Positions 1 through 64,000 of a stretch of 64,000 nt of DNA are shown here, in pieces. The number at the start of each line of letters is the position of its first letter. Position 1 is the first letter of the stretch. The notes under the pieces were generated by a model that had not been told where the DNA came from, did no database searches, and saw nothing but the letters and a program-made list of their open reading frames with translations. The position numbers and the translations under genes are program-made. This stretch comes from Rhodamnia argentea (Eukaryota; Streptophyta; Magnoliopsida; Myrtales; Myrtaceae), in assembly GCF_020921035.1 (NCBI RefSeq), contig NC_063158.1, positions 13,622,001 through 13,686,000 on the forward strand, written 5' to 3'.

Positions 1-915
1 CCTCGTCGAGTCGAAACGAAAGGGATGGGCATACGAACGATCCCGAGTAATTTCAATTTTCAAAACGAATTTTCCGCTGCCATTACGAGGCTATTTGTAC
101 TGTTATTTTTTTTTATTATTTGTGTTTGGGTTGATATGTCAAGGGTCTCTAAATTGGGGAGATGCTGAGAGTGAGAGGGACAAAGAGTGGGTGGAAAACA
201 GTTGCATTGTCATGATCACGACATAGCTGGCTAACATTGTTTTGTTTTGGGGGCGGGCCAATGTTGCAATGGAAGCACCAAACATAGGTGGCTTTTCTGC
301 TCCATCAATGCCAATTGGGCCGACCACAAAAAAAAAAAAAAAATGCCAATTGGGAGAAGTTTTCGTGTGCATCAAGATCACGTGAGACCACTCCGTCTCG
401 ATCGTCGAATACCGCAGACTCGGTATGAGATTTCTATATGATCCGATAGATCAGATGGAGTGGGCTCATATGCACCGAGCGCGTGCAATACTTGGCCTAG
501 ATGGAAACGAGGCGGTGCATGGTGAATACCATACCATAGATCGAGCGGATCAATGTGGGTCCGCCGCCAAACCTTGGCGATGTCTTTGGGTCCATCGATC
601 GGGTTGGGACGGTCCATTTGGAATGTCTTTCTTTGGCGTGGTGGCCAGCGCTCGAGCAAGCGGCACCACCCCTTGAGGATTATTACCTTAGCTGTCCAGA
701 CCTGTTCGATCCGGTTACCGATTTTCGATTTGGGTCAATCTATTCAGTCCTTTTTGTCTCCCCGACTCTAATCGAATATAAAATGTGGACCGCTAGGGTT
801 CTATAGTAATAGCATTTTCTTTCTCTGTACTATTTCAAATGGTTTCTGCCTGTTTTGTTGTACATTGAAGACGAAATGATGCTAAGCGTACGTAATGTGG
901 CTAACTGGCTACCAG
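1..915 (+). other. Presumed intron or upstream part of the BAG gene
   Basis: I recognise no exon here. The next exon (from 916) begins in the middle of a BAG domain and follows an AG acceptor, so the 5' exons of that gene (ubiquitin-like part and first BAG helix) should lie to the left of the window, with this stretch as intron. The short ORFs inside it resemble nothing I know. Confidence 0.45.
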
Positions 916-1431
916 GTCTCCGCCATAGAGAAATCAATCGCCAAAGGAAATAAGGTCCCGGATGTCCAGATCACGACGCTGATAGAGATGCTGATGCGGC
1001 AAGCCATCAAGCTCGACGGCATCTTCGCCGAGGGAGACGCCGCTTCTCTCAAGAACTTGCAGGTACGCGCCGCAGCGACCCCATTTGAGTCTTCCTCTCT
1101 TTCTCACTTCCCGGTTTTTTACCGATGGTTATAAGGCACGGATGGTTTCGAGATCGACGTGTATCTTCGTGCCGAGCAGTATGTGGTTTATGATATGAAG
1201 CTAGTACTAGGATCGGATTGAAGAGGATGTGATTCTCCATGGCTGTGTTTTTCTCTACAGGGAAAGAGAGTGCAGAAATGTGTTGAAACCCTAGACGTGC
1301 TGAAAGTATCGAATGCCAGAATAAAGCCCGTGATCGTCACGACAAAGTGGGAGACATTCGATCATCCACCGGAGCCGCCGGGGGCGGTGGTGGCGGCCAC
1401 CGCCACCAACCCGTGGGAATTTTTCGATTGA
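916..1431 (+). CDS. BAG family molecular chaperone regulator (3' end, two exons)
   Basis: This is the C-terminal part of a plant BAG1-4-type co-chaperone, which binds the Hsc70/Hsp70 ATPase domain through the BAG domain and acts as a nucleotide-exchange factor. Exons are 916-1062 and 1261-1431, joined in frame (LKNLQ then GKRVQKC). The product reads through the second half of the BAG domain (VSAIEKSIAKGNKVPD, then TLIEMLMRQAIKLD) and ends in a tail with VTTKWETFDHPPEPPG and NPWEFFD before the TGA. That tail is typical of plant BAG1-like proteins. The preceding AG acceptor at 914-915 follows intron sequence, so the ATG at 895 is not a start. The N-terminal ubiquitin-like domain is expected outside the window. 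The member of the BAG family (1, 2, 3 or 4) cannot be decided from this part. Confidence 0.88.
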
Positions 1432-2175
1432 TCTCGACATATAATAGTATTCCTCTTCTAACTACGTTTCTTTCCCTTGATCTTTGTTGTGTAAAATTGG
1501 CTGGAGAGAGAGATAGAGACATAAGCGAGCTGCATGCTTGTGGTTTACAGAAGAAAACCTAGAGCTTTATCTCCAATGGTCTTTTCGCCAATAAGGATTT
1601 ATTAATCCTAGGATGTTCGTTGCACATTCATCTTGTATCAGAAGCAAAATGGGGATTGTTGCTTAAGTTTAGTCGTAACTTCTATCTTTGGCGGAATAAC
1701 TACCTCGGCGATGGCGACCATCGCGATCACCGACACCCAGCGTCTGCGCCGTGCTCTCTTCTCACCCTTCTGTTACTGGTCACTCGCTGGTGATGTCGAG
1801 CTCGTCGCCTACGGCGGAGCTTGGCCCTGGCATGTCGAGCTCCCCCATCGATTGTCCCCATTTTGAAGAGCCGCTCATGTGTGCCGGCAAGGCCCGAGCC
1901 TTGAAGAGCCATGCATGCCGAGCTCTGTGGCAACCGAGGAGCTCAGGACCTGCAGAGCACGTCGGTCGACGAGTCGGACGGATAAGACAGAACATGACCA
2001 GCCGCTGAGCTCTCCCTCTGCCGTGAGCTGTGTTTGTGGAGACGAGGGCAACGGAGAGAGACGGCGAAGACAACAGAGTCAACGAATCGGCGGCTCGTTC
2101 GCCGGTGACGACGGAAGCGGAGGACGGGTGTGGTTGGAAACTCGGAGAAGACTAAAATTAAATGTAAATGAAAAT
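1432..2175. other. Intergenic, 3' flank of the BAG gene
   Basis: Probably contains the BAG 3' UTR. The section at about 1700-2140 is richer in G and C and opens several overlapping ORFs on both strands. None has a recognisable domain or plausible splice structure, so I call no gene. Confidence 0.5.
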
Positions 2176-2184
2176 AAAAAAAAA
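2176..2184 (-). terminator. Pol III T-run terminator for tRNA-Gln
   Basis: A run of nine A on the plus strand, i.e. nine T on the transcribed strand, lies 14 bases past the 3' end of the minus-strand tRNA gene. A run of four or more T is the standard RNA polymerase III termination signal. Confidence 0.75.
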
Positions 2185-2197
2185 TCAGAAGGGGAAA

Positions 2198-2268
2198 GGT
2201 CCCACCGAGATTTGAACTCGGGTTACTGGATTCAGAGTCCAATGTCCTGACCACTAGACCATGGGACC
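2198..2268 (-). tRNA. tRNA-Gln (anticodon CTG)
   Basis: The minus strand folds into a complete 71-base cloverleaf without an encoded CCA. The acceptor stem GGTCCCA pairs perfectly with TGGGACC. The D stem is GTCT/GGAC, the anticodon stem TTGGA/TCCAG with loop CTCTGAA gives anticodon CTG, and the T stem CCGAG/CTCGG has loop TTCAAAT. Internal A and B promoter boxes are present, and a nine-T terminator follows. The anticodon reads CAG, so this is glutamine. The overall sequence is close to plant nuclear tRNA-Gln genes. There is no intron. Confidence 0.95.
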
Positions 2269-2619
2269 TCTTCTAGCTGAACTGCCACTGTCTTTTAATA
2301 TTATTTAGTTCTTCTTGTCAGCCTTTTCCAATTCTTCGTTGGCTGTCTATTTATCCTAAATCTTTCATGGCTACAGCTCTGTCGGCCAACTTCTGCGTTC
2401 AAGCATTTGTTTCCTTTTAGATAGAATTTCTATTGTGATTAGACGTGTCAAATGGACAATTCGGGGTTCAAAATTGTCCTATACATATTAACCCATTTAA
2501 TCTATTTTGACCCATTTTCATGCAATACAAATCTAGCGACTTATTTCTGACCCGATCTATACAGTTAAAATACTTCAATATTAGTGACCAAAACGGATCT
2601 TTTGTCCTAAAAGCTTGCT
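2269..2619. other. Intergenic, nothing recognised
   Basis: AT-rich sequence between the tRNA gene and the squalene-epoxidase relic. No gene or repeat identified. Confidence 0.4.
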
Positions 2620-2840
2620 GCTCATTGCTCACCTTACAAATTGTACAGAAAGATTCAGGATAACAGCACGAGGTTGATGAATCATCGAAATCGCTCAAAG
2701 ATCCAAGTAGATCTAGTAGAACATCAATGTTTGATAAAGCATCGGCCATTCCTCGACCAGTGAAAGCATGACGAGTGTCAGATGCGTCTCCCAACAAAAG
2801 CGCTCGGAGTGGGACAAGGATCGGCCGGCATGCTTCTGTT
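2620..2840 (-). pseudogene. Squalene epoxidase (squalene monooxygenase) fragment
   Basis: On the minus strand the translation gives NRSMPA, then after a one-base frameshift ILVPLRALLLGDASDTRH, FTGRGMADALSNIDVLLDLL, and YPESFCTICK. This matches the FAD-binding (GD) and membrane-associated C-terminal region of plant squalene epoxidase, where the functional version reads GDAFNMRHPLTGGGM and LRKPV. Key residues are changed and the frame breaks at about 2815, upstream of the GDA motif. Only about 70 residues of a protein of about 520 are present. It is a dead fragment, not a gene. No poly(A) tail or flanking duplication was seen to tell retrocopy from exon capture. Confidence 0.8.
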
Positions 2841-3053
2841 GACCATCGGTTTTAATTAAAAAAAATCAAAAATTTTCAAAATATGAAATATGTAAAAATT
2901 ATCTTTCTTTGTAATAATAAAATCGAAATTGTTCAAGAGGCACATAAATGACTTGACTCAACTAATACCCTTTATAAACTAAATGAGTTGTGAATGGGTT
3001 TGAATAGGAAATCGTTAGCCTTCCTAAATCAAAAGTTTAAAAGGCAACCATAG

Positions 3054-3100
3054 AAACAAGGTGTTCTCATTTTTTTTTTTTTCACGAGAACACCTTGTTT
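3054..3100. repeat. Perfect 15-bp inverted repeat (hairpin)
   Basis: Arms 3054-3068 (aaacaaggtgttctc) and 3086-3100 are exact reverse complements, separated by a loop of about 17 bases that is mostly T. It may be the remnant of a tiny MITE; no gene lies next to it. Confidence 0.8.
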
Positions 3101-4197
3101 AGGTCTTGAAACTAATGAAATCATGATACATGAGTTCATAATCGACAAATTTTAATAACTATACCAATTGATAAGCGCAACTTCGCTCGGTTTATTTGAA
3201 TGAAAACTGTTTCCGAGAAAAAAATTTCTTGCTTTCCGTGCTTAAATGAACGGAAAACATGTTTATGGATCGAAAACAAACAGTTTAGATTTGGAAAAAA
3301 CGACTTTCTCTCCTATTAAGAACTAAATCACTTTCCACAAACTACAAAATGAATGAAAACTATCCGTTTTCCTCGAAAATGATTTTTGCGAAAAGTATTT
3401 TTCTGCACCATGCAATTTTTAGTAAAATAAACCCACCCTTTATTCGAATTTCTTAACGGGAAAGGAAGGGTTCACGTCCAAGGAAGCAAATGCAAATGCT
3501 CAACCCTAAAATAAAGCATCTTCTCATGCCTAAGCCTAAGTATGAGAAAGCAACCGTTGGTCGATAAGGGCGGGAGGAAAAGGGCACCGAAAAGATTCAT
3601 ATCCCAAAACTTCCTCCGTTTGTCTACCGTATACCCTTCTTCTATCATACATTCATCTAACAATTTAACATTTTAGAGTAACCAGAAGAGATTTCAATGA
3701 ATTTTTACATTGCACTGAGTGACATTTGATCGTGGGCGGATCTAAACTTGGTACTAGATCGTGGATCGTAGCAGCAAGACCACTCAAGCATTCCACCGTG
3801 GGGCACTGCTAGAAATCACGTGGTGGGAACAGAAAGTGCATCTCTCTTTTGTGTGGAAAGGGTACTAAGATTCCTTGAGGATTGGAAAGAAGCAAACGTA
3901 CTCTCTTTCCACTGTGTTGCTTATTTTTTATATTTTTCCTCAATTCGATCTTCCGATTTGTAATTTGTGCAATCAAGTACCTCGGTAGAAAATCAAGAGA
4001 AAATCAAGTACCTCGGTCGCTAATTCCAGCAAATTGAAGTTGGTGCGCTGATCAATGCCAACCAAAATTACGATGTTGAAAGAACTATTGTCATTGTGAC
4101 AATTAAGTTGTGCTAACCAAGTATAGGAATGACACATCAATCAAATGGAAGGAAGATGAAGAAGACCTTGAGATTTTGCTGCAGAATATGACGAAGA
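3101..4197. other. Intergenic, nothing recognised
   Basis: AT-rich. It contains several short ORFs without similarity to anything I recognise, and no RNA gene. Confidence 0.4.
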
Positions 4198-4211
4198 GTA
4201 GTTGTGTTAGA

Positions 4212-4418
4212 TTTTTTTTTTTTTTTTATAACCGAGGTGTCCGAGCCAGCTTGGGCGCACCTCGACTATTCCTCGGAAGAGACTAGCATAGTAATCCATT
4301 GCCATGGCCCCCCCACTTAAATCACGGGTGCTCGGTTGGGTAATCAAATCCGAGTCCGGTGCGCATAACCACACAATCCCAAGTGTGTCATAACCAACTA
4401 AATCACCCATGGGTGAGT
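4212..4418 (-). mobile_element. tRNA-derived SINE (Au-SINE-like), minus strand
   Basis: Read on the minus strand, the element starts near 4418 and has a Pol III B-box-like stretch (ggatttgattaccc). It ends in a 3' domain containing gtcgaggtgcgcccaagctg and gacacctcggttat, followed by a run of 16 A (T-run 4212-4227 on plus). The 3' domain is the kind shared by plant Au-type SINEs. Target-site copies flank it: gttgtgttagatttt at 4201 and gtcatgttagatttt at 4421. Confidence 0.75.
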
Positions 4419-4431
4419 TAGTCATGTTAGA

Positions 4432-4552
4432 TTTTTTTTTTTTAATGACCGAGGTTCCGCGCAGTGGGCGAGCTTCGCTTAACACAGCGATGGAATACGA
4501 CTTGTCCTCGAGAGGGGCTAGCGCATGAGTCCACCACCACGACTCCCCACTT
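4432..4552 (-). mobile_element. Second, shorter SINE-like element at the same target
   Basis: A 5'-truncated relative of the neighbouring SINE in the same orientation. On the minus strand it ends in gaacctcggtcatt and a poly(A) of about 12. A near-perfect target duplication, tagtcatgttagatttt, lies on both sides (from 4419 and from 4553). Confidence 0.7.
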
Positions 4553-4584
4553 TAGTCATGTTAGATTTTATCTTCAGGTTTTGG

Positions 4585-5300
4585 AAAAATTTCAATAAAG
4601 GGCCCAAAGTACCCTCATTTTCTACAAATAAAGGTCCGAAATGGTCCTTATTTCAAATAAGGGCCTAAAGTACCTGTTTGCTTCAAACAAAAGCCCGAAA
4701 TGATTATACTTGTTTCAAATAAAGGCATGACCTCATCGGCCGCTCAAGGACATTTTCGTCAAAATACAATTTTAATTTTGTTTTTAGTTAAATTAAATTT
4801 AAAAAACAAAAAATAAAATAAAAAATGGAGAAAAAGAGGAAACACAAGGGGGAATGGGCCGCCCCCTGCCTATGGACGCCGCCCCACGGGTTGCTGTTGG
4901 GGTCACCGACCCTCTCTCGAATATGGCGAGGGCCTAAGGTCGCCGGCAATCATTGCACCCTATTGGTGGTGGGACGGCACCCACAAGCAGGAGGCAGCCC
5001 CTCCTGCCTGTGTTTATTTATTTTTTGAGTTTTTTTGAATTTTTAGAAAATAGAAAGAGGAATAAACAAAAAAAATTAAATTTTTTAAAAAAATAAATGA
5101 TGAAAATACCCCTAATCAACTAGTGAGAGGCCCTTTTTTGAAACCGATAAGACAACTTTAAACTTTTATTTGAAATATTTACTTCAAACCTTTATTTGAA
5201 ATAATATAGGCGCTTCAGGTAGTCCTTGTTTCAAACAAGGACCACTTTGATCTCTTATTTAAAAAAATGAAAGCACTTTGAGCTCTTATTTAGAATTTTC
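4585..5300. mobile_element. MULE-like non-autonomous element with repetitive termini
   Basis: The left end (about 4588-4730) is built of repeats of the type tttcaaataagggcc and aaagtacc. The right end (about 5150-5300) is an imperfect reverse complement of it. The GC-richer core has no convincing ORF. A related element sits at 42793-43336. No clear target-site duplication could be delimited by eye, so the exact ends are approximate. Confidence 0.6.
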
Positions 5301-6240
5301 CTCCATTTTTTTTTTCAAAAAACAGGAGCACAAAGACAGAATTTGCCATATTAAACTAAGCTAATTCCATATTCTCCGGTAAGTTCCGTTATTATTGGCA
5401 TTTTTAGGTTTTATGTCTTTCCTCGTCTCACCAATGATCTTCGATGATTGTAAGTATAGATATCAGACACAACTCGTAAATCTTTGCAATGTGCTACTCG
5501 AACCCTTTTTGTCTCCACAATATACATATCTATAAAAGGGTTGATTATACATACATTTTCCAATTAAATCCATCATTTCTATATGCAAAATCAACTTTAG
5601 AATTATAATTCTCGCAGACGATCGGCGAACCCCACGACAGAGGACTATGCAATTTAATTGAATAAGTAGGATTGGATTAACTAAACTCACGGAAGATGAC
5701 AAACAGCCTACGCCAGGAGAGAGAATCCAGAAAGTTGTCCGAGTGTTCATACGAAAACGGAAAAATACAACTACTATGCACTTACTGAGGGTCACAATGT
5801 GAAATATAAAGAGATCTAAGATCCTGTAATGAAGATGGACAAGTTCGGAGATAGATCTATGCTTAAACACCTTTTATCTTTTTTCTTTATAAATCAGCAA
5901 AATGGCGAGGAGGAACAGAGCCAAGATCGCAGATATCATGAGATTCAACACCTCCTACTAGATATCTGATCTGTGACCATGGCTCACCTTCTTCGACGAA
6001 AGTTTCAGATACTAGCCAGCGGAATGGACATCTACGAAGATAAAAAGAGAGGCAAAAAGGATTTGAAACACAATTTCACTAGCAACCACTAAAATTGAAG
6101 TATGGTGCTTCTACAGCACGTTCAGTTCTTCAAAAGAAACGCCCTTTTTGACCTGTGTAAGAATTTCTGCTTGCTTGTTCAGAAAGGTAAAAACAGGTGT
6201 AGAATTGAAATGTGCCCAAAAAATGAGTTCCGCATAAAAC
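5301..6240. other. 3' flank of PheRS alpha
   Basis: Downstream of the PheRS alpha stop codon (that gene runs leftward), so it probably holds its 3' UTR. A 135-codon ORF on the minus strand at 5463-5870 has no recognisable domain and I do not call it. Confidence 0.5.
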
Positions 6241-9200
6241 TTAGTTAATTCCAAGACGGCATATTGGGTTCTTTTTAATAAGACCGAGATCAACCTGCAC
6301 AACACAAAAGTATATGGATTATAGTAGGGGCAGCTCACTAGATAGGTCTCGCGAAAAGGAAGAACAAAGAGAGATCATACCTTGTGTCCAAACAGATCCC
6401 GGATGTTATCTATCCCATAAAGTATCATTGTGGGTCTGGTTCAAAAACCACAAAACATGAAAGGAGTTAAGTAACAAATATGCCAAGCAGCCTAAACATT
6501 TTGTAACGAAAGAAACTGGAAAAATCACAGCTACTTCGGAAATCAATGTCATTTGGATTTATCCTAACAACACAACATGCCCCAATGTGATGGTACCCCC
6601 ACAACTTCACCAGCTAATTAAGCCACAAAAAAGGATATGAAGAGACACTATGTACCTTTCAAGGGAGAGTCCCCAGGCAATAACGCGAACATCCTCAGGA
6701 AGTCCCATTGGAAGCAACATTTCAGGTCTGAACATGCCAGAGTTCCCTATCTCCACCCATTTCCCAAGGCCTTCATGGTAACTGGCCAAAATGTAAAACA
6801 TTTTACTTAGCTAAGTATAGGGGTGGGAAGGTAAGCAATAGGGAGAAGAAAGGTAGGAATTGAACGGAAGACAGGTCTTGTAATGGGGAGGACCACCGCT
6901 ACTAGATCGATCCCTATTCCATACTAAACAAGCTATGTAAAGGTATTTACTTCACCTGAAAATCTCCATGCTAGGTTCGGTATATGGATTGTAAGCAGGC
7001 TTGAAACGGAGCTTCGACATGCCTGGATAAGGAATTGAGGTACATCAAATATACATAGTTTACCAAGACTACCTTAAACCTGCACATCATTGTACGAGGG
7101 CTCCCCAAGATCTTTTTGTTGGCTGTTATCGTGGAAACACTCTTTACCTATACGAGAGAAAAAATCATGCAGGACTCCAATCAAGTCTCCAAGAGTAAGT
7201 CCTCGATCACATACAAGACCTGAAACATGATTCAGAAAGGTTATTAATACAAAGAACCAATGTGATTTCCACCAGAATACACAAATTTGTTTCTACTCAT
7301 TCTCACTTCAACACAGTTCTATCTAGAGACAGCATATCTGTACGTTGGACACAATTTGACTCCTGATCCCACAGATCTACCATTTTTTTTACCGTAGAGA
7401 TTGGAAAACTAGGGATGAAGAAAGGACGTGAATTCCAACGAAATATTTATTCTACTTATTCAAAAAGCAGTGTAACTGAACATCCCATAGAATTCAGATA
7501 TACTCTGATAGTTCTCGATATGCCAGGATATTCCAATAATTACCTTCAATCTGGTGGAACTCTGCAAGATGCGTTCGATCTACCGCTTCATTTCTGAAAA
7601 CACGATCAATTGAGAAGTACTTCTTTGGTTCAAAGGGTTTCTTCTGCAAGAAATGTCAAGAAATAAAACAATAAATGGTCCATTTGAATTGATTTGCGAC
7701 TCACATTTGGCTTTATCTAATTCTGAACTCCCCAAAATCTTTCAAAGTATGTAAACATTGACATTTATTAGTTTTTCATAATTACAAACGATTAATTTCT
7801 TTCATTTCAAATCATCTGGACAGAATCACATACATAAAAAAAATCAGTTCTTCTTCTGCTTCCAAAGAGGCCCCATAATGTTTCTAGTTCAAAGCAGAAC
7901 ATACTAGGACAAATTGCACAATGACATCACAAAGTCATTTAGTGTGTGAATCGAGGTTCACCTCACTATTCTGGGTTTTACTTTTTATCAATCGATATTG
8001 TACTTTTATTCAATGTTGAACACCTTGATTCTTCAAAATTATGGACAGTTAAATTCATTTTCACAATTGCAATCATGTAATTGTTTTTATATATTTATTT
8101 TTTTGGTGAGAAAGAAACAGCTGAAAGTGGATATGTAACAGTTCTGTAGCAACATGAAGAACAGCAGAAAACATGTTGACGGTATTTACCAAGTGTCTAA
8201 ACCAAATTTGTTATGTTCTACATACTATAGCTAGCTATGAGATGGTACAGCAAGGGAGCAAAAATGAAAGACTCATAAATGGAATGTTGCAACTTATTCT
8301 AGATGAAGTGATCCATTACAACACTATGCAACGAGACAATAAACAGAAAATGCAAATTCCTGGATTGGCCCAATTATTGCAGAGGAAGAGAAATGCAAAA
8401 TCTAGGGTTGGCCAAACAATTGCAGAGCAAGCTTTCTGACAGGAAAACATAAAGCACAACCACACCTGTGCCAACAAGTAAAGCATCCGCGTGGAAACGG
8501 CAGTCGTGTGAGTTCGTAAAAGGTTCTTATTTGCTTCATCTCTTTTCCACTCATATCCATATCTGTTCACCCCAAAAATCAGCCAAAAAAAAAATGTGAG
8601 GCAAATCTCACATCAATCAGAGAGATAAATGCAGGATTGGAGTTAAAAATGAAAATGAATTGATAAGAACATGAACAAATAAATATGATACCCTCGAGAC
8701 TGGTAACCACCCGATTCATGAACTCTCTTCACACGTTCAACATAATCTTCAGGAAGTTCTCTTGTGGTGGAAGGAACTATATGCATTTTACAAGCCACAT
8801 AATTATCAGAACATCGTCACATAAAGTGAAACTACCGATTATGAAATCAATTAGGACAGACCTTTCAGAAAGAAAGTATCATGTGAATCACGAGCAGGGT
8901 GTTGCTGAGGCTGGAACAGAGCATCAAAGTTCCAGAAACTGCACATTAACCAGAAATAGGTAAAATCCCCATAGACTGGTGTTCTACAATAAAGCTAGAC
9001 AACAGTAAATAACAGCGCAAAAGCACCTCATGCATGGTGGATCTCATTATTCTCATTACTTATTTCACGAAGTAGACAATAAACAACTAAACTCATTTTC
9101 ATTAACTTAGCCTTCAAGATGTGGGCTCACATGCATCTGCTTAGCCTGAGTTTAGTTGAAGAATGTAGGCATCAAAACCCCCCATGTTGAGCACAAACTG

Positions 9201-12200
9201 ATAGAACTCACAGACAATTGAGATGGCCTTTTATTCACGGACATTTTGTGTACCGTGTACATAAATATATTCTTTCTCCTATCAATCTCTGGGTCTGGAG
9301 AGCATGCAAAAACCGGGAATCGAAGAATGTTGTCATTTGGCAGATAAAATTACCAACTAATTTTACCATGATAATCATTTTCTACCAAATATCTAAACAT
9401 ATAGTAATACCTTATTGTAGATGTATTACATAAGACCAATTAGTGTAAGTTTTGTGATCATAGTAACAAGTGCTAACATATCACTGAGCACAGACTACAA
9501 CATGAATCATAGCTGCAAAACAGAGAGATGAGAACCTATACCTGCTTTCCACAAAGTTGTTTGTGGGCATTTCCTCAAAACTACAAGCAACAAAAGAGCC
9601 ACCGTAAGCAACAATGGAACCAAGCAACAAAAGGGTAAACAAACTGTCATACTTTCAGTAGCATGAGAAATTGCCAAGTCTTACCCCATATAAAGAAATA
9701 TATTCTTCAACTGCTGCCTCACCTGAAAATGAGGGAAAAAAAAAAAATTGTAACCAAAGTTAAGAAAAGTGATGGGGAAGTCAGACTATTCAAAGTTGAT
9801 GAGCATCTATAACTAGTTGAAACTTCAAATTTAAGAAATTAAGCTTAAATTGCATATGTCGAATTTGCAAAAACTTTAAATGATGGACATATGAGAAAAT
9901 ATCAGTGGCAACAGCAAGAACTTAAGGATGATACTGCAAAGAACTCACTGTCATATGGAAGTTCCACTATGTTTATGAAGGATTTCAAATGAACGTTACA
10001 AATGGAGTAGCTTTTAGTTGCCATAAAAATCAGACAAAGCAAGATGGTAGGAAATATAAATCACATGGACTTCTTTTTTGGGCAGCTATAATTGCTTTTT
10101 ATCTTCCAAGGATCAATTAATACTTTTGACAGCCAATCTAAAAACTTAGATGAGTCATCAAGAAGTTCAAGAATGTTTCTCATGTCATGTTACTTGACTT
10201 CAGCTACTGTCCTCACTTCTTTGATGGGTAGCACAGTTTGTAAAGTGTGCTCAATTAAAAATTGAAACTTTTCGGACCTTATGGAGTGTTGTCAACAACA
10301 TGTGACACAAGGCCCGCATAAAAAATAATCAAGAACTAGTTCAACACATTCAGCATGTCACAAAATAGACTTTCCATAATTTCCTTTTTCAGGTTAAAAC
10401 ATATCGTAGATTTTTGTTCAGATTTCATCTCCTCTATCATATTCCCTTAATTTTCTTCAAGAGATGCCAATTTATTGATCCAGACGGCCAGTTCCTATGA
10501 AAATGACAAACAGTCCAACTAAATGTGCTCTTTACAATTCTTGCAGGACCCACCGAGTACCTAGCTCTGTATTTCTCTACGCAATTGACACAGAATTCAT
10601 CCTCATGATTGATTAAGGTTTTCCACATCAATGTCATGAAAAGGAGATGCTACTAAAGCTCGAAATTTAGAAGCAATACGATAATTAATAAAACGATACA
10701 TGCAACAACCAGTTGAGTAGAACATAACATCAAAATCTCGATTCATGCCCGGGGAAGCCACAGTTTCCTTGGCACTAAGCACCTTAACTGTCTACGAGAT
10801 TAAAAGTAGCCATGATGACTCATGGTTCTACTTTTGTCACCAAATGTAACCAGGGTTCTCATGTAGCTGGTCCATTGTGTTGATTTGACCACCAAGTAGG
10901 GACCCTTCAGCAGAGGTCAAAGCTATATGTATCATTAATTCACATTCTCCTTAGACCCTACGTCCAATTATCTTGGATCAAACAGACTGGAACAGGCTAA
11001 GGGCAATATAATCTCCTCAATAAAAAACATTTAAAGAATAAAATCCTTGCCTTGAGAAGTGGATGAATATGGCCACCTTCGGCAGGTGGACCCTTGGCGC
11101 TGAAGTTATACTCTTTGAACTCTAACTCCCTCCAGTCACCCCTGCAATATAAGTGTATGCTTTATCAGTTAACAAAAGTGAATCAGACACAAGCACATGA
11201 TATCTCATCTAAAACAGTATGAGCTACCAATTTCAGAGGCTACATCCATCGACCACTCAGCCTTGTGTGATTTCCTCAATTTAAAATAGCCAAGTTACAT
11301 GTATATGACCAAAGACAACCCATAATAGCATAAATAACCCGACTATTTACGAAAATGAAGAGTGGAAAGTTACTAGGTAATAGTGTTATAGATTCTAACA
11401 ATGTGAGAACTGCTTGGCTGCTAAAGCAAGAAAAAGTGAATAGATTAGCAACAGAAAATGCAAAAACGTAAGCACAATAAGACAAGGTTATGTCTGGAAG
11501 GCAAAAATCAGCCTTCAACTGAATTGCTGTTTGAGGTAATTCCATTTCCTCTGTCAATAAGGAAAGTGAGAAGCATTTGAAATCCACTTAAAAGGTAAAT
11601 ATATGTTCCTTTTCCTCTCTCTAATGATAAATCCGAAGACTTTCATACGACAGAGATCCCAAACTTTTCCTGAAACAAATGGACGTTCAAATCTTTAGGA
11701 ATATGTAGCCATAAGGTAGGAGACATAGGGAAAACAGAAACTTTCACATGTCAAACAATTTCATTCATATGCCAACTAATTTAGCAACATTAATGCACAA
11801 CTTTCTCAATAAATTAACTAAAACGTAAAATTAATACCTCTGGATATTTTCCCGAGTCAAATCTGTAGCAGCCTTCTTCCTTTTAGGGGCATAATTAGGA
11901 CCTCTCTTCACTGAGTAACCCTTCCATGTCCTTGAAAATAACAGGTTTTACATGGATGTGATCATCAAGAACAAAAATCCCAAGAAAGTTTACAACTTCT
12001 CGACCAACCAAGTGATTTGAAAACCAAAAGTCAAAAGATAGTATTTACTGCGGAGTAATAAGCTTTCTAGCTTTGAGAGCTTTTATGTTGTCTGCATCAA
12101 TACACTGAGACAAAGGGATAAGGGATATTAGGTAAGGAGAACTTTCAAATATCAGATAAGCGGGAAGCAAAAAAAAGGACAAAATAGTCTGTATAAACTA

Positions 12201-15200
12201 CTCAAATATACATCTGGATCAAACAGAGAACAACAAGAGGGCAACAAGTCCTTAAATTACTGACGTGTCCATTTTATTGTAGTAAACCTCATGCTACCTA
12301 TCCTTAAGCTCACATCCATGCACAAGCAACCACATACTCACAAAAGCCTACCAAATATCCATAGCCTATTGTGCATGACTTAACCTCTTTGGTGGACAAG
12401 AAAGTTATTCCATGTGAGAAGTACACCACTTCCCAATAATACGTGGTGTGACAAGCCAATTAAAATCAAGTGATTTCAAATTCTACGTGCCAAATAAAAT
12501 GAAATGCATAGCAACATGATTGGTCAATCACACCAGATCAGCCGTATGACCAACACATAAAATACTTCTCCTGGATGGATAAGCCCACATTGTGAACCTC
12601 AATAAGTTACAGCACCCATTGCAACGCAAACAGTAGCATGTTGACTAACCACAGGAATTTCAGGAGTATCTCTAGCAAAAAGCTGAGACCATTTGCCACA
12701 ATTGGCTTAATGAGGTTTGTGACTTCATACCAAAAGATATACGACGTGGATGTATTACACAATAATTTTCTCGAGTGTTTGATATTATTCGTATGCATCT
12801 TTTGAAGAAACCCACTTACTAGAAGATCTTACTGTTATATGCTCAAACTTCAGAGAGATCTCTCATTACATACTAGATGGTGCTTATTACATGGAAAGTA
12901 TTTACAATGACAAAAGAAAAGTGTATGACGGTTTACAATGAAAAGGGCAAAACATGAAGTCGTAAGAAAGAATTCATGAACAGTTCACTCACCTGTCCAT
13001 CTTTTATCCGTGTAAGCATATCTTTGACTTTGTCATCGACGTGTTGAACCTACAAGAAGTCTTCCGTTTCTTTGTTAAAAAATTAAAAAAAAAAAAAAAG
13101 AAATACTAAATGGGGTGCATTCACAACTTGGAGCCCAGAACAAGTATTCCTTTTTTTCCTTGAAAAAAAAAATCAACCAATAACTATGTATCAGAAACTA
13201 AATCACCAACTAAAATTCAAATCCAGCCACAAGCTCTTCACAATCGCATCAAACATTTGACTTCACTCTTAAAACTTATGAAGACAACTGATGCTAAAAG
13301 TAATGTTGCAAAAAACAAAAAACCCACTTGAAGAAGCAAACCAAATAAGGCAAACCACCAAACTGTCTGATGTTAGATTATATAACATCCAAAACACAGT
13401 GATTCTTCCTTTAGCACTTTATAATACCACTGGTACAAAGAAAAGTCACATTGAACTTAAATACCCACAATCAAATGCTTACAATCTCGGAAAGTAGAAG
13501 GTTAAACATGAAGAGCCGGCTGCAGCTCAAACAGTATATTCCATCGTAGAACCTAAAAGAAAATACTTTATAGCTCTCAAGTAAATCTCAAGCCCATTTA
13601 TTTTGCTCGTATGCTTCATCCTTTTTAGTTTAGTCTACAAATATTAAATAGGCCATGCATTAAAAAAATTAGAAGGAAACCAACATCGCCAAGAGCAAGG
13701 ATGGCAGCCGATTGGCATATGATTGGCATATGAAAACGAAATGCTAAATGAATTATTTGTTGGAAGAAAACATTTCAAAAGGCTAAATGGTAGAAAAGAT
13801 CAGGCTAAAATGAATACCCTAAGTTGTAAGATATTTAAAGATTCAATACAAGTGTTCCTGTGTTTCTCCACAAAAACTTTGGCAATGTAAATCTTAGCGC
13901 TCTGTATTTAGTGTACCATAAGGCATTGACTGTGATACAAATTACAAATGTGCAAAGGATGAGTACATCATAGATTCTACAAGTACAACTATGGACACAG
14001 AAAAACAATAGCTAATGAGAAAGCCCAAATGTTGACAGGGAAAGAATGCACTGGGTAACTTGAAAGTCCAACATGGACGGAAGGCAGAAAAATGTTCAGA
14101 GAAATCCTAATGACTCGAAAATGGGGCAAATTTCTTCTATCTCAGCTGCTTTCAGTAAAAGTCAATGCCAAAGGCAATGTGTAAGTAGCAGCGAATAAGA
14201 AACAACAGATTTTCTGTAGTGCTTTCTTCTTCAATTATGGATACTCCAGAAAAAGATGGCTTTCATTGGATGTTGAACTGAAAGGCAGGAATACACCTTT
14301 ACAGCAATTAGCAGAATGTTTAGTTCAATTCTTCCAACTTTAAAGTCAGTAAGTTTCAGTAGCATCCAAATAACTATAATGAGGCGCCATTATGAATGAA
14401 ATTGCATCTACACATCTGCAGTCAGAACATTTATAGATCAAGAACCAGATACCTATAAAATACGTACTTAACGTGTTCCATGAAACTCAAGAAAAAAGCA
14501 TTTAATAAGAAAGAACTATCACGCTCTTACAAATTGGAGGCATACAGATCAGAGGATCTAATCAATTCCATAAGTATCACACCCTAAGGTAACCTAAATA
14601 AGCAAAGAAGAAAGCTTTTGAACAAAAAATACCATACTAGAAAATTCATCAACAAAATACCATAGTTGCTTACCTTTCTAGATATTTGTTTTCCCATCTC
14701 GACCCATTTATTCTTCCCTGCTTGTGCAGTACCTATTTTGAAAACTGAGGGGTCAAGCCTTTTCTGCATCCACAAATTAATTCAGTGATAATCTATCCAT
14801 TCTTAGATATTCTTACGTGGAATTTGAAAGGGAACTGTTTTAGAAAACAGCTCGAGATGCTATACACACAACCACAGGATGAAATCCACATTGACCCCCA
14901 AGAAAGCAAGCTTGCTAAGAAAGACTCACTTGCCGGGCACAACATTCGCCAGCATCGCAAAACCAATCAGATTGAAAATGGCAAAATACTGACCTGAAGT
15001 TCTTCACGAGAGATACCCTCTGGTGGTACAGCCAAAAACAGCTGCACCTCTGGTGATCCGGCCTCGGCATATGTCTTTCCTTCCTCTGTAAGCACCCACG
15101 TTTCCCTCTTAATGTCCTGCACATCCAGTCCATAACGTTCACCTTGGTGTACCAGAGAAGTAAAGACAAGTTGTATGTTCAATGAAATTCATCGGCGTCC

Positions 15201-15576
15201 ACACTCCAATGTACCCATATCAACACCAATTCCGCCATGTCCAACCCCACAATCAAACTCTCGTGGTGTACGAGAAAGACAACGGACAAGCATTGCCCGT
15301 ACACATGCCCTTTACACTTACTACAAGGAAAAAACGCAGGAAAGCACACAAAGTTGACGCACATGCGCGCAGGACAATAAGCACAAGCGGTGGTCCCTGG
15401 ACAGCGGAAATGACTGAGGAGAGGGGGACCTGAGCGTCGATGTATCTGAAGCCGTGGAGGCTCTTGATGACGTTGACCACCTCGTTGTGGTCGATCCCAT
15501 GCTGCGCCGCGAACTCGCCGGAATCGGCGATCTCCGCGTGGCTCTCCAAGAACCCTAGGATTGCTTCTTCGGCCAT
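6241..15576 (-). CDS. Phenylalanine--tRNA ligase alpha subunit, cytoplasmic
   Basis: Charges tRNA-Phe as the catalytic subunit of the cytosolic alpha2-beta2 class II synthetase. There are eighteen coding exons: 15430-15576, 14994-15116, 14674-14763, 12993-13049, 12049-12104, 11838-11930, 11051-11141, 9685-9722, 9542-9580, 8862-8938, 8692-8776, 8466-8562, 7544-7643, 7148-7219, 6956-7022, 6656-6781, 6381-6435, 6241-6294. They sum to 1467 bases (488 residues), close to the roughly 485 of Arabidopsis. The start [16 protein letters not shown] and the winged-helix N-terminal domain are conserved. Class II core motifs are present: [12 protein letters not shown], the motif-2 strand [23 protein letters not shown], and the motif-3 region [13 protein letters not shown]. 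Intron 7 uses a GC donor (AAG|GCAAGG); all other introns are GT-AG. It shares its upstream region with the divergent DNAJC25-like gene. No disabling change was seen. Confidence 0.96.
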
Positions 15577-15917
15577 TTCTCTACAGCAGACCCCAGAACC
15601 CACCCTCTGCCGGTGGAGTCCTGAGTATTAGGGTAGAGAGAGGGAGAAGACGACTCCGTCTGGGCCATGACGGTCGGGCTCGGGCTTGGGCTCGGGCTCG
15701 GGCTTGGGCTCGGGCTCGGGCTCGGGCTCGATCCGAATCAACAAGATAGTCAACGAGGGAGTTCGTTGACTTTTCCGCTTCTCCTAACAATGGCATTCTT
15801 GTTATTTTTTCCCATCTCTTTGCTTTTTGGAGCTAAAAACTTAAGCCGTCACAAACCATTCCGTGGGAAGGGCTAGAAGTCGAAGGGGATCCAAACGTGA
15901 AGGCCACCGGAAGAATA
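15577..15917. promoter_or_regulatory. Bidirectional promoter region, PheRS alpha / DNAJC25-like
   Basis: 341 bases separate the two divergent start codons, so both 5' UTRs and core promoters must share this stretch or extend into the genes. It contains the hexamer repeat at 15676-15730. No TATA box stands out on either side, in line with constitutive housekeeping expression; this is inferred from layout only. Confidence 0.6.
15676..15730. repeat. GGGCTC/GGGCTT hexamer tandem repeat
   Basis: About nine units of gggctc with some gggctt variants, inside the shared promoter. In several frames it mimics Gly-Leu or Arg-Ala repeat proteins, which I regard as artefacts. Confidence 0.9.
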
Positions 15918-18900
15918 ATGGCGCCACCACCGTCGGCGACGGCGACCGGGTGGCGCGCGGTCACTGGTCTCCTCGTGCTGTCAATCCTCGCCGCTCGATC
16001 GGCGGCCATCTACTGCGACGAGGACGACTGCTACGATCTCCTAGGGTCAGCTCAGCTCTCTGCTCAGTGCTCGCTCATTTGACCGTGAAATTAACCTCAT
16101 TACGCTATCGGAGGCCTTGGGGATTCATCGTTGCTTTTGTTATTTCTAGGGTCTCGCAGAGTGCGAATGCTTCCGAGATCAAGAGAGCTTACTACAAGCT
16201 CTCCTTGAAATAGTACGTTCGCTGTCCATGCCCTTCTGGGTTTGTTTCCTTTTTTTCTGGTGTGATGGTTTTGCGCATTTCGTTTCTGATCTGATGCCAT
16301 GAATACTCAGTCATCCTGATAAAAACCCGGATCCGGAGTCAAGGAAGGTGTTCGTGAAGATAGCCAATGCTTACGAGGTTTGTAGCATTGTGGGACTCTT
16401 GCTTTTGGCTCAATCACAATAGTGTTGGTCGGTGGAGTTTTCAATTTCATTGGTCAATGCAGCTTGTTTTGAAAATCAAGTCCTATGAATTTGTGATTTG
16501 CGAAGTGTGATGTGACTTTGATGCAGCAAAGTTTGTGCCAATCATGCTCAAGTTATCTGAGTTTCGAGATTTTTTTTACTGCTCTATGAATTATATGCCG
16601 TGAGGCATCAGCCAACTAGTGTGGTTTCTACCCTTGCTTAGCTTCGGTGTGTAGCTCAAATGGTGATGAAATTGCAGATTTTGAAAGATGAAGCAACTCG
16701 CGAGCAGTATGACTATGCTATTGCGCATCCAGAGGAGGTACTGTTAACCTTTTTTGTGCAACTCAAAATGTACCAAATGGGTTTGTTTACTTCAATTCTG
16801 TGGATTGTTTTCAAATTGATTGAGCATTTGACTTGTTATCCAGCAGTAATCATCTTGATGCACATTCTATAGCTGAATACATTGCTTACTCTGTGTTTGT
16901 GTTAGTTTAAGGACAAAACGACATCATGATCCTGCAAGACTAACTTTAGTTTGACGGCAATTGACATAGGCAGCTCCCTTGTTTGGAAAATAATGTGGCT
17001 CAGCAAATTGTTGCTTTGATTCATGGAGCGCTAGGATCATCATGGAGCAAAATGATTTGATTACTGTGTCATCAATGTGGATTTTGGTTCCCAACTCCAT
17101 TTATGATTTGTTACATTTCAGTCGGTCTAATCTATGTATGTTTACAACTTTTGTGTCATACCGCTATACGAATTGAGTTTTCTCTCTTCTCCATTCTCTT
17201 AAAGTAGGAATATGGCCTGCAAGGCTGCAAATGTCCTCTGTCATTAAGAAGCATATGTTCAATCATTTGTTATTGCGATGAGTACTTACTATTGTTACAC
17301 CATTCAGGTATTCTTCAATACGGCAAGATACTATCAGGCATATTATGGTCATAAAACAGTAAGACCTTGTCATCTTTCGATGGCGTATTGCTCCTCTTGT
17401 CGAACTTTCTTTCTCTAGCATATTTTTCATCTTATCAACCGACGGTTCACTTGTCAGGATACTCGTGCTGTCCTTGTCGGCCTCCTTTTTATTCTTTCAG
17501 GATTTCAATACTTGAACCAGTGTACAAGGTACAACCAGGTACTCTCATACATTAAGTTCCTGTTTTTCTCAGTGTCATATTAAATAATGATGCTTGCTAT
17601 GAATATTAATGCTGGCCCTGTGTCCACATGCACTTTAGTCGAGAGTTTGCTAATCGTTTATTTTCTTCATCGTACTCTCAAACCGAGGCAAGCATCATAT
17701 GTGGGAACAATAATTTGGATAACTTTCAAGTTTGCTTTTTCTGGTATAATTGATAATCCTTAAGCCTTAAATGACACTGATAAATAAATCGCATCTTTTT
17801 TATGTTGCAGGCTGTAGCCATGGTAAAAAAGACTCCAGCATACAAAAACAGACTTCGAGCTTTGGAACTGGAACGTAGTGGAGGAGTGACAAATAAGAAA
17901 AAGAACCAGAGACAAATGGACAAGTATGTAGTCTCATGTTCTGAACTGATGAATAGCTTGGTGACTGAAACAGAGTAGATTGAGTGACTTGGTGACATAT
18001 GTTGACTGAAACAGAGTAGATCGAACGCTAGGATCACTCCTAATTTGCATGACTTAAGGGCAAAGTAGTGACTCCTTTTTGTCTTTTATCCTTTTTTCCA
18101 TTGGTTTATTATTTACCCCCAGTTTAATATTCTTTTGACAAATCAGCATTATTTTCTCGCCAAATATTGAGTTTTTGATGCATCAGTTGGAGACTTAGTT
18201 GTTTTGCAACAGTATAGCCCTTCGATTAATGGGATTTATAAATCACAATTCTCTGCAATACTGTCATAAGCATTTGATGCGGCATTTATTTGGAAAACGT
18301 AAAGTTGCTTTTTAGTGTCTTTTTCTCTTGGAGTTAACTGCAGGTTCTTATTATCCTGGCATGGTTCTTCTTTTGTGATTGAGGTAAAGAAGTGTCATGT
18401 GTTATTGCAGAAAAGTGGAGGAAGAAATTAGCAAAGAACTTGAATTGGAAATAAAAGGGACTGAGAAACCCTCTATGTGGAACCTTGTCGGAGTGCGTTT
18501 CATACTTCTACCTTACACATTTGTCAAGGTAAAGACTTATATATTATCAGCTAATGGATATATCTAATACGCTGGTATAATGGTTCACTACTTATCATTC
18601 TCATCTTGTGTCTCGGTTTTTAGCGTGTGCAATTGAATAGACTAATTTGGTTCTTTTCCTCAGCTATTAGTATGGTACGGATGTTGGTTTTGGAGGTACA
18701 AGGTGAAAGAGGCTCCATATTCTTGGGAAGATGCTGCTTACCTCACACAGAGAGCACTTAGCATTCCCGTTGATGCCTGGAGCAATATAGGTAAATATTT
18801 CATGGCCCTTTTTTCTCTTTTTCTGCCAAAAGAAGCCTTTAGAAAGTGCAAGGATGCTTGCTTAAAAACTAAAGGGTGGCAGATCATTTTTAAATTCTTT

Positions 18901-19198
18901 GTGATAGTTGGACTAAATGATAGATTGGCGATGTAAAATGTATGGTCTAAAATGTTTGGTAACAATTACTTTATGAGTTACTTTATCATAAAGTGAACGC
19001 TTTACTGAGTCAATACTGATATTTTTGCCATAAATGTAAGATTTGTATACTGAGTTTTTGTGGTGACTCAATTACGGTGCATGTTATAATCCAGATGAAC
19101 CGACCAAAGAAGATCTGATCAAAAGACGTCTATGGATCAAGTCGAACTTGGATGACTACTTCATGGAGATGAGAAAAGAATCCAAGCGCAGAAGATAG
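15918..19198 (+). CDS. DNAJC25-like J-domain membrane protein
   Basis: An Hsp40-type co-chaperone related to animal DNAJC25, expected in the ER membrane. Ten exons: 15918-16045, 16150-16212, 16311-16377, 16678-16737, 17308-17358, 17458-17538, 17811-17923, 18411-18528, 18664-18790, 19095-19198, summing to 912 bases (303 residues). Order of features: N-terminal signal or anchor segment (residues about 12-32, LLVLSILAARSAA); J domain starting at DCYDLLG with the HPD motif (YHPDKNPDPESRK) and the downstream NAYEILKDEATREQYDYA; a hydrophobic segment (VLVGLLLFILSG-like); a basic, charged region (ALELERSGGVTNKKKNQRQMDKK); a second hydrophobic stretch (FILLPYTFVKLLVWYGCWFW); and a basic C-terminus (RKESKRRR). 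The HPD motif needed to stimulate Hsp70 is intact. The ATG at 15918 is the first that leads the conserved frame. Divergent from PheRS alpha. Confidence 0.95.
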
Positions 19199-20630
19199 CG
19201 GTAATTTTGTGGTTCGCTTATAACTGATGACACAGTTTAAAAGAGACTGACGGATAGAAACCCAGTTAAACTGCAGGGTCACCTTGAAATCGTGGGATCT
19301 GTCGACAGAATTCTTCCTTTCTTATGACAAATAGTTATCATGAAATTTTGATGTTATTATTCTTACAGTCTTTGATGGATATTAGGGACGGAGATAATTT
19401 ATAAGTATTGCGGGTTATTTTGCTTGATTTGGTGTCCATATGTAGCTTGAGTTAGCAGTTTTCTATGAGAAAGTTCAAGCAGCCCCAGGGTTTCTTGTGC
19501 TTGGTAAAGAAGGGATTTGGGAATGGTGAATGACGTACTTCGTATATGATATTGCAACTTTCTTTGCTGTAGGTAGTAGTCACGTTTATAATTTACCAGC
19601 GCTATTAAAATTACTTTTTTTCTTTTCCCCTGAAAGCTGGCTTCATTCATACAGGTAAGATTCATATTTTCAGAATAAGAATAATGACGGTCTCCCTTAC
19701 ATTACGGTAAAATATTTAACGGTATCTAGTAACCAAAGTACGAGGTGGACAAGTCAATTTCGACACTGTGCAAAGCACAGGTCTACCTAGTAGGAAGCCA
19801 AAGCTTCCCCAACATGGCTCCAAACATAGGAGGTTACTATACCTATCTACCCAATAGTCGTCAACCGAAGTTAACTTGGGGTCTACCTTCCAGCTGTAGG
19901 CTCCTAAGTTCTCTTTATATATTTTTCTTTTTTAAAATACGGAGAGAACTTATGGGGAGACCTCTCCATCATATCGGGGAGACCTCTCTATCATACCGGG
20001 GAGTTTGTTTTCTTGTCTCTCCTTAAGCCTTTTAAGGACTTGCTCAGGTCCAATTCATGGTTTGTGTGCATGAATTAGAAAACTATGCCTCGTGTGATCT
20101 ACTTATATTCATTTCCCTTTTTCGTATTTTCTATTTGAATTCAAATTTCCTTCTTTTTCCCTTACTTATTAGTTTTAAAACATAAAAATAAAGGCGCGAA
20201 AATTCTTGTGCTAAATTTCATTTTGAAAACTTTAGAAAAAATGAAAAATATATATAAAAAAAAAGCAACATATGAGATGCACAACTTACATTAGTTTGTA
20301 AGTCTTAATGTGTTTGCATATTTTACTACACATGTATCATAACTTTCATACAACGTTCATTTTGGTGCCAAATCTTTTCGCCGCATCACTTGGTGCCGCT
20401 TAAAAAGAAACGATCACTAAAGTCCCAAACATCCGACGTAATAGCATTTTAGCAACTTCCATAATCGATGTGGCTTGTTGGTATGCCCAGTCGTCATAAA
20501 TAACCCTAAACGACAGGGTCTACGTGTTTTGGCCTAATAATATATCTCAATTTGGACAAATCAAGCTTATTTCCCCAGATTCTTCAGACCCTAATTTGGA
20601 AAACCCCAAAAGTACAAGTTGAATCTTGTA
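19199..20630. other. Intergenic, 3' flank of the DNAJC25-like gene
   Basis: Includes the likely 3' UTR. Around 19945-20005 there is a short imperfect tandem repeat (ggggagacctctc units). No gene recognised. Confidence 0.45.
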
Positions 20631-20743
20631 ATGGAGCGCAGGAGCAGGATAAGCGGCTCAAATTCGTTTCAACAGGCAGCGCGATTAATTTCACCGCCGA
20701 CGGAACGCTCACCCTTTCCTTTGTTACAAGATTCCTTCCTCCG
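20631..20743 (+). other. Possible orphan first exon, unrecognised
   Basis: An ATG opens a frame reading MERRSRISGSNSFQQAARLI, then PPTERSPFPLLQDSFL, and reaches a good-looking donor (CTCCG|GTACC). The composition looks like plant coding sequence, but I found no downstream exon before BRCA1 and I do not recognise the protein. It may be a fragment of a displaced gene or chance. Confidence 0.25.
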
Positions 20744-21527
20744 GTACCGACCCCCAATTTTCTTTTCTCCAAGAACTGAGCCCTAATTTTTCCCTCTAAC
20801 CGCCAAGCCCTAATTGTTTTCGGCATCAGTTGAGCAAGGGGATGAGAGAGAATGACGATGGCCGAGAGAGAGAGACGCACACACACACAGCGACAAGCAA
20901 GAGAGCGAGGGCAACCAGCGACTAGATCTCTCTCTTTTTGAAGAAAAGAACTCAATGCAACATCGTTTAGGTCGACACTAGCTACCTCATAGTGCACATT
21001 ATATATATATATATATATATGTACAATTAAATTTAAAAGAAAAAAGGTCACGTAGGACTTTTTGCCAGGATTTATAACGAGAGCCACTTAAGTGCTTGTG
21101 TTTCTTCAATTTGGCAAGTAAGTAAGCCGACGAAAAGTTTTGGCACCACATACAAGTGAATTGATTATAAAAGAAAGTAATTTTGGGTTATTATTTATGC
21201 TTGATTTTATTTGTACGAGTTTTATGTATAGATCTGTGGTGCTTATATTGGAAAAATCACGAAGATAGGAAGTTCTCCTTTTATTGCGTAAAAAAGTATT
21301 TTAATTTCTAACTACATGTGCAAGAAAGAAAAAAAAAAAAGGAGCACCAAAAAAAAGACACGTCCTCTGCATCAAATAAATACTATTAACAAAGCACTAT
21401 ATTCTTTCGAAAATATAATGACATTATAACATTGGTATACACGTACATTTTTGCGAAGATTTGTTATTGATGAAAGACGTGACTATGTCAGGATAGGCTT
21501 GGAAAATCACCAAAGAAATTCAAAATT
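20744..21527. other. Intergenic with microsatellites
   Basis: Contains (CA)n near 20880 and an (AT)n run at about 20999-21020. The long minus-strand ORF across 20584-21087 spans these repeats and is not credible as a gene. Confidence 0.5.
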
Positions 21528-22098
21528 TATTGCGCTTGTGCCAATTACGTTCAAAACCTTTTAATTCGGAAAATTTAGTTCTAAGTTTTTTGACAGTCTA
21601 TCAATTGAGACATTTCAAATAATTTATGCCAGAAATTGCTGGCATCGATGTTGATTGTCCTATGTGGCACCGTCGGCGATAATATAGAAAATTATTATGA
21701 TGTTTTTATTTAATTTTCATTTTTTTCTTTGCATTTATTTTCTGTGCTTGTGAGGGTCACCCCTCCTGCGGCAGGTGGGGTGACGAAATTCATGGGTGAG
21801 GCCATCGCAATTTTGCGACCAGGAGCAAGGCCCGCGGTCTGTATGGACTCCACCAAGGCCACGTAGCACAGGAAAAAAAATGCAAAAAAACAAAGGAAAA
21901 TAAACATTAAAAATAAATATTTTTAAAATACAATAACTGTCCATGTCAGTGTCGGCGGTGCTAAATAGAATCATCACATCACCAATTTCCGAGCAAAATT
22001 GCCTGAAGGGCTCGCTTGACACATTCTCCAAATGTTATGATTAAATTGGCCAAATAAAGACGCTTAGGACTCAATTGGAACAAGTGCAATATGTTTAC
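21528..22098. mobile_element. MITE-like element
   Basis: The left end (attgcgcttgtgccaatt at about 21530) matches the reverse complement of the right end (near 22068-22095, ggaacaagtgcaat). The body carries the phrase 'tcaattgaga / actcaattgg' seen in many plant non-autonomous DNA elements. A GC-richer centre (21750-21870) has no domain I recognise. Ends are approximate and no target duplication was confirmed. Confidence 0.55.
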
Positions 22099-22128
22099 GA
22101 TTTTTTTTTGTTGTAAATTCCCTAATGA

Positions 22129-22975
22129 TAAACATATAACAGGAGCATGTTATAAGAACATGCGTTTTGCGTGGAAAGATAAATATAGGCTTAAAAATTA
22201 GGATGATTATTTTTTTAATCTTGAAATTTAAAGGGTTTAAGGTGTTTCCATTTTCGATATGTAAATCAATTTATGTTTGATCTATATATTGGTATTTTTT
22301 GTTGTACCTTAACGTGCTTAAAAGTTAATTTGGGGGTGGGCACTGGGAAGTATATGTATATTCCCATGAAAGTCATGTCCTTTCAAAACATGATTGATTT
22401 TTTGATTCAAATAATGTGTTTTTACTCGATAGTTATCCGTGGTCCATTTATTCCGCAAAAAAATTATGAATTAGATATTACTTTCTTAAAAATGATTGCC
22501 TATATTACTTATAAAAATGAACAAAAGAATACGTTTTTATCATTTACAAAAATATTTAAATATTGATTATTGCCCGTAATAAAATAAATTTTCACTAATT
22601 AACTATTTCAAGCGATGTAAGCGATTATTTTTAGCACATAATCCAAATTCCGCAAAACAAATAGAGCCCTAGCATGTGCGTGCACTTTTGTGAAGGTTTG
22701 TTTCTAACAAGCGAATATCGAGAGAGGCATATAATAGGAGTATGATATACAAATATTTGACTTAAAAGTTCGAGATTGGTTAGGTGAAAAAAAATCCATA
22801 TTGGCTTCCAAATTAAGAATTTTTTTTTAATCTTTGAGATTGAAAGAAATTAAAGGTGTTTCCACCTCTTTTTACATTTCCTAATTCATCCTTAACGTAA
22901 ATAGATGCAATAACCGCAACTTTTAAAATCAATTTATGTCGGGTTAATGTATTGGCATATACCTTAATCATATGA
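22129..22975. repeat. Diverged direct repeat
   Basis: The stretch at about 22129-22325 recurs, strongly diverged, at about 22728-22975. Shared phrases include the (a)taacaggagcatg / ataataggagtatg start, aaggtgtttcca, and aatcaatttatgt followed by ttggtat / ttggcatatacctta. No coding content. Confidence 0.5.
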
Positions 22976-23209
22976 AATATATGTCTGCCCATGTAAAAAC
23001 AAGTGTTTTGGAGCCCGCCAACTTGCAGAGTTGGCGGGTCACGATTTGTCTTTTGGCGGCTTAAAATTCAAAAGAATTGGCGAATCGTAGCTTCCTAAAC
23101 ACACTGAAATCCCAGTCCAGATGCTCATTCTCATCGGCTTTCGTAGCTTCATCTGCTAAACCATTACTCTCTCTCGCTCGCTCGCTTGCTCGAGCTCTCT
23201 GAGTCGGAC

Positions 23210-26200
23210 ATGGCGGACCCGATTCCGAGTCAACTGGAGATGATGGGCAGAGAGCTCAAGTGTCCTATCTGGTGAATCTTCCATACCCAGATGAAAAAGC
23301 ATAGAGCTTCTCTCCTTTTCTTTGTCAATAGCGACTTCCCAGAGTCATTTCTGCTTAGAAGTTCTGTTAGTTTGATTCGTAATCGATATGATTGATCGAC
23401 TTGAGACGGATCGATTTTCCTACTGTTTTTATTTTTTTTTGGCTTCGCTCATGTTTGTTTGGATGCTTTGTCAAGTTTGAATTTGAATCAGTACTGAACG
23501 AGGCCATTGAAGTAGCGTGACCATTGACACTCTTCAAGTTGAAACAAAAATTGGAGCGTGAACCCTTTATTTCTTGCTGTTGGGTGATTGGGTTCGTCGG
23601 AGTGTTGATTGCAGTGTTGTCGATCTTTTGCAGCTTGAGCCTGTTGAACTCTGCAGTTTCACTCCTCTGTAATCACGTGTTCTGCAAGTAAGCTGACCAT
23701 GTCTTTTTTTCTCATCATTGATTCCTTGGATGAAATGTTGTCAAAACCATATGTTTGGATACTTGATAACCATCTCTCATTGCTCTTTGTCCAGCTCATG
23801 CATTCTGAAATCGATGAAATCTGGCTATACTTGTCCAGTTTGTAAGGTGCCCTATCGTCGTAGAGGTACATTGATGCTATTTTAGATTGCTGTGTGAATC
23901 TGGAATCGTGTTGTTTAGAAGATAAAACTGGAGCATTTTAAGAGGGACTCTTCACTACCATGAGTTCGGGCTTTTCTTTAGGGGTTGTATCCACAATAAG
24001 ATCCACTCTATATATCGCATACAATTATTTTGCTAGTAAATGATTTATTGTTCACCATATCTGACAATAGGCCAATTTCCTCTTCTTCTCAATTCATGGT
24101 CTGTGATTTATTTGGGCGCAAATTACCAACTGTGCGCAAAGTGCTCTAGGTTAGGCCACCTCCACAGGACAAATTGTCTGAACTTCAGTTCATGAGACTC
24201 GTAGGGTGTTCCACGGGCTCTTTAAAGAGCTGTGTACCTGTGCACATGCCCCTGGATCAGCAAAAACAATTCTTAAAGAATCCTAGACTCCTAAATTTGA
24301 TGAGACAAGTGATTGGAAGATTGCTCTCCACTTATAAATTGTTCCCTACATATTGCAAAAATTTGTGAGAATTAACCCCTTCCAATTTCCCAAATCAAAA
24401 GAGCTGCACCTTTTGCTTCTCTGAGATGGGTATGATGGTTATCTAGAACATGGGAGTTTTTGAACTTTTATAAGTACCTGCAGTAAGAGGAATGAGTTAC
24501 TAAGCTGTGAAAATATTATTGGATCCCGAATTTTTGTCAAGCAAATTCTGAATTGTAAAACTGACATTTTCATGTCTCAAAATCTGGAAATACATGATGC
24601 ATTGTCTGTCTACCTTCTAGAGTTGAATTGGATGTTCTTGTATGCTAAATTTGTCTTGTTAAACAGAGGTTCGCCCGGCTCCACACATGGACAACTTGGT
24701 AAGCATATACAAACACTTTGAAGTGGCTTCAGGAATAAACATGTTTGTCTCCCAAAATGCGGCAACCAATAAATTATCAGGTGATGCTTCTTTTTGGCTC
24801 TGTATAGTTGCCACAAATAATCTAACTGTACAATCTTGAACAATGCAAAAGAGATTATTGCATGTCTGAGATAAATAGCAATCAGCTTCTTTTGGAGGCT
24901 GCTGTAGAGTAAATATATGCCATCATGTAGAGAAAGGTTACATTCTTTTGCTGGTACTTTTTGTATCCTGCTACTTCTCTTTATTCATTATTTTTTCATT
25001 CACGTCAAGCTACAGATGGGGAAAACCAACTAGAGGATCGTGATATTGGGGGTAGTGGAGATGTTGACGTGGCTGGTCATCAAGTATCAAAGGGAAAAAG
25101 GACATTGAAAAAGAAAGAGTCAAGAAAAACAAAAAAGTCCAACATGATAATTTCCAGTCCTGGTTGTGTGAAACCTTCCTTTCCAACGAAGAAGAGGGTG
25201 CAGGTGCCACAATATCCTTCTGATGAATCTTTAGTATGTCATACAACTCCTAAAGCTGGATTATGTGAAACCAAAGACAATGAAACGAAGACCAATTTGG
25301 CTTCTGCGAAGCAGAAGCTAGCACTGAATGACAAGGGAGAACCGGCATTTTTGCCCTTTTTCTGGTTGAGGGAGGAAGAAGATGTTGAGAAGATTTCTCA
25401 ATCTTCCGAAAAGGAACAGCTCACAGGCACATCACCTCCTGATGTTCCTTCTTTCAGTGATATGAAGGACTCAGATGATGAGTTGCCCTTTAAGTTGACT
25501 ACTGAGGTTAGTTTCCATCAATCTCTATTAAATCCATCTCATTTGTCAATTGTTTTATCTCAAAGTAGCAGGAAATTTGGTGAATGTGGTTCTTGATCAT
25601 AATTAAAACTGTATCTGGAATCGTCTTTTAAGCTGCTGGCTGCAAATAAACTTGCATCTCAATGTCTTGCAAGAACTTCACTAATTTTGGAAAACTACAA
25701 CTTTTTTGTTTAACAAATCATTCTTTGCAGTAGGCGCAGTTGTCTTGATATTCCAGAGTTAATTTCAGTTGAATAGTAGATTACTGGACTCAAACTTTCT
25801 TAATTACCTCACCGCTAGACACAAATTTTACAGGGAAACACTAATGGTAATCCTGCAGCCAGAGAATTTTACGACAGTGAGATGTTTGAATGGACGCAAA
25901 GACCTTGCTCCCCTGAACTTTGTTCAAGTCCAATTAAAGTTCAGGTATCAATCAGGCCCTGTTTGTTGTGCTAATCAGATTCATGATTTCTTTTTGTGCA
26001 TATTTTGCTGATTGTGACATTTTCGATGCGATGCAGGTCACTGGTACTAAGAAAGATTTCAAGGAAGCCTCGCAACGAAATATTGCTATTCAAACAATTA
26101 GAAATTTAGATAGTCAAATTGATACTGATGATGTGCCATCACCAGATTTCCCTTCTGTGTCAATGACTGGAAATGATCATAGGAGGAAAGTAGCATCCAA

Positions 26201-29200
26201 AAAGAGAAGAAGAAATAGGAGGGGAAAATCCCAGATGAACTTAATGAAAGGCAACACCAAGAACAGTCCAGCAGTTCGTCTTAGTTCAAATGAAACATTT
26301 GAAACCTGTCATGAACAGCCATCATGGTATAGCGGTGAAAACATGTTGACCCAAATACATAAATTGAAGATGTGTAAGAGATCAGATTCTGTTATTAGTC
26401 AAATTAAGACAACAGATGGAGATGTTTCTGCTGAGATTCCAGGCAAGGGCTGCAGCGTCACTGAAGTAGCTGAAACCCCACCTCTGAAACAGGATAATGG
26501 CGATGATACTAGCTTTTTCAAGACTGGAAGCAGCCAGAAAGATCACCTTACAATGTGGAATGAAAGGAAGCGGATATCCATAGAAGAGAGACTCAATTTT
26601 GAAGGGCCTGCCATCCAAGACCAAACCAAAGAAAACTTGGTTTACAACTCATCCCTTTCAACTTCGAATCTCAAAGAGTCATCTACAATGGGAAATAAGG
26701 ATGACAACATGGAGGGAATGAAGTCTGGAAAGTTGCTAACAGAGGATCAAGGATTAAGACTAAAGGAAAGTGAGAAATGTTATTCTCTGGTAATCTCAGA
26801 TGCTGGGGTGAATGATGGGAATCCAGAGGTTGGCGATAATGGCCAGGTTGACGAAGCTCAGACAAATCATGATGTGAGACTTGCAACTGAGTTTTCGATA
26901 GCTGAGAAACTTCATGATTTAGATAAAATGGTTTTGCGAAAATGTGGGACCATTCCCAGGGTTGTCCAGTGTGCTTTCTGCCAGTCATCAGAATGCTCAG
27001 AGGTCCATTTGCTTTATTTCCATGCAACTTTTATCTTCTGGGTTTGCTCTGGAATGTAATGCTTTAGATTCAGAAGCTAAATGCTACATATGCAATTTAT
27101 AATGGCAGGCTTCAGGAGAGATGGTCCACTACAGTAATGGTGAGCCTGTTCCTGCAGGTTACAGTGGAGGATCTAGGATCATACATTCACACAAGAATTG
27201 CACTGAATGGTAAGAAACACTTGAAATATGACAAAAATACAACCAGTTTACATTTATATAACCAGCCAAATAATCTGGTTAATGTAATCAGAGGAATTTC
27301 TTGATGGTGATCATATCATATTTTTCTGCATCCTTCCACCTTTAAATTATACTAAACCAGTGGCTGCAGAAGCTTCAAACTTCATAATTGTGATTGTCTA
27401 ATGTCAAAGGCTGCTATTACTTTTGATCTGGTTGAGCCTAATGAGGATAAACTCCACATGTGCAGGGCTCCTAACGTCTATTTTATGGATCGTCTAGCTA
27501 TTAATCTTGAAGCTGAAGTAGTCAGGAGTCGAAGAATAAAATGCTGTTGTTGTGGAATCAAAGGGGCCGCTCTTGGATGCTATGAGAAAAGTTGTCGCAA
27601 GAGTTTTCATGTTACTTGTGCCATGAAGATCCCGCAATGTAGATGGGATACAGTAAGTTTCATGGTTGCACTCATAAGTCGTATACAACATTTGGCCGGC
27701 CACATCTTTGTTAACAAGCTTTTTCTTTAAATTCTCATTGGAACAGGTTAATTTTGTTCTATTGTGCCCGCTTCACTGTTCTTGTAAATTGCCTATTGAA
27801 ATTCCCGGACCTCGAGAGATACAGAGTTCTTCAAAAGAAGAGTACGTTAACAAATTTGATTTACTGAATTTTGATAAACATTGCGAGCCTGATGAGATGG
27901 CTTACACATAACTTTTACAGGCAATCACAACTCATTCATGATGAAAATGATGAGAAGCATCAGCATGGTGCAAGCTCGATGCGGATGTATTGTGGATCTC
28001 ACAACAAAATAGTTCTGTGTTGTTCAGCTTTAACAAAAGCTGAGAGGGTAAAAATTAAATTATGAAGTAGAGTCTGTTGATGTTTGGATATATCATTCAG
28101 TATTATTGAAAGGATTGAGTGCATGAATCTCAGGATATGGTTTCTCAATTTGGGAAGGCATCCAGAGCAAAAGTAGTGCAAAAATGGAATCCAACTGTGA
28201 CTCATGTAATTGCATCAGCAGATGAAAATGGAGCTTGCAAAAGGACATTCAAAGTTTTGATGGGCATCCTGGAGGGCAAGTGGATACTGAGTGTTGAATG
28301 TCAGTGCAGAGCTGTAAACATCAGATATAGTAGTCAAATCCTAGTATATCGGTCCATGGGGTGTTTATGTTGCTAAGGCGAGTGTCTTCTGTGTGCATGT
28401 GCCCAGGGATAAAAGCTTGCATGGAAGCAATGGAACATCTCAAAGAGGAGAGATATGAAATCAATGTCGACATTCATGGAATGAGGAACGGTCCTCAACT
28501 TGGAAGACAAAGAGTCATTAACATGGTTAGTATCTATTTCTTTCACTCAACTGCATCATCTATTTGATTATTGTTGGTTATTTAATATTCTCAGACCTCA
28601 GTATACAATTTTTGTTGTCTCTACAACTGATGTGCCCCTCAAATATATGGGAGTACTTCATCTGAAGAAAATCTGGCATTCTATAGTAAGAGCGCTTGCA
28701 TGTGCTGTATTGCAATCTGACTGAACTAGCTGCCATGGCAGCATATCTGCGGTTCAAGCAAGTTCCATGCATAGCAGTATTGAAGGGCTTCACACATTTC
28801 TCTTGCAGAGAGTCATTTAACTGAAATGTCAATTTGCTTGAAGTTCTGTCATCCAATCTGATAGACCAAATCAGCATCCACATGACTTTCTCTCTTAATA
28901 TGACCGTTCTAGGCACGCTAATGCTGTGCTATGGAATTCGCATATAGCATCTTATCGTTCATGTGGGCATCTTACTGTTCATGTGGCTTAGACTTGCATC
29001 TAATATTGGTTGGTGTTTCCTCTTATGCAGCAACCAAAACTATTTGACGGGCTTAAGTTCTATTTCATGGGGGATTTCGATACTTCACTCAAAGGATACC
29101 TCCAAGATCTTGTGGTTGCTGCCGGAGGCACTGTGCTTCACAGAAAGCCCATTCCTTGCGATGAGCTAGCCCCCTTACCTTCATCCATTCCTTCAACCTT

Positions 29201-29363
29201 CATAATATATAGCCTTGAGATGCCAGAAAATTGTGGTCTAAGCAGGGATGTGATCATCAAGCGCAGGCTGTCTGGTGCAGAAGCTCTCGCTAGATCAACA
29301 GGAGCAAAAGTGGCTAGCAACTCATGGCTTTTGGATTCTATTGCATCCTGCAAGTTAGAATGA
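23210..29363 (+). CDS. BRCA1: BRCA1 homologue (RING-ePHD-BRCT)
   Basis: Plant BRCA1, the nuclear E3 ligase partner of BARD1 in homologous-recombination repair. Exons: 23210-23271, 23634-23687, 23795-23865, 24667-24780, 25010-25506, 25834-25944, 26037-27002, 27109-27209, 27466-27652, 27747-27841, 27921-28047, 28134-28299, 28407-28525, 29031-29363. These total 3003 bases (1000 residues; Arabidopsis BRCA1 is about 940). An N-terminal C3HC4 RING (ELKCPICLSLLNSAVSLLC, then CPVCKVPYRRR) is followed by PHMDNLVSIYKHF and a long, poorly conserved charged middle holding a FFWLREEED segment. Next come an extended PHD finger (CAFCQSSECSE, HKNCTEWAPNVYF, IKCCCCGIKGAALGC, SFHVTCAM) and two C-terminal BRCT repeats (GKWILSVEWIKACMEA; GLKFYFMGDF, AAGGTVLHRKP, SWLLDSIASCKLE). 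All junctions are GT-AG and in phase. The RING reads like BRCA1 rather than BARD1. The gene from 26386 onward is duplicated at 59744. Confidence 0.95.
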
Positions 29364-30412
29364 TGAAAATGTTCCTCGTTTGTTATTTAAGGAGCTCTGC
29401 CAATCCTCATGGCTCTTTATTTTTATCATAAAGGACAAAGTGAATGGATCTGGGCTCTTTTGAATAACTGATTTACAAAATGAAACTTCCATGTTTTTCG
29501 TTATTGATGTGATATAGACAAGCACTTTTTATCTTTTTATACTCTCTAACTTGGTAAAAAATTGCAATTCCGTTTGGTTAGCTAATCTTCTTGTAAAGTA
29601 CTGCTCGCTAAACTATGTGAATTTGTTTGAAAAAAAAAAAAAAAAAAAACTAGGTGAATTTGCAAAAGCCCTTCTCTTGGGGTATCTCTTAACTTCCTGT
29701 AAAGCAATGCTTTCGGCAGGATATCTAGCCAGTCTGTCAAAGAAGTACAGATTCATGTGGATGGGAAGTTTTCTCCATTGGTCGCGACTTGGTTTGCTAG
29801 AATTTTTATCTGGTGTAGTACTACCTCAGGTTAGTACTGATATTTGGCCTGACAGGAGGATTCCCATGCATCCTTAACCCAAACAGAGAGACACAGAGCC
29901 TCTGCTGGTTTGATCGCTGGTCTAGCTCTGAAGTGTCTTGGTTGAATAATCAGGATTCCGGATACTTGTCCTCGGGGACATTCAGCTTTGCTTCACATCC
30001 TTTCTGGGAAAGAGTTCAACCACCTAATGCAGGACAGGACTTCCTCAACCACCTTATTTAAACTCGTTATTTGACATTGTTCTATGATTTAGGATATATT
30101 TTGATTGATTATTTGATCGATTTGATCATTGAATGTTTGCCTATTTAGCGCTTCCTAAATGCCCCATTTGACTTCAAATTATAAAGCTCCAAAAATCACT
30201 ATATTATCGATCAATCCTAATTATTCATTTGTACATGTCCTAAAGAACTTTTAACACGTAGCTGTTAATACAGGCCGATAAATTGAAGTTTCGATACATA
30301 TCTGGCATGAAATTCTAGCTGATTATGGACAAATTTTTTATTAACCTGTAATTATTTTTCTAAAATTTGCTCATTCTATTTTGTATTTCTAAATTTGTAA
30401 TTCGACCAATTT
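26386..30412 (+). repeat. Segmental duplication, copy A (BRCA1 3' half and flank)
   Basis: Co-linear with 59744-64000 in direct orientation. Homology starts abruptly inside BRCA1 exon 7 at attctgttattag, covers exons 7-14 with all introns and about 1 kb of 3' flank, and is cut only by the window end. In the 333-base last exon I count about 11 differences. The copy contains an extra hAT MITE. Confidence 0.93.
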
Positions 30413-31022
30413 TTCAAATGAGCACGAGATATTCTCTCATTGCGGAGTATGAAATGTTGGAAAGATGCATTTTATCGCCGAGCTCATCGCCATCGATATT
30501 TCTAATTTCAATAGTAGAATGCATATTTGCACAAACCTATGTTTCTCGTCAAGAAAGTACGCTAAACATCCCTATACTCAAAATATAGGTAGTATTTTAT
30601 ATGACATTTATTTTAAAAATAGCCTCTCTGATAATCAGGATCATTTACTTACCAAATAGGTTTCATAAAATCAGAATTGTTGCCAAACATGTTCTTATAT
30701 TCCCACGCACAGACCAAAATATAAAAAAAAAAAATGAAAAAAACCGTGGCATTGAATTTCTGAGTTTAATTTCACCGAAATAACACGTGTGTTTGAGATA
30801 GTGCCAATAATTAGTGTTTTTCTACATTGCATGAACTAACGATACTGTACAAAATAAGGTGTTTGAATTTCAGAGAGACATATCTGTACGCATTAAATGG
30901 TAGTCTAGATTTTACATATTTTTTTGAATGTATACATTTTTTTTTTATCAATAGTGCATAAAAAGATACCTTCCTTCAAAATTGGATAGGTAGCATGTGT
31001 TTTTTTGAATAGTATGTTCGGA
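29364..31022. other. Intergenic, 3' flank of BRCA1
   Basis: No gene. At about 29632-29650 a pure A run is flanked by near-identical 14-mers (actatgtgaatttg and actaggtgaatttg), as if a retro-insertion left only its tail; both duplicated copies carry it. From about 30413 on I see only AT-rich single-copy-looking sequence. Confidence 0.5.
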
Positions 31023-31580
31023 GTTGGACAACGACGGTCGACTAGCTCAGCTAGTTTGCGACGGGGCTCGCGGTATTTTGTGGCAAGACACACAGCAGCA
31101 AGCTGACGGGGGTTATCATGGCTGAACGCATTTCTGTCCCTTTTCTATTTTGGGAATAAAAATTTTATGCGATTACCGAACACGTTCTTCCGCTCGGAAA
31201 CAGTTCCCCGGGACAGAAATGAAAAGAATGTCATTTCTACTTATAAATTATTCCCGGAACAGAAACATTGCCACACGAACCCTAATTGATAGCAATTCGT
31301 GCTAGAAACCATAAAAAAAAGAAAAAAAGAAAACAAAAGAAGGAGAAGCAGCTGCAAGCCAATTTATTTCGAATTCATTTTCTTATACTACAAGACCGGA
31401 ACAAAGTTCTAGTAAACTTACAATCTTGAAGAATGTGCATGCACATTACAGGCCTTATGCTAGCTTAAAACATGTACAGATACGGATGGTGAAAGATAAC
31501 AACTATCATCTTTAAGGAAAGATCTTCAGTTATGTATTTATGCTATAGAGTATAGACCTGTTGTTTCATTGTTGTCCGTG

Positions 31581-34500
31581 TTAACCCCGTGCAAAGAGTT
31601 TCTCTACGATCTTTTGCAGCTGATTTGCAACTCCGCCGATGCTCATCCGCCTTCCAGGCACTTCATCGGAGCAAACGACTCCAATATTGTATACTGTAAC
31701 CAAGCACTCTTGATATATGCCGTCGCTTTCGGAGAGCCAATGCTGAGGACCGCTGGGGCTTGAATGATTCTCTCTTTCTTGGAGCAGAATGCGATCTGTA
31801 ATTTCCAGTACTCGTTTGGGCAAAGCTTCTGCCACAAAGCTATGAAGAGTCAAATTGTCTCCGAAGGTGTCGTCAGTGGGACTCAACCCCGTGAACATCT
31901 CCAATAAGAGGATGCCGTAATCGTAGACGTCGCCTTCTCTTGACACCTTGCATCCCATCGTATATTCTGCCACAAATGTAGATCATAGTGCGGGTGAACT
32001 TTTGGAGTGCGGATCATTAAAGCAGAGTGTAATGGGCGTAAGAGTTATCATGCGGCTACAAAACTCACAAAAAGATCCATCAACATCTTTTACCTAAATA
32101 AACTTTCTTGCTTTGAAAGAGAGATTACCTGGTGGAGCATAACCGATTGTTCCTCCGATGCCCACCGAACTCGTCCGATTAGCCACGGTATCGGATGATG
32201 ATCCGAGGAGGAACTTTGCCAATCCAAAGTCACCAACATGGGCGACCATCTCAGCATCTAAGAGGATATTGCTCGGCTTTAGATCACAATGTATGATGGG
32301 GATGTGGCACCGGTGATGGAGATAGTCCAGTGCGGAGGCGACATCAATAGCAATGTTTATCCTTTGAAAGAAATTCAATGTCCGGGTAGGCTCATTCCTG
32401 TGAGATGGTGTTGGGTTTGAGTGTAACCACCTTTCGAGGCTTCCATTTTCCATGTACTCATAAACTAAGGCTTTAAAATCATTTTGTTGATGATCAATAC
32501 CCGAGCAAACCGTCAATATCTTTAGAAGATTTCGATGTTTCATGTTCTTTAATGCCTCGCACTCCGCCAGGAAGCTCTTCAGAGCACCTCGATGCACTAA
32601 ATGAAGCACCTTCACCGCAACGGTTGTACCATTCTCCTTAAGTATCCCCTTGTAAACAGAGCCAAAGTTTCCAATACCGATCAAATTCATTGAAGAAAAA
32701 TCATCGGTTGCTTTTAAGAGTGCACGATAAGATATGTTTGGACATGAATCATCCATGGAAGTTGAAATCGGTTCTTTTACTTTCTTCTTCAACCAACGAA
32801 GGTATAGAAAAACCAGAACAAGAGCTATTCCAAGAATGACAAAAGTAGCACAAGCCGACGATACCAATATATGGATTTTTCTTCTCTTGGAGCGTTTGGA
32901 GGTGCACTTGGGGAGGTGAAATGCTGGCAATCCCCCACAAAGCTCATCGTTCCCAATAATAGAAGTCGCGGTAGCATTCTTAAAGACTCCTCCACGTGGT
33001 ACCATGCCTTCAAAGCTATTGTAAGACAAATTCAAAAATTTCGGGGACCGAAATAATGCTAAAAATTCCGGAATCTGACCCGTCAAATTGTTGCATGAAA
33101 GATCTAGCTCTTCAATACCTCCTAACGATGTGATCGATTGAGGAATGGAACCACGGAAAAAGTTTCCCCCCATCCTCGGCGTGGTCAATCCAGTACAATC
33201 CCCTAAACTATTTGGGATTTCACCTACCAACTTGTTGTCGGAGATGTCTAACTCGGTCAGAGTCTTTAAGTTCCCTACTTCCATGGGCGGAACCCCACTC
33301 GGATGATTCCGAGACAAGTTCAAAACGATTGTTATCGAGGAGAGACCTATGAGCTGTGGGGGTATGGTACCGCCGAGATTATTATTAGAAAGATCAAGCG
33401 ACTGCAGAGATTGACACTTTGACAAATCTAAAGGAATTTTCCCATGAAAGTTGTTCCAACCGAGACTTAGTATGATCAACTTGGTTAGATTTCCCAAAGA
33501 AGTTGGGATCGTCCCTCCTAGGTTGTTATCGATTAACTGCAATACCACTAGATTTTGCAGATTCCCGAAATTTGAGGGGACCTCGCCCGAAAACTTGTTG
33601 ACATCCATTTGTAACCGGTTGAGGTTGACTAGACTTCCAATCTCTCCAGGAATCGCACCAAACATAAGGTTCTCACTCACGCCGAACCACTCGAGAGAGT
33701 GCGAGAAATTACCTATGCATTTGGGCAGTGCCCCGCCAAGTCTGTTCCCACCAATTCCGAAGGACTCTAGTCCGGTGGAGTTTGCCAATGAGCATACGAA
33801 GCTCAAGTCTTCGTAACTCCCACTTCCCAGCTGGTTATCAAAGATGGCAAAATGCCAAAGCCAAGGCATATTTCCGAAAGAAGGCACTTTCCCCGAAAGC
33901 TTGTTGTCTCCGGCTTGAATAACCTCTAGCTTTGTCCAATTGGACACCGAGGGAGGAATCGGTCCCCCAAATTGGTTCATGGCAATGCTGAAAAATTGAA
34001 GATTTGGGAGCGTCAAGCCTAAGTCTGCGGGAAGACTCCCTTGTATCCGGTTGCCTCCAACGTCGAACCGGGTCAGAGAGGAGAGATTGAGCAATGAAGA
34101 CGGAATTGTACCGGAGAATCTGTTTCCCGAGACAATGATACTATCTAAACTTGTCGGGCGGCCTAGATCTTCGGGAATGCTCCCGTCCAAGTTGTTTTCC
34201 GTGAGTTCAAGAACCTGCATTGAAGATAATTTCCCAAAGGAGGAAGGCACATTCCCAGAGAGTGCATTTTTATAGAAGGACAAAACTCGTAGCTTCGATA
34301 ATGAACCGAGTTACGTGGGAATTACTCCGATTAGTTGGCTGAATGCAATGTCGACGACTTGGAGCTTTGAGCAAGCCGACATGTTTCCGGGAATTTCGCC
34401 GGCCGGTGAATTGTTGTCTAGTTGTAGAAAACGCAGGCGGCGCAACCGCCCCACTTGCGGAGGGATTTCTCGAACGAGACTATTATTCGGGAGATCAATT

Positions 34501-34823
34501 ACACTCAAGAAGCTTAGGTTTCCGATGTGAGGAGAGATGGGCCCCGAGAGTCCTAGCGATTTCAAGTTCGGGACCGTAACCCTCTGGTGCCTCGGGCCGC
34601 ATGTGACACCGTGCCAATGGCAAAACCCGACAGTGTCATTCCACGAGGCAAGCGCCCCGTAATGGTCTTTGATTGCGGCCTTAAATGCGAGCAGCGCGAG
34701 TTTGTCGGTTTCATTTGTGGCGGAGGAGGCTTGGACAAAGCACCGTGCAAGAGCGAGAGACGAGAGAAGGAAACGGCATGCCGGTGCCGGATACCGCACA
34801 AAACCGAAGTGCCCAAGTTCCAT
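31581..34823 (-). pseudogene. LRR receptor-like kinase (XII type, At3g47570-like), copy 1, stop at codon 171
   Basis: Exon 1 34823-32129 and exon 2 31966-31581 join at PP|EYTMGC to give a 1027-codon frame, normal for LRR-XII kinases (EFR/FLS2/Xa21 relatives, immune-type surface receptors). It has a hydrophobic signal region (about residues 14-34), the LRRNT with NETDKLALLAFKAA and WHGVTC, about 20 LRRs, the cap cysteines CGGLPAFHLPKC, a transmembrane segment (ILVSSACATFVILGIALVLV) and a kinase. The kinase has GIGNFGSVYKG, VAVKVL, HCDLKPSN (non-RD) and DFGLAK. The only visible lesion is TAA at 34311-34313, codon 171, where the family reads E in PPELGSL. Either a pseudogene, or read through, or restarted downstream. 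Copy 2 (52561-55803) has the same stop. Confidence 0.88.
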
Positions 34824-35097
34824 AGCTCGAGCGGAAGTTGGTAGAAATGAAAGGAGGGAGGGAGCTTAAGACTTTAAGAGGAAACTGTGAAGGGCCTTTC
34901 TGGTTTTTCCTTTTTCCAATGTTGCAGACAAGCCAAAACAACAGCTAACCGAGTTGGTTTTCTCGTGCATCAAAGTTGCATTACTTTCTCGTCCGAACCG
35001 TCCCAAGCAAACGAATCTTGACTCGGGTCGCGATTGCAAAGTCGGTGAAGCCGGCCTACCCAATAATTCACCCTCATCTCTTTCCATCCCCATTGGA

Positions 35098-36185
35098 AGA
35101 GACTTTGGACAGGCTCTGTGCTGCATCCGGAGTCTCTGGATGACGGTGATGCATGTGCCTAATATTTTCTCTTAGGAAAAGTCTTGCTCGATCGCACACG
35201 GTACTAACCGTGTTATCAATTTTTTTTTTCACAATTTTTTTTCTTTTTCTTTTTTGTTATTTGCTAACCACAAGTTTGTGTGCATCCAGAGTCGCTGGAA
35301 GACGTTGATGCATGTGCCCAATATTTTCTCGTAGGAAAAGTCTTGCCTGACCGCACACGGTACTAAGGGAGTGCGTGATAACACTTATAGAAGTGGATTT
35401 CTGCTCTAGAAATACTTTTAAGGCAGAAATTCGTTTGGTAAAAATTTTTACTTTTGAAAAAAAATTTCACTTTTGAAGTTATTTTTTTCCTAACTTGAAA
35501 AGTTAAAAAAATATCTTTTCCAACTCAAAAAGTACTTATCGCCTCACTCTCTTTTCGATCATATCCACATCTACCAACCTCCGTGACCGTGGACCGTCGT
35601 CGATCGCCGCCCATCCCCGGCCTCCACCGGCCGCCGCCCACGACCACCGCCAACCGCCGATCATCGCTTGCCCACCGCCAACCTCTACCGATCGCCACTT
35701 GCCGACTGTCCTCGATAACCAACCACCGCTAACCTCCACCGGTTGCGGATCGTCGTCGGCCTTCGTCCATCGCCGACCTTCACCGGCCACAACCCACGAC
35801 CACCACCGACCATCGCCTGTCCCGGCCCACCGCAAACCTTCGCTGGCCGCCACCCATCGACCGTCCCAAATAGCCAACCACCGCCAACCTCCATCGGCTA
35901 TCGCCCATTGCCGCTTGCGACCGCCGACCACCGTCGCCACCAACCTCCAATCGCCGATCATTGCCCACCGCCAACCTTAGGAAAAGTCTTGCTCGCTTGT
36001 ACACGGTACTAGCCGTGTTAAGCTTGCCATCAATTTTTTTTCACGAAAACTCCCATTCTTTCCTGTAAATAGACCCGGTAGACCTGGTCACTCCCATTAT
36101 TTCCATCCACGTTGGAAAGGACTTTTGACAAGCCGGCTACGTATGCATCCAGAGTCACCGGATGATGTTGATGCATGCATGTATC
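35098..36185. repeat. Repeat module upstream of the receptor kinase
   Basis: A module containing ggaaaagtcttgctcg, cacacggtacta and a T-rich end recurs at about 35098-35262, 35277-35371 and 35976-36050, with a related part at 36105-36185. The same module lies upstream of kinase copy 2 (56080-56230) and again at 58410-58560. It probably belongs to the kinase 5' flank and has been copied with it. Confidence 0.75.
35373..35975. mobile_element. Inserted sequence with GC-rich degenerate minisatellite
   Basis: Present only in copy 1 of block B, between two copies of the taggaaaagtcttg module. The left part (gggagtgcgtgataacact...) looks like the end of a plant non-autonomous DNA element. The right part (35560-35970) is a degenerate tandem array of caccgccaacctccaccgg-like units that opens spurious Pro/Thr-rich or Trp/Gly-rich ORFs. 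No terminal repeats confirmed. Confidence 0.5.
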
Positions 36186-37649
36186 TCTATATCTACGTGC
36201 TGATAGGACAATCCAATGCCAGTTGTCATGATCCATAATTTATCAACGCTCGTATGATTTCGTGGAAACTCCTCTGTCCTCTATTTTGCACATTTCATTT
36301 TCCCTTTTCTCCATATTTTTTTTAGTTTTTGAATTTTGGAAATAACGCTGGTCCTATTTCATATTTCCTTAAAACTTTTTTAAGTCCGCCACGTGGAATG
36401 CCACATAGGATGCCACCGCAGCACTCCCCAACAGCTTCAAAGCCTCGGCGACGTTTTCGTTTAGATTTTAGCGGTACAAAACAACGAAAAATAAATAATT
36501 CAAGGACCAGATTAGTTGAAAGACGAATTCGGGGTTGTCGATGCACAAATTGAAGCCTTCGTATTAGCAAAATTGATATAAGTAGTAAGCCTCCAAAAGA
36601 GCAGTGCCGGAGAATTCGCACTTACGCCCTTAAAAAAATCCAATACACAGAAGTTACATTATTGAGATGTGGGACTGATTATACCGAGGCATATTTAAAC
36701 AACACCTGCTATGCGTATCGAGTGTCGACACATACCCTTTTAATTGCCACATGCCGGAAGGCTCGACTTGAAATCTATATATCCTTATTCACCCTGTTAA
36801 AATATGTCTCAAGTTTGAGTCTTTGAACGTGGTCGACTTTTGATCATGTACTGGAGTCGCCGATGCAATAAAAGGAAAAGGTAAAGTTCAAACTTGGGCT
36901 TGTTGACCGAATAAGTCTCCCACCCACGTGAAAGCTCGGTTTCATGTATGCTTTCCGTTAATTTAGGCGTCCTTTATATTAGGTATGCTCTCCCTTAATT
37001 TAGATATCCTTTATATTAGGTATGCTCTCTCTCTTTTTCCGGATAGAACCATAAATTCTAACATTGGGCAGGTGTTACTATACCATAATGCACACCCCCT
37101 GAAAATCGATTTGGTATTCTTTTCTTGAGATATTTTCTAAACACTAAGACAGATTGGGAGCCCACCAATCTGCCATCGGCTCTCATACCATTTGTTGAGA
37201 GCGCGCAGCAGAAGCTTCATCGGGAAAGATCGCCAAGAGAGAGCCCAAATTCGAGCATGTTTATATCAAGTTGGATCCACTTTCACTCAAAAACTTAAGC
37301 CAATGAATTATCAAACAACTTGAATATATTAATTACTCAACACCATACCATTTCTCCGACGTAAGATTTCTTTAACGTAACTCACATGTGTATCTTAACA
37401 CACGCACCATAGTAATAGTATTGCCCTTATCTGATCGAACTTATAGCTCTAGCATCAAAGAGCAGTCCCTTATATCCATTTATTTTGCTCTAGAATTAAG
37501 CGGTGGTAAGCCTCTATTCCAAGTGAAGCTGCAGAACCCAAGCTGTCCTTTGAATCTGACTCCCAACAACTAATAGATTGGAATTCGTCTTAAGGAGCAT
37601 CACACAAGTAAAATGACAAAAAGGCGCAAGGTAATTTGATTTGGATTTA
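36186..37649. other. Receptor-kinase upstream flank, non-coding
   Basis: Homologous to the matching part of block B copy 2 (about 56450-57850). Around 36960-37035 a short tandem repeat (ttaggtatgctctc) occurs. At 37183-37205, on the minus strand, aatggtatgagagcc resembles a copia primer-binding site, and a TGTTAG...-like terminus lies at 37062. Copy 2 lacks that part, so a gutted LTR element is possible but unproven. Confidence 0.4.
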
Positions 37650-37830
37650 TTTTAAAACACTATAACACCAAAACAGAGGGCTTAATAAATTGACAGTGCT
37701 CAAGAATGTGTGCGCATTGCGGGCCTCATGCTTAATTCGAAATATGTACAGAATCGGATGACAAATGATAATCAACTATCATCTTTAAACAAAGATCTTC
37801 AGTTATATATATATATTACATGTACATTTG
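37650..37830 (-). repeat. Relic of a receptor-kinase 3' end
   Basis: Contains gggcct..atgct.., aactatcatctttaaac and aaagatcttcagttat. This matches the region just downstream of both receptor kinases (31440-31545 and 52310-52420). No coding sequence remains next to it. An (GA)n microsatellite follows at about 37845-37866. Confidence 0.7.
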
Positions 37831-38083
37831 CCTTTGCGCAGTTAGAGAGAGAGAGAGAGAGAGAGTAATTTGGTGACAAGATGTGCTTTAACTAAAATTG
37901 GTGTGGAAATAACGTAACCCTTGTGGTTATTTACTAAAATAAGACATATGGTTTTAATTTTTTCATTAAAACATCTTATTGTTGTGAGTTTTGGACTGAC
38001 TCGTGCTTTTTGCACTCCCATTATGACTTTGATACTCCTTTTTGTATATGTTTTGACCATCTTATCATTTGAATGACAACGGG

Positions 38084-38273
38084 ATTGGCATCATAGATAA
38101 TAAACATGGGACATCATGGTTTTTGGAACAAGGAGTGGGAGGCGTGGAAAGGAAGAAGAAGGAGGATGAAAGTGGGGGTATGTAAGAGACAAAAAGAAAA
38201 AAGGAAACAAAAGAGTTGACATAATGATAAATAAAAAAATGAAGCATACAAATTTATAACAAAAGTGATGGGT
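38084..38273. repeat. Segment inverted relative to 59440-59630
   Basis: This stretch of about 190 bases matches the reverse complement of 59440-59630, while the sequence on its left (to atcttatcattt) is in direct orientation in both places. No long terminal inverted repeats were seen. Confidence 0.7.
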
Positions 38274-38475
38274 CACACAAGTAGTGTCAAAGCTGTATGA
38301 GGAGTGGATAAAGCACGAGTCTTTGGAAATTTAGTCAATTTTAGTAAATTCCGGTTTAATATTTGTGTTGATATTTATTCGGGTTTGTCAATTTTAGCAC
38401 GCACCAACTCATTAATAAGAATCTATCCATTAACTACTAATCAAATTCAGTCCCACGATATCGGATACTAACCAA

Positions 38476-39402
38476 GATGACTGAAAAGTAGCATTAGATC
38501 CTAAGTTCTAAACTTGATACTTACTAGACTTTATGGCAACTTGTCTCGGTATTTATTGATAAGTGCCTTGAGCACAAATGGCAATCAGAAGATTCAGAGC
38601 ACAATACTTATTGATACGACGGAAAAAGTTGGGAGAAGTGAAATTGGAGCATGCGCTCGAATGACTGGAATTTAGAGATAACCAAACAGATAAAATTCCA
38701 CGGCTGTTCATAGTGATTGTAATGTATTGGTCATAGACAATTCGATGAGAAATGAATACCGATAAAGAATTGTACATGCCCATCTCGCTATGCATATTTA
38801 TGCACCTCAAGGACTATGTATATAACATCATGTCCGATACAAAAACTTCTCATGTCCAGCATAGATGAGTAATACCATGTAAATCTTCCTAAGCGAGCTC
38901 AACGTCAATTGACACGGCAAATGCACACATGAACATCGCAACATAACGCACGGGGCCAGCATTTGACATATGAAAAGCACACGTAAACAACAAGCACCAC
39001 AACATTCTTATATGTCTAACTTTGTTCGCATTTCAATCAACTGTATACGGGGAATGCAATAAGACACAGCCAATGCAACTTCAATTGCACATCGGAATGT
39101 TTGTGAACGAATGCAATAGGAATTAACTATCCATGATTCGGGCATTCATTCCGTCGAACATGTAGAATGCCCCCGAGTTAAAAAAACTAATATGCCAAAT
39201 TCAAGCGCTATTCACTTCAATCATTACTATAATCTAGGAAGGATGGAAACTCTCCGGGAACCTTTGTGTTGGTGCTCGACAAGCATCTGACACGTGGTCA
39301 ACACTCCCGACACATCAGCAACACGCGAGTCCGGAATTCCGGCACGCTATTCCAACACGCACGGGTCAATTTTAAAAATTTTCAATATTTTAGGGGTCAA
39401 AA
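38476..39402. other. Intergenic, nothing recognised
   Basis: Begins where homology to block B copy 2 stops. No gene, RNA or repeat identified. Confidence 0.4.
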
Positions 39403-39417
39403 TGTAATCTATCAAAC

Positions 39418-39593
39418 TCCCAACGCGTTTCTCGGACTTAAGTGGGGGGCCCTTGCTGGTGGGCTGCGGGGCTAGCCTCCCTCCGGGTATAGTCGTCGTC
39501 GGAAAGGGTCTTCGCCACCCTTCGGGTGGTGGTGAGTTGACCCGATTACGACGGGCGGATCCTGGATTACCAAAAAAAAAAAAAAAAAAAAAT
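39418..39593 (+). mobile_element. SINE with poly(A) tail
   Basis: An element of about 155 bases with a GC-rich 3' domain (gccacccttcgggtggtggt, ggatcctggattacc) followed by about 20 A. It is flanked by the target duplication tgtaatctatcaaac at 39403-39417 and tgtaatctatcaaaac at 39594-39609. Full structure and flanks support retrotransposition. Confidence 0.85.
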
Positions 39594-39897
39594 TGTAATC
39601 TATCAAAACCTAATATTCTAAGTTCCTCCACCCTAATCGGCTCGGTCCTAATTGTCGAAACCGTAATCGCCGTCTCTCACCCTCTCGTCTCTCGGTCTCT
39701 CTCACCCTCTTGGCTCTCGCACAGTGTCCCTAATCACCTTGCATTATCTACCCCGTTGATTGTTTTTTTTTTTTTTTGACTTATTGTTAAATATTAAATT
39801 TAATTGTGGAATGTGGATTACTTTTTTTTTTTTTTGGGGTCAAAAGACGAGTACTTTTGTTCAGTTAACAAAGTTTGAGAAACAACCAGAACTAACA

Positions 39898-41672
39898 TCA
39901 AAACATAACATATCCCGAAGGGTGGAGGGTGGGCAAAGACAACCAATTAGAAGAGAGGTAACCTAATCTATGAGCCTCAGCTAACCAATCCGCACAAGAG
40001 CTAGCTTCACGAGGAGAGAAAACAATATGGACTTCCTTTAGCTGGCCCAACATCTCTATACAATATGCGGGTTTTTTTTCCAATTTAATTTTTTTTTAAA
40101 AATATTTACGAAATTATTTTTTTAAAAAAAGTATTTACAAGTTTGGGCCTCGCTCGGCGGTTGGGCTGCCGAGCGGGGTTGGGCTTTTTTTTTTTTAATT
40201 TCATATTTTTAAGTGTTTTAATTATTTATACTTATAATATTTAGTTTATTTCGTATTTTTTTAACATGTTTATATTTATTTTATTGATAGTTTTTTTCTT
40301 GTGAAGCTTATCTTTATAACATAATTAGTAATAATTAATATAAAAATTATTAAGATCTATAATTAATAAATAATGTTGTAATTATGTAATTAATTACAAA
40401 TATTAAAAAAAAATTGGTAAGATATATGAAATTAAGGAACCCCCTTCTTAATTCAATATCTTTATAACATAATCAATTGAAAACCCATCTAGACGATCCC
40501 GAATCGCAAAAATTACCATTAATAAATCCTGAAAATACTAAAAAAAATAGGAAAACCCATCTAGACCCCGAATCGCAAAAATCCATCGTTCATCACCGCC
40601 AACGGCCGTGAATATTGATTAGGACGCCATTTCGCTTCCGCCGATCAAATTTGAGCCCGATCCGATATCGTCGACTTGATCCGCCGGTTCTTAACACATC
40701 ACTGTTTCGCCTTCCGATTGGATTTCCGTCTGTCCAATCGATCTAGAAACGCACTACTAATACATTCTGCATCACTCTGGAAAAACTATAAAAGCCGATA
40801 AAATTTGTCATTTATGAAATGTAGGGAAAAGGGTAAAAGAAGGGTTTTTTTTTTCCAATTTAATTTAAAAAAATATTTACGAAATGACATCTAGATCCTC
40901 GTCCTCCTTAATTTCATATATCTTACCAATTTTATTTTATGAATATTTTCAATTAATTACATAATTACAACATTATTTATGAATTATAGATCTTAATAAT
41001 TTTTTATATTAATTATTACTAATTATGTTATAAAGAGAAGCTTCGTAAGAAAAAAATTATAAATAAAATAAATATAAACATGTTAAAAAAATACGAAATA
41101 AACTAAATATTATAAGTATAAATAATTAAAACACTTAAAAAAATGAAATAAAAAAAAAGCCCAGCTCTGCTCGGCGGTTGGGCTGCCGAGCGGGCCTCGC
41201 TCGGCAACCCAACTACAGAGCGAGGCCCAAACTTGTAAATACTTTTTTTTAAAAAATAATTTCGTAATTATTTTTTAAAAAAAATTAAATTGGAAAAAAA
41301 CCCACAATCTGCAAGTAAGTTCGAAATGGGCCATGGGCCAAGGGCCGGATGGGCTTGATCTGCCAATAACTCCACGAGTGATGAGTTGTCGCTGAATATA
41401 TCCCACTGCAGATCAAAAGACCCCACGTGCAGATCACTTGAAGACTTCGACTTCGACTTCGACTTCGACTTCCATGGGAGAGAAAACGCCGTCAGTTGAA
41501 GTCTAGCTTGCAGCCCCTGCTGCTTCAGAGCTATAGTTTCCGCCGTGAGGGGGCAATCGGCACGGATTGTCTTCGTAATGCCGTCAATTAACGTGCCTTG
41601 GCTACCTCTCACTACTCCGGCTATTGAGGCTTCTGATATGCTCTCTGCCCATGACGCATCGACGTGAATCTT
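39898..41672 (-). pseudogene. RNase H-like domain ORF, split by a transposon
   Basis: The minus strand encodes an RNase H-type fold (RVT_3-like, as at the 3' end of plant LINE-type elements and derived genes). Segments are KIHVDASWAESISEASIAGV, RGSQGTLIDGITKTIRAD, LTAETIAL, NSSLVELLADQAHP, then after the inserted element LKEVHIVFSPREASSCADWL and AEAHRLGYL. Candidate acidic residues are D (HVDASW), E (AETIAL), D (SDNSS) and D (CADWL). The frame is broken by the 1235-base MULE (40069-41303), and a stop with one extra base precedes the K at 41672. A gacttc hexamer repeat (41443-41472) expands the middle. A related relic is at 49868-50206. Confidence 0.75.
40069..41303. mobile_element. Mutator-like MITE with about 370-400 bp terminal inverted repeats
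   Basis: The arms 40069-40438 and 40905-41303 are near-perfect reverse complements starting gggttttttttccaattt. The target duplication is 9 bp with one mismatch (acaatatgc 40060-40068, acaatctgc 41304-41312), which is the Mutator size. Each arm holds a GC-rich island (ctcggcggttgggctgccgag) in AT-rich DNA. The spacer has a direct repeat (gaaaacccatctagac, about 40474 and 40552) and no transposase ORF. A transcript across it would form a long hairpin. Confidence 0.9.
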
Positions 41673-42792
41673 CTAGGTCTTCCGGTGCGATTGCAACTCT
41701 TGACCGAGTAAGTTCGTATTCCTTTCCTCCGAGCGATTTCCTGGGTTTTCTTGCGGAGAGTTTCTCCAGGCGATTTCCCGATCATAGACGAGGATTACTT
41801 TTTTTTTTTAAAATTTTTTTTTATTTTCAAGTTTTATGGATTGTTGGAACGGGATGTAATTGAATTTGTCAATTCGAAACAATGAGTGATATTAGGAAAT
41901 GGTGGATTAATATTTTTAGCGTAAGTTCATTCTCCTCTCTTTTTTAATATTTATTTGTTTGTAGATTTGAATCATTAAATCAAATTGATAGAAATAATCA
42001 TAAAAAATAATAACTTATTTTTTATATATATATATATATATATATAACACTAAATATTTAATATACAACGTGTCCCAATGTATTCGAATTCTCTATGTTT
42101 TTTATTATATAAATAACATGTCGTCTTGTGTGTCGAGTGTCGGTGTCGGCGTAACTTATTAGACTGTGACCAACAAATAAGGTTCCATAATATAGAACTT
42201 GATGAAGAAGCTTCCGTAGACTCTGAAAATTCAGGAAAAGATGCACAACTCAACGCAATTAATTGAACCCAAAGTCGAAACCATAGAACATACGCTCTTA
42301 GAAAAGCAAAAGCAAATCCTAGGAATTGGAAAGAGACGATGCGCGCTGCACTCAGAAAGAGAGAAATGGAGGGGTTCGAAAAATTATGCTCTTCGAAAAT
42401 TTCGGCAATGCGCATGATCACAGCGCTCCTTCAATGGTAGTTCTTGTGCTCATAGGCGACATTAGCCAGGGAAAAGAACAGCAGCTACACACATTCACAA
42501 TTAACTAGGAAAGCACGCGCAATCCAGCCGCCTCCAAACCATCTGCAACGTCAGTGAGCGATCGCGCGATCAAGTAGCTGGACCTTGATGACGAAGACGA
42601 AGACGAAGATGAGGATGGAGTCAATATCCGAACTGAAGGGCTCTCCTCCGGAGTTGAAGAATCGCCATCTAGGGTTTACTGGATTTGTGGAAGAGTCGAC
42701 GGTGGTGGAGTTGATGAACGAGGAAAGCAGTGTCGGGATTTCACCAGAGAGAGCGTATCGGGGTTTTGAAGTGTATTTTAATGTATCATGTT
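41673..42792. other. Intergenic, unassigned
   Basis: Contains an (AT)n run near 42023-42046 and a frame at about 42585-42770 opening with MTKTKTKMRMESISEL that looks mildly coding. It has no recognisable domain or downstream exon, so no gene is called. Confidence 0.35.
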
Positions 42793-43336
42793 TGGGAAAA
42801 TTTCAAATAAGGGCACTTCGTGCCTTCAGTTTTCTCAAATGAGGGCCTCAATGAAATGCCCCCTTTGTTTTAAAGAATGACCCATTTTCATCATTTGCTC
42901 TGTTTATTATTTTTATTTTTTTGTTGTTGCGGCCGACAAGGCCGTCCCTCGCGGCCATCCATGGGTGGCCTCGCCCGGGTAGCATGATGCCGCCCTCGTA
43001 GCGGCCTCGCTTCGACAGCTATTGAGGGCGGCCTCGCCTTAACAGCCACGGGCGAGGGTGGGTCCTCGTTGATTGCGAAGAGGTGTCTTGTGAAGTGAAG
43101 AGGTATCAAAATCAAAGTCGATCATAGTTGCGAAGAAGAAGAATATGATGTGATGATCTGGTGAGGGCTTGCCTGCTGCGGTGAGGCGACCCTTGCCAAG
43201 ATCCGGCAATGGCCGGCCTTGCCCGGTCCTCGCCGATGGCTGGCCATCGCTTGAGACTCTTATTTGGAAATAATGCCAAGTTCTGGTCCTCATTTGAGAA
43301 AATAATAGCACTTTAGGTCCTTATTAGAAATTTCTC
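42793..43336. mobile_element. MULE-like non-autonomous element, relative of 4585-5300
   Basis: The left end gggaaaatttcaaataaggg and the right end (reverse complement gagaaatttctaataaggac) form terminal inverted repeats of the same type as the element near 4.6 kb. The GC-rich middle (ggccgacaaggccg...) has no believable ORF. No target duplication established. Confidence 0.6.
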
Positions 43337-43842
43337 ATTCTATTTTGTTTCAAGCCCTAACATCAAGCGTTTCGGTTTGGTTCGGTTAACATTTGTAACC
43401 GTTAATATATGTGTATGTTAAACCATTACCCAAAAATTAGCCTAAAAAATCACTTTGGGTCCGATCGGGCATTGTCAAAAGCCGGAATTTACCTGTGAAA
43501 TATCATTTTGTAACATATGTTTAGAGTATGTAATGTTACTTTCGTCGTAAGTTTTGTGGGTCCTGTGGTTGATAATATTCCACCAAATATAGTATTCTAA
43601 CCAAAGTGAATTGCAAATTCCCTTCTCCTATTGTTAACTAAACTAACTAATTTCCCTTCTTTAGAGGACGTAATATTGCTTTCTTCATCCTAAGTACGGG
43701 GTACCTATGGTGTGTAATATTCCACAAAAGAACGGTAAACTATTGACGTTACTTGTAATTTTTCTTCACCTTTCGTAATCGAACCGCCTTGTTGACCGTT
43801 ACTATCCTTTTACGTTCGGTCCTAATTGATGGTAGTAAGATC
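43337..43842. other. Intergenic, nothing recognised
   Basis: AT-rich spacer between two transposon remnants; no gene seen. Confidence 0.4.
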
Positions 43843-44539
43843 TAGGGGTAAGCAAAAAAATCAGGGTTCATCCAATTCGGATCGGACCGTACCTAACCGG
43901 CTTATTATAGATGGTAATCGGTGGATACTATCCGATGCATCCGGTTCTCGGTTTCAATTTTCTAGAATCGGTGGGTACCGGTTCGGTTCCCGATTTCTTG
44001 GTGGGAACCATCCAACCGGCCCACCCGGATAAGTCTTTTTATATGATACAAATGTATATTCTTTTAATTTGATCGCATTACTTTAGATATGCCTTTCTTC
44101 ATGAAATATGGAACATGGAATTACTATAGTGACACAGCGAGATTGTGGCATGTTGGTTTAGGCTTAGCTAGATAGCTGCACTAAAGTGGATTTGTGCCTT
44201 TTGAAATAACTTTTGCAAATATTACGATGCTTGTGATCTTGCATATTGAAATTTTTCTATTTGGCAATGCTACTAAATCATTGTCCCCATCATTATTTTG
44301 CATATTAAAATATTTCCTCCTTCAACCGTTGGAGACTCGTTCCCTTTTCTTTCTTAATTGATGTTGGTGCTCGCTAGGACCGTAACCGAGATCCAACCGG
44401 AAATCGAACCGGACCGGTTCCCGAGTGGGTTCACGGAACGAGTGGGTGGTTCACGCTTCACATTTTGCCAAACCGGTCCATAGCAGGCAATTCTCGATTT
44501 TAGGGTGGGAACCAACCATCCAGGAATCGGTCATTCCTA
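43843..44539. mobile_element. hAT-type MITE
   Basis: A 697-base element with ends TAGGGGTAAGC and (reverse complement of the right end) TAGGAATGACC. It is flanked by the exact 8-bp duplication gtaagatc (43835-43842 and 44540-44547), the hAT size. The sub-terminal parts are rich in ccggttcggttccc motifs on both strands. No transposase ORF. Confidence 0.88.
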
Positions 44540-44547
44540 GTAAGATC

Positions 44548-45093
44548 TTTTATTCCCATTGTTCATAATTTTTTACGAGAAATAGTAAATTTTTTTTTTA
44601 CCTTTACTGTTTGCAAATATTATGAGTCGATCATTTCTGTTGCTATTCGTAAATTTTGTTACGTAAAGTGTCTTTGGGTCTGTATTCCTTGAACATCCCA
44701 TAAAACTCAGGTAACAGTAAGAGTAGATGCTGCGGGTGCGGGAGCAATAGCGCATTCCAAAGCAAGATAACACGCAGAGTCTCCAGATTTCGAGCGCGAC
44801 GGCCATCGCAGCCTGGCCAACAGTGGACTGGACCCCTGCAAATTGGCGGAGATTCAGACTCCAGAGTGCCACGGTCGCGAAGAAGACGAGGAGGGAGTGT
44901 CCCTTTCACGTTCCAGTTTTCGCGATACGGTATCGCTTGATTAAATCGCTTCTCGAGCGTGTTGAAATGGCGAAATTCTGGTGATGGGTGGCCGTAGATA
45001 GCCGAGCATGCGACTACTGGTTAACGTGGTTGCAGATTCCAGAAGAACCCACAAGGGAATTGATTGGTTTTGCCATCGGAGATCCCATTGATC
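44548..45093. other. Upstream region and probable 5' UTR of the PPR gene
   Basis: GC content rises from about 44700 and reaches the PPR start without a break. No separate gene recognised. Confidence 0.4.
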
Positions 45094-46665
45094 ATGAGCT
45101 GCTCGATGAAATTACTGACCCAGAATCAGTTCGCTAGAATTCCACACCAGCGCTTCTTGTCCCGACTTTTCTGTACTACCGTTCCATTGGGAAGGGATAA
45201 CGAGATCGACAAAATCGCCAAAATCGCCAAAGTCATAAACGACCACCCATTTTCTGATAGCACGCTTCAAACCGTCCTTCAGAAGCACATCCCGCCGCAT
45301 ACTCTTTCCGCCGGTTTCGTAGAGGACGTGGTTGGCCATTTATTTGGGGCTCATTCCAATGGTCTCAAAGCTCTAGAGTTCTTCAGATACACTGTCCGCC
45401 ATTTGTCGTGTGGTCCGACTTCGGTGGCGTTCGAAAGAACTCTCCACATACTTGCGAGGATGCGGTACTTTGAGAAAGCTTGGGAATTGATGGAAGAGAT
45501 GCGGGTAATGCACCCTTCGGTGCTCACGCTGAAGGCGATGAGCATCATGATGTTGAAGACTGCAAAATTCAAGTCGTATGAGGATACTCTCCTGGCATTT
45601 GAAAGAATGGAGAATGATGTGTTTGTTGGAAGGAAGTTTGGTACGGATGAATTCAATATACTTCTTCGGGCATTTTGCACGCATAGGCAGATGAAGGAAG
45701 CACGATCCGTGTTCAATAAGATGCATTCACGATTCTCTCCTGATACGAAGACCATGAATATACTGCTCTTGGGATTTAAAGATTCAGGCGATGTCACCTC
45801 AATGGAGTTGTTTTACCATGAGATGGTTAGAAGAGGTTTTAAACCTAACACAGTGACATATAACATCAGGATTGATGCTTACTGTAAGAATGGTAAGAGA
45901 GGTTGTGTGGGTGATGGTCTAAGGCTTCTTGAAGAAATGGAAGGGGCCGGTTGCTTACCTACTGTTGAGACATTTACTACTTTGATTCATGGTGCGGGGG
46001 TTGCTCGCAATCTAACAAAGGGAAAGGAATTGTTTGATGGGATTTTTAGAAAAAATATGCAACCAGATACAGCAGCCTATAATGCGATGATCAGTGTTCT
46101 GATAAAAGCAAAATATGTAAAAGCTGCCATTGCCTTGATGGATGAGATGGAGGCGAAGCAAATTAGGCATGACAACATGACCTATCATACATTGTTCTTT
46201 GGATTGATGAGATCAAGAGAAATAGACAGAGTATATGAGTTATATCATAGAATGGTGGAGAGAAACTTTGTGCCTAAAACTTGGACGGTGGTCATGCTGA
46301 TGAAGTACTTTTGTATTAATCGTCAAGTTGATATGGGATTGCATTTATGGGAATACCTGGTGGGCAAAGGGCATTGTCCTCATGGTCATGCACTGGATCT
46401 TTTGGTGATTGGATTGTGTTCTTGTGGAAGAGAACTAGAAGCTTTTGAGTGCTCCAAACAGATGCTGGAGAGAGGAAGGCTAATGACTGAAGCAACATTT
46501 CGGATGTTAGGGGGGCTACTGCTGCAGGCTGGTGAGGCCGACAAGTTGAGGAAGCTCAATCAACTGGTAAAGACGTTAAAAGCTATTCTGCCTCTGTCAA
46601 AAGGGCATGCTGATGGTATAGCTAATTCCTTAGAATTTAATGCAGAAAGGACTTTTTCAAGTTGA
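45094..46665 (+). CDS. Pentatricopeptide repeat protein, At3g61360-like
   Basis: An intronless P-class PPR gene of 523 codons, the organisation usual for plant PPRs, whose products bind organelle RNA. The ATG at 45094 precedes a basic, serine- and phenylalanine-rich leader (SCSMKLLTQNQFARIP, RFLSRLFC) suited to mitochondrial import. Conserved segments shared with At3g61360 are AHSNGLKALEFF, FERTLHILARMRYFEKAW, DEFNILLRAFCT, MNILLLGFKDSGDV, GFKPNTVTYNIRIDAYCK, LIHGAGVARN, AYNAMISVLIKA and CPHGHALDLL. Roughly nine to ten 35-residue helix-pair repeats can be seen from residue about 110 to 450. No E or DYW extension follows, so an editing role is unlikely. The frame to the left of 45094 lacks an ATG. 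No lesion seen. Confidence 0.95.
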   Translation: MSCSMKLLTQNQFARIPHQRFLSRLFCTTVPLGRDNEIDKIAKIAKVINDHPFSDSTLQTVLQKHIPPHTLSAGFVEDVVGHLFGAHSNGLKALEFFRYTVRHLSCGPTSVAFERTLHILARMRYFEKAWELMEEMRVMHPSVLTLKAMSIMMLKTAKFKSYEDTLLAFERMENDVFVGRKFGTDEFNILLRAFCTHRQMKEARSVFNKMHSRFSPDTKTMNILLLGFKDSGDVTSMELFYHEMVRRGFKPNTVTYNIRIDAYCKNGKRGCVGDGLRLLEEMEGAGCLPTVETFTTLIHGAGVARNLTKGKELFDGIFRKNMQPDTAAYNAMISVLIKAKYVKAAIALMDEMEAKQIRHDNMTYHTLFFGLMRSREIDRVYELYHRMVERNFVPKTWTVVMLMKYFCINRQVDMGLHLWEYLVGKGHCPHGHALDLLVIGLCSCGRELEAFECSKQMLERGRLMTEATFRMLGGLLLQAGEADKLRKLNQLVKTLKAILPLSKGHADGIANSLEFNAERTFSS

Positions 46666-48299
46666 CTTTGTTTGAGTACAACCTCTGTTTACTGGATATT
46701 TGGACGGTTTGTCATTTTTGGTTCTCCTCAAAGTCTATAGGGCTGATACACATGCGCTGAGAAACTCTGTTCGTTTGTGTTCACCGTGCGGTGTTGACTC
46801 AAGTTATTGCTGAGACTTGGGCCATGTCTATGCAACCTAGCTTCTGCAGGTGGTTGAAACAAATCCCGGAGGGAGGAAGCAATATGAGAGGCACAGCGTT
46901 TTCCTCGTGTGGTTGCTTTTGCCTTTTGTGGGTTGGTCAAAACAGAAAATTGAGATTGAGGACTTGACAAGATGGCACAGTTTTACTCTCATTTGACTTG
47001 CAAAAAGGAAATGCTGCTGCTCAAATTTCTGTGAGGATTTGCACGTAAGCGCTATGCCTAAAGTGGAATGAGATTAGTTGATTGGCTTGTACAAAGATGG
47101 CTCTTAAAGCCTGCATTTGATTTTTTTTGCTGCGCGGTAGCTGTTCAGTTTGATCAAAGCAATGAAAATATTGTATCCGCATATGGATGGGTAGGGCATT
47201 CTTATTCTTTCCTGACGAAATGTTAAAAGAAGTTACGAGCTGTTCTGTCTTCATCGAAAGGTTTGTATGCTCGTGCTACCATGTAGATAATTGCTCAACA
47301 GTGAGTTGTTTGCCTTATGGTCACAGATTAAGGATGTTCACAAACTGTCTTTATTTATTGCAACTTCACTATTGTACTCAGAAAAGCTCCAGCTTCTTCT
47401 TGTACACTCAAATGGAGGAGTTCTTCCTCTGAGAAAGAACCTTGCCACCCTGCAGTTATGACTTGGTCAAAACAGATTCGGCTGTGACAAAGGATATGAC
47501 AAAACTAGAACTGTAAGCTAAGTACCGGAGTATCATATTTTAAACCCTGAAGCTCAGTTCTGCTTTTTGGAGGAGTTGTACTAATTGATTGTCATATATG
47601 AAATATGTTTAACCAACTCTAATGTTCTGTGAACTTCTATATGGGTTGATTGGACCCTATTACCAGTCAAAAGTAAATGTTACCATGCGCAGGCGACCAC
47701 AGGTGCTCTAAGGAAAATGTTGGTAGAGTGTCTCGGAACAATTGTTTAAACTTATTAAATATTTTTTTATATTGCAACTCTGATGTTCGGTACAATTAGT
47801 TCCTTAAAATGTGTACTTTTTCGGTATCCAACATGATTTGATGAGCATCTTTTCTGTTTTGAAGCTTTTAACTGGTGCTGTTAAGGTAATTGTTAACAAT
47901 ACCCTCTTGGAATGTATCAGGGGTTGTGCTCTCAGTGACCAAAAGACAAGATTTTAATCAACCCATGAAAGGTACTACTAGCTTGCTGGACCTCTTATTG
48001 CTCCAGCAGTATCTGTTGAATTTCAGGTGTCATAATTTGCTCTTTGGCAGTTGTCTCCTTAGTATGATTATGACCAGAATACTAAAGTTAATAACTACTG
48101 CTAGAGTAATAGCAATGGATCTTTTAGAGCAGCCTCCTTCCACCTTCACTCCTCCTACTTAAACGTCTGTCCTCTCTCATTTTCACTAATAAAAAAAAAA
48201 TGGTTAGATTAGTCACAGCTTCAAAAATCGATGCCCGATTTCTGTTGCCAGAAAATAAGCACTTCTCCTATCCAAAAGGAAAAAAGAGGAGAAAAAGAA
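46666..48299. other. Intergenic, 3' flank of the PPR gene
   Basis: Includes the PPR 3' UTR. Short ORFs only (up to about 90 codons), none with a domain I recognise. Confidence 0.45.
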
Positions 48300-49800
48300 T
48301 CACTTATTTCTTGGACAGAAGACTACAGTGTTGCCTACTGATAGGAATGGAAGATTTGCGTCTTCCATTGCTAGTTCAAATCTGGTTTTTGTATCTGACT
48401 GCTTCTGTTTCTTGCATACCCTGGAGCTGCCCGGGGTCTGCAATCTTTTCGGCTTCACTAGATAATGCTTTCTCAACAAAGTTATGGAGGTCAAAACCTT
48501 CGAATCAGTGGGCCTCTTCCTGGCGAAAATCTCTTGCAAGATGATGCCGTAACCGTAGATATATCATATAACCATGTCCAGTCTCTTGGCTTCCCACTCC
48601 ATACTATGGAAACAAGTGAAAAACAGGAAAGGGGAAAACAGGACCTATGCAAATATAGAAGCACACTGTGCTATGAATTATGCGAATGCTCTGCGCTGCA
48701 CTCAAATGTAATTGATGAGCTACCTTGCTTTATGCGGGTGTATGTGTTTATCTCGACATATCTTACTAATCATTTCATCTTCTCCTTAAGTAGATGCATG
48801 TCTGTCATCCATGTCCCTAGAACAATTCCTAGAGATCATTCTTTCACCCTTGTCAATCCACCGCATTTTGATTGCATTATAGCCCCTGGGAAAGATCAGA
48901 TTCAGTCATGCAGCTCCACTTCACGACCTAAGATTTCAATTACTGGCCAATATGATGCCGAAGACACAAGCTTCATTTGAAGACCCCTGAAGAATGGTAC
49001 CCTGAATGTACTTGTCAAGATTTAACATATCAATTCTAGGAATTGTTCGAGGAAGCATAGTGAATCGGCATGCAAAAGCTGCGGTTGAGGTAGGATTCTC
49101 ATTCTTTTGACCTGTTTACTTTCGATTTTACTACAAGAGGGAAGCAAAAAGACTTGGAGGAGAAAGCACATAGAATTCAACTGGAGCAACATATTAAAGC
49201 CACTTACCCTAACAGAACTCTACAAATTTGCAAAGACTTGGCTGTTTGCCGCTGGAACTGATCTCGCCAATTCATCACCAATATGTGCAATAATATCGTC
49301 ATCGAGGATTGTTACCAAGCTTGAGATCGCAGTGAACTATAGGCTTCTCGCTATGGTGATGGAGATACGGTGAAGCATAAGCAACATTGATACCAATGCT
49401 TAGCCTTTAAAAGGCTCGAGTTGCTTGGCTCGTCACGTCCCTCGTTCTCTCCAGGAGTTAGATGTAGGCAATCCTCCAGGTTTCCATTGACCATAAATTC
49501 GTAGACTAGGGCCTTAAAATTGTCCACATCATTTAGCAATTCCTGAACAAGATGTCATGACCTTCACAAGATTACAATGTCTGATGTTTCTCAATGCCTC
49601 GCACTCATGCCATGAAAAAGCTTCGCCAAGACACCGATGAAAGAGATTTCTTGGAAGAGGTCGAAGCCGGATCGTGTCTATTATTCGCAACCCGCCAGAT
49701 TGAAAGAATCAACAACACCGTTAATCCTAACACTGATGACGCAATGGGTTCAACCGTTTTTGAAGTCTGGTTCTATTTTCTCCTCTTCGGAACCACTAGG
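48300..49800 (-). pseudogene. Degenerate LRR receptor kinase (kinase part)
   Basis: On the minus strand, from high to low coordinates: a membrane-spanning segment (VLGLTVLLILSIW, near 49720), then CEALRNIRHCNLVKVMT, NFKALVYEFMVNGNLEDCL, PYLHHHSEKPIVHCDLK, DDDIIAHIGDELARS, and YGYGIILQEIFARKRPTDS. These are kinase subdomains IV to XI of an LRR-XII kinase. The frame shifts at least four times (after the CSG motif, after LLKA, after HCDLK, and after RPTDS). The glycine-rich loop and catalytic lysine are missing. It is a dead relative of the two larger kinases here, not a direct copy. Confidence 0.8.
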
Positions 49801-49867
49801 ATGCATTGAGGAAGACGAAACTCGGGTTCTCCATGGCATAACTTCCCATTTCCAACTATGGCTGGCG

Positions 49868-49975
49868 GTGATGCTTAGCCGTGCGAGAGGTACTTCGTCT
49901 CTTGCAAACTGGAATTGAACTGTGATGCTTAGCCGTGCGAGAGGTACTTCGTCTCTTGCAAACTGGAATTGAACT
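49868..49975 (+). repeat. Perfect 54-bp tandem duplication
   Basis: The unit gtgatgcttagccgtgcgag... (54 bases) occurs twice without a mismatch, at 49868-49921 and 49922-49975. A multiple of three, so frame is kept across it. Confidence 0.95.
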
Positions 49976-50206
49976 GGGAGAACGAACTGATCTGTGCACA
50001 GTGCTTGAGTGCGATAGCTTATCACTTGTTGAGAGAGCATCTTGGACGTTTCTCTAAGCCCATGGGCCAAGCGCGCAATCATAGAAGAATGCAAGGAGCG
50101 TCTGGCTCAATTGAAGTTCGTAAAGATTGTCCATTGCCCACGTGAGTCCAATCAAGCTGCCGACTGGATTGCCAAAGCCCACCGCCGAAACATCTTGCAC
50201 CTCTAG
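49868..50206 (+). pseudogene. RNase H-like domain relic
   Basis: The plus strand reads VREVLRLLQTGIELGERTDL, TVLECDSLSLVERASWT and, after a frameshift, ERLAQLKFVKIVHCPRESNQ followed by AADWIAKAHRRNILHL and a TAG at 50204. These are the central and C-terminal elements of the same RNase H-like family as the ORF at 39898-41672. The N-terminal part is too decayed to delimit (traces near 49800). Broken by at least one frameshift and by the 54-bp duplication at its left end. Confidence 0.7.
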
Positions 50207-50375
50207 TTGGTTAACTTTACCATCTCAGCCTCTTTGGGATATTTTGTGTTCAGAAACTCATATGTTATGTTCATGGGGCTCCAAGTTGGACAACGATGGT
50301 CGACTAGCTCAGCTAGTTCGCGACGGAGCTTGCGGAGACACACAGCAGTAAGTTCAGGGGTTTATCACGGCTGAA

Positions 50376-51635
50376 CGACGACACGACTCATAGTGGGGAT
50401 TTCAATCTACGATGAATAGCAGCTCGTGGTTCGGTGATGGCTCGGCAACTCTCGAATTCACGGGCCGACCTACAAAACAAAAGCACGGGTGACGTCGATG
50501 GAGGGTGGTGAGTGATCTGGCTGCAACCGACGACATCGGATGGAGCTGCAGATTGCAACGACAGTGATTTCTGGCGCAGCAGATGGACCGGCGAGGGTCT
50601 CTGTCTATTCGCGGTCCACTGTCGTCGCGACGCAATGGCTAGCAGGGCTTGGTAGGGATGGAGACTCGACCTGTCGGGTGGTCGGGCAGCCACTGGTGGC
50701 TGTCGGCTTTGGTACGAGCGAGGCAGCCGGAGAGAGACGGTGTCTACTCGAGGAGGAGGCGACAGACCTCGTCATGGGCGAAGGCAGTGTAGCATTAGGT
50801 GAGGCACGGTAGCGGCTGAAGGGCCCGATAGCAATGGACGTCGTCAGTGTCGGGGATTCGATGACTGCTGGTCAGGGGCAGCAAAGGCTGCGCGAGGTGA
50901 TAGCGGACCGGGGGCGGCCACCGGGGATTCTCGACTGTGCTCTTCCTCTGTCTAATTCTCACGTGTATTTTCTGAGACTGAATTTCCGACCTAGAGTTTT
51001 TGCTAGGTTCAATTTTTGTCTATCTATGGAATAATCCCCCAAATTTTGGGTCTTTGCAATTTGATCATCAGGGACGAAATTTTGATCAATTAGACCCTCA
51101 CGTGGCGGGCCCGCCGATTGAATCGGCTTGGCTGACCTGTGGCTTCTTTCGCAGCTTGTCTGCTTCTTCTGTGCTTAATTGAGTTCTTTTTTCTTACTAA
51201 TTAAGCTTTAACCGAAGGCCCTTTTCCCCTAATTAAAGTTTAACGGGCTGAATCAAGCTCCAGTTAGGCCCTAATAGCCTTATGAATTTCGACACACACC
51301 CCCCTTGCAGGCTGAATTTTGCCTTGGTTCACACGTCGATTTCGAATCCATTTTCGCCACCGGTCCGATTAAAATGCAAGAACACATGCATGGATAAATT
51401 AAACTAAACTATATGAAAAATGATTTAAATATTTTTGCTAGGGACTATAGTTAGTCCCTAATTTTTTATGCAATAAATGACTAAATGAATTGCTAAAACT
51501 TGGGTGTCAACATTTAGGAACATAGGGCAATTCCTAACATCCTAGTATTTCGCGCAACAATTCAGCCACAGATAGCCTTCCCTAGTCAAACTGCACAAAC
51601 CTAGCTTTCCTTTTGAATCAAATTTCCTGTAGCTA
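50376..51635. other. Insert specific to block B copy 2, unclassified
   Basis: GC-rich to about 50960, then AT-rich with text such as tttgggtctttgcaatttgatc, which is common in LTR-retroelement flanks. I found no primer-binding site, paired LTRs or coding domain. The ORFs here (for example 50540-50812) are not recognisable. Confidence 0.35.
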
Positions 51636-52174
51636 AGGGTTTGTTTGGTAATTCTTTTGTTCCCGAAATAGAAAAAGAATATAAACCCATTTGTGTACGT
51701 GTTGATAGAGGAAAAGCAAGTCGCGACGCTGCGTTAATTGACTTTTTGTTCTCGGGAACAAAAACAGGAAGTAAAAGAAAGTAATTTCTTTATTATCGAG
51801 AACAAAAAGCGAAACAAAGTCATTTTATAAAAACAAGCTCAGTATAACTTAATACTCATATTTACAACCACGAGTCCACTGCCGGTCATTGTAGGTCATC
51901 AATTGCCATTGCCGTCGACGGCCGCCGCCGCCGCCGTTGACGGTCCTTATCGACTCCACTTGCTTTTTTATAATTAAATATAAAAAGTTAAGAATATAAA
52001 TTTTTTGGTTCATACCAAACAAATTTATATTCCTTTTATATTTCGGAAATAGAAACTTTGTGCAATTATTAAACGCGTTCTTCTATTTAGAAGTTGCCCT
52101 CAGAACAGAATAAAAAAAATATCATTCCTACTCAGAAATTATTCTCGGAACTAAAATGTTACCACACGTGTCCT
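51636..52174. mobile_element. MITE-like element
   Basis: The ends agggtttgtttggtaa (left) and, reversed, aggacacgtgtggtaa (right) form imperfect terminal repeats. Internal text alternates tttgttcccg and cgggaacaaa. The right half is also seen in block B copy 1 (31190-31282). A short GCC-repeat lies at about 51918-51940. Confidence 0.55.
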
Positions 52175-52560
52175 AATTGATAGCAATTCGTACTAGAAAC
52201 CATAAAAAGAAGAAGCAGCAGCAGCATGGCAATTTATTTCGAATTCATTTTATTATACTACAGCACCAAAACAAAGTTTTAGTAAACTTACAGTACTCAA
52301 TAATGTGCGTGCACATTACGGGCCTTGTGCCAGCTTAAAACATTTACACATACGGATGGTGAAAGACAACAACTATCATCTTGAAGGAAAGATCTTCAGT
52401 TATGTATTTTACCTGCAAGTTTCTTTTTCTTTGGTCATAATTTTACTCGCACGTTTGCGTTTGCATAAGCAATACTGAATGTATAGCGACAGGAGAAGAG
52501 ACAAGTTCTAACAAAATTTATGCTATAGAGTAGAGACCTGTTGTTTCATTGTCGTCCGAG

Positions 52561-55500
52561 TTAACCCCGTGCAAAGAGTTTCTCTCTGATCTTTCGCGGC
52601 TGATTTGCAGCTCCGCTGATGCTCATCCGCCTTCCGGGCACTTCATCGGAGCAAACGACTCCAATATTGTATACTGTAACCAAGCACTCTTGAAATATGC
52701 CGTCGCTTTCGGAGAGCCAATGCTGAGGACCGTTGGGGCTTGAATGATTCTCTCTTTCTTGGAGCGGAATGCGATCCGTAATTTCCAGCACTCGTTCGTG
52801 CAAAGCTTCTGCCACAAAGCTATGAAGAGTCAAATTGTCTCCGAAGGTGTCATCGGTGGGACTCAACCCCGTGAACATCTCCAATAAGAAGATGCCGTAT
52901 CTGTAGACGTCGCCTTCTCTTGACACCTTGCATCCCATCATATATTCTGCCACAAATGTAGATTATAGTGCAGGTGAACTTTTGGAGTGCGGATCATTAA
53001 AGCAGAGTGTAATGGGCGTTAGAGTTATAATGTGGCTACAAAACTCACAAAAAGACCCATCAACATCTTTTACCTAAATAAACTTTCTTGCTTTGAAAGA
53101 GAGATTACCTGGTGGAGCAAAACCGATTGTTCCTCCGATGCCCACCGAGCTCGTCCGATTAGCCACGGTATCTGAGGATGATCCAAGGAGGAACTTTGCC
53201 AATCCAAAGTCACCAACATGGGCGACCATCTCAGCATCTAAGAGGATATTGCTCGGCTTTAGATCACAATGTACGATGGGGATGTGGCACTGGTGATGAA
53301 GATAATCCGGTGCAGAGGCGACATCAATAGCAATGTTTATCCTTTGAAAGAAATTCAATGTCCGGGTAGGCTCATTCCTATGAGATGGTGTTGGGTTTGG
53401 GTGTAACCACCTTTCGAGGCTTCCATTTTCCATGTACTCATAAACTAAGGCCTTAAAATCATTTTGCCGATGATCAATACCCGAGCAAACTGTCAATATC
53501 TTTAGAAGATTTCGATGTCTCACGTTCCTTAATGCCTCGCACTCCGCCAGGAAGCTCTTCAGAGCACCACGATGCACTAAATGAAGCACCTTCACCGCAA
53601 CGGTTGTACCATTCTCCTTAAGCATCCCCTTGTAAACAGAGCCAAAGTTTCCAACACCGATCAAATTCATTGAAGAAAAATCATCGGTTGCTTTTAAGAG
53701 TGCTCGATAAGATATGTTTGGACATGAGTCGTCCATGGAAGTTGAAATCGGTTCTTTTACTTTCTTCTTCAACCAACGAAGATATAGAAAAACCAGAACA
53801 AGAGCTATTCCAAGAATGACAAAAGTAGCACAAGCCGACGATACCAATACATGGATTTTTCTTCTCTTGGAGCGTTTGGAGATGCACTTGGGGAGGTGAA
53901 ATGTTGGCAATCCCCCACAAAGCTCATCGTTCCCAATAATAGAAGTTGCGGTAGCATTCTTAAAGACTCCTTCAAGCGGTAGCATGCCTTCAAAGCTATT
54001 GTAAGACAAATTCAAAAGTTTCGGGGACCGAAATAATGCTAAAAATTCCGGGATCCGACCTGTCAAATTGTTGCGTGAAAGATCTAGTTCTTCAATACCT
54101 CCTAACGATTTGATCGATTGCGGAATGGACCCACGGAAAAAATTTCCCCCCATCCTCGGCGTGGTCAATCCAGTACAATCCCCTAAACTATTTGGGATTT
54201 CACCTACCAACATGTTGTCGGAGATGTCTAACTCGGTCAGAGTCTTCAAGTTCCCTACTTCCATGGGTAGAACCCCACTCGGATGGTTCCAAGACAAGGC
54301 CAAAACGATTGTTATCGAGGAAAGACCTATGAGCTGTGGGGGTATGGTACCGCTGAGATTATTATTAGAAAGATCAAGCCACTGCAGAGATTGACACTTT
54401 GATAGATGTGAAGGAATTTCCCCATGAAAGTTGTTCCAAGCGAGACCTAGTGTGATCAACTTGGTTAGATTTCCTAAAGAAGTTGGGATCGTCCCTCCCA
54501 GGTTGTTATCCGTTAACAGCAATGCCCCTAAATTTTGTAGATTCCCGAAATTTGAGGGGACCTCGCTTGAAAACTTGTTGGCATACATATTTAAATGGTC
54601 CAGGTTGACTAGACTTCCAATCTCTCCAGGAATCTCACCAAACATAAGGTTCTCATTCACATAGAACCACTTGAGAGCGTGCGAGAAATTACCTATGCAT
54701 TTGGGCAATGCCCCGCCGAGTCTGTTTCGATTAATTCCGAAGAACCGTAAATCGGTGGAGTTTGTCAATGAGCATACGAAGCTCAAGTCTTCAGCATTCC
54801 CACTTCCCAGCTGGTTATCAAAGATGGCAAAATACCAAAGCCAAGGCATATTTCCGAAAGAAGGCACTTTCCCCGAAAGCTTGTTCGCTCCGGATTGAAT
54901 AACCTCTAGCTTTGTCCAATTGGACACCGAGGGAGGAATCGGTCCCTCAAGTTGGTTCTTGGCAATGCTGAAAATTTGAAGATTTGGGAGCGTCAAGCCT
55001 AAGCCGGCAGGAAGACTCCCTTGTATCGGGCTGTCTAAAGCGCCGAACTGGATCAGAGAGGAGAGATTGAGCAATGAAGGCGGAATTGTACCGGAGAATC
55101 TGTTTCCCAAGACAGTGATAGTATGTAAACTTGTCGGGCGGCCAAGATCTTCGGGAATGCTCCCGCCCAAGTTATTTTCCGTGAGTTGAAGAACCCGCAG
55201 TGAAGATAAGTTCCCAAAGGAGGAAGGCACATTCCCGGAGAGCGCATTTTTATAAAAGGACAAAAATCGTAGCTTCGATAATGAACCGAGTTACGTGGGA
55301 ATTGCTCCGGTTAGTTGGTTGAATGGAATGCCGACGACTTCGAGCTTTGAGCAAGCCGACATGTTTCTGGGAATTTCGTTGGCCGGTGAATTGTTGCCTA
55401 GCCGTAGGAAACGCGGGCGGCGCAACCGCCCCACTTGCGGAGGGATTTCTCGAACGAGACTATTATTCCGGAGATGAATTTCACTCAAGAAGCTTAGGTT

Positions 55501-55803
55501 TCCGATGTGAGGAGAGATGGGCCCCGAGAGTCCTAGCGATGTCAAGTTCGGGACCGTGACCCTCCGGTGTCTCGGGCCGCATGTGACACCGTGCCAATGG
55601 CAAAACCCGATGGTGTCATTCCACGAGGCAAGCGCCCCGTAAGGGTCTTTGGCTGCGGCCTTAAATGCGAGCAGCGCGAGTTTGTCGGTTTCATTTGTGG
55701 CGGAGGAGGCTTGGACAAAGCACGGTGCAAGAGCAAGAGACGAGAGAAGGAAGCGGCAAGCCGGTGCCGGATCTTGCGCAAAACCGAAGTGCCCAAGTTC
55801 CAT
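52561..55803 (-). pseudogene. LRR receptor-like kinase (XII type), copy 2, same stop at codon 171
   Basis: Exon 1 55803-53109 (2695 bases) and exon 2 52946-52561 (386 bases), exactly the lengths of copy 1, again 1027 codons. Domain order is the same: signal region, LRRNT, about 20 LRRs, paired cysteines, transmembrane helix, non-RD kinase with GVGNFGSVYKG, VAVKVL, HCDLKPSN and DFGLAK. A TAA at 55291-55293 (codon 171) is shared with copy 1. The two differ by many substitutions (for example SALDYLHH against SAPDYLHH, VYDYGI against VYRYGI) but by no indel and no other stop. Substitution P for L before DYLHH is unusual in this helix. Function is uncertain for the same reasons as copy 1. Confidence 0.88.
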
Positions 55804-56079
55804 AGCTCGAGCGGAAGTTCGTAGAAATGAAAGGAAGGAGGGAGCTCAAGACTTTAAGAGGAAACTGTGAAGGGCCTTTCTGGTTTTCCTTTCCCACGTT
55901 GCAGACAAGCCCAAACGACAACTAATTGGGTTGTTGTCTCGTGCATCCAAGTTGCACTACTTGCTCCTCCAAACCGTCCCAAGCAAAACGAATCTTGACT
56001 CGGATCGTGATTGGGAAGTGAGTGAAGGCGGCCTACCCAATAATTCACTCTCATCTCTTTCCATACACATTGGAAAAAG

Positions 56080-58729
56080 ACTTTTGACAGGCTATGTGTT
56101 GCATCCGGAGCTGTTGGATGACCGTTGATGCATGTACCTGATATTTTCTCGTAGGCAAAGCCTTGCCCGACCTCACACGGTACTAATTGTGTTAAGCTTA
56201 TCATCAATTTTTTTTCACATTTTCTTTTTCTTTTTTGTGTTTGTTATTTGTCGCCCATAAATTTGTGGCTGGCATTTGACCGTCCACCGTCAAATGATAG
56301 TAGACGGTTAGGCTAACAAGCCCCTCTCTCTCTCTTAAGCGGACCTCGTAGTCTCTCCCGTAAGCGGACCCGGCAGACCTTGACACTTCCATTCTTTTCA
56401 TCTACGTTGGCAAAGACTTTTGATTTGACAAGCTATGCATGCATCCAAAGTCAACTGGACCATCCTAGCTGTCATGTCCCATAATTTGTCGACGCTCGCA
56501 TGATTCCGTGAAAAACTCCTCCGTCCTCTATTTTGTGCATTTCGTTTTCCGTTTTCTCCGTTTTTTTTTTAGTTTTTGAATTTTGGAAATAACGCTGGTC
56601 CTGTTTCATATTTCCTGAAACTTTTTCTCTGTCCGCCACGTGGGATGCCCTTGCAGCACTTCCCGACGACGTCAACGCCTCGCTTTACATTTTCGTTCAG
56701 ATTTTAACGGAACGGAACAATGAAAAATAAATGATTCAAGAACCAGATTGGCCAAAACACGAATTCAGGCTTGTCGTTGCACAAATCGAAGCCTTTGCAT
56801 TAGCAAAATTGATATAAGTAGTAAGCCTCCGAAAGAACAGTGCCGGGGAATTCGCACTTACACCCTTGGGGAAATCCAATACATAGAAGTTACATTATCG
56901 AGATGTGAGATTGGTTATACTGACCCATGCTTAGATAACACCTGCTATGCGCATCGAGTGTCGACACATATCCTTTTAACCGCCGCATACCAGAAGGCTT
57001 AACCTGAAATCTATACATCCTTATTTAACTTGTTCAAATATGCCTTGAGTTTGAGTCCGTGAAGGTGGTCGACTTTTGATTATCTTTTGCGGTGGGATAA
57101 ATATGAATCTTCTAAAGGTTTATTTCTATATTCTCCTTACTTGACGTTTTCCGGTCAAAGTCTGATTATGTGCTAGAGTCGCCGAGGTAATAAAAGGAAA
57201 AAGGAAAGTCCAAACTTGGACTTGTTGACCAAATCAATCTCCCACTCACGTGAGAACTCGGTTTCATGTATACTCTCCCTTAATTCGGATGTCTTTTTTG
57301 TTAGGTATGCACTCCCCTTGATTTAAGTATCATTTATCTCAACTTGAATTTCCATTAATGCTTAACTTCATATGTGGTCTCTTTTTCCGGATAGAACCAT
57401 AAAATCTGACATTGGGCACGTGTTGCTACACCATAATGTACCCCAAATTCGAGCTTGTTAATATATCCAAGTTAGACCTACTTTTACTCAAAAGTTTAAT
57501 CCAATGAATTATCGGATAACTTGGATATATTAACTGATCAACACCACACTATTTCTCCAACGTAAGACTTCTCTAACACAACTCACACATATATCTTGAC
57601 ACACCCACCTTAGTAACAATGTCGCCCGTATCCGCTTCAACTTATAGCTCTAGGATCAGAGAGCAGTCCCCGATATCCATTTATTTTGCTCTAGAACTAA
57701 GCGATGGTAAGCCACTATTCCTAGTCAAGCTGCAGAATCCAAGCTGTCCTCCGAATCTAATTCCCAACAGCTAATTGATTGCAATTCGTCTCAAGGAGCA
57801 ACATCCAAGTAAAATGACAAAAAGAAGCAAGGTAATTTGATTTGGATTTATTTTAAAACACTATAGCACCAAAACAGAGTGCTAAGTAAAATGACAGTGC
57901 TTAAGAATGTGTGTGCATCGCAGGCCTTATGCTCGATTCGAAACATGTTCAGAATCGGACGGCAAATGATAATCAACTATCATCTTTAAACAAAGATCTT
58001 AAGATAGATATTATACCTGTACATTTTCCTTTGTGCTGTAAGAGAGAGAAGGGGGGCGATTTGGTCAAAAGATGTGCTTTTAACTAAAATTGGTGTGGAA
58101 ATAACGTCACCCTTGTGGTTTATTTTCTAAGATAAGATATATGATTTTAATTGTTCCATTAAAACATCTTATTGTTGTAGAGTTTTGGAAATCTAGTCAA
58201 TTTTAGTAAGTTCCGGTTTAATATTTGTGTTGATATTGATTCGTGTTTGTCAATTTTAGCAAGCACCAGCCCATTAATAAGAATCTATACATTGACTACT
58301 AATCGAATTCGGTCCCACGATATCGGATACTAATAGTATCTTGACTCGGATCGTGATTGGGCAGTGAGTGAAGCCAATTCACTCTCATCTCTTTCCATCC
58401 ACGTTGGAAAAGACTTTTGACAGGCTATGTGTGCATCCAGAGTCGCCGGAAGACGTTGACACATGTGCTAATATTTTCTCGTAGGAAAAGTCTTGCTCGA
58501 CCGCACACGGTATAAACCGTGTTAAGCTTGCCATCAATTTATTTTTCACAATTTCTCTTTTTTGTTTGTTTGTTTGTTTGTTCGTTATTTGCCAGCCACT
58601 GGGCGGTCGGGCTAGCAAGCCTCTTCCTCGTAAGTAGACTTGGTAGACCCGGCCACTCCCATTCTTTTCATCTACGTTGGGAAAGACTTTTGACAGGCTG
58701 TGTATACAAATGTACATGCGTATCTTAAC
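56080..58729. repeat. Upstream repeat modules of kinase copy 2
   Basis: The module with ggcaaagccttgcccg / ggaaaagtcttgctcg and cacacggta recurs at about 56080-56230 and 58410-58560. Its companion (catctacgttgg..gacttttgacaagct) occurs at about 56400-56450 and 58672-58729. From 58336 the array restarts, giving a partial third block without kinase coding sequence. Confidence 0.7.
57850..58020 (-). repeat. Relic of a receptor-kinase 3' end
   Basis: Same 3'-end sequence as downstream of the intact-length kinases, including aactatcatctttaaac and aaagatctt. No coding sequence adjoins it. Confidence 0.7.
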
Positions 58730-58969
58730 ACACCCACCGTAGTAACAATATTGCCCGTATCCGACTAAACTTATAGCTCCAGGATCAGAGAGCAGTCCCC
58801 GATATCCATTTATTTTGCTCTAGAATTAAGCGGTGGTAAGCCACTATTCCTAGTCAAGCTGCAGAATCCAAGCTGTCCTCCGAATCTGATTCCCGACGAC
58901 TAGTTGATTGGAATTCGTCTTAAGGAGCATCATACAAGTAAAATGACAAAAAGGAGCAAGGTAATTTGA

Positions 58970-59150
58970 TTTGGATTTATTTTAAAACACTATAACACCA
59001 AAACAGGGGGCTTAGTAAATTGACAGTGCTCAAGAATGTGTGCGCATCGCGAGGCTTATGCTTAATTCGAAATATGTACGGAATCGGATGGCAAATGATA
59101 ATCAACTATCATCTTTAAACAAAGATCTTCAGTTATATATATTTTACATG
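58970..59150 (-). repeat. Relic of a receptor-kinase 3' end
   Basis: Very close to the relic at 37650-37830, including the downstream GA repeat. It marks the end of the partial third block. Confidence 0.7.
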
Positions 59151-59167
59151 TACATTTGCCTTTGTGC

Positions 59168-59169
<2 letters not shown>

Positions 59170-59230
<61 letters not shown>
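59170..59230. repeat. (GA)n microsatellite
   Basis: About 30 uninterrupted dinucleotide units; the counterpart at 37845-37866 has about 11. The Glu-Arg repeat ORF across it is an artefact. Confidence 0.97.
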
Positions 59231-59232
<2 letters not shown>

Positions 59233-59439
59233 ATTTGGTCAAAAGATGTGCTTTAACTAAAATTGGTGTGGAAATAACGTCACCCTCGTGGTTATTTACT
59301 AAAATAAGATATATGATTTTAATTGTTTCATTAAAACATCTTATTGTTGTGAATTTTGGACTGGCTCGCGCTTTTTCTACTCCCATTATGACTTTGATAC
59401 TCTTGATTGTATATGTTTTGACCATCTTATCATTTGTAT

Positions 59440-59630
59440 GGCCATCACTTCTGGTACAACTTTATATACTTCATTTTTTATTTATTGTTTTGTCAACTCT
59501 TTTATTTTCTTTTTTCTTTTTCCCCTTACGGGTCCCACTTTCCTCCTTTTTCCACGCCTCCCACTTCTTCTTTTTTTCTTCTTCCAAAAACCCCGATGTC
59601 TCCTGTTTATAATCTATTATGGCAATGGAG
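59440..59630. repeat. Inverted counterpart of 38084-38273
   Basis: Reverse complement of the stretch at the same place in block B copy 1 (for example ccacgcctcccact against agtgggaggcgtgg). Confidence 0.7.
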
Positions 59631-59743
59631 CTGCTAAAGTGATATTTTGATAGTACTGTCAATTATTTCTGACCATTCGATCTCCCATTCAAGTTTTATG
59701 CAAAGCATATGGTGATGGTGGGTGAATCTATCGTTGAAATTGC

Positions 59744-62736
59744 ATTCTGTTATTAGTCAAATTAAGACAACAGATGGAGATGTTTCTGCTGAGATTCCAG
59801 GCAAGGGCTGCAGCATCACTGAAGTAGCTGAAACCCCATCTCTGAAACAGGATAATAGCCATGATATTAGCTTTTTCAAGACTGGAAGCAGCCAGAAAGA
59901 TCGTCTTACAATGTGGAATGAAAGGAAGCCGATATCTGTAGAAGAGAGACTCAATTTTGAAGGGCCTGCCATCCAAGACCAAACCAAAGAAAACTTGGTT
60001 TACAACTCATCCCTTTCAACTTCGAATCTCAAAGAGTCATCTACAGTGGGAAATAAGGATGACAAAATGGAGGGAATGAAGTCTGGAAAGTTGCTAACAG
60101 AGGATCGAGGATTAAGACTAAAGGAAAGTGAGAAATGTTATTCTCTGGTAATCTCAGATGCAGGGGTGAATGATGGGAATCCAGAGGGTAGTGATAATGC
60201 CCAGGTTGAGGAAGCTCAGAAAAATCATGATGTGAGACTTGCAACTGAGTTTTCGATAGCTGAGAAACTTCAAGATTTAGATGAAATGGTTTTGCGAAAA
60301 TGTGGGACCATTCCCAGGGTTGTCTAGTGTGCTTTCTGCCAGTCATCAGAATGCTCAGAGGTCCATTTGCTTTATTTCCATGCAACTTTTATCTTCTGGG
60401 TTTGATCCGGAATGTAATGCTTTAGACTCAGAAGCTAAATGCTACATATGCAATTTATGATGGCAGGCTTCAGGAGAGATGGTCCACTACAGTAATGGTG
60501 AGCCTGTTCCTGCAGATTACAATGGAGGATCTAGGATCATACATTCACACAAGAATTGCACTGAATGGTAAGAAACACTTGAAATATGACAAAAATACAA
60601 CCAGTTTACATTTATATATCCAGCCAAATAATCTGGTTAATGTAATCAGAGGAATTTCTTGATGGTGGTCATATCATATTTTTCTGCATCCTTCCACCTT
60701 TAAATTACACTAAAACAGTGGCTGCAGAAGCTTCAAACTTCATAATTGTGATTGTCTAATGTCAAAGGCTGCTGTTACTTTTGATATGGCTGAGCCTAAC
60801 AAGGCTAAACTCTACATGTGCAGGGCTCCTAACGTCTATTTTGTGGATCGTCAAGCTATTAATCTTGAAGCTGAAGTAGTCAGGAGTCGAAGAATAAAAT
60901 GCTGTTGTTGTGGAATCAAAGGGGCAGCTCTTGGATGCTATGAGAAAAGTTGTCGCAAGAGTTTTCATGTTACTTGTGCCATGAAGATCCCGCAATGTAG
61001 ATGGGATACAGTAAGTTTCATGGATGCACTCATAAGTCGTATACAACATTTGGCCGGCCACATCTTCTTCGTTATCACATTTTTTCTTTAAATTCTCATT
61101 GGAACAGGTTAATTTCGTTCTATTGTGCCCGCTTCACTTTTCTTCTAAATTGCCTATTGAAATTCCCAGACCTCGAGAGATACGGAGTTCTTCAAAAGAA
61201 GAGTATGTTTACAAATTTCATTTACTGAATTTTGATAAACATTATGAGCCTGATGAGATGGCTTACACATAACTTTTACAGGCAATCACAATTCATTGAT
61301 GATGAAAATGATGAGAAGCATCAGCATGGTGCAAGCTCGATGTGGATGTATTGTGGATCTCACAACAAAATAGTTCTGTGTTGTTCAGCTTTAACACAAG
61401 CTGAGAGGGTAAAAATTAAATTATGAAGTAGAGTCTGTTGATGTTTGGATATATCATTCAGTATTATTGAAAGGATTGAGTGCATGAATCTCAGGATATG
61501 GTTTCTCAATTTGGGAAGGCATCCAGAGCAAAAGTAGTGCAAAAATGGAATCCAACTGTGACTCATGTGATTGCATCAACAGATGAAAATGGAGCTTGCA
61601 AAGGGACATTCAAAGTTTTGATGGGTATCCTTGAGGGAAAGTGGATACTGAGCGTTGAATGTGAGTACAGAGCTGTAAACATCAGATGCAGTAGTCAAAT
61701 CCTAGTATATTGGTCCATGAGGTGTTTATGTTGCTAAGGCGAGTGTCTTTTGTGTGCTTGTGCCCAGGGATAAAAGCTTGCATGGAAGCAATGGAACATC
61801 TCAATGAGGAGAGATATGAAATCAATGTCGACATTCATGGAATGAGGAACGGTCCTCAACTTGGAAGACAAAGATTCATTAACATGGTTGGTATCTATTT
61901 CTTTCACTCAACTGCATCGTCTATTTGATTATTGTTGGTTATTTAACATTCTCAGACCTCAGTATACAATTTTTGTTGTCTCTACAACCGATGTGCCCCT
62001 CAAATATATGGGAGTACTTCATCTGAAGAAAATCTGGCATTCTATAGTAAGAGTGCTTGCATGTGCTGTATTGCAATCTGACTGAACTAGCTGCCACGTA
62101 GACTGTCATGGCAGCATATCTGCGCCTCAAGCAGGTTCCATGCATAGCAGTATTGAAGGGCTTCACACATTTCTCTTGCAGAGAGTCATTTAACTGAAAA
62201 GTCAATTTGCTTGAAGTTCTGTCATCCAATCTGATAGACCAAATCAGCATCCACATGACTTTCTCTCTTAATATGACCGTTCTAGGCATGCTAATGCTGT
62301 GCTATGGAATTTGCAAACAGCATCTTATCGTTCATGTGGGCATCTTACTGTTCATGTGGTTTGGACTTGCATCTAATATCGGTTGGGGTTTCCTCTTATG
62401 CAGCAACCAAAACTATTTGACGGGCTTAAGTTCTATTTCATGGGGGATTTCGATACTTCACTCAAAGGACACTTCCAAGGTCTTGTTGTTGCTGCCGGAG
62501 GCACTGTGCTTCACAGAAAGCCCATTCCTTGCGATGAGCTAGCCCCCTTACCTGCATCCATTCCTTCAACCTTCATAATATATAGCCTTGAGATGCCAGA
62601 AAATTGCAGTCTAAGCAGGGATATGATCATCAAGCGCAGGCTCTCTGGTGCAGAAGCTCTCGCTAGATCAACAGGAGCAAAAGAGGCTAGCAACTCATGG
62701 CTTTTGGATTCTATTGCATCCTGCAAGTTAGAATGA
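59744..62736 (+). pseudogene. BRCA1 5'-truncated second copy
   Basis: Starts inside exon 7 and keeps the rest: exon parts 59744-60360, 60467-60567, 60824-61010, 61108-61202, 61282-61408, 61495-61660, 61768-61886, 62404-62736. Every complete exon has the same length as in the full gene and all splice sites are GT-AG. The RING domain and the first six exons are missing. A C-to-T change makes a TAG at 60325-60327 just before the extended PHD finger (RVV-stop, where the gene reads RVVQCAFC). The ePHD and both BRCT repeats downstream are open. No in-frame ATG precedes the fused end. It could at most give an N-terminally truncated product from an internal ATG, so pseudogene is the simpler reading. 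Confidence 0.9.
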
Positions 62737-63157
62737 AGAAAATGTTCCTCGTTTGTTATTTAAGGAGCTCTGCCAATCCTCATGGCTCTTTCTTTTCATC
62801 ATAAAGGATAAAGTGAATGGATCTGGGCTCTTTTGAATAACTGATTTTCAAAATGAAACTTCCATGTTTTTCGTTATTGATATGATATAGACAAGCACCT
62901 TTTTTATCTTTTTATACTCTCTAACTTGGTAAAAAATTGCAATTCCCTTTGGTTATCTAAGCTTCTTGTAAAGTACTGCTCGCTAAACTATGTGAATTTG
63001 TTTGACCAAAAAAAAAAAAAAACTAGGTGAATTTGCAAAAGCCCTTCTCTTGGGGTATCTCTTAACTTCCTGTAAAGCAATGCTTTCAGCAGGATATCTA
63101 GCCAGTCTGTCAAAGAAGTACAGATTCATGTGGATGGGAAGTTTTCTCCGCTGGTTG

Positions 63158-63363
63158 TAGACGTGGCTGGTTCGTCCGAACTGCCGATTCCGGTTCCTAG
63201 AAAAGTTTCCGGTTTCGAGCTGGTTCCAGTTCCGGTTCGAAACCGCCGGTTCCTAGGCCCAATGGCTCTTTCCCCCCTCCGCCCCTTTTTTTTTTTTTTA
63301 AAAGGGTCGGAACCGGCCTGGAACCGGTGGTTCTGGACCCTTGGTTCCATTTTTCCATGTCTA
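63158..63363. mobile_element. hAT-like MITE inserted after the duplication
   Basis: A 206-base insertion absent from copy A, where the flanks are joined. Ends TAGACGTGG and (reversed) TAGACATGG. The interior is rich in ggttccggttcg motifs as in the MITE at 43843. Flanking 8-mers gctggttg and gttcgtcg are an imperfect candidate target duplication. Confidence 0.8.
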
Positions 63364-64000
63364 GTTCGTCGCGACTTGGTTTGCTAGAATTTCTATCTGG
63401 TGTAGTACTACCTCAGGTTAGTACTGATATTTGGCCTGACAAGAGGATTCCCATGCATCCTTATCCCAAACAGAGAAACAGAGAGCCTCTGCTGGTTTAA
63501 TTGCTGGTCTAGTTCTGAAGTGTCTCGGTTGAATAATCAGGATTCAGGATACTTGTCCTCGGGACATTCAGCTTTGCTTCACATCCTTTCTGGGAAAGAG
63601 TTCAACCAGCTAATGCAGGGCAGGACTTCCTCAACCACCTTATTTAAACTCGTTATTTGACTTTGTTCTATGATTTAGGATATATTCTTACTGATTATGT
63701 GATCGATTTGATCATTGAATGTTTGCCTATTTAGCGCTTCCTAAATGCCCCATTTGACTTCAAATTATAAAGCTCCAAAAATCACTATATTATCGGTCAG
63801 TCCTAATTATTCATTTGTAGATAGTCCTAAAGAACTTTTTAACACGTAGTTGTTAATACAGGCCGATAAATTGAAGTTTCGATACATATCTGGCATAAAA
63901 TTTTAGCTAATTAAGGATGACTTTTTTATTAACCTGTAATTATTTTTCTAAAATTTGCTCATTCTATTTTGTATTTTTAAATTTGTAATTCTACCAATTT

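Follow-up and report, generated by a model that had tools for sequence, protein, structure and literature searches.

Two receptor kinase genes and their tandem array

The window, meaning the whole stretch of 64,000 bases that was analysed (C9:13622001-13686000), contains two receptor kinase genes on the minus strand, c1 at 31581-34823 (exon 1 34823-32129, intron 32128-31967, exon 2 31966-31581) and c2 at 52561-55803 (exon 1 55803-53109, intron 53108-52947, exon 2 52946-52561). The exons are 2695 and 386 nt long in both genes, and the two gene bodies, 3243 bases each including the intron, align without gaps and with 204 differences. In each gene the only in-frame stops are at codon 171 and at codon 1027, the natural end. 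Direct reading of the frame places the premature TAA at 34311-34313 in c1 and at 55291-55293 in c2. A sequence-only reading of this DNA had reported a TAA at codon 171 of both copies, with no other premature stop and no indel across the 1027 codons; re-reading both frames confirmed this, and its coordinates and exon lengths were correct. The TAA is genuine in both copies as far as the assembly goes.

A Pfam scan of c1 and c2, run on pieces divided at the codon 171 stop, matched LRRNT_2 upstream of the stop, and LRR_1 or LRR_8 together with Pkinase downstream of it, above the Pfam cut-off. The LRRs occupy 22 registers as set here, and are accompanied by one membrane stretch (by eye) and a protein kinase domain that contains one intron and shows HCD in its catalytic loop (by eye); LRRNT, LRRs, membrane stretch and kinase are together the composition of plant LRR receptor kinases. 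The best solved-structure match of the open frame after the stop is the FLS2 ectodomain, and for the exon 1 portion of the kinase a match to BRI1 ranks above FLS2. By these matches c1 and c2 resemble pattern-recognition LRR receptor kinases, and their FLS2-related family is putatively LRR subfamily XII, which also includes Xa21, EFR and the At3g47570-like genes. The domain features, the HCD motif and the single kinase intron included, are shared with FLS2-related receptor kinases; unlike those, the array to which c1 and c2 belong has premature stops in seven of ten copies, and it has proline at several LRR core positions at which four outgroup paralogues have leucine. Codons 85, 140, 223, 508, 549, and 594 are proline (CCG) in both c1 and c2 and leucine in all four of these paralogues; all but one of them fall on LRR core positions, and their state differs among the array copies.

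The tandem array runs from 13.6536 to 13.8070 Mb of C9 and comprises ten minus-strand copies, named c1 to c10. No additional copy was found in the 50 kb to the left of the window, nor in the final 30 kb fetched on the right, which contain a distant kinase relic. A genome-wide search with exon 1 (346.7 Mb, 74 contigs) gave at least 44 matches, a lower bound since 40 of 109 candidates were scored. The 11 matches with 92% identity or more correspond to c1-c10, with c6 in two pieces, and the remaining 33 matches listed have 66-81% identity. Lesions are found in most copies. There is a stop at codon 330 in c3 (by eye, with a local frame shift), one extra inserted base and a stop at codon 475 in c4, a stop at codon 374 in c5, one at codon 266 in c7, and two, at codons 583 and 1003, in c10; the natural stop is lost in c3 and c10. 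Copy c6 (C9 13744907-13747869) has an in-frame deletion of 279 bases that removes codons 128-221, almost four LRRs, and is otherwise open. Only c8 and c9 have a full open coding frame, although the intron of c9 has, some six bases from its 5' end, a 2-base gap that could affect splicing; copies c7-c9 lie at C9 13757359-13796870. The array therefore consists of seven copies with a premature stop, one with a large deletion, and two with an open frame. A 3-base deletion at codon 21 is common to c7 and c8, and may be a second variant that has moved between copies.

Two further repeats accompany the genes in the window. A block upstream of c1 (36221-38471) is repeated in pieces upstream of c2 (56467-59440), and two aligned pieces of it diverge by 13.6% and 15.5%. 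Another block, at 26386-30412, recurs at 59744-64000, where it is cut by the window end, and two of its aligned pieces diverge by 3.5% and 4.9%. A broken kinase relic on the minus strand (49199-49874) is about 30% identical to the receptors over the kinase part, and similar relics occur elsewhere inside and beside the array. On the plus strand, 45064-46665 is an open frame of 533 codons with PPR repeats (PPR_2, E 1.3e-50). Searches of viral and prokaryote collections returned 3 and 29 pattern-matching stretches, respectively, and no confirmed relatives.

The base composition of the genes is unusual in one respect. CTG/CAG is depleted in c1 and c2 (observed/expected about 0.5) and CCG/CGG is enriched. 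In 2-kb windows over positions 1-64000 the log ratio of CTG to CCG has a standard deviation of 1.33; that of CTA:CCA, CTC:CCC, and CTT:CCT is 0.29-0.44, and that of ATG:ACG, GTG:GCG, and TTG:TCG is 0.84-0.90. The depletion of CTG/CAG is seen in all ten array copies and is weaker in the four outgroup paralogues. Either base calling affected by methylation or a biased mutation process may lie behind it. Passages of PMC9749173 consulted on a base-calling artefact make no mention of CHG, and the evidence that the C[C/T]G imbalance is an artefact is weak.

Relationships and exchange among the copies

The nearest relative of c2 is c6, from which it differs by 2.6% in the coding sequence and by 3.5-3.9% in the flanks. 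All other pairs of copies have coding distances between 5.9% and 8.0%. For c1 and c2 the coding distance is 6.4% and the near flanks differ by 10.6% and 11.4%; for c2 and c5 the near flanks differ by 1.6% and 3.3% and the coding part by 7.0%. With the c2-c6 pair left out, coding distances have a standard deviation of 0.005, and their correlation with flank distances is -0.03 for the 5' flank and 0.11 for the 3' flank, where flank distances have standard deviations of 0.037 and 0.061, respectively. Individual flank distances can depend on the alignment, as for the 5' flanks of c1 and c4, which gave 0.072, 0.078, or 0.206, and 0.026 over the nearest 250 bases. The coding parts of the array are uncoupled from their flanks.

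The unrooted tree of the gene body is close to a star, with c1 beside c4 and with c2 and c6 together (support 100) and joined by c9 (support 56). The first 1000 bases instead group c2 with c4 (support 94), and none of five trees groups c1 with c2. In PHI tests on 197 informative sites of nine copies (c6 left out), none of 1000 permutations reached the observed value at any of four settings, and pairwise incompatibility rises from 0.26 for sites 1-10 bases apart to 0.48 at 51-100 bases and 0.56-0.58 beyond. Linkage is thus gone within about 100 bases, and therefore the gene tree says little about the history of any single site. The array shows the pattern of interlocus gene conversion, namely a short shared tract amid conflicting groupings, and near sites that are more compatible than far ones. 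Silent differences between c1 and c2 are not clustered (variance/mean 0.74-0.96, P 0.45-0.76), so this pair by itself lends tracts no support, and the signal appears only when all copies are compared. In Arabidopsis, tracts left by non-crossover conversion have a mean length of about 25-50 bp (PMC3865688), so a tract of some 37 bases would not be unusual.

Selection and the open frame

Over the whole coding sequence the dN/dS between c1 and c2 is 0.88, which is not different from 1 (2dlnL 0.64), and after codon 171 it is 0.81 (2dlnL against 1 of 1.37). The sequence-only reading had named a dN/dS near 1 after codon 171, combined with the lack of a transcript, as refuting its inference. Numerically the value is indeed near 1, but it misleads, for it averages about 4.9 at exposed LRR codons with 0.27-0.94 elsewhere; because opposite signals are averaged, whole-pair dN/dS was set aside as uninformative about function. 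At the exposed codons of the xxLxLxx motif, 49 of 110 differ in amino acid and 2 differ silently, and among 176 scaffold codons there are 12 amino acid differences and 16 silent ones. When each codon class is given its own omega under one shared silent clock, the values are 4.9 for exposed LRR sites (2dlnL against 1 of 50.6), 0.64 for scaffold codons (4.3), 0.75 for other LRR codons (3.7), 0.27 for the membrane and juxtamembrane region (14.2), and 0.62 for the kinase (8.0); that of the first 81 codons (0.94) is indistinguishable from 1. "Exposed" here denotes a position in the LRR consensus, and the register was set on that consensus after the differences had been seen. These pairwise omegas also assume that recombination is absent; it is present, and they are to be read as a property of the pool of variants.

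The exposed-site signal is found on both sides of the stop, with amino acid changes at 9 of 20 exposed codons before it and at 40 of 90 after it. Omega at exposed sites is 4.2 before the stop and 4.9 after it once 20 codons showing C[C/T]G or C[A/G]G differences are removed. From this presence on both sides we infer that most of these differences probably date from receptors whose sequence beyond codon 171 was translated. Under free drift, the part beyond codon 171 would be expected to acquire some 4.8 additional stops and some 8 indels, and neither kind of lesion was observed. This expectation uses a neutral divergence of 0.0675 per site and an indel rate from the repeated block at 26386-30412 of 7 per 150 differences (0.047); the alternative rate of 0.060 was pooled by hand from slightly overlapping pieces. 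With 0 of about 13 expected events, no more than about a quarter of the divergence can have built up under free drift, provided that lesions were not removed by conversion. The earlier judgment is upheld on this point: simple neutral decay after the stop is a poor fit.

Changes private to single copies and outside exposed positions were also compared. Their N:S ratio is 95:51 over the seven copies with a premature stop, against 19:23 in c8 and c9 together (Fisher P 0.03); c6 (6:6) is not part of this contrast, which was selected once the lesions had been seen. The difference is as expected if the stop-bearing copies are now relaxed. However, by copy the ratio is 3:6 in c2, 12:18 in c8, and 7:5 in c9, so that the private changes of c2 show no relaxation and the low ratio of the open copies comes from c8 more than from c9. 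Lineage-specific expansions of LRR receptor kinases have been associated with positive selection or relaxed constraint (PMC4049390).

Origin of the shared stop

Codon 171 is TAA in c1 and c2, GAA in c3, c4, c5, c7, c9, and c10, AAA in c8, and deleted in c6, and it is GAG in all four outgroup paralogues fetched. The earlier proposal that the stop predates the duplication finds no support in these states, as the other eight copies have GAA (six), AAA (one), or no codon (one), and c2 is nearest to c6. Around the stop, c1 and c2 are identical over 37 bases (34287-34323 in c1 and 55267-55303 in c2, minus strand), that is, from -10 to +26 relative to the first base of TAA. The same run in c9 differs only by a G at the stop position. 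This run ranks 23rd among 205 runs of identity between c1 and c2, and runs of at least its length contain 40% of all identical sites; a long conversion tract around the stop was rejected, the run being of ordinary length. Recent gene conversion, which had been listed among possible reasons for the preserved frame, is favored in the form of a short tract but finds no support as a recent conversion of the whole gene.

At informative sites near the stop the partners of c1 change from site to site. Copy c1 agrees with c3, c4, and c10 at -17 and with c3, c4, c5, and c7 at -11; at -1 it has G with c2, c9, and c10, where c3, c4, c5, c7, and c8 have A, and at position 0 it agrees with c2 alone; it then sides with c3, c5, and c7 at +27 and with c4 and c7 at +38. 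Copy c2 equals c9 at all informative sites from -17 to +38 except position 0, and further out it sides with c4 at -33 and -26 (with c7 also at -26); the likeness of c2 to c9 is confined to the neighborhood of the stop. There is no copy that matches c1 both before and after the stop. Copies c1 and c2 also agree at -42, where c9 has the same base, and at -39, where c10 does; both positions lie among sites at which c1 and c2 differ, which may point to an older or patchy sharing. For the stop itself the conversion tract rests on two bases, -1 and 0, and base -1 belongs to the C[A/G]G class, which is possibly recurrent here. A two-base change from AG to GT, considered when only c1-c6 were known, was dropped since c9 and c10 carry the intermediate.

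The reading that we favor, with a probability of about 0.68 on the sequences compared, is that the shared stop reflects short-tract ectopic conversion within the ten-copy array, the TAA having arisen in c2 and been passed to c1. Ectopic gene conversion would move short tracts between the coding parts of the array; the TAA at codon 171 would have come from a G-to-T change on a c9-like background, the present c2; and a tract of at most about 37 bases, provided that it was unbroken, would have brought the stop and base -1 into c1, a recipient whose immediate surroundings are of the c3/c4 type. Variants that now distinguish c1 from c2 would mostly have been shaped in working receptors, with strong diversification of the exposed face, constraint on membrane part and kinase, and an open frame. 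The stop would have come late and is most likely young, and c1 and c2 are now probably pseudogenes, like five other copies of the array.

Descent of the stop from a common ancestor of c1, c2, and c6, with linked markers mostly erased by later exchange, is unlikely, even though the gene body does not reject the corresponding groupings in AU tests that left out 100 bases around the stop (P 0.20 for a c1+c2+c6 clade and 0.11 for c1+c2 in the first 1500 bases). The agreement at -42 and -39 would fit such descent, as would the deletion in c6, which conceals whether that copy once had the stop. Against it, the flanks reject c1+c2+c6 (AU 3e-63 for the 5' flank and 1e-5 for the 3' flank), c1 joins c2 in none of the trees, and working copies would have had to supply, by conversion, the exposed-site diversification and the open frame seen downstream of codon 171. 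We consider an independent, identical G-to-T change in c1 and in c2 very unlikely: some coincidence among seven single-base nonsense changes has a chance of 0.093, but this particular transversion has a weight of 0.0019 of the nonsense target, its repetition by one of six others has a chance of about 1.2%, and c1 shares base -1 as well, against its nearest surroundings.

It is no more probable that a systematic sequencing or assembly error produced the TAA twice in a common context. The identical 37 bases in c1 and c2 would provide such a context, and the CTG/CAG depletion and CCG/CGG excess in the receptor genes could be a methylation-linked base-calling effect; yet the stop is a G/T difference outside the C[C/T]G class, c9 reads G there with otherwise the same bases from -10 to +26, outgroup CTG corresponds to array CCG at 4 of 17 conserved sites (6 of 37 for ATG to ACG and 5 of 24 for ATA to ACA), and C.G sites retain some short-range linkage. 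Least probable among these alternatives is a stop that is tolerated, in which readthrough, splicing out, or a downstream start would give a working receptor under continuing selection. Exposed-site diversification and the open frame are equally strong after codon 171 and before it, as this would predict, but the array explains both without a tolerated stop, and the sequences gave no sign of readthrough, splicing, or a downstream start. Splicing out was rejected in a check by hand, as all in-frame acceptors listed, up to 700 bases from the GTAACT at the stop, break the LRR period, and by eye no stretch resembling a signal peptide was seen at the downstream methionines. An extension of the short-tract conversion reading, which we put forward tentatively, treats the array as one shuffled pool: tracts passing among all ten copies would keep dead copies open and diverse, dead copies would serve the open ones as a reservoir of receptor faces, and null alleles would circulate likewise.

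The locus is a case of birth and death of receptors accompanied by gene conversion. Paralogues can share a premature stop without that stop giving the age of their duplication, and a dN/dS near 1 can mask strong selection, here 0.88 overall against about 4.9 at exposed LRR sites. With seven stop-bearing and two open copies, the array offers a small system in which the spread of receptor variants and of null alleles by conversion could be measured. It belongs with known receptor clusters that combine exchange with truncated members. The rice Xa21 cluster likewise consists of receptor kinases with truncated members and exchange between copies; one of its truncated members is due to a transposon, whereas single-base nonsense changes dominate in the present array. 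Tandem pseudogenes under interlocus gene conversion can have a lesion common to copies that are not nearest relatives, within a short tract, as is found here for c1 and c2, but unlike in those pseudogenes the entire coding body, and not the lesion alone, is unlinked from the flanks. Notable in this array are the degree to which coding sequence and flanks have become independent and the fact that a null allele appears to have moved by the same route as the receptor variants.
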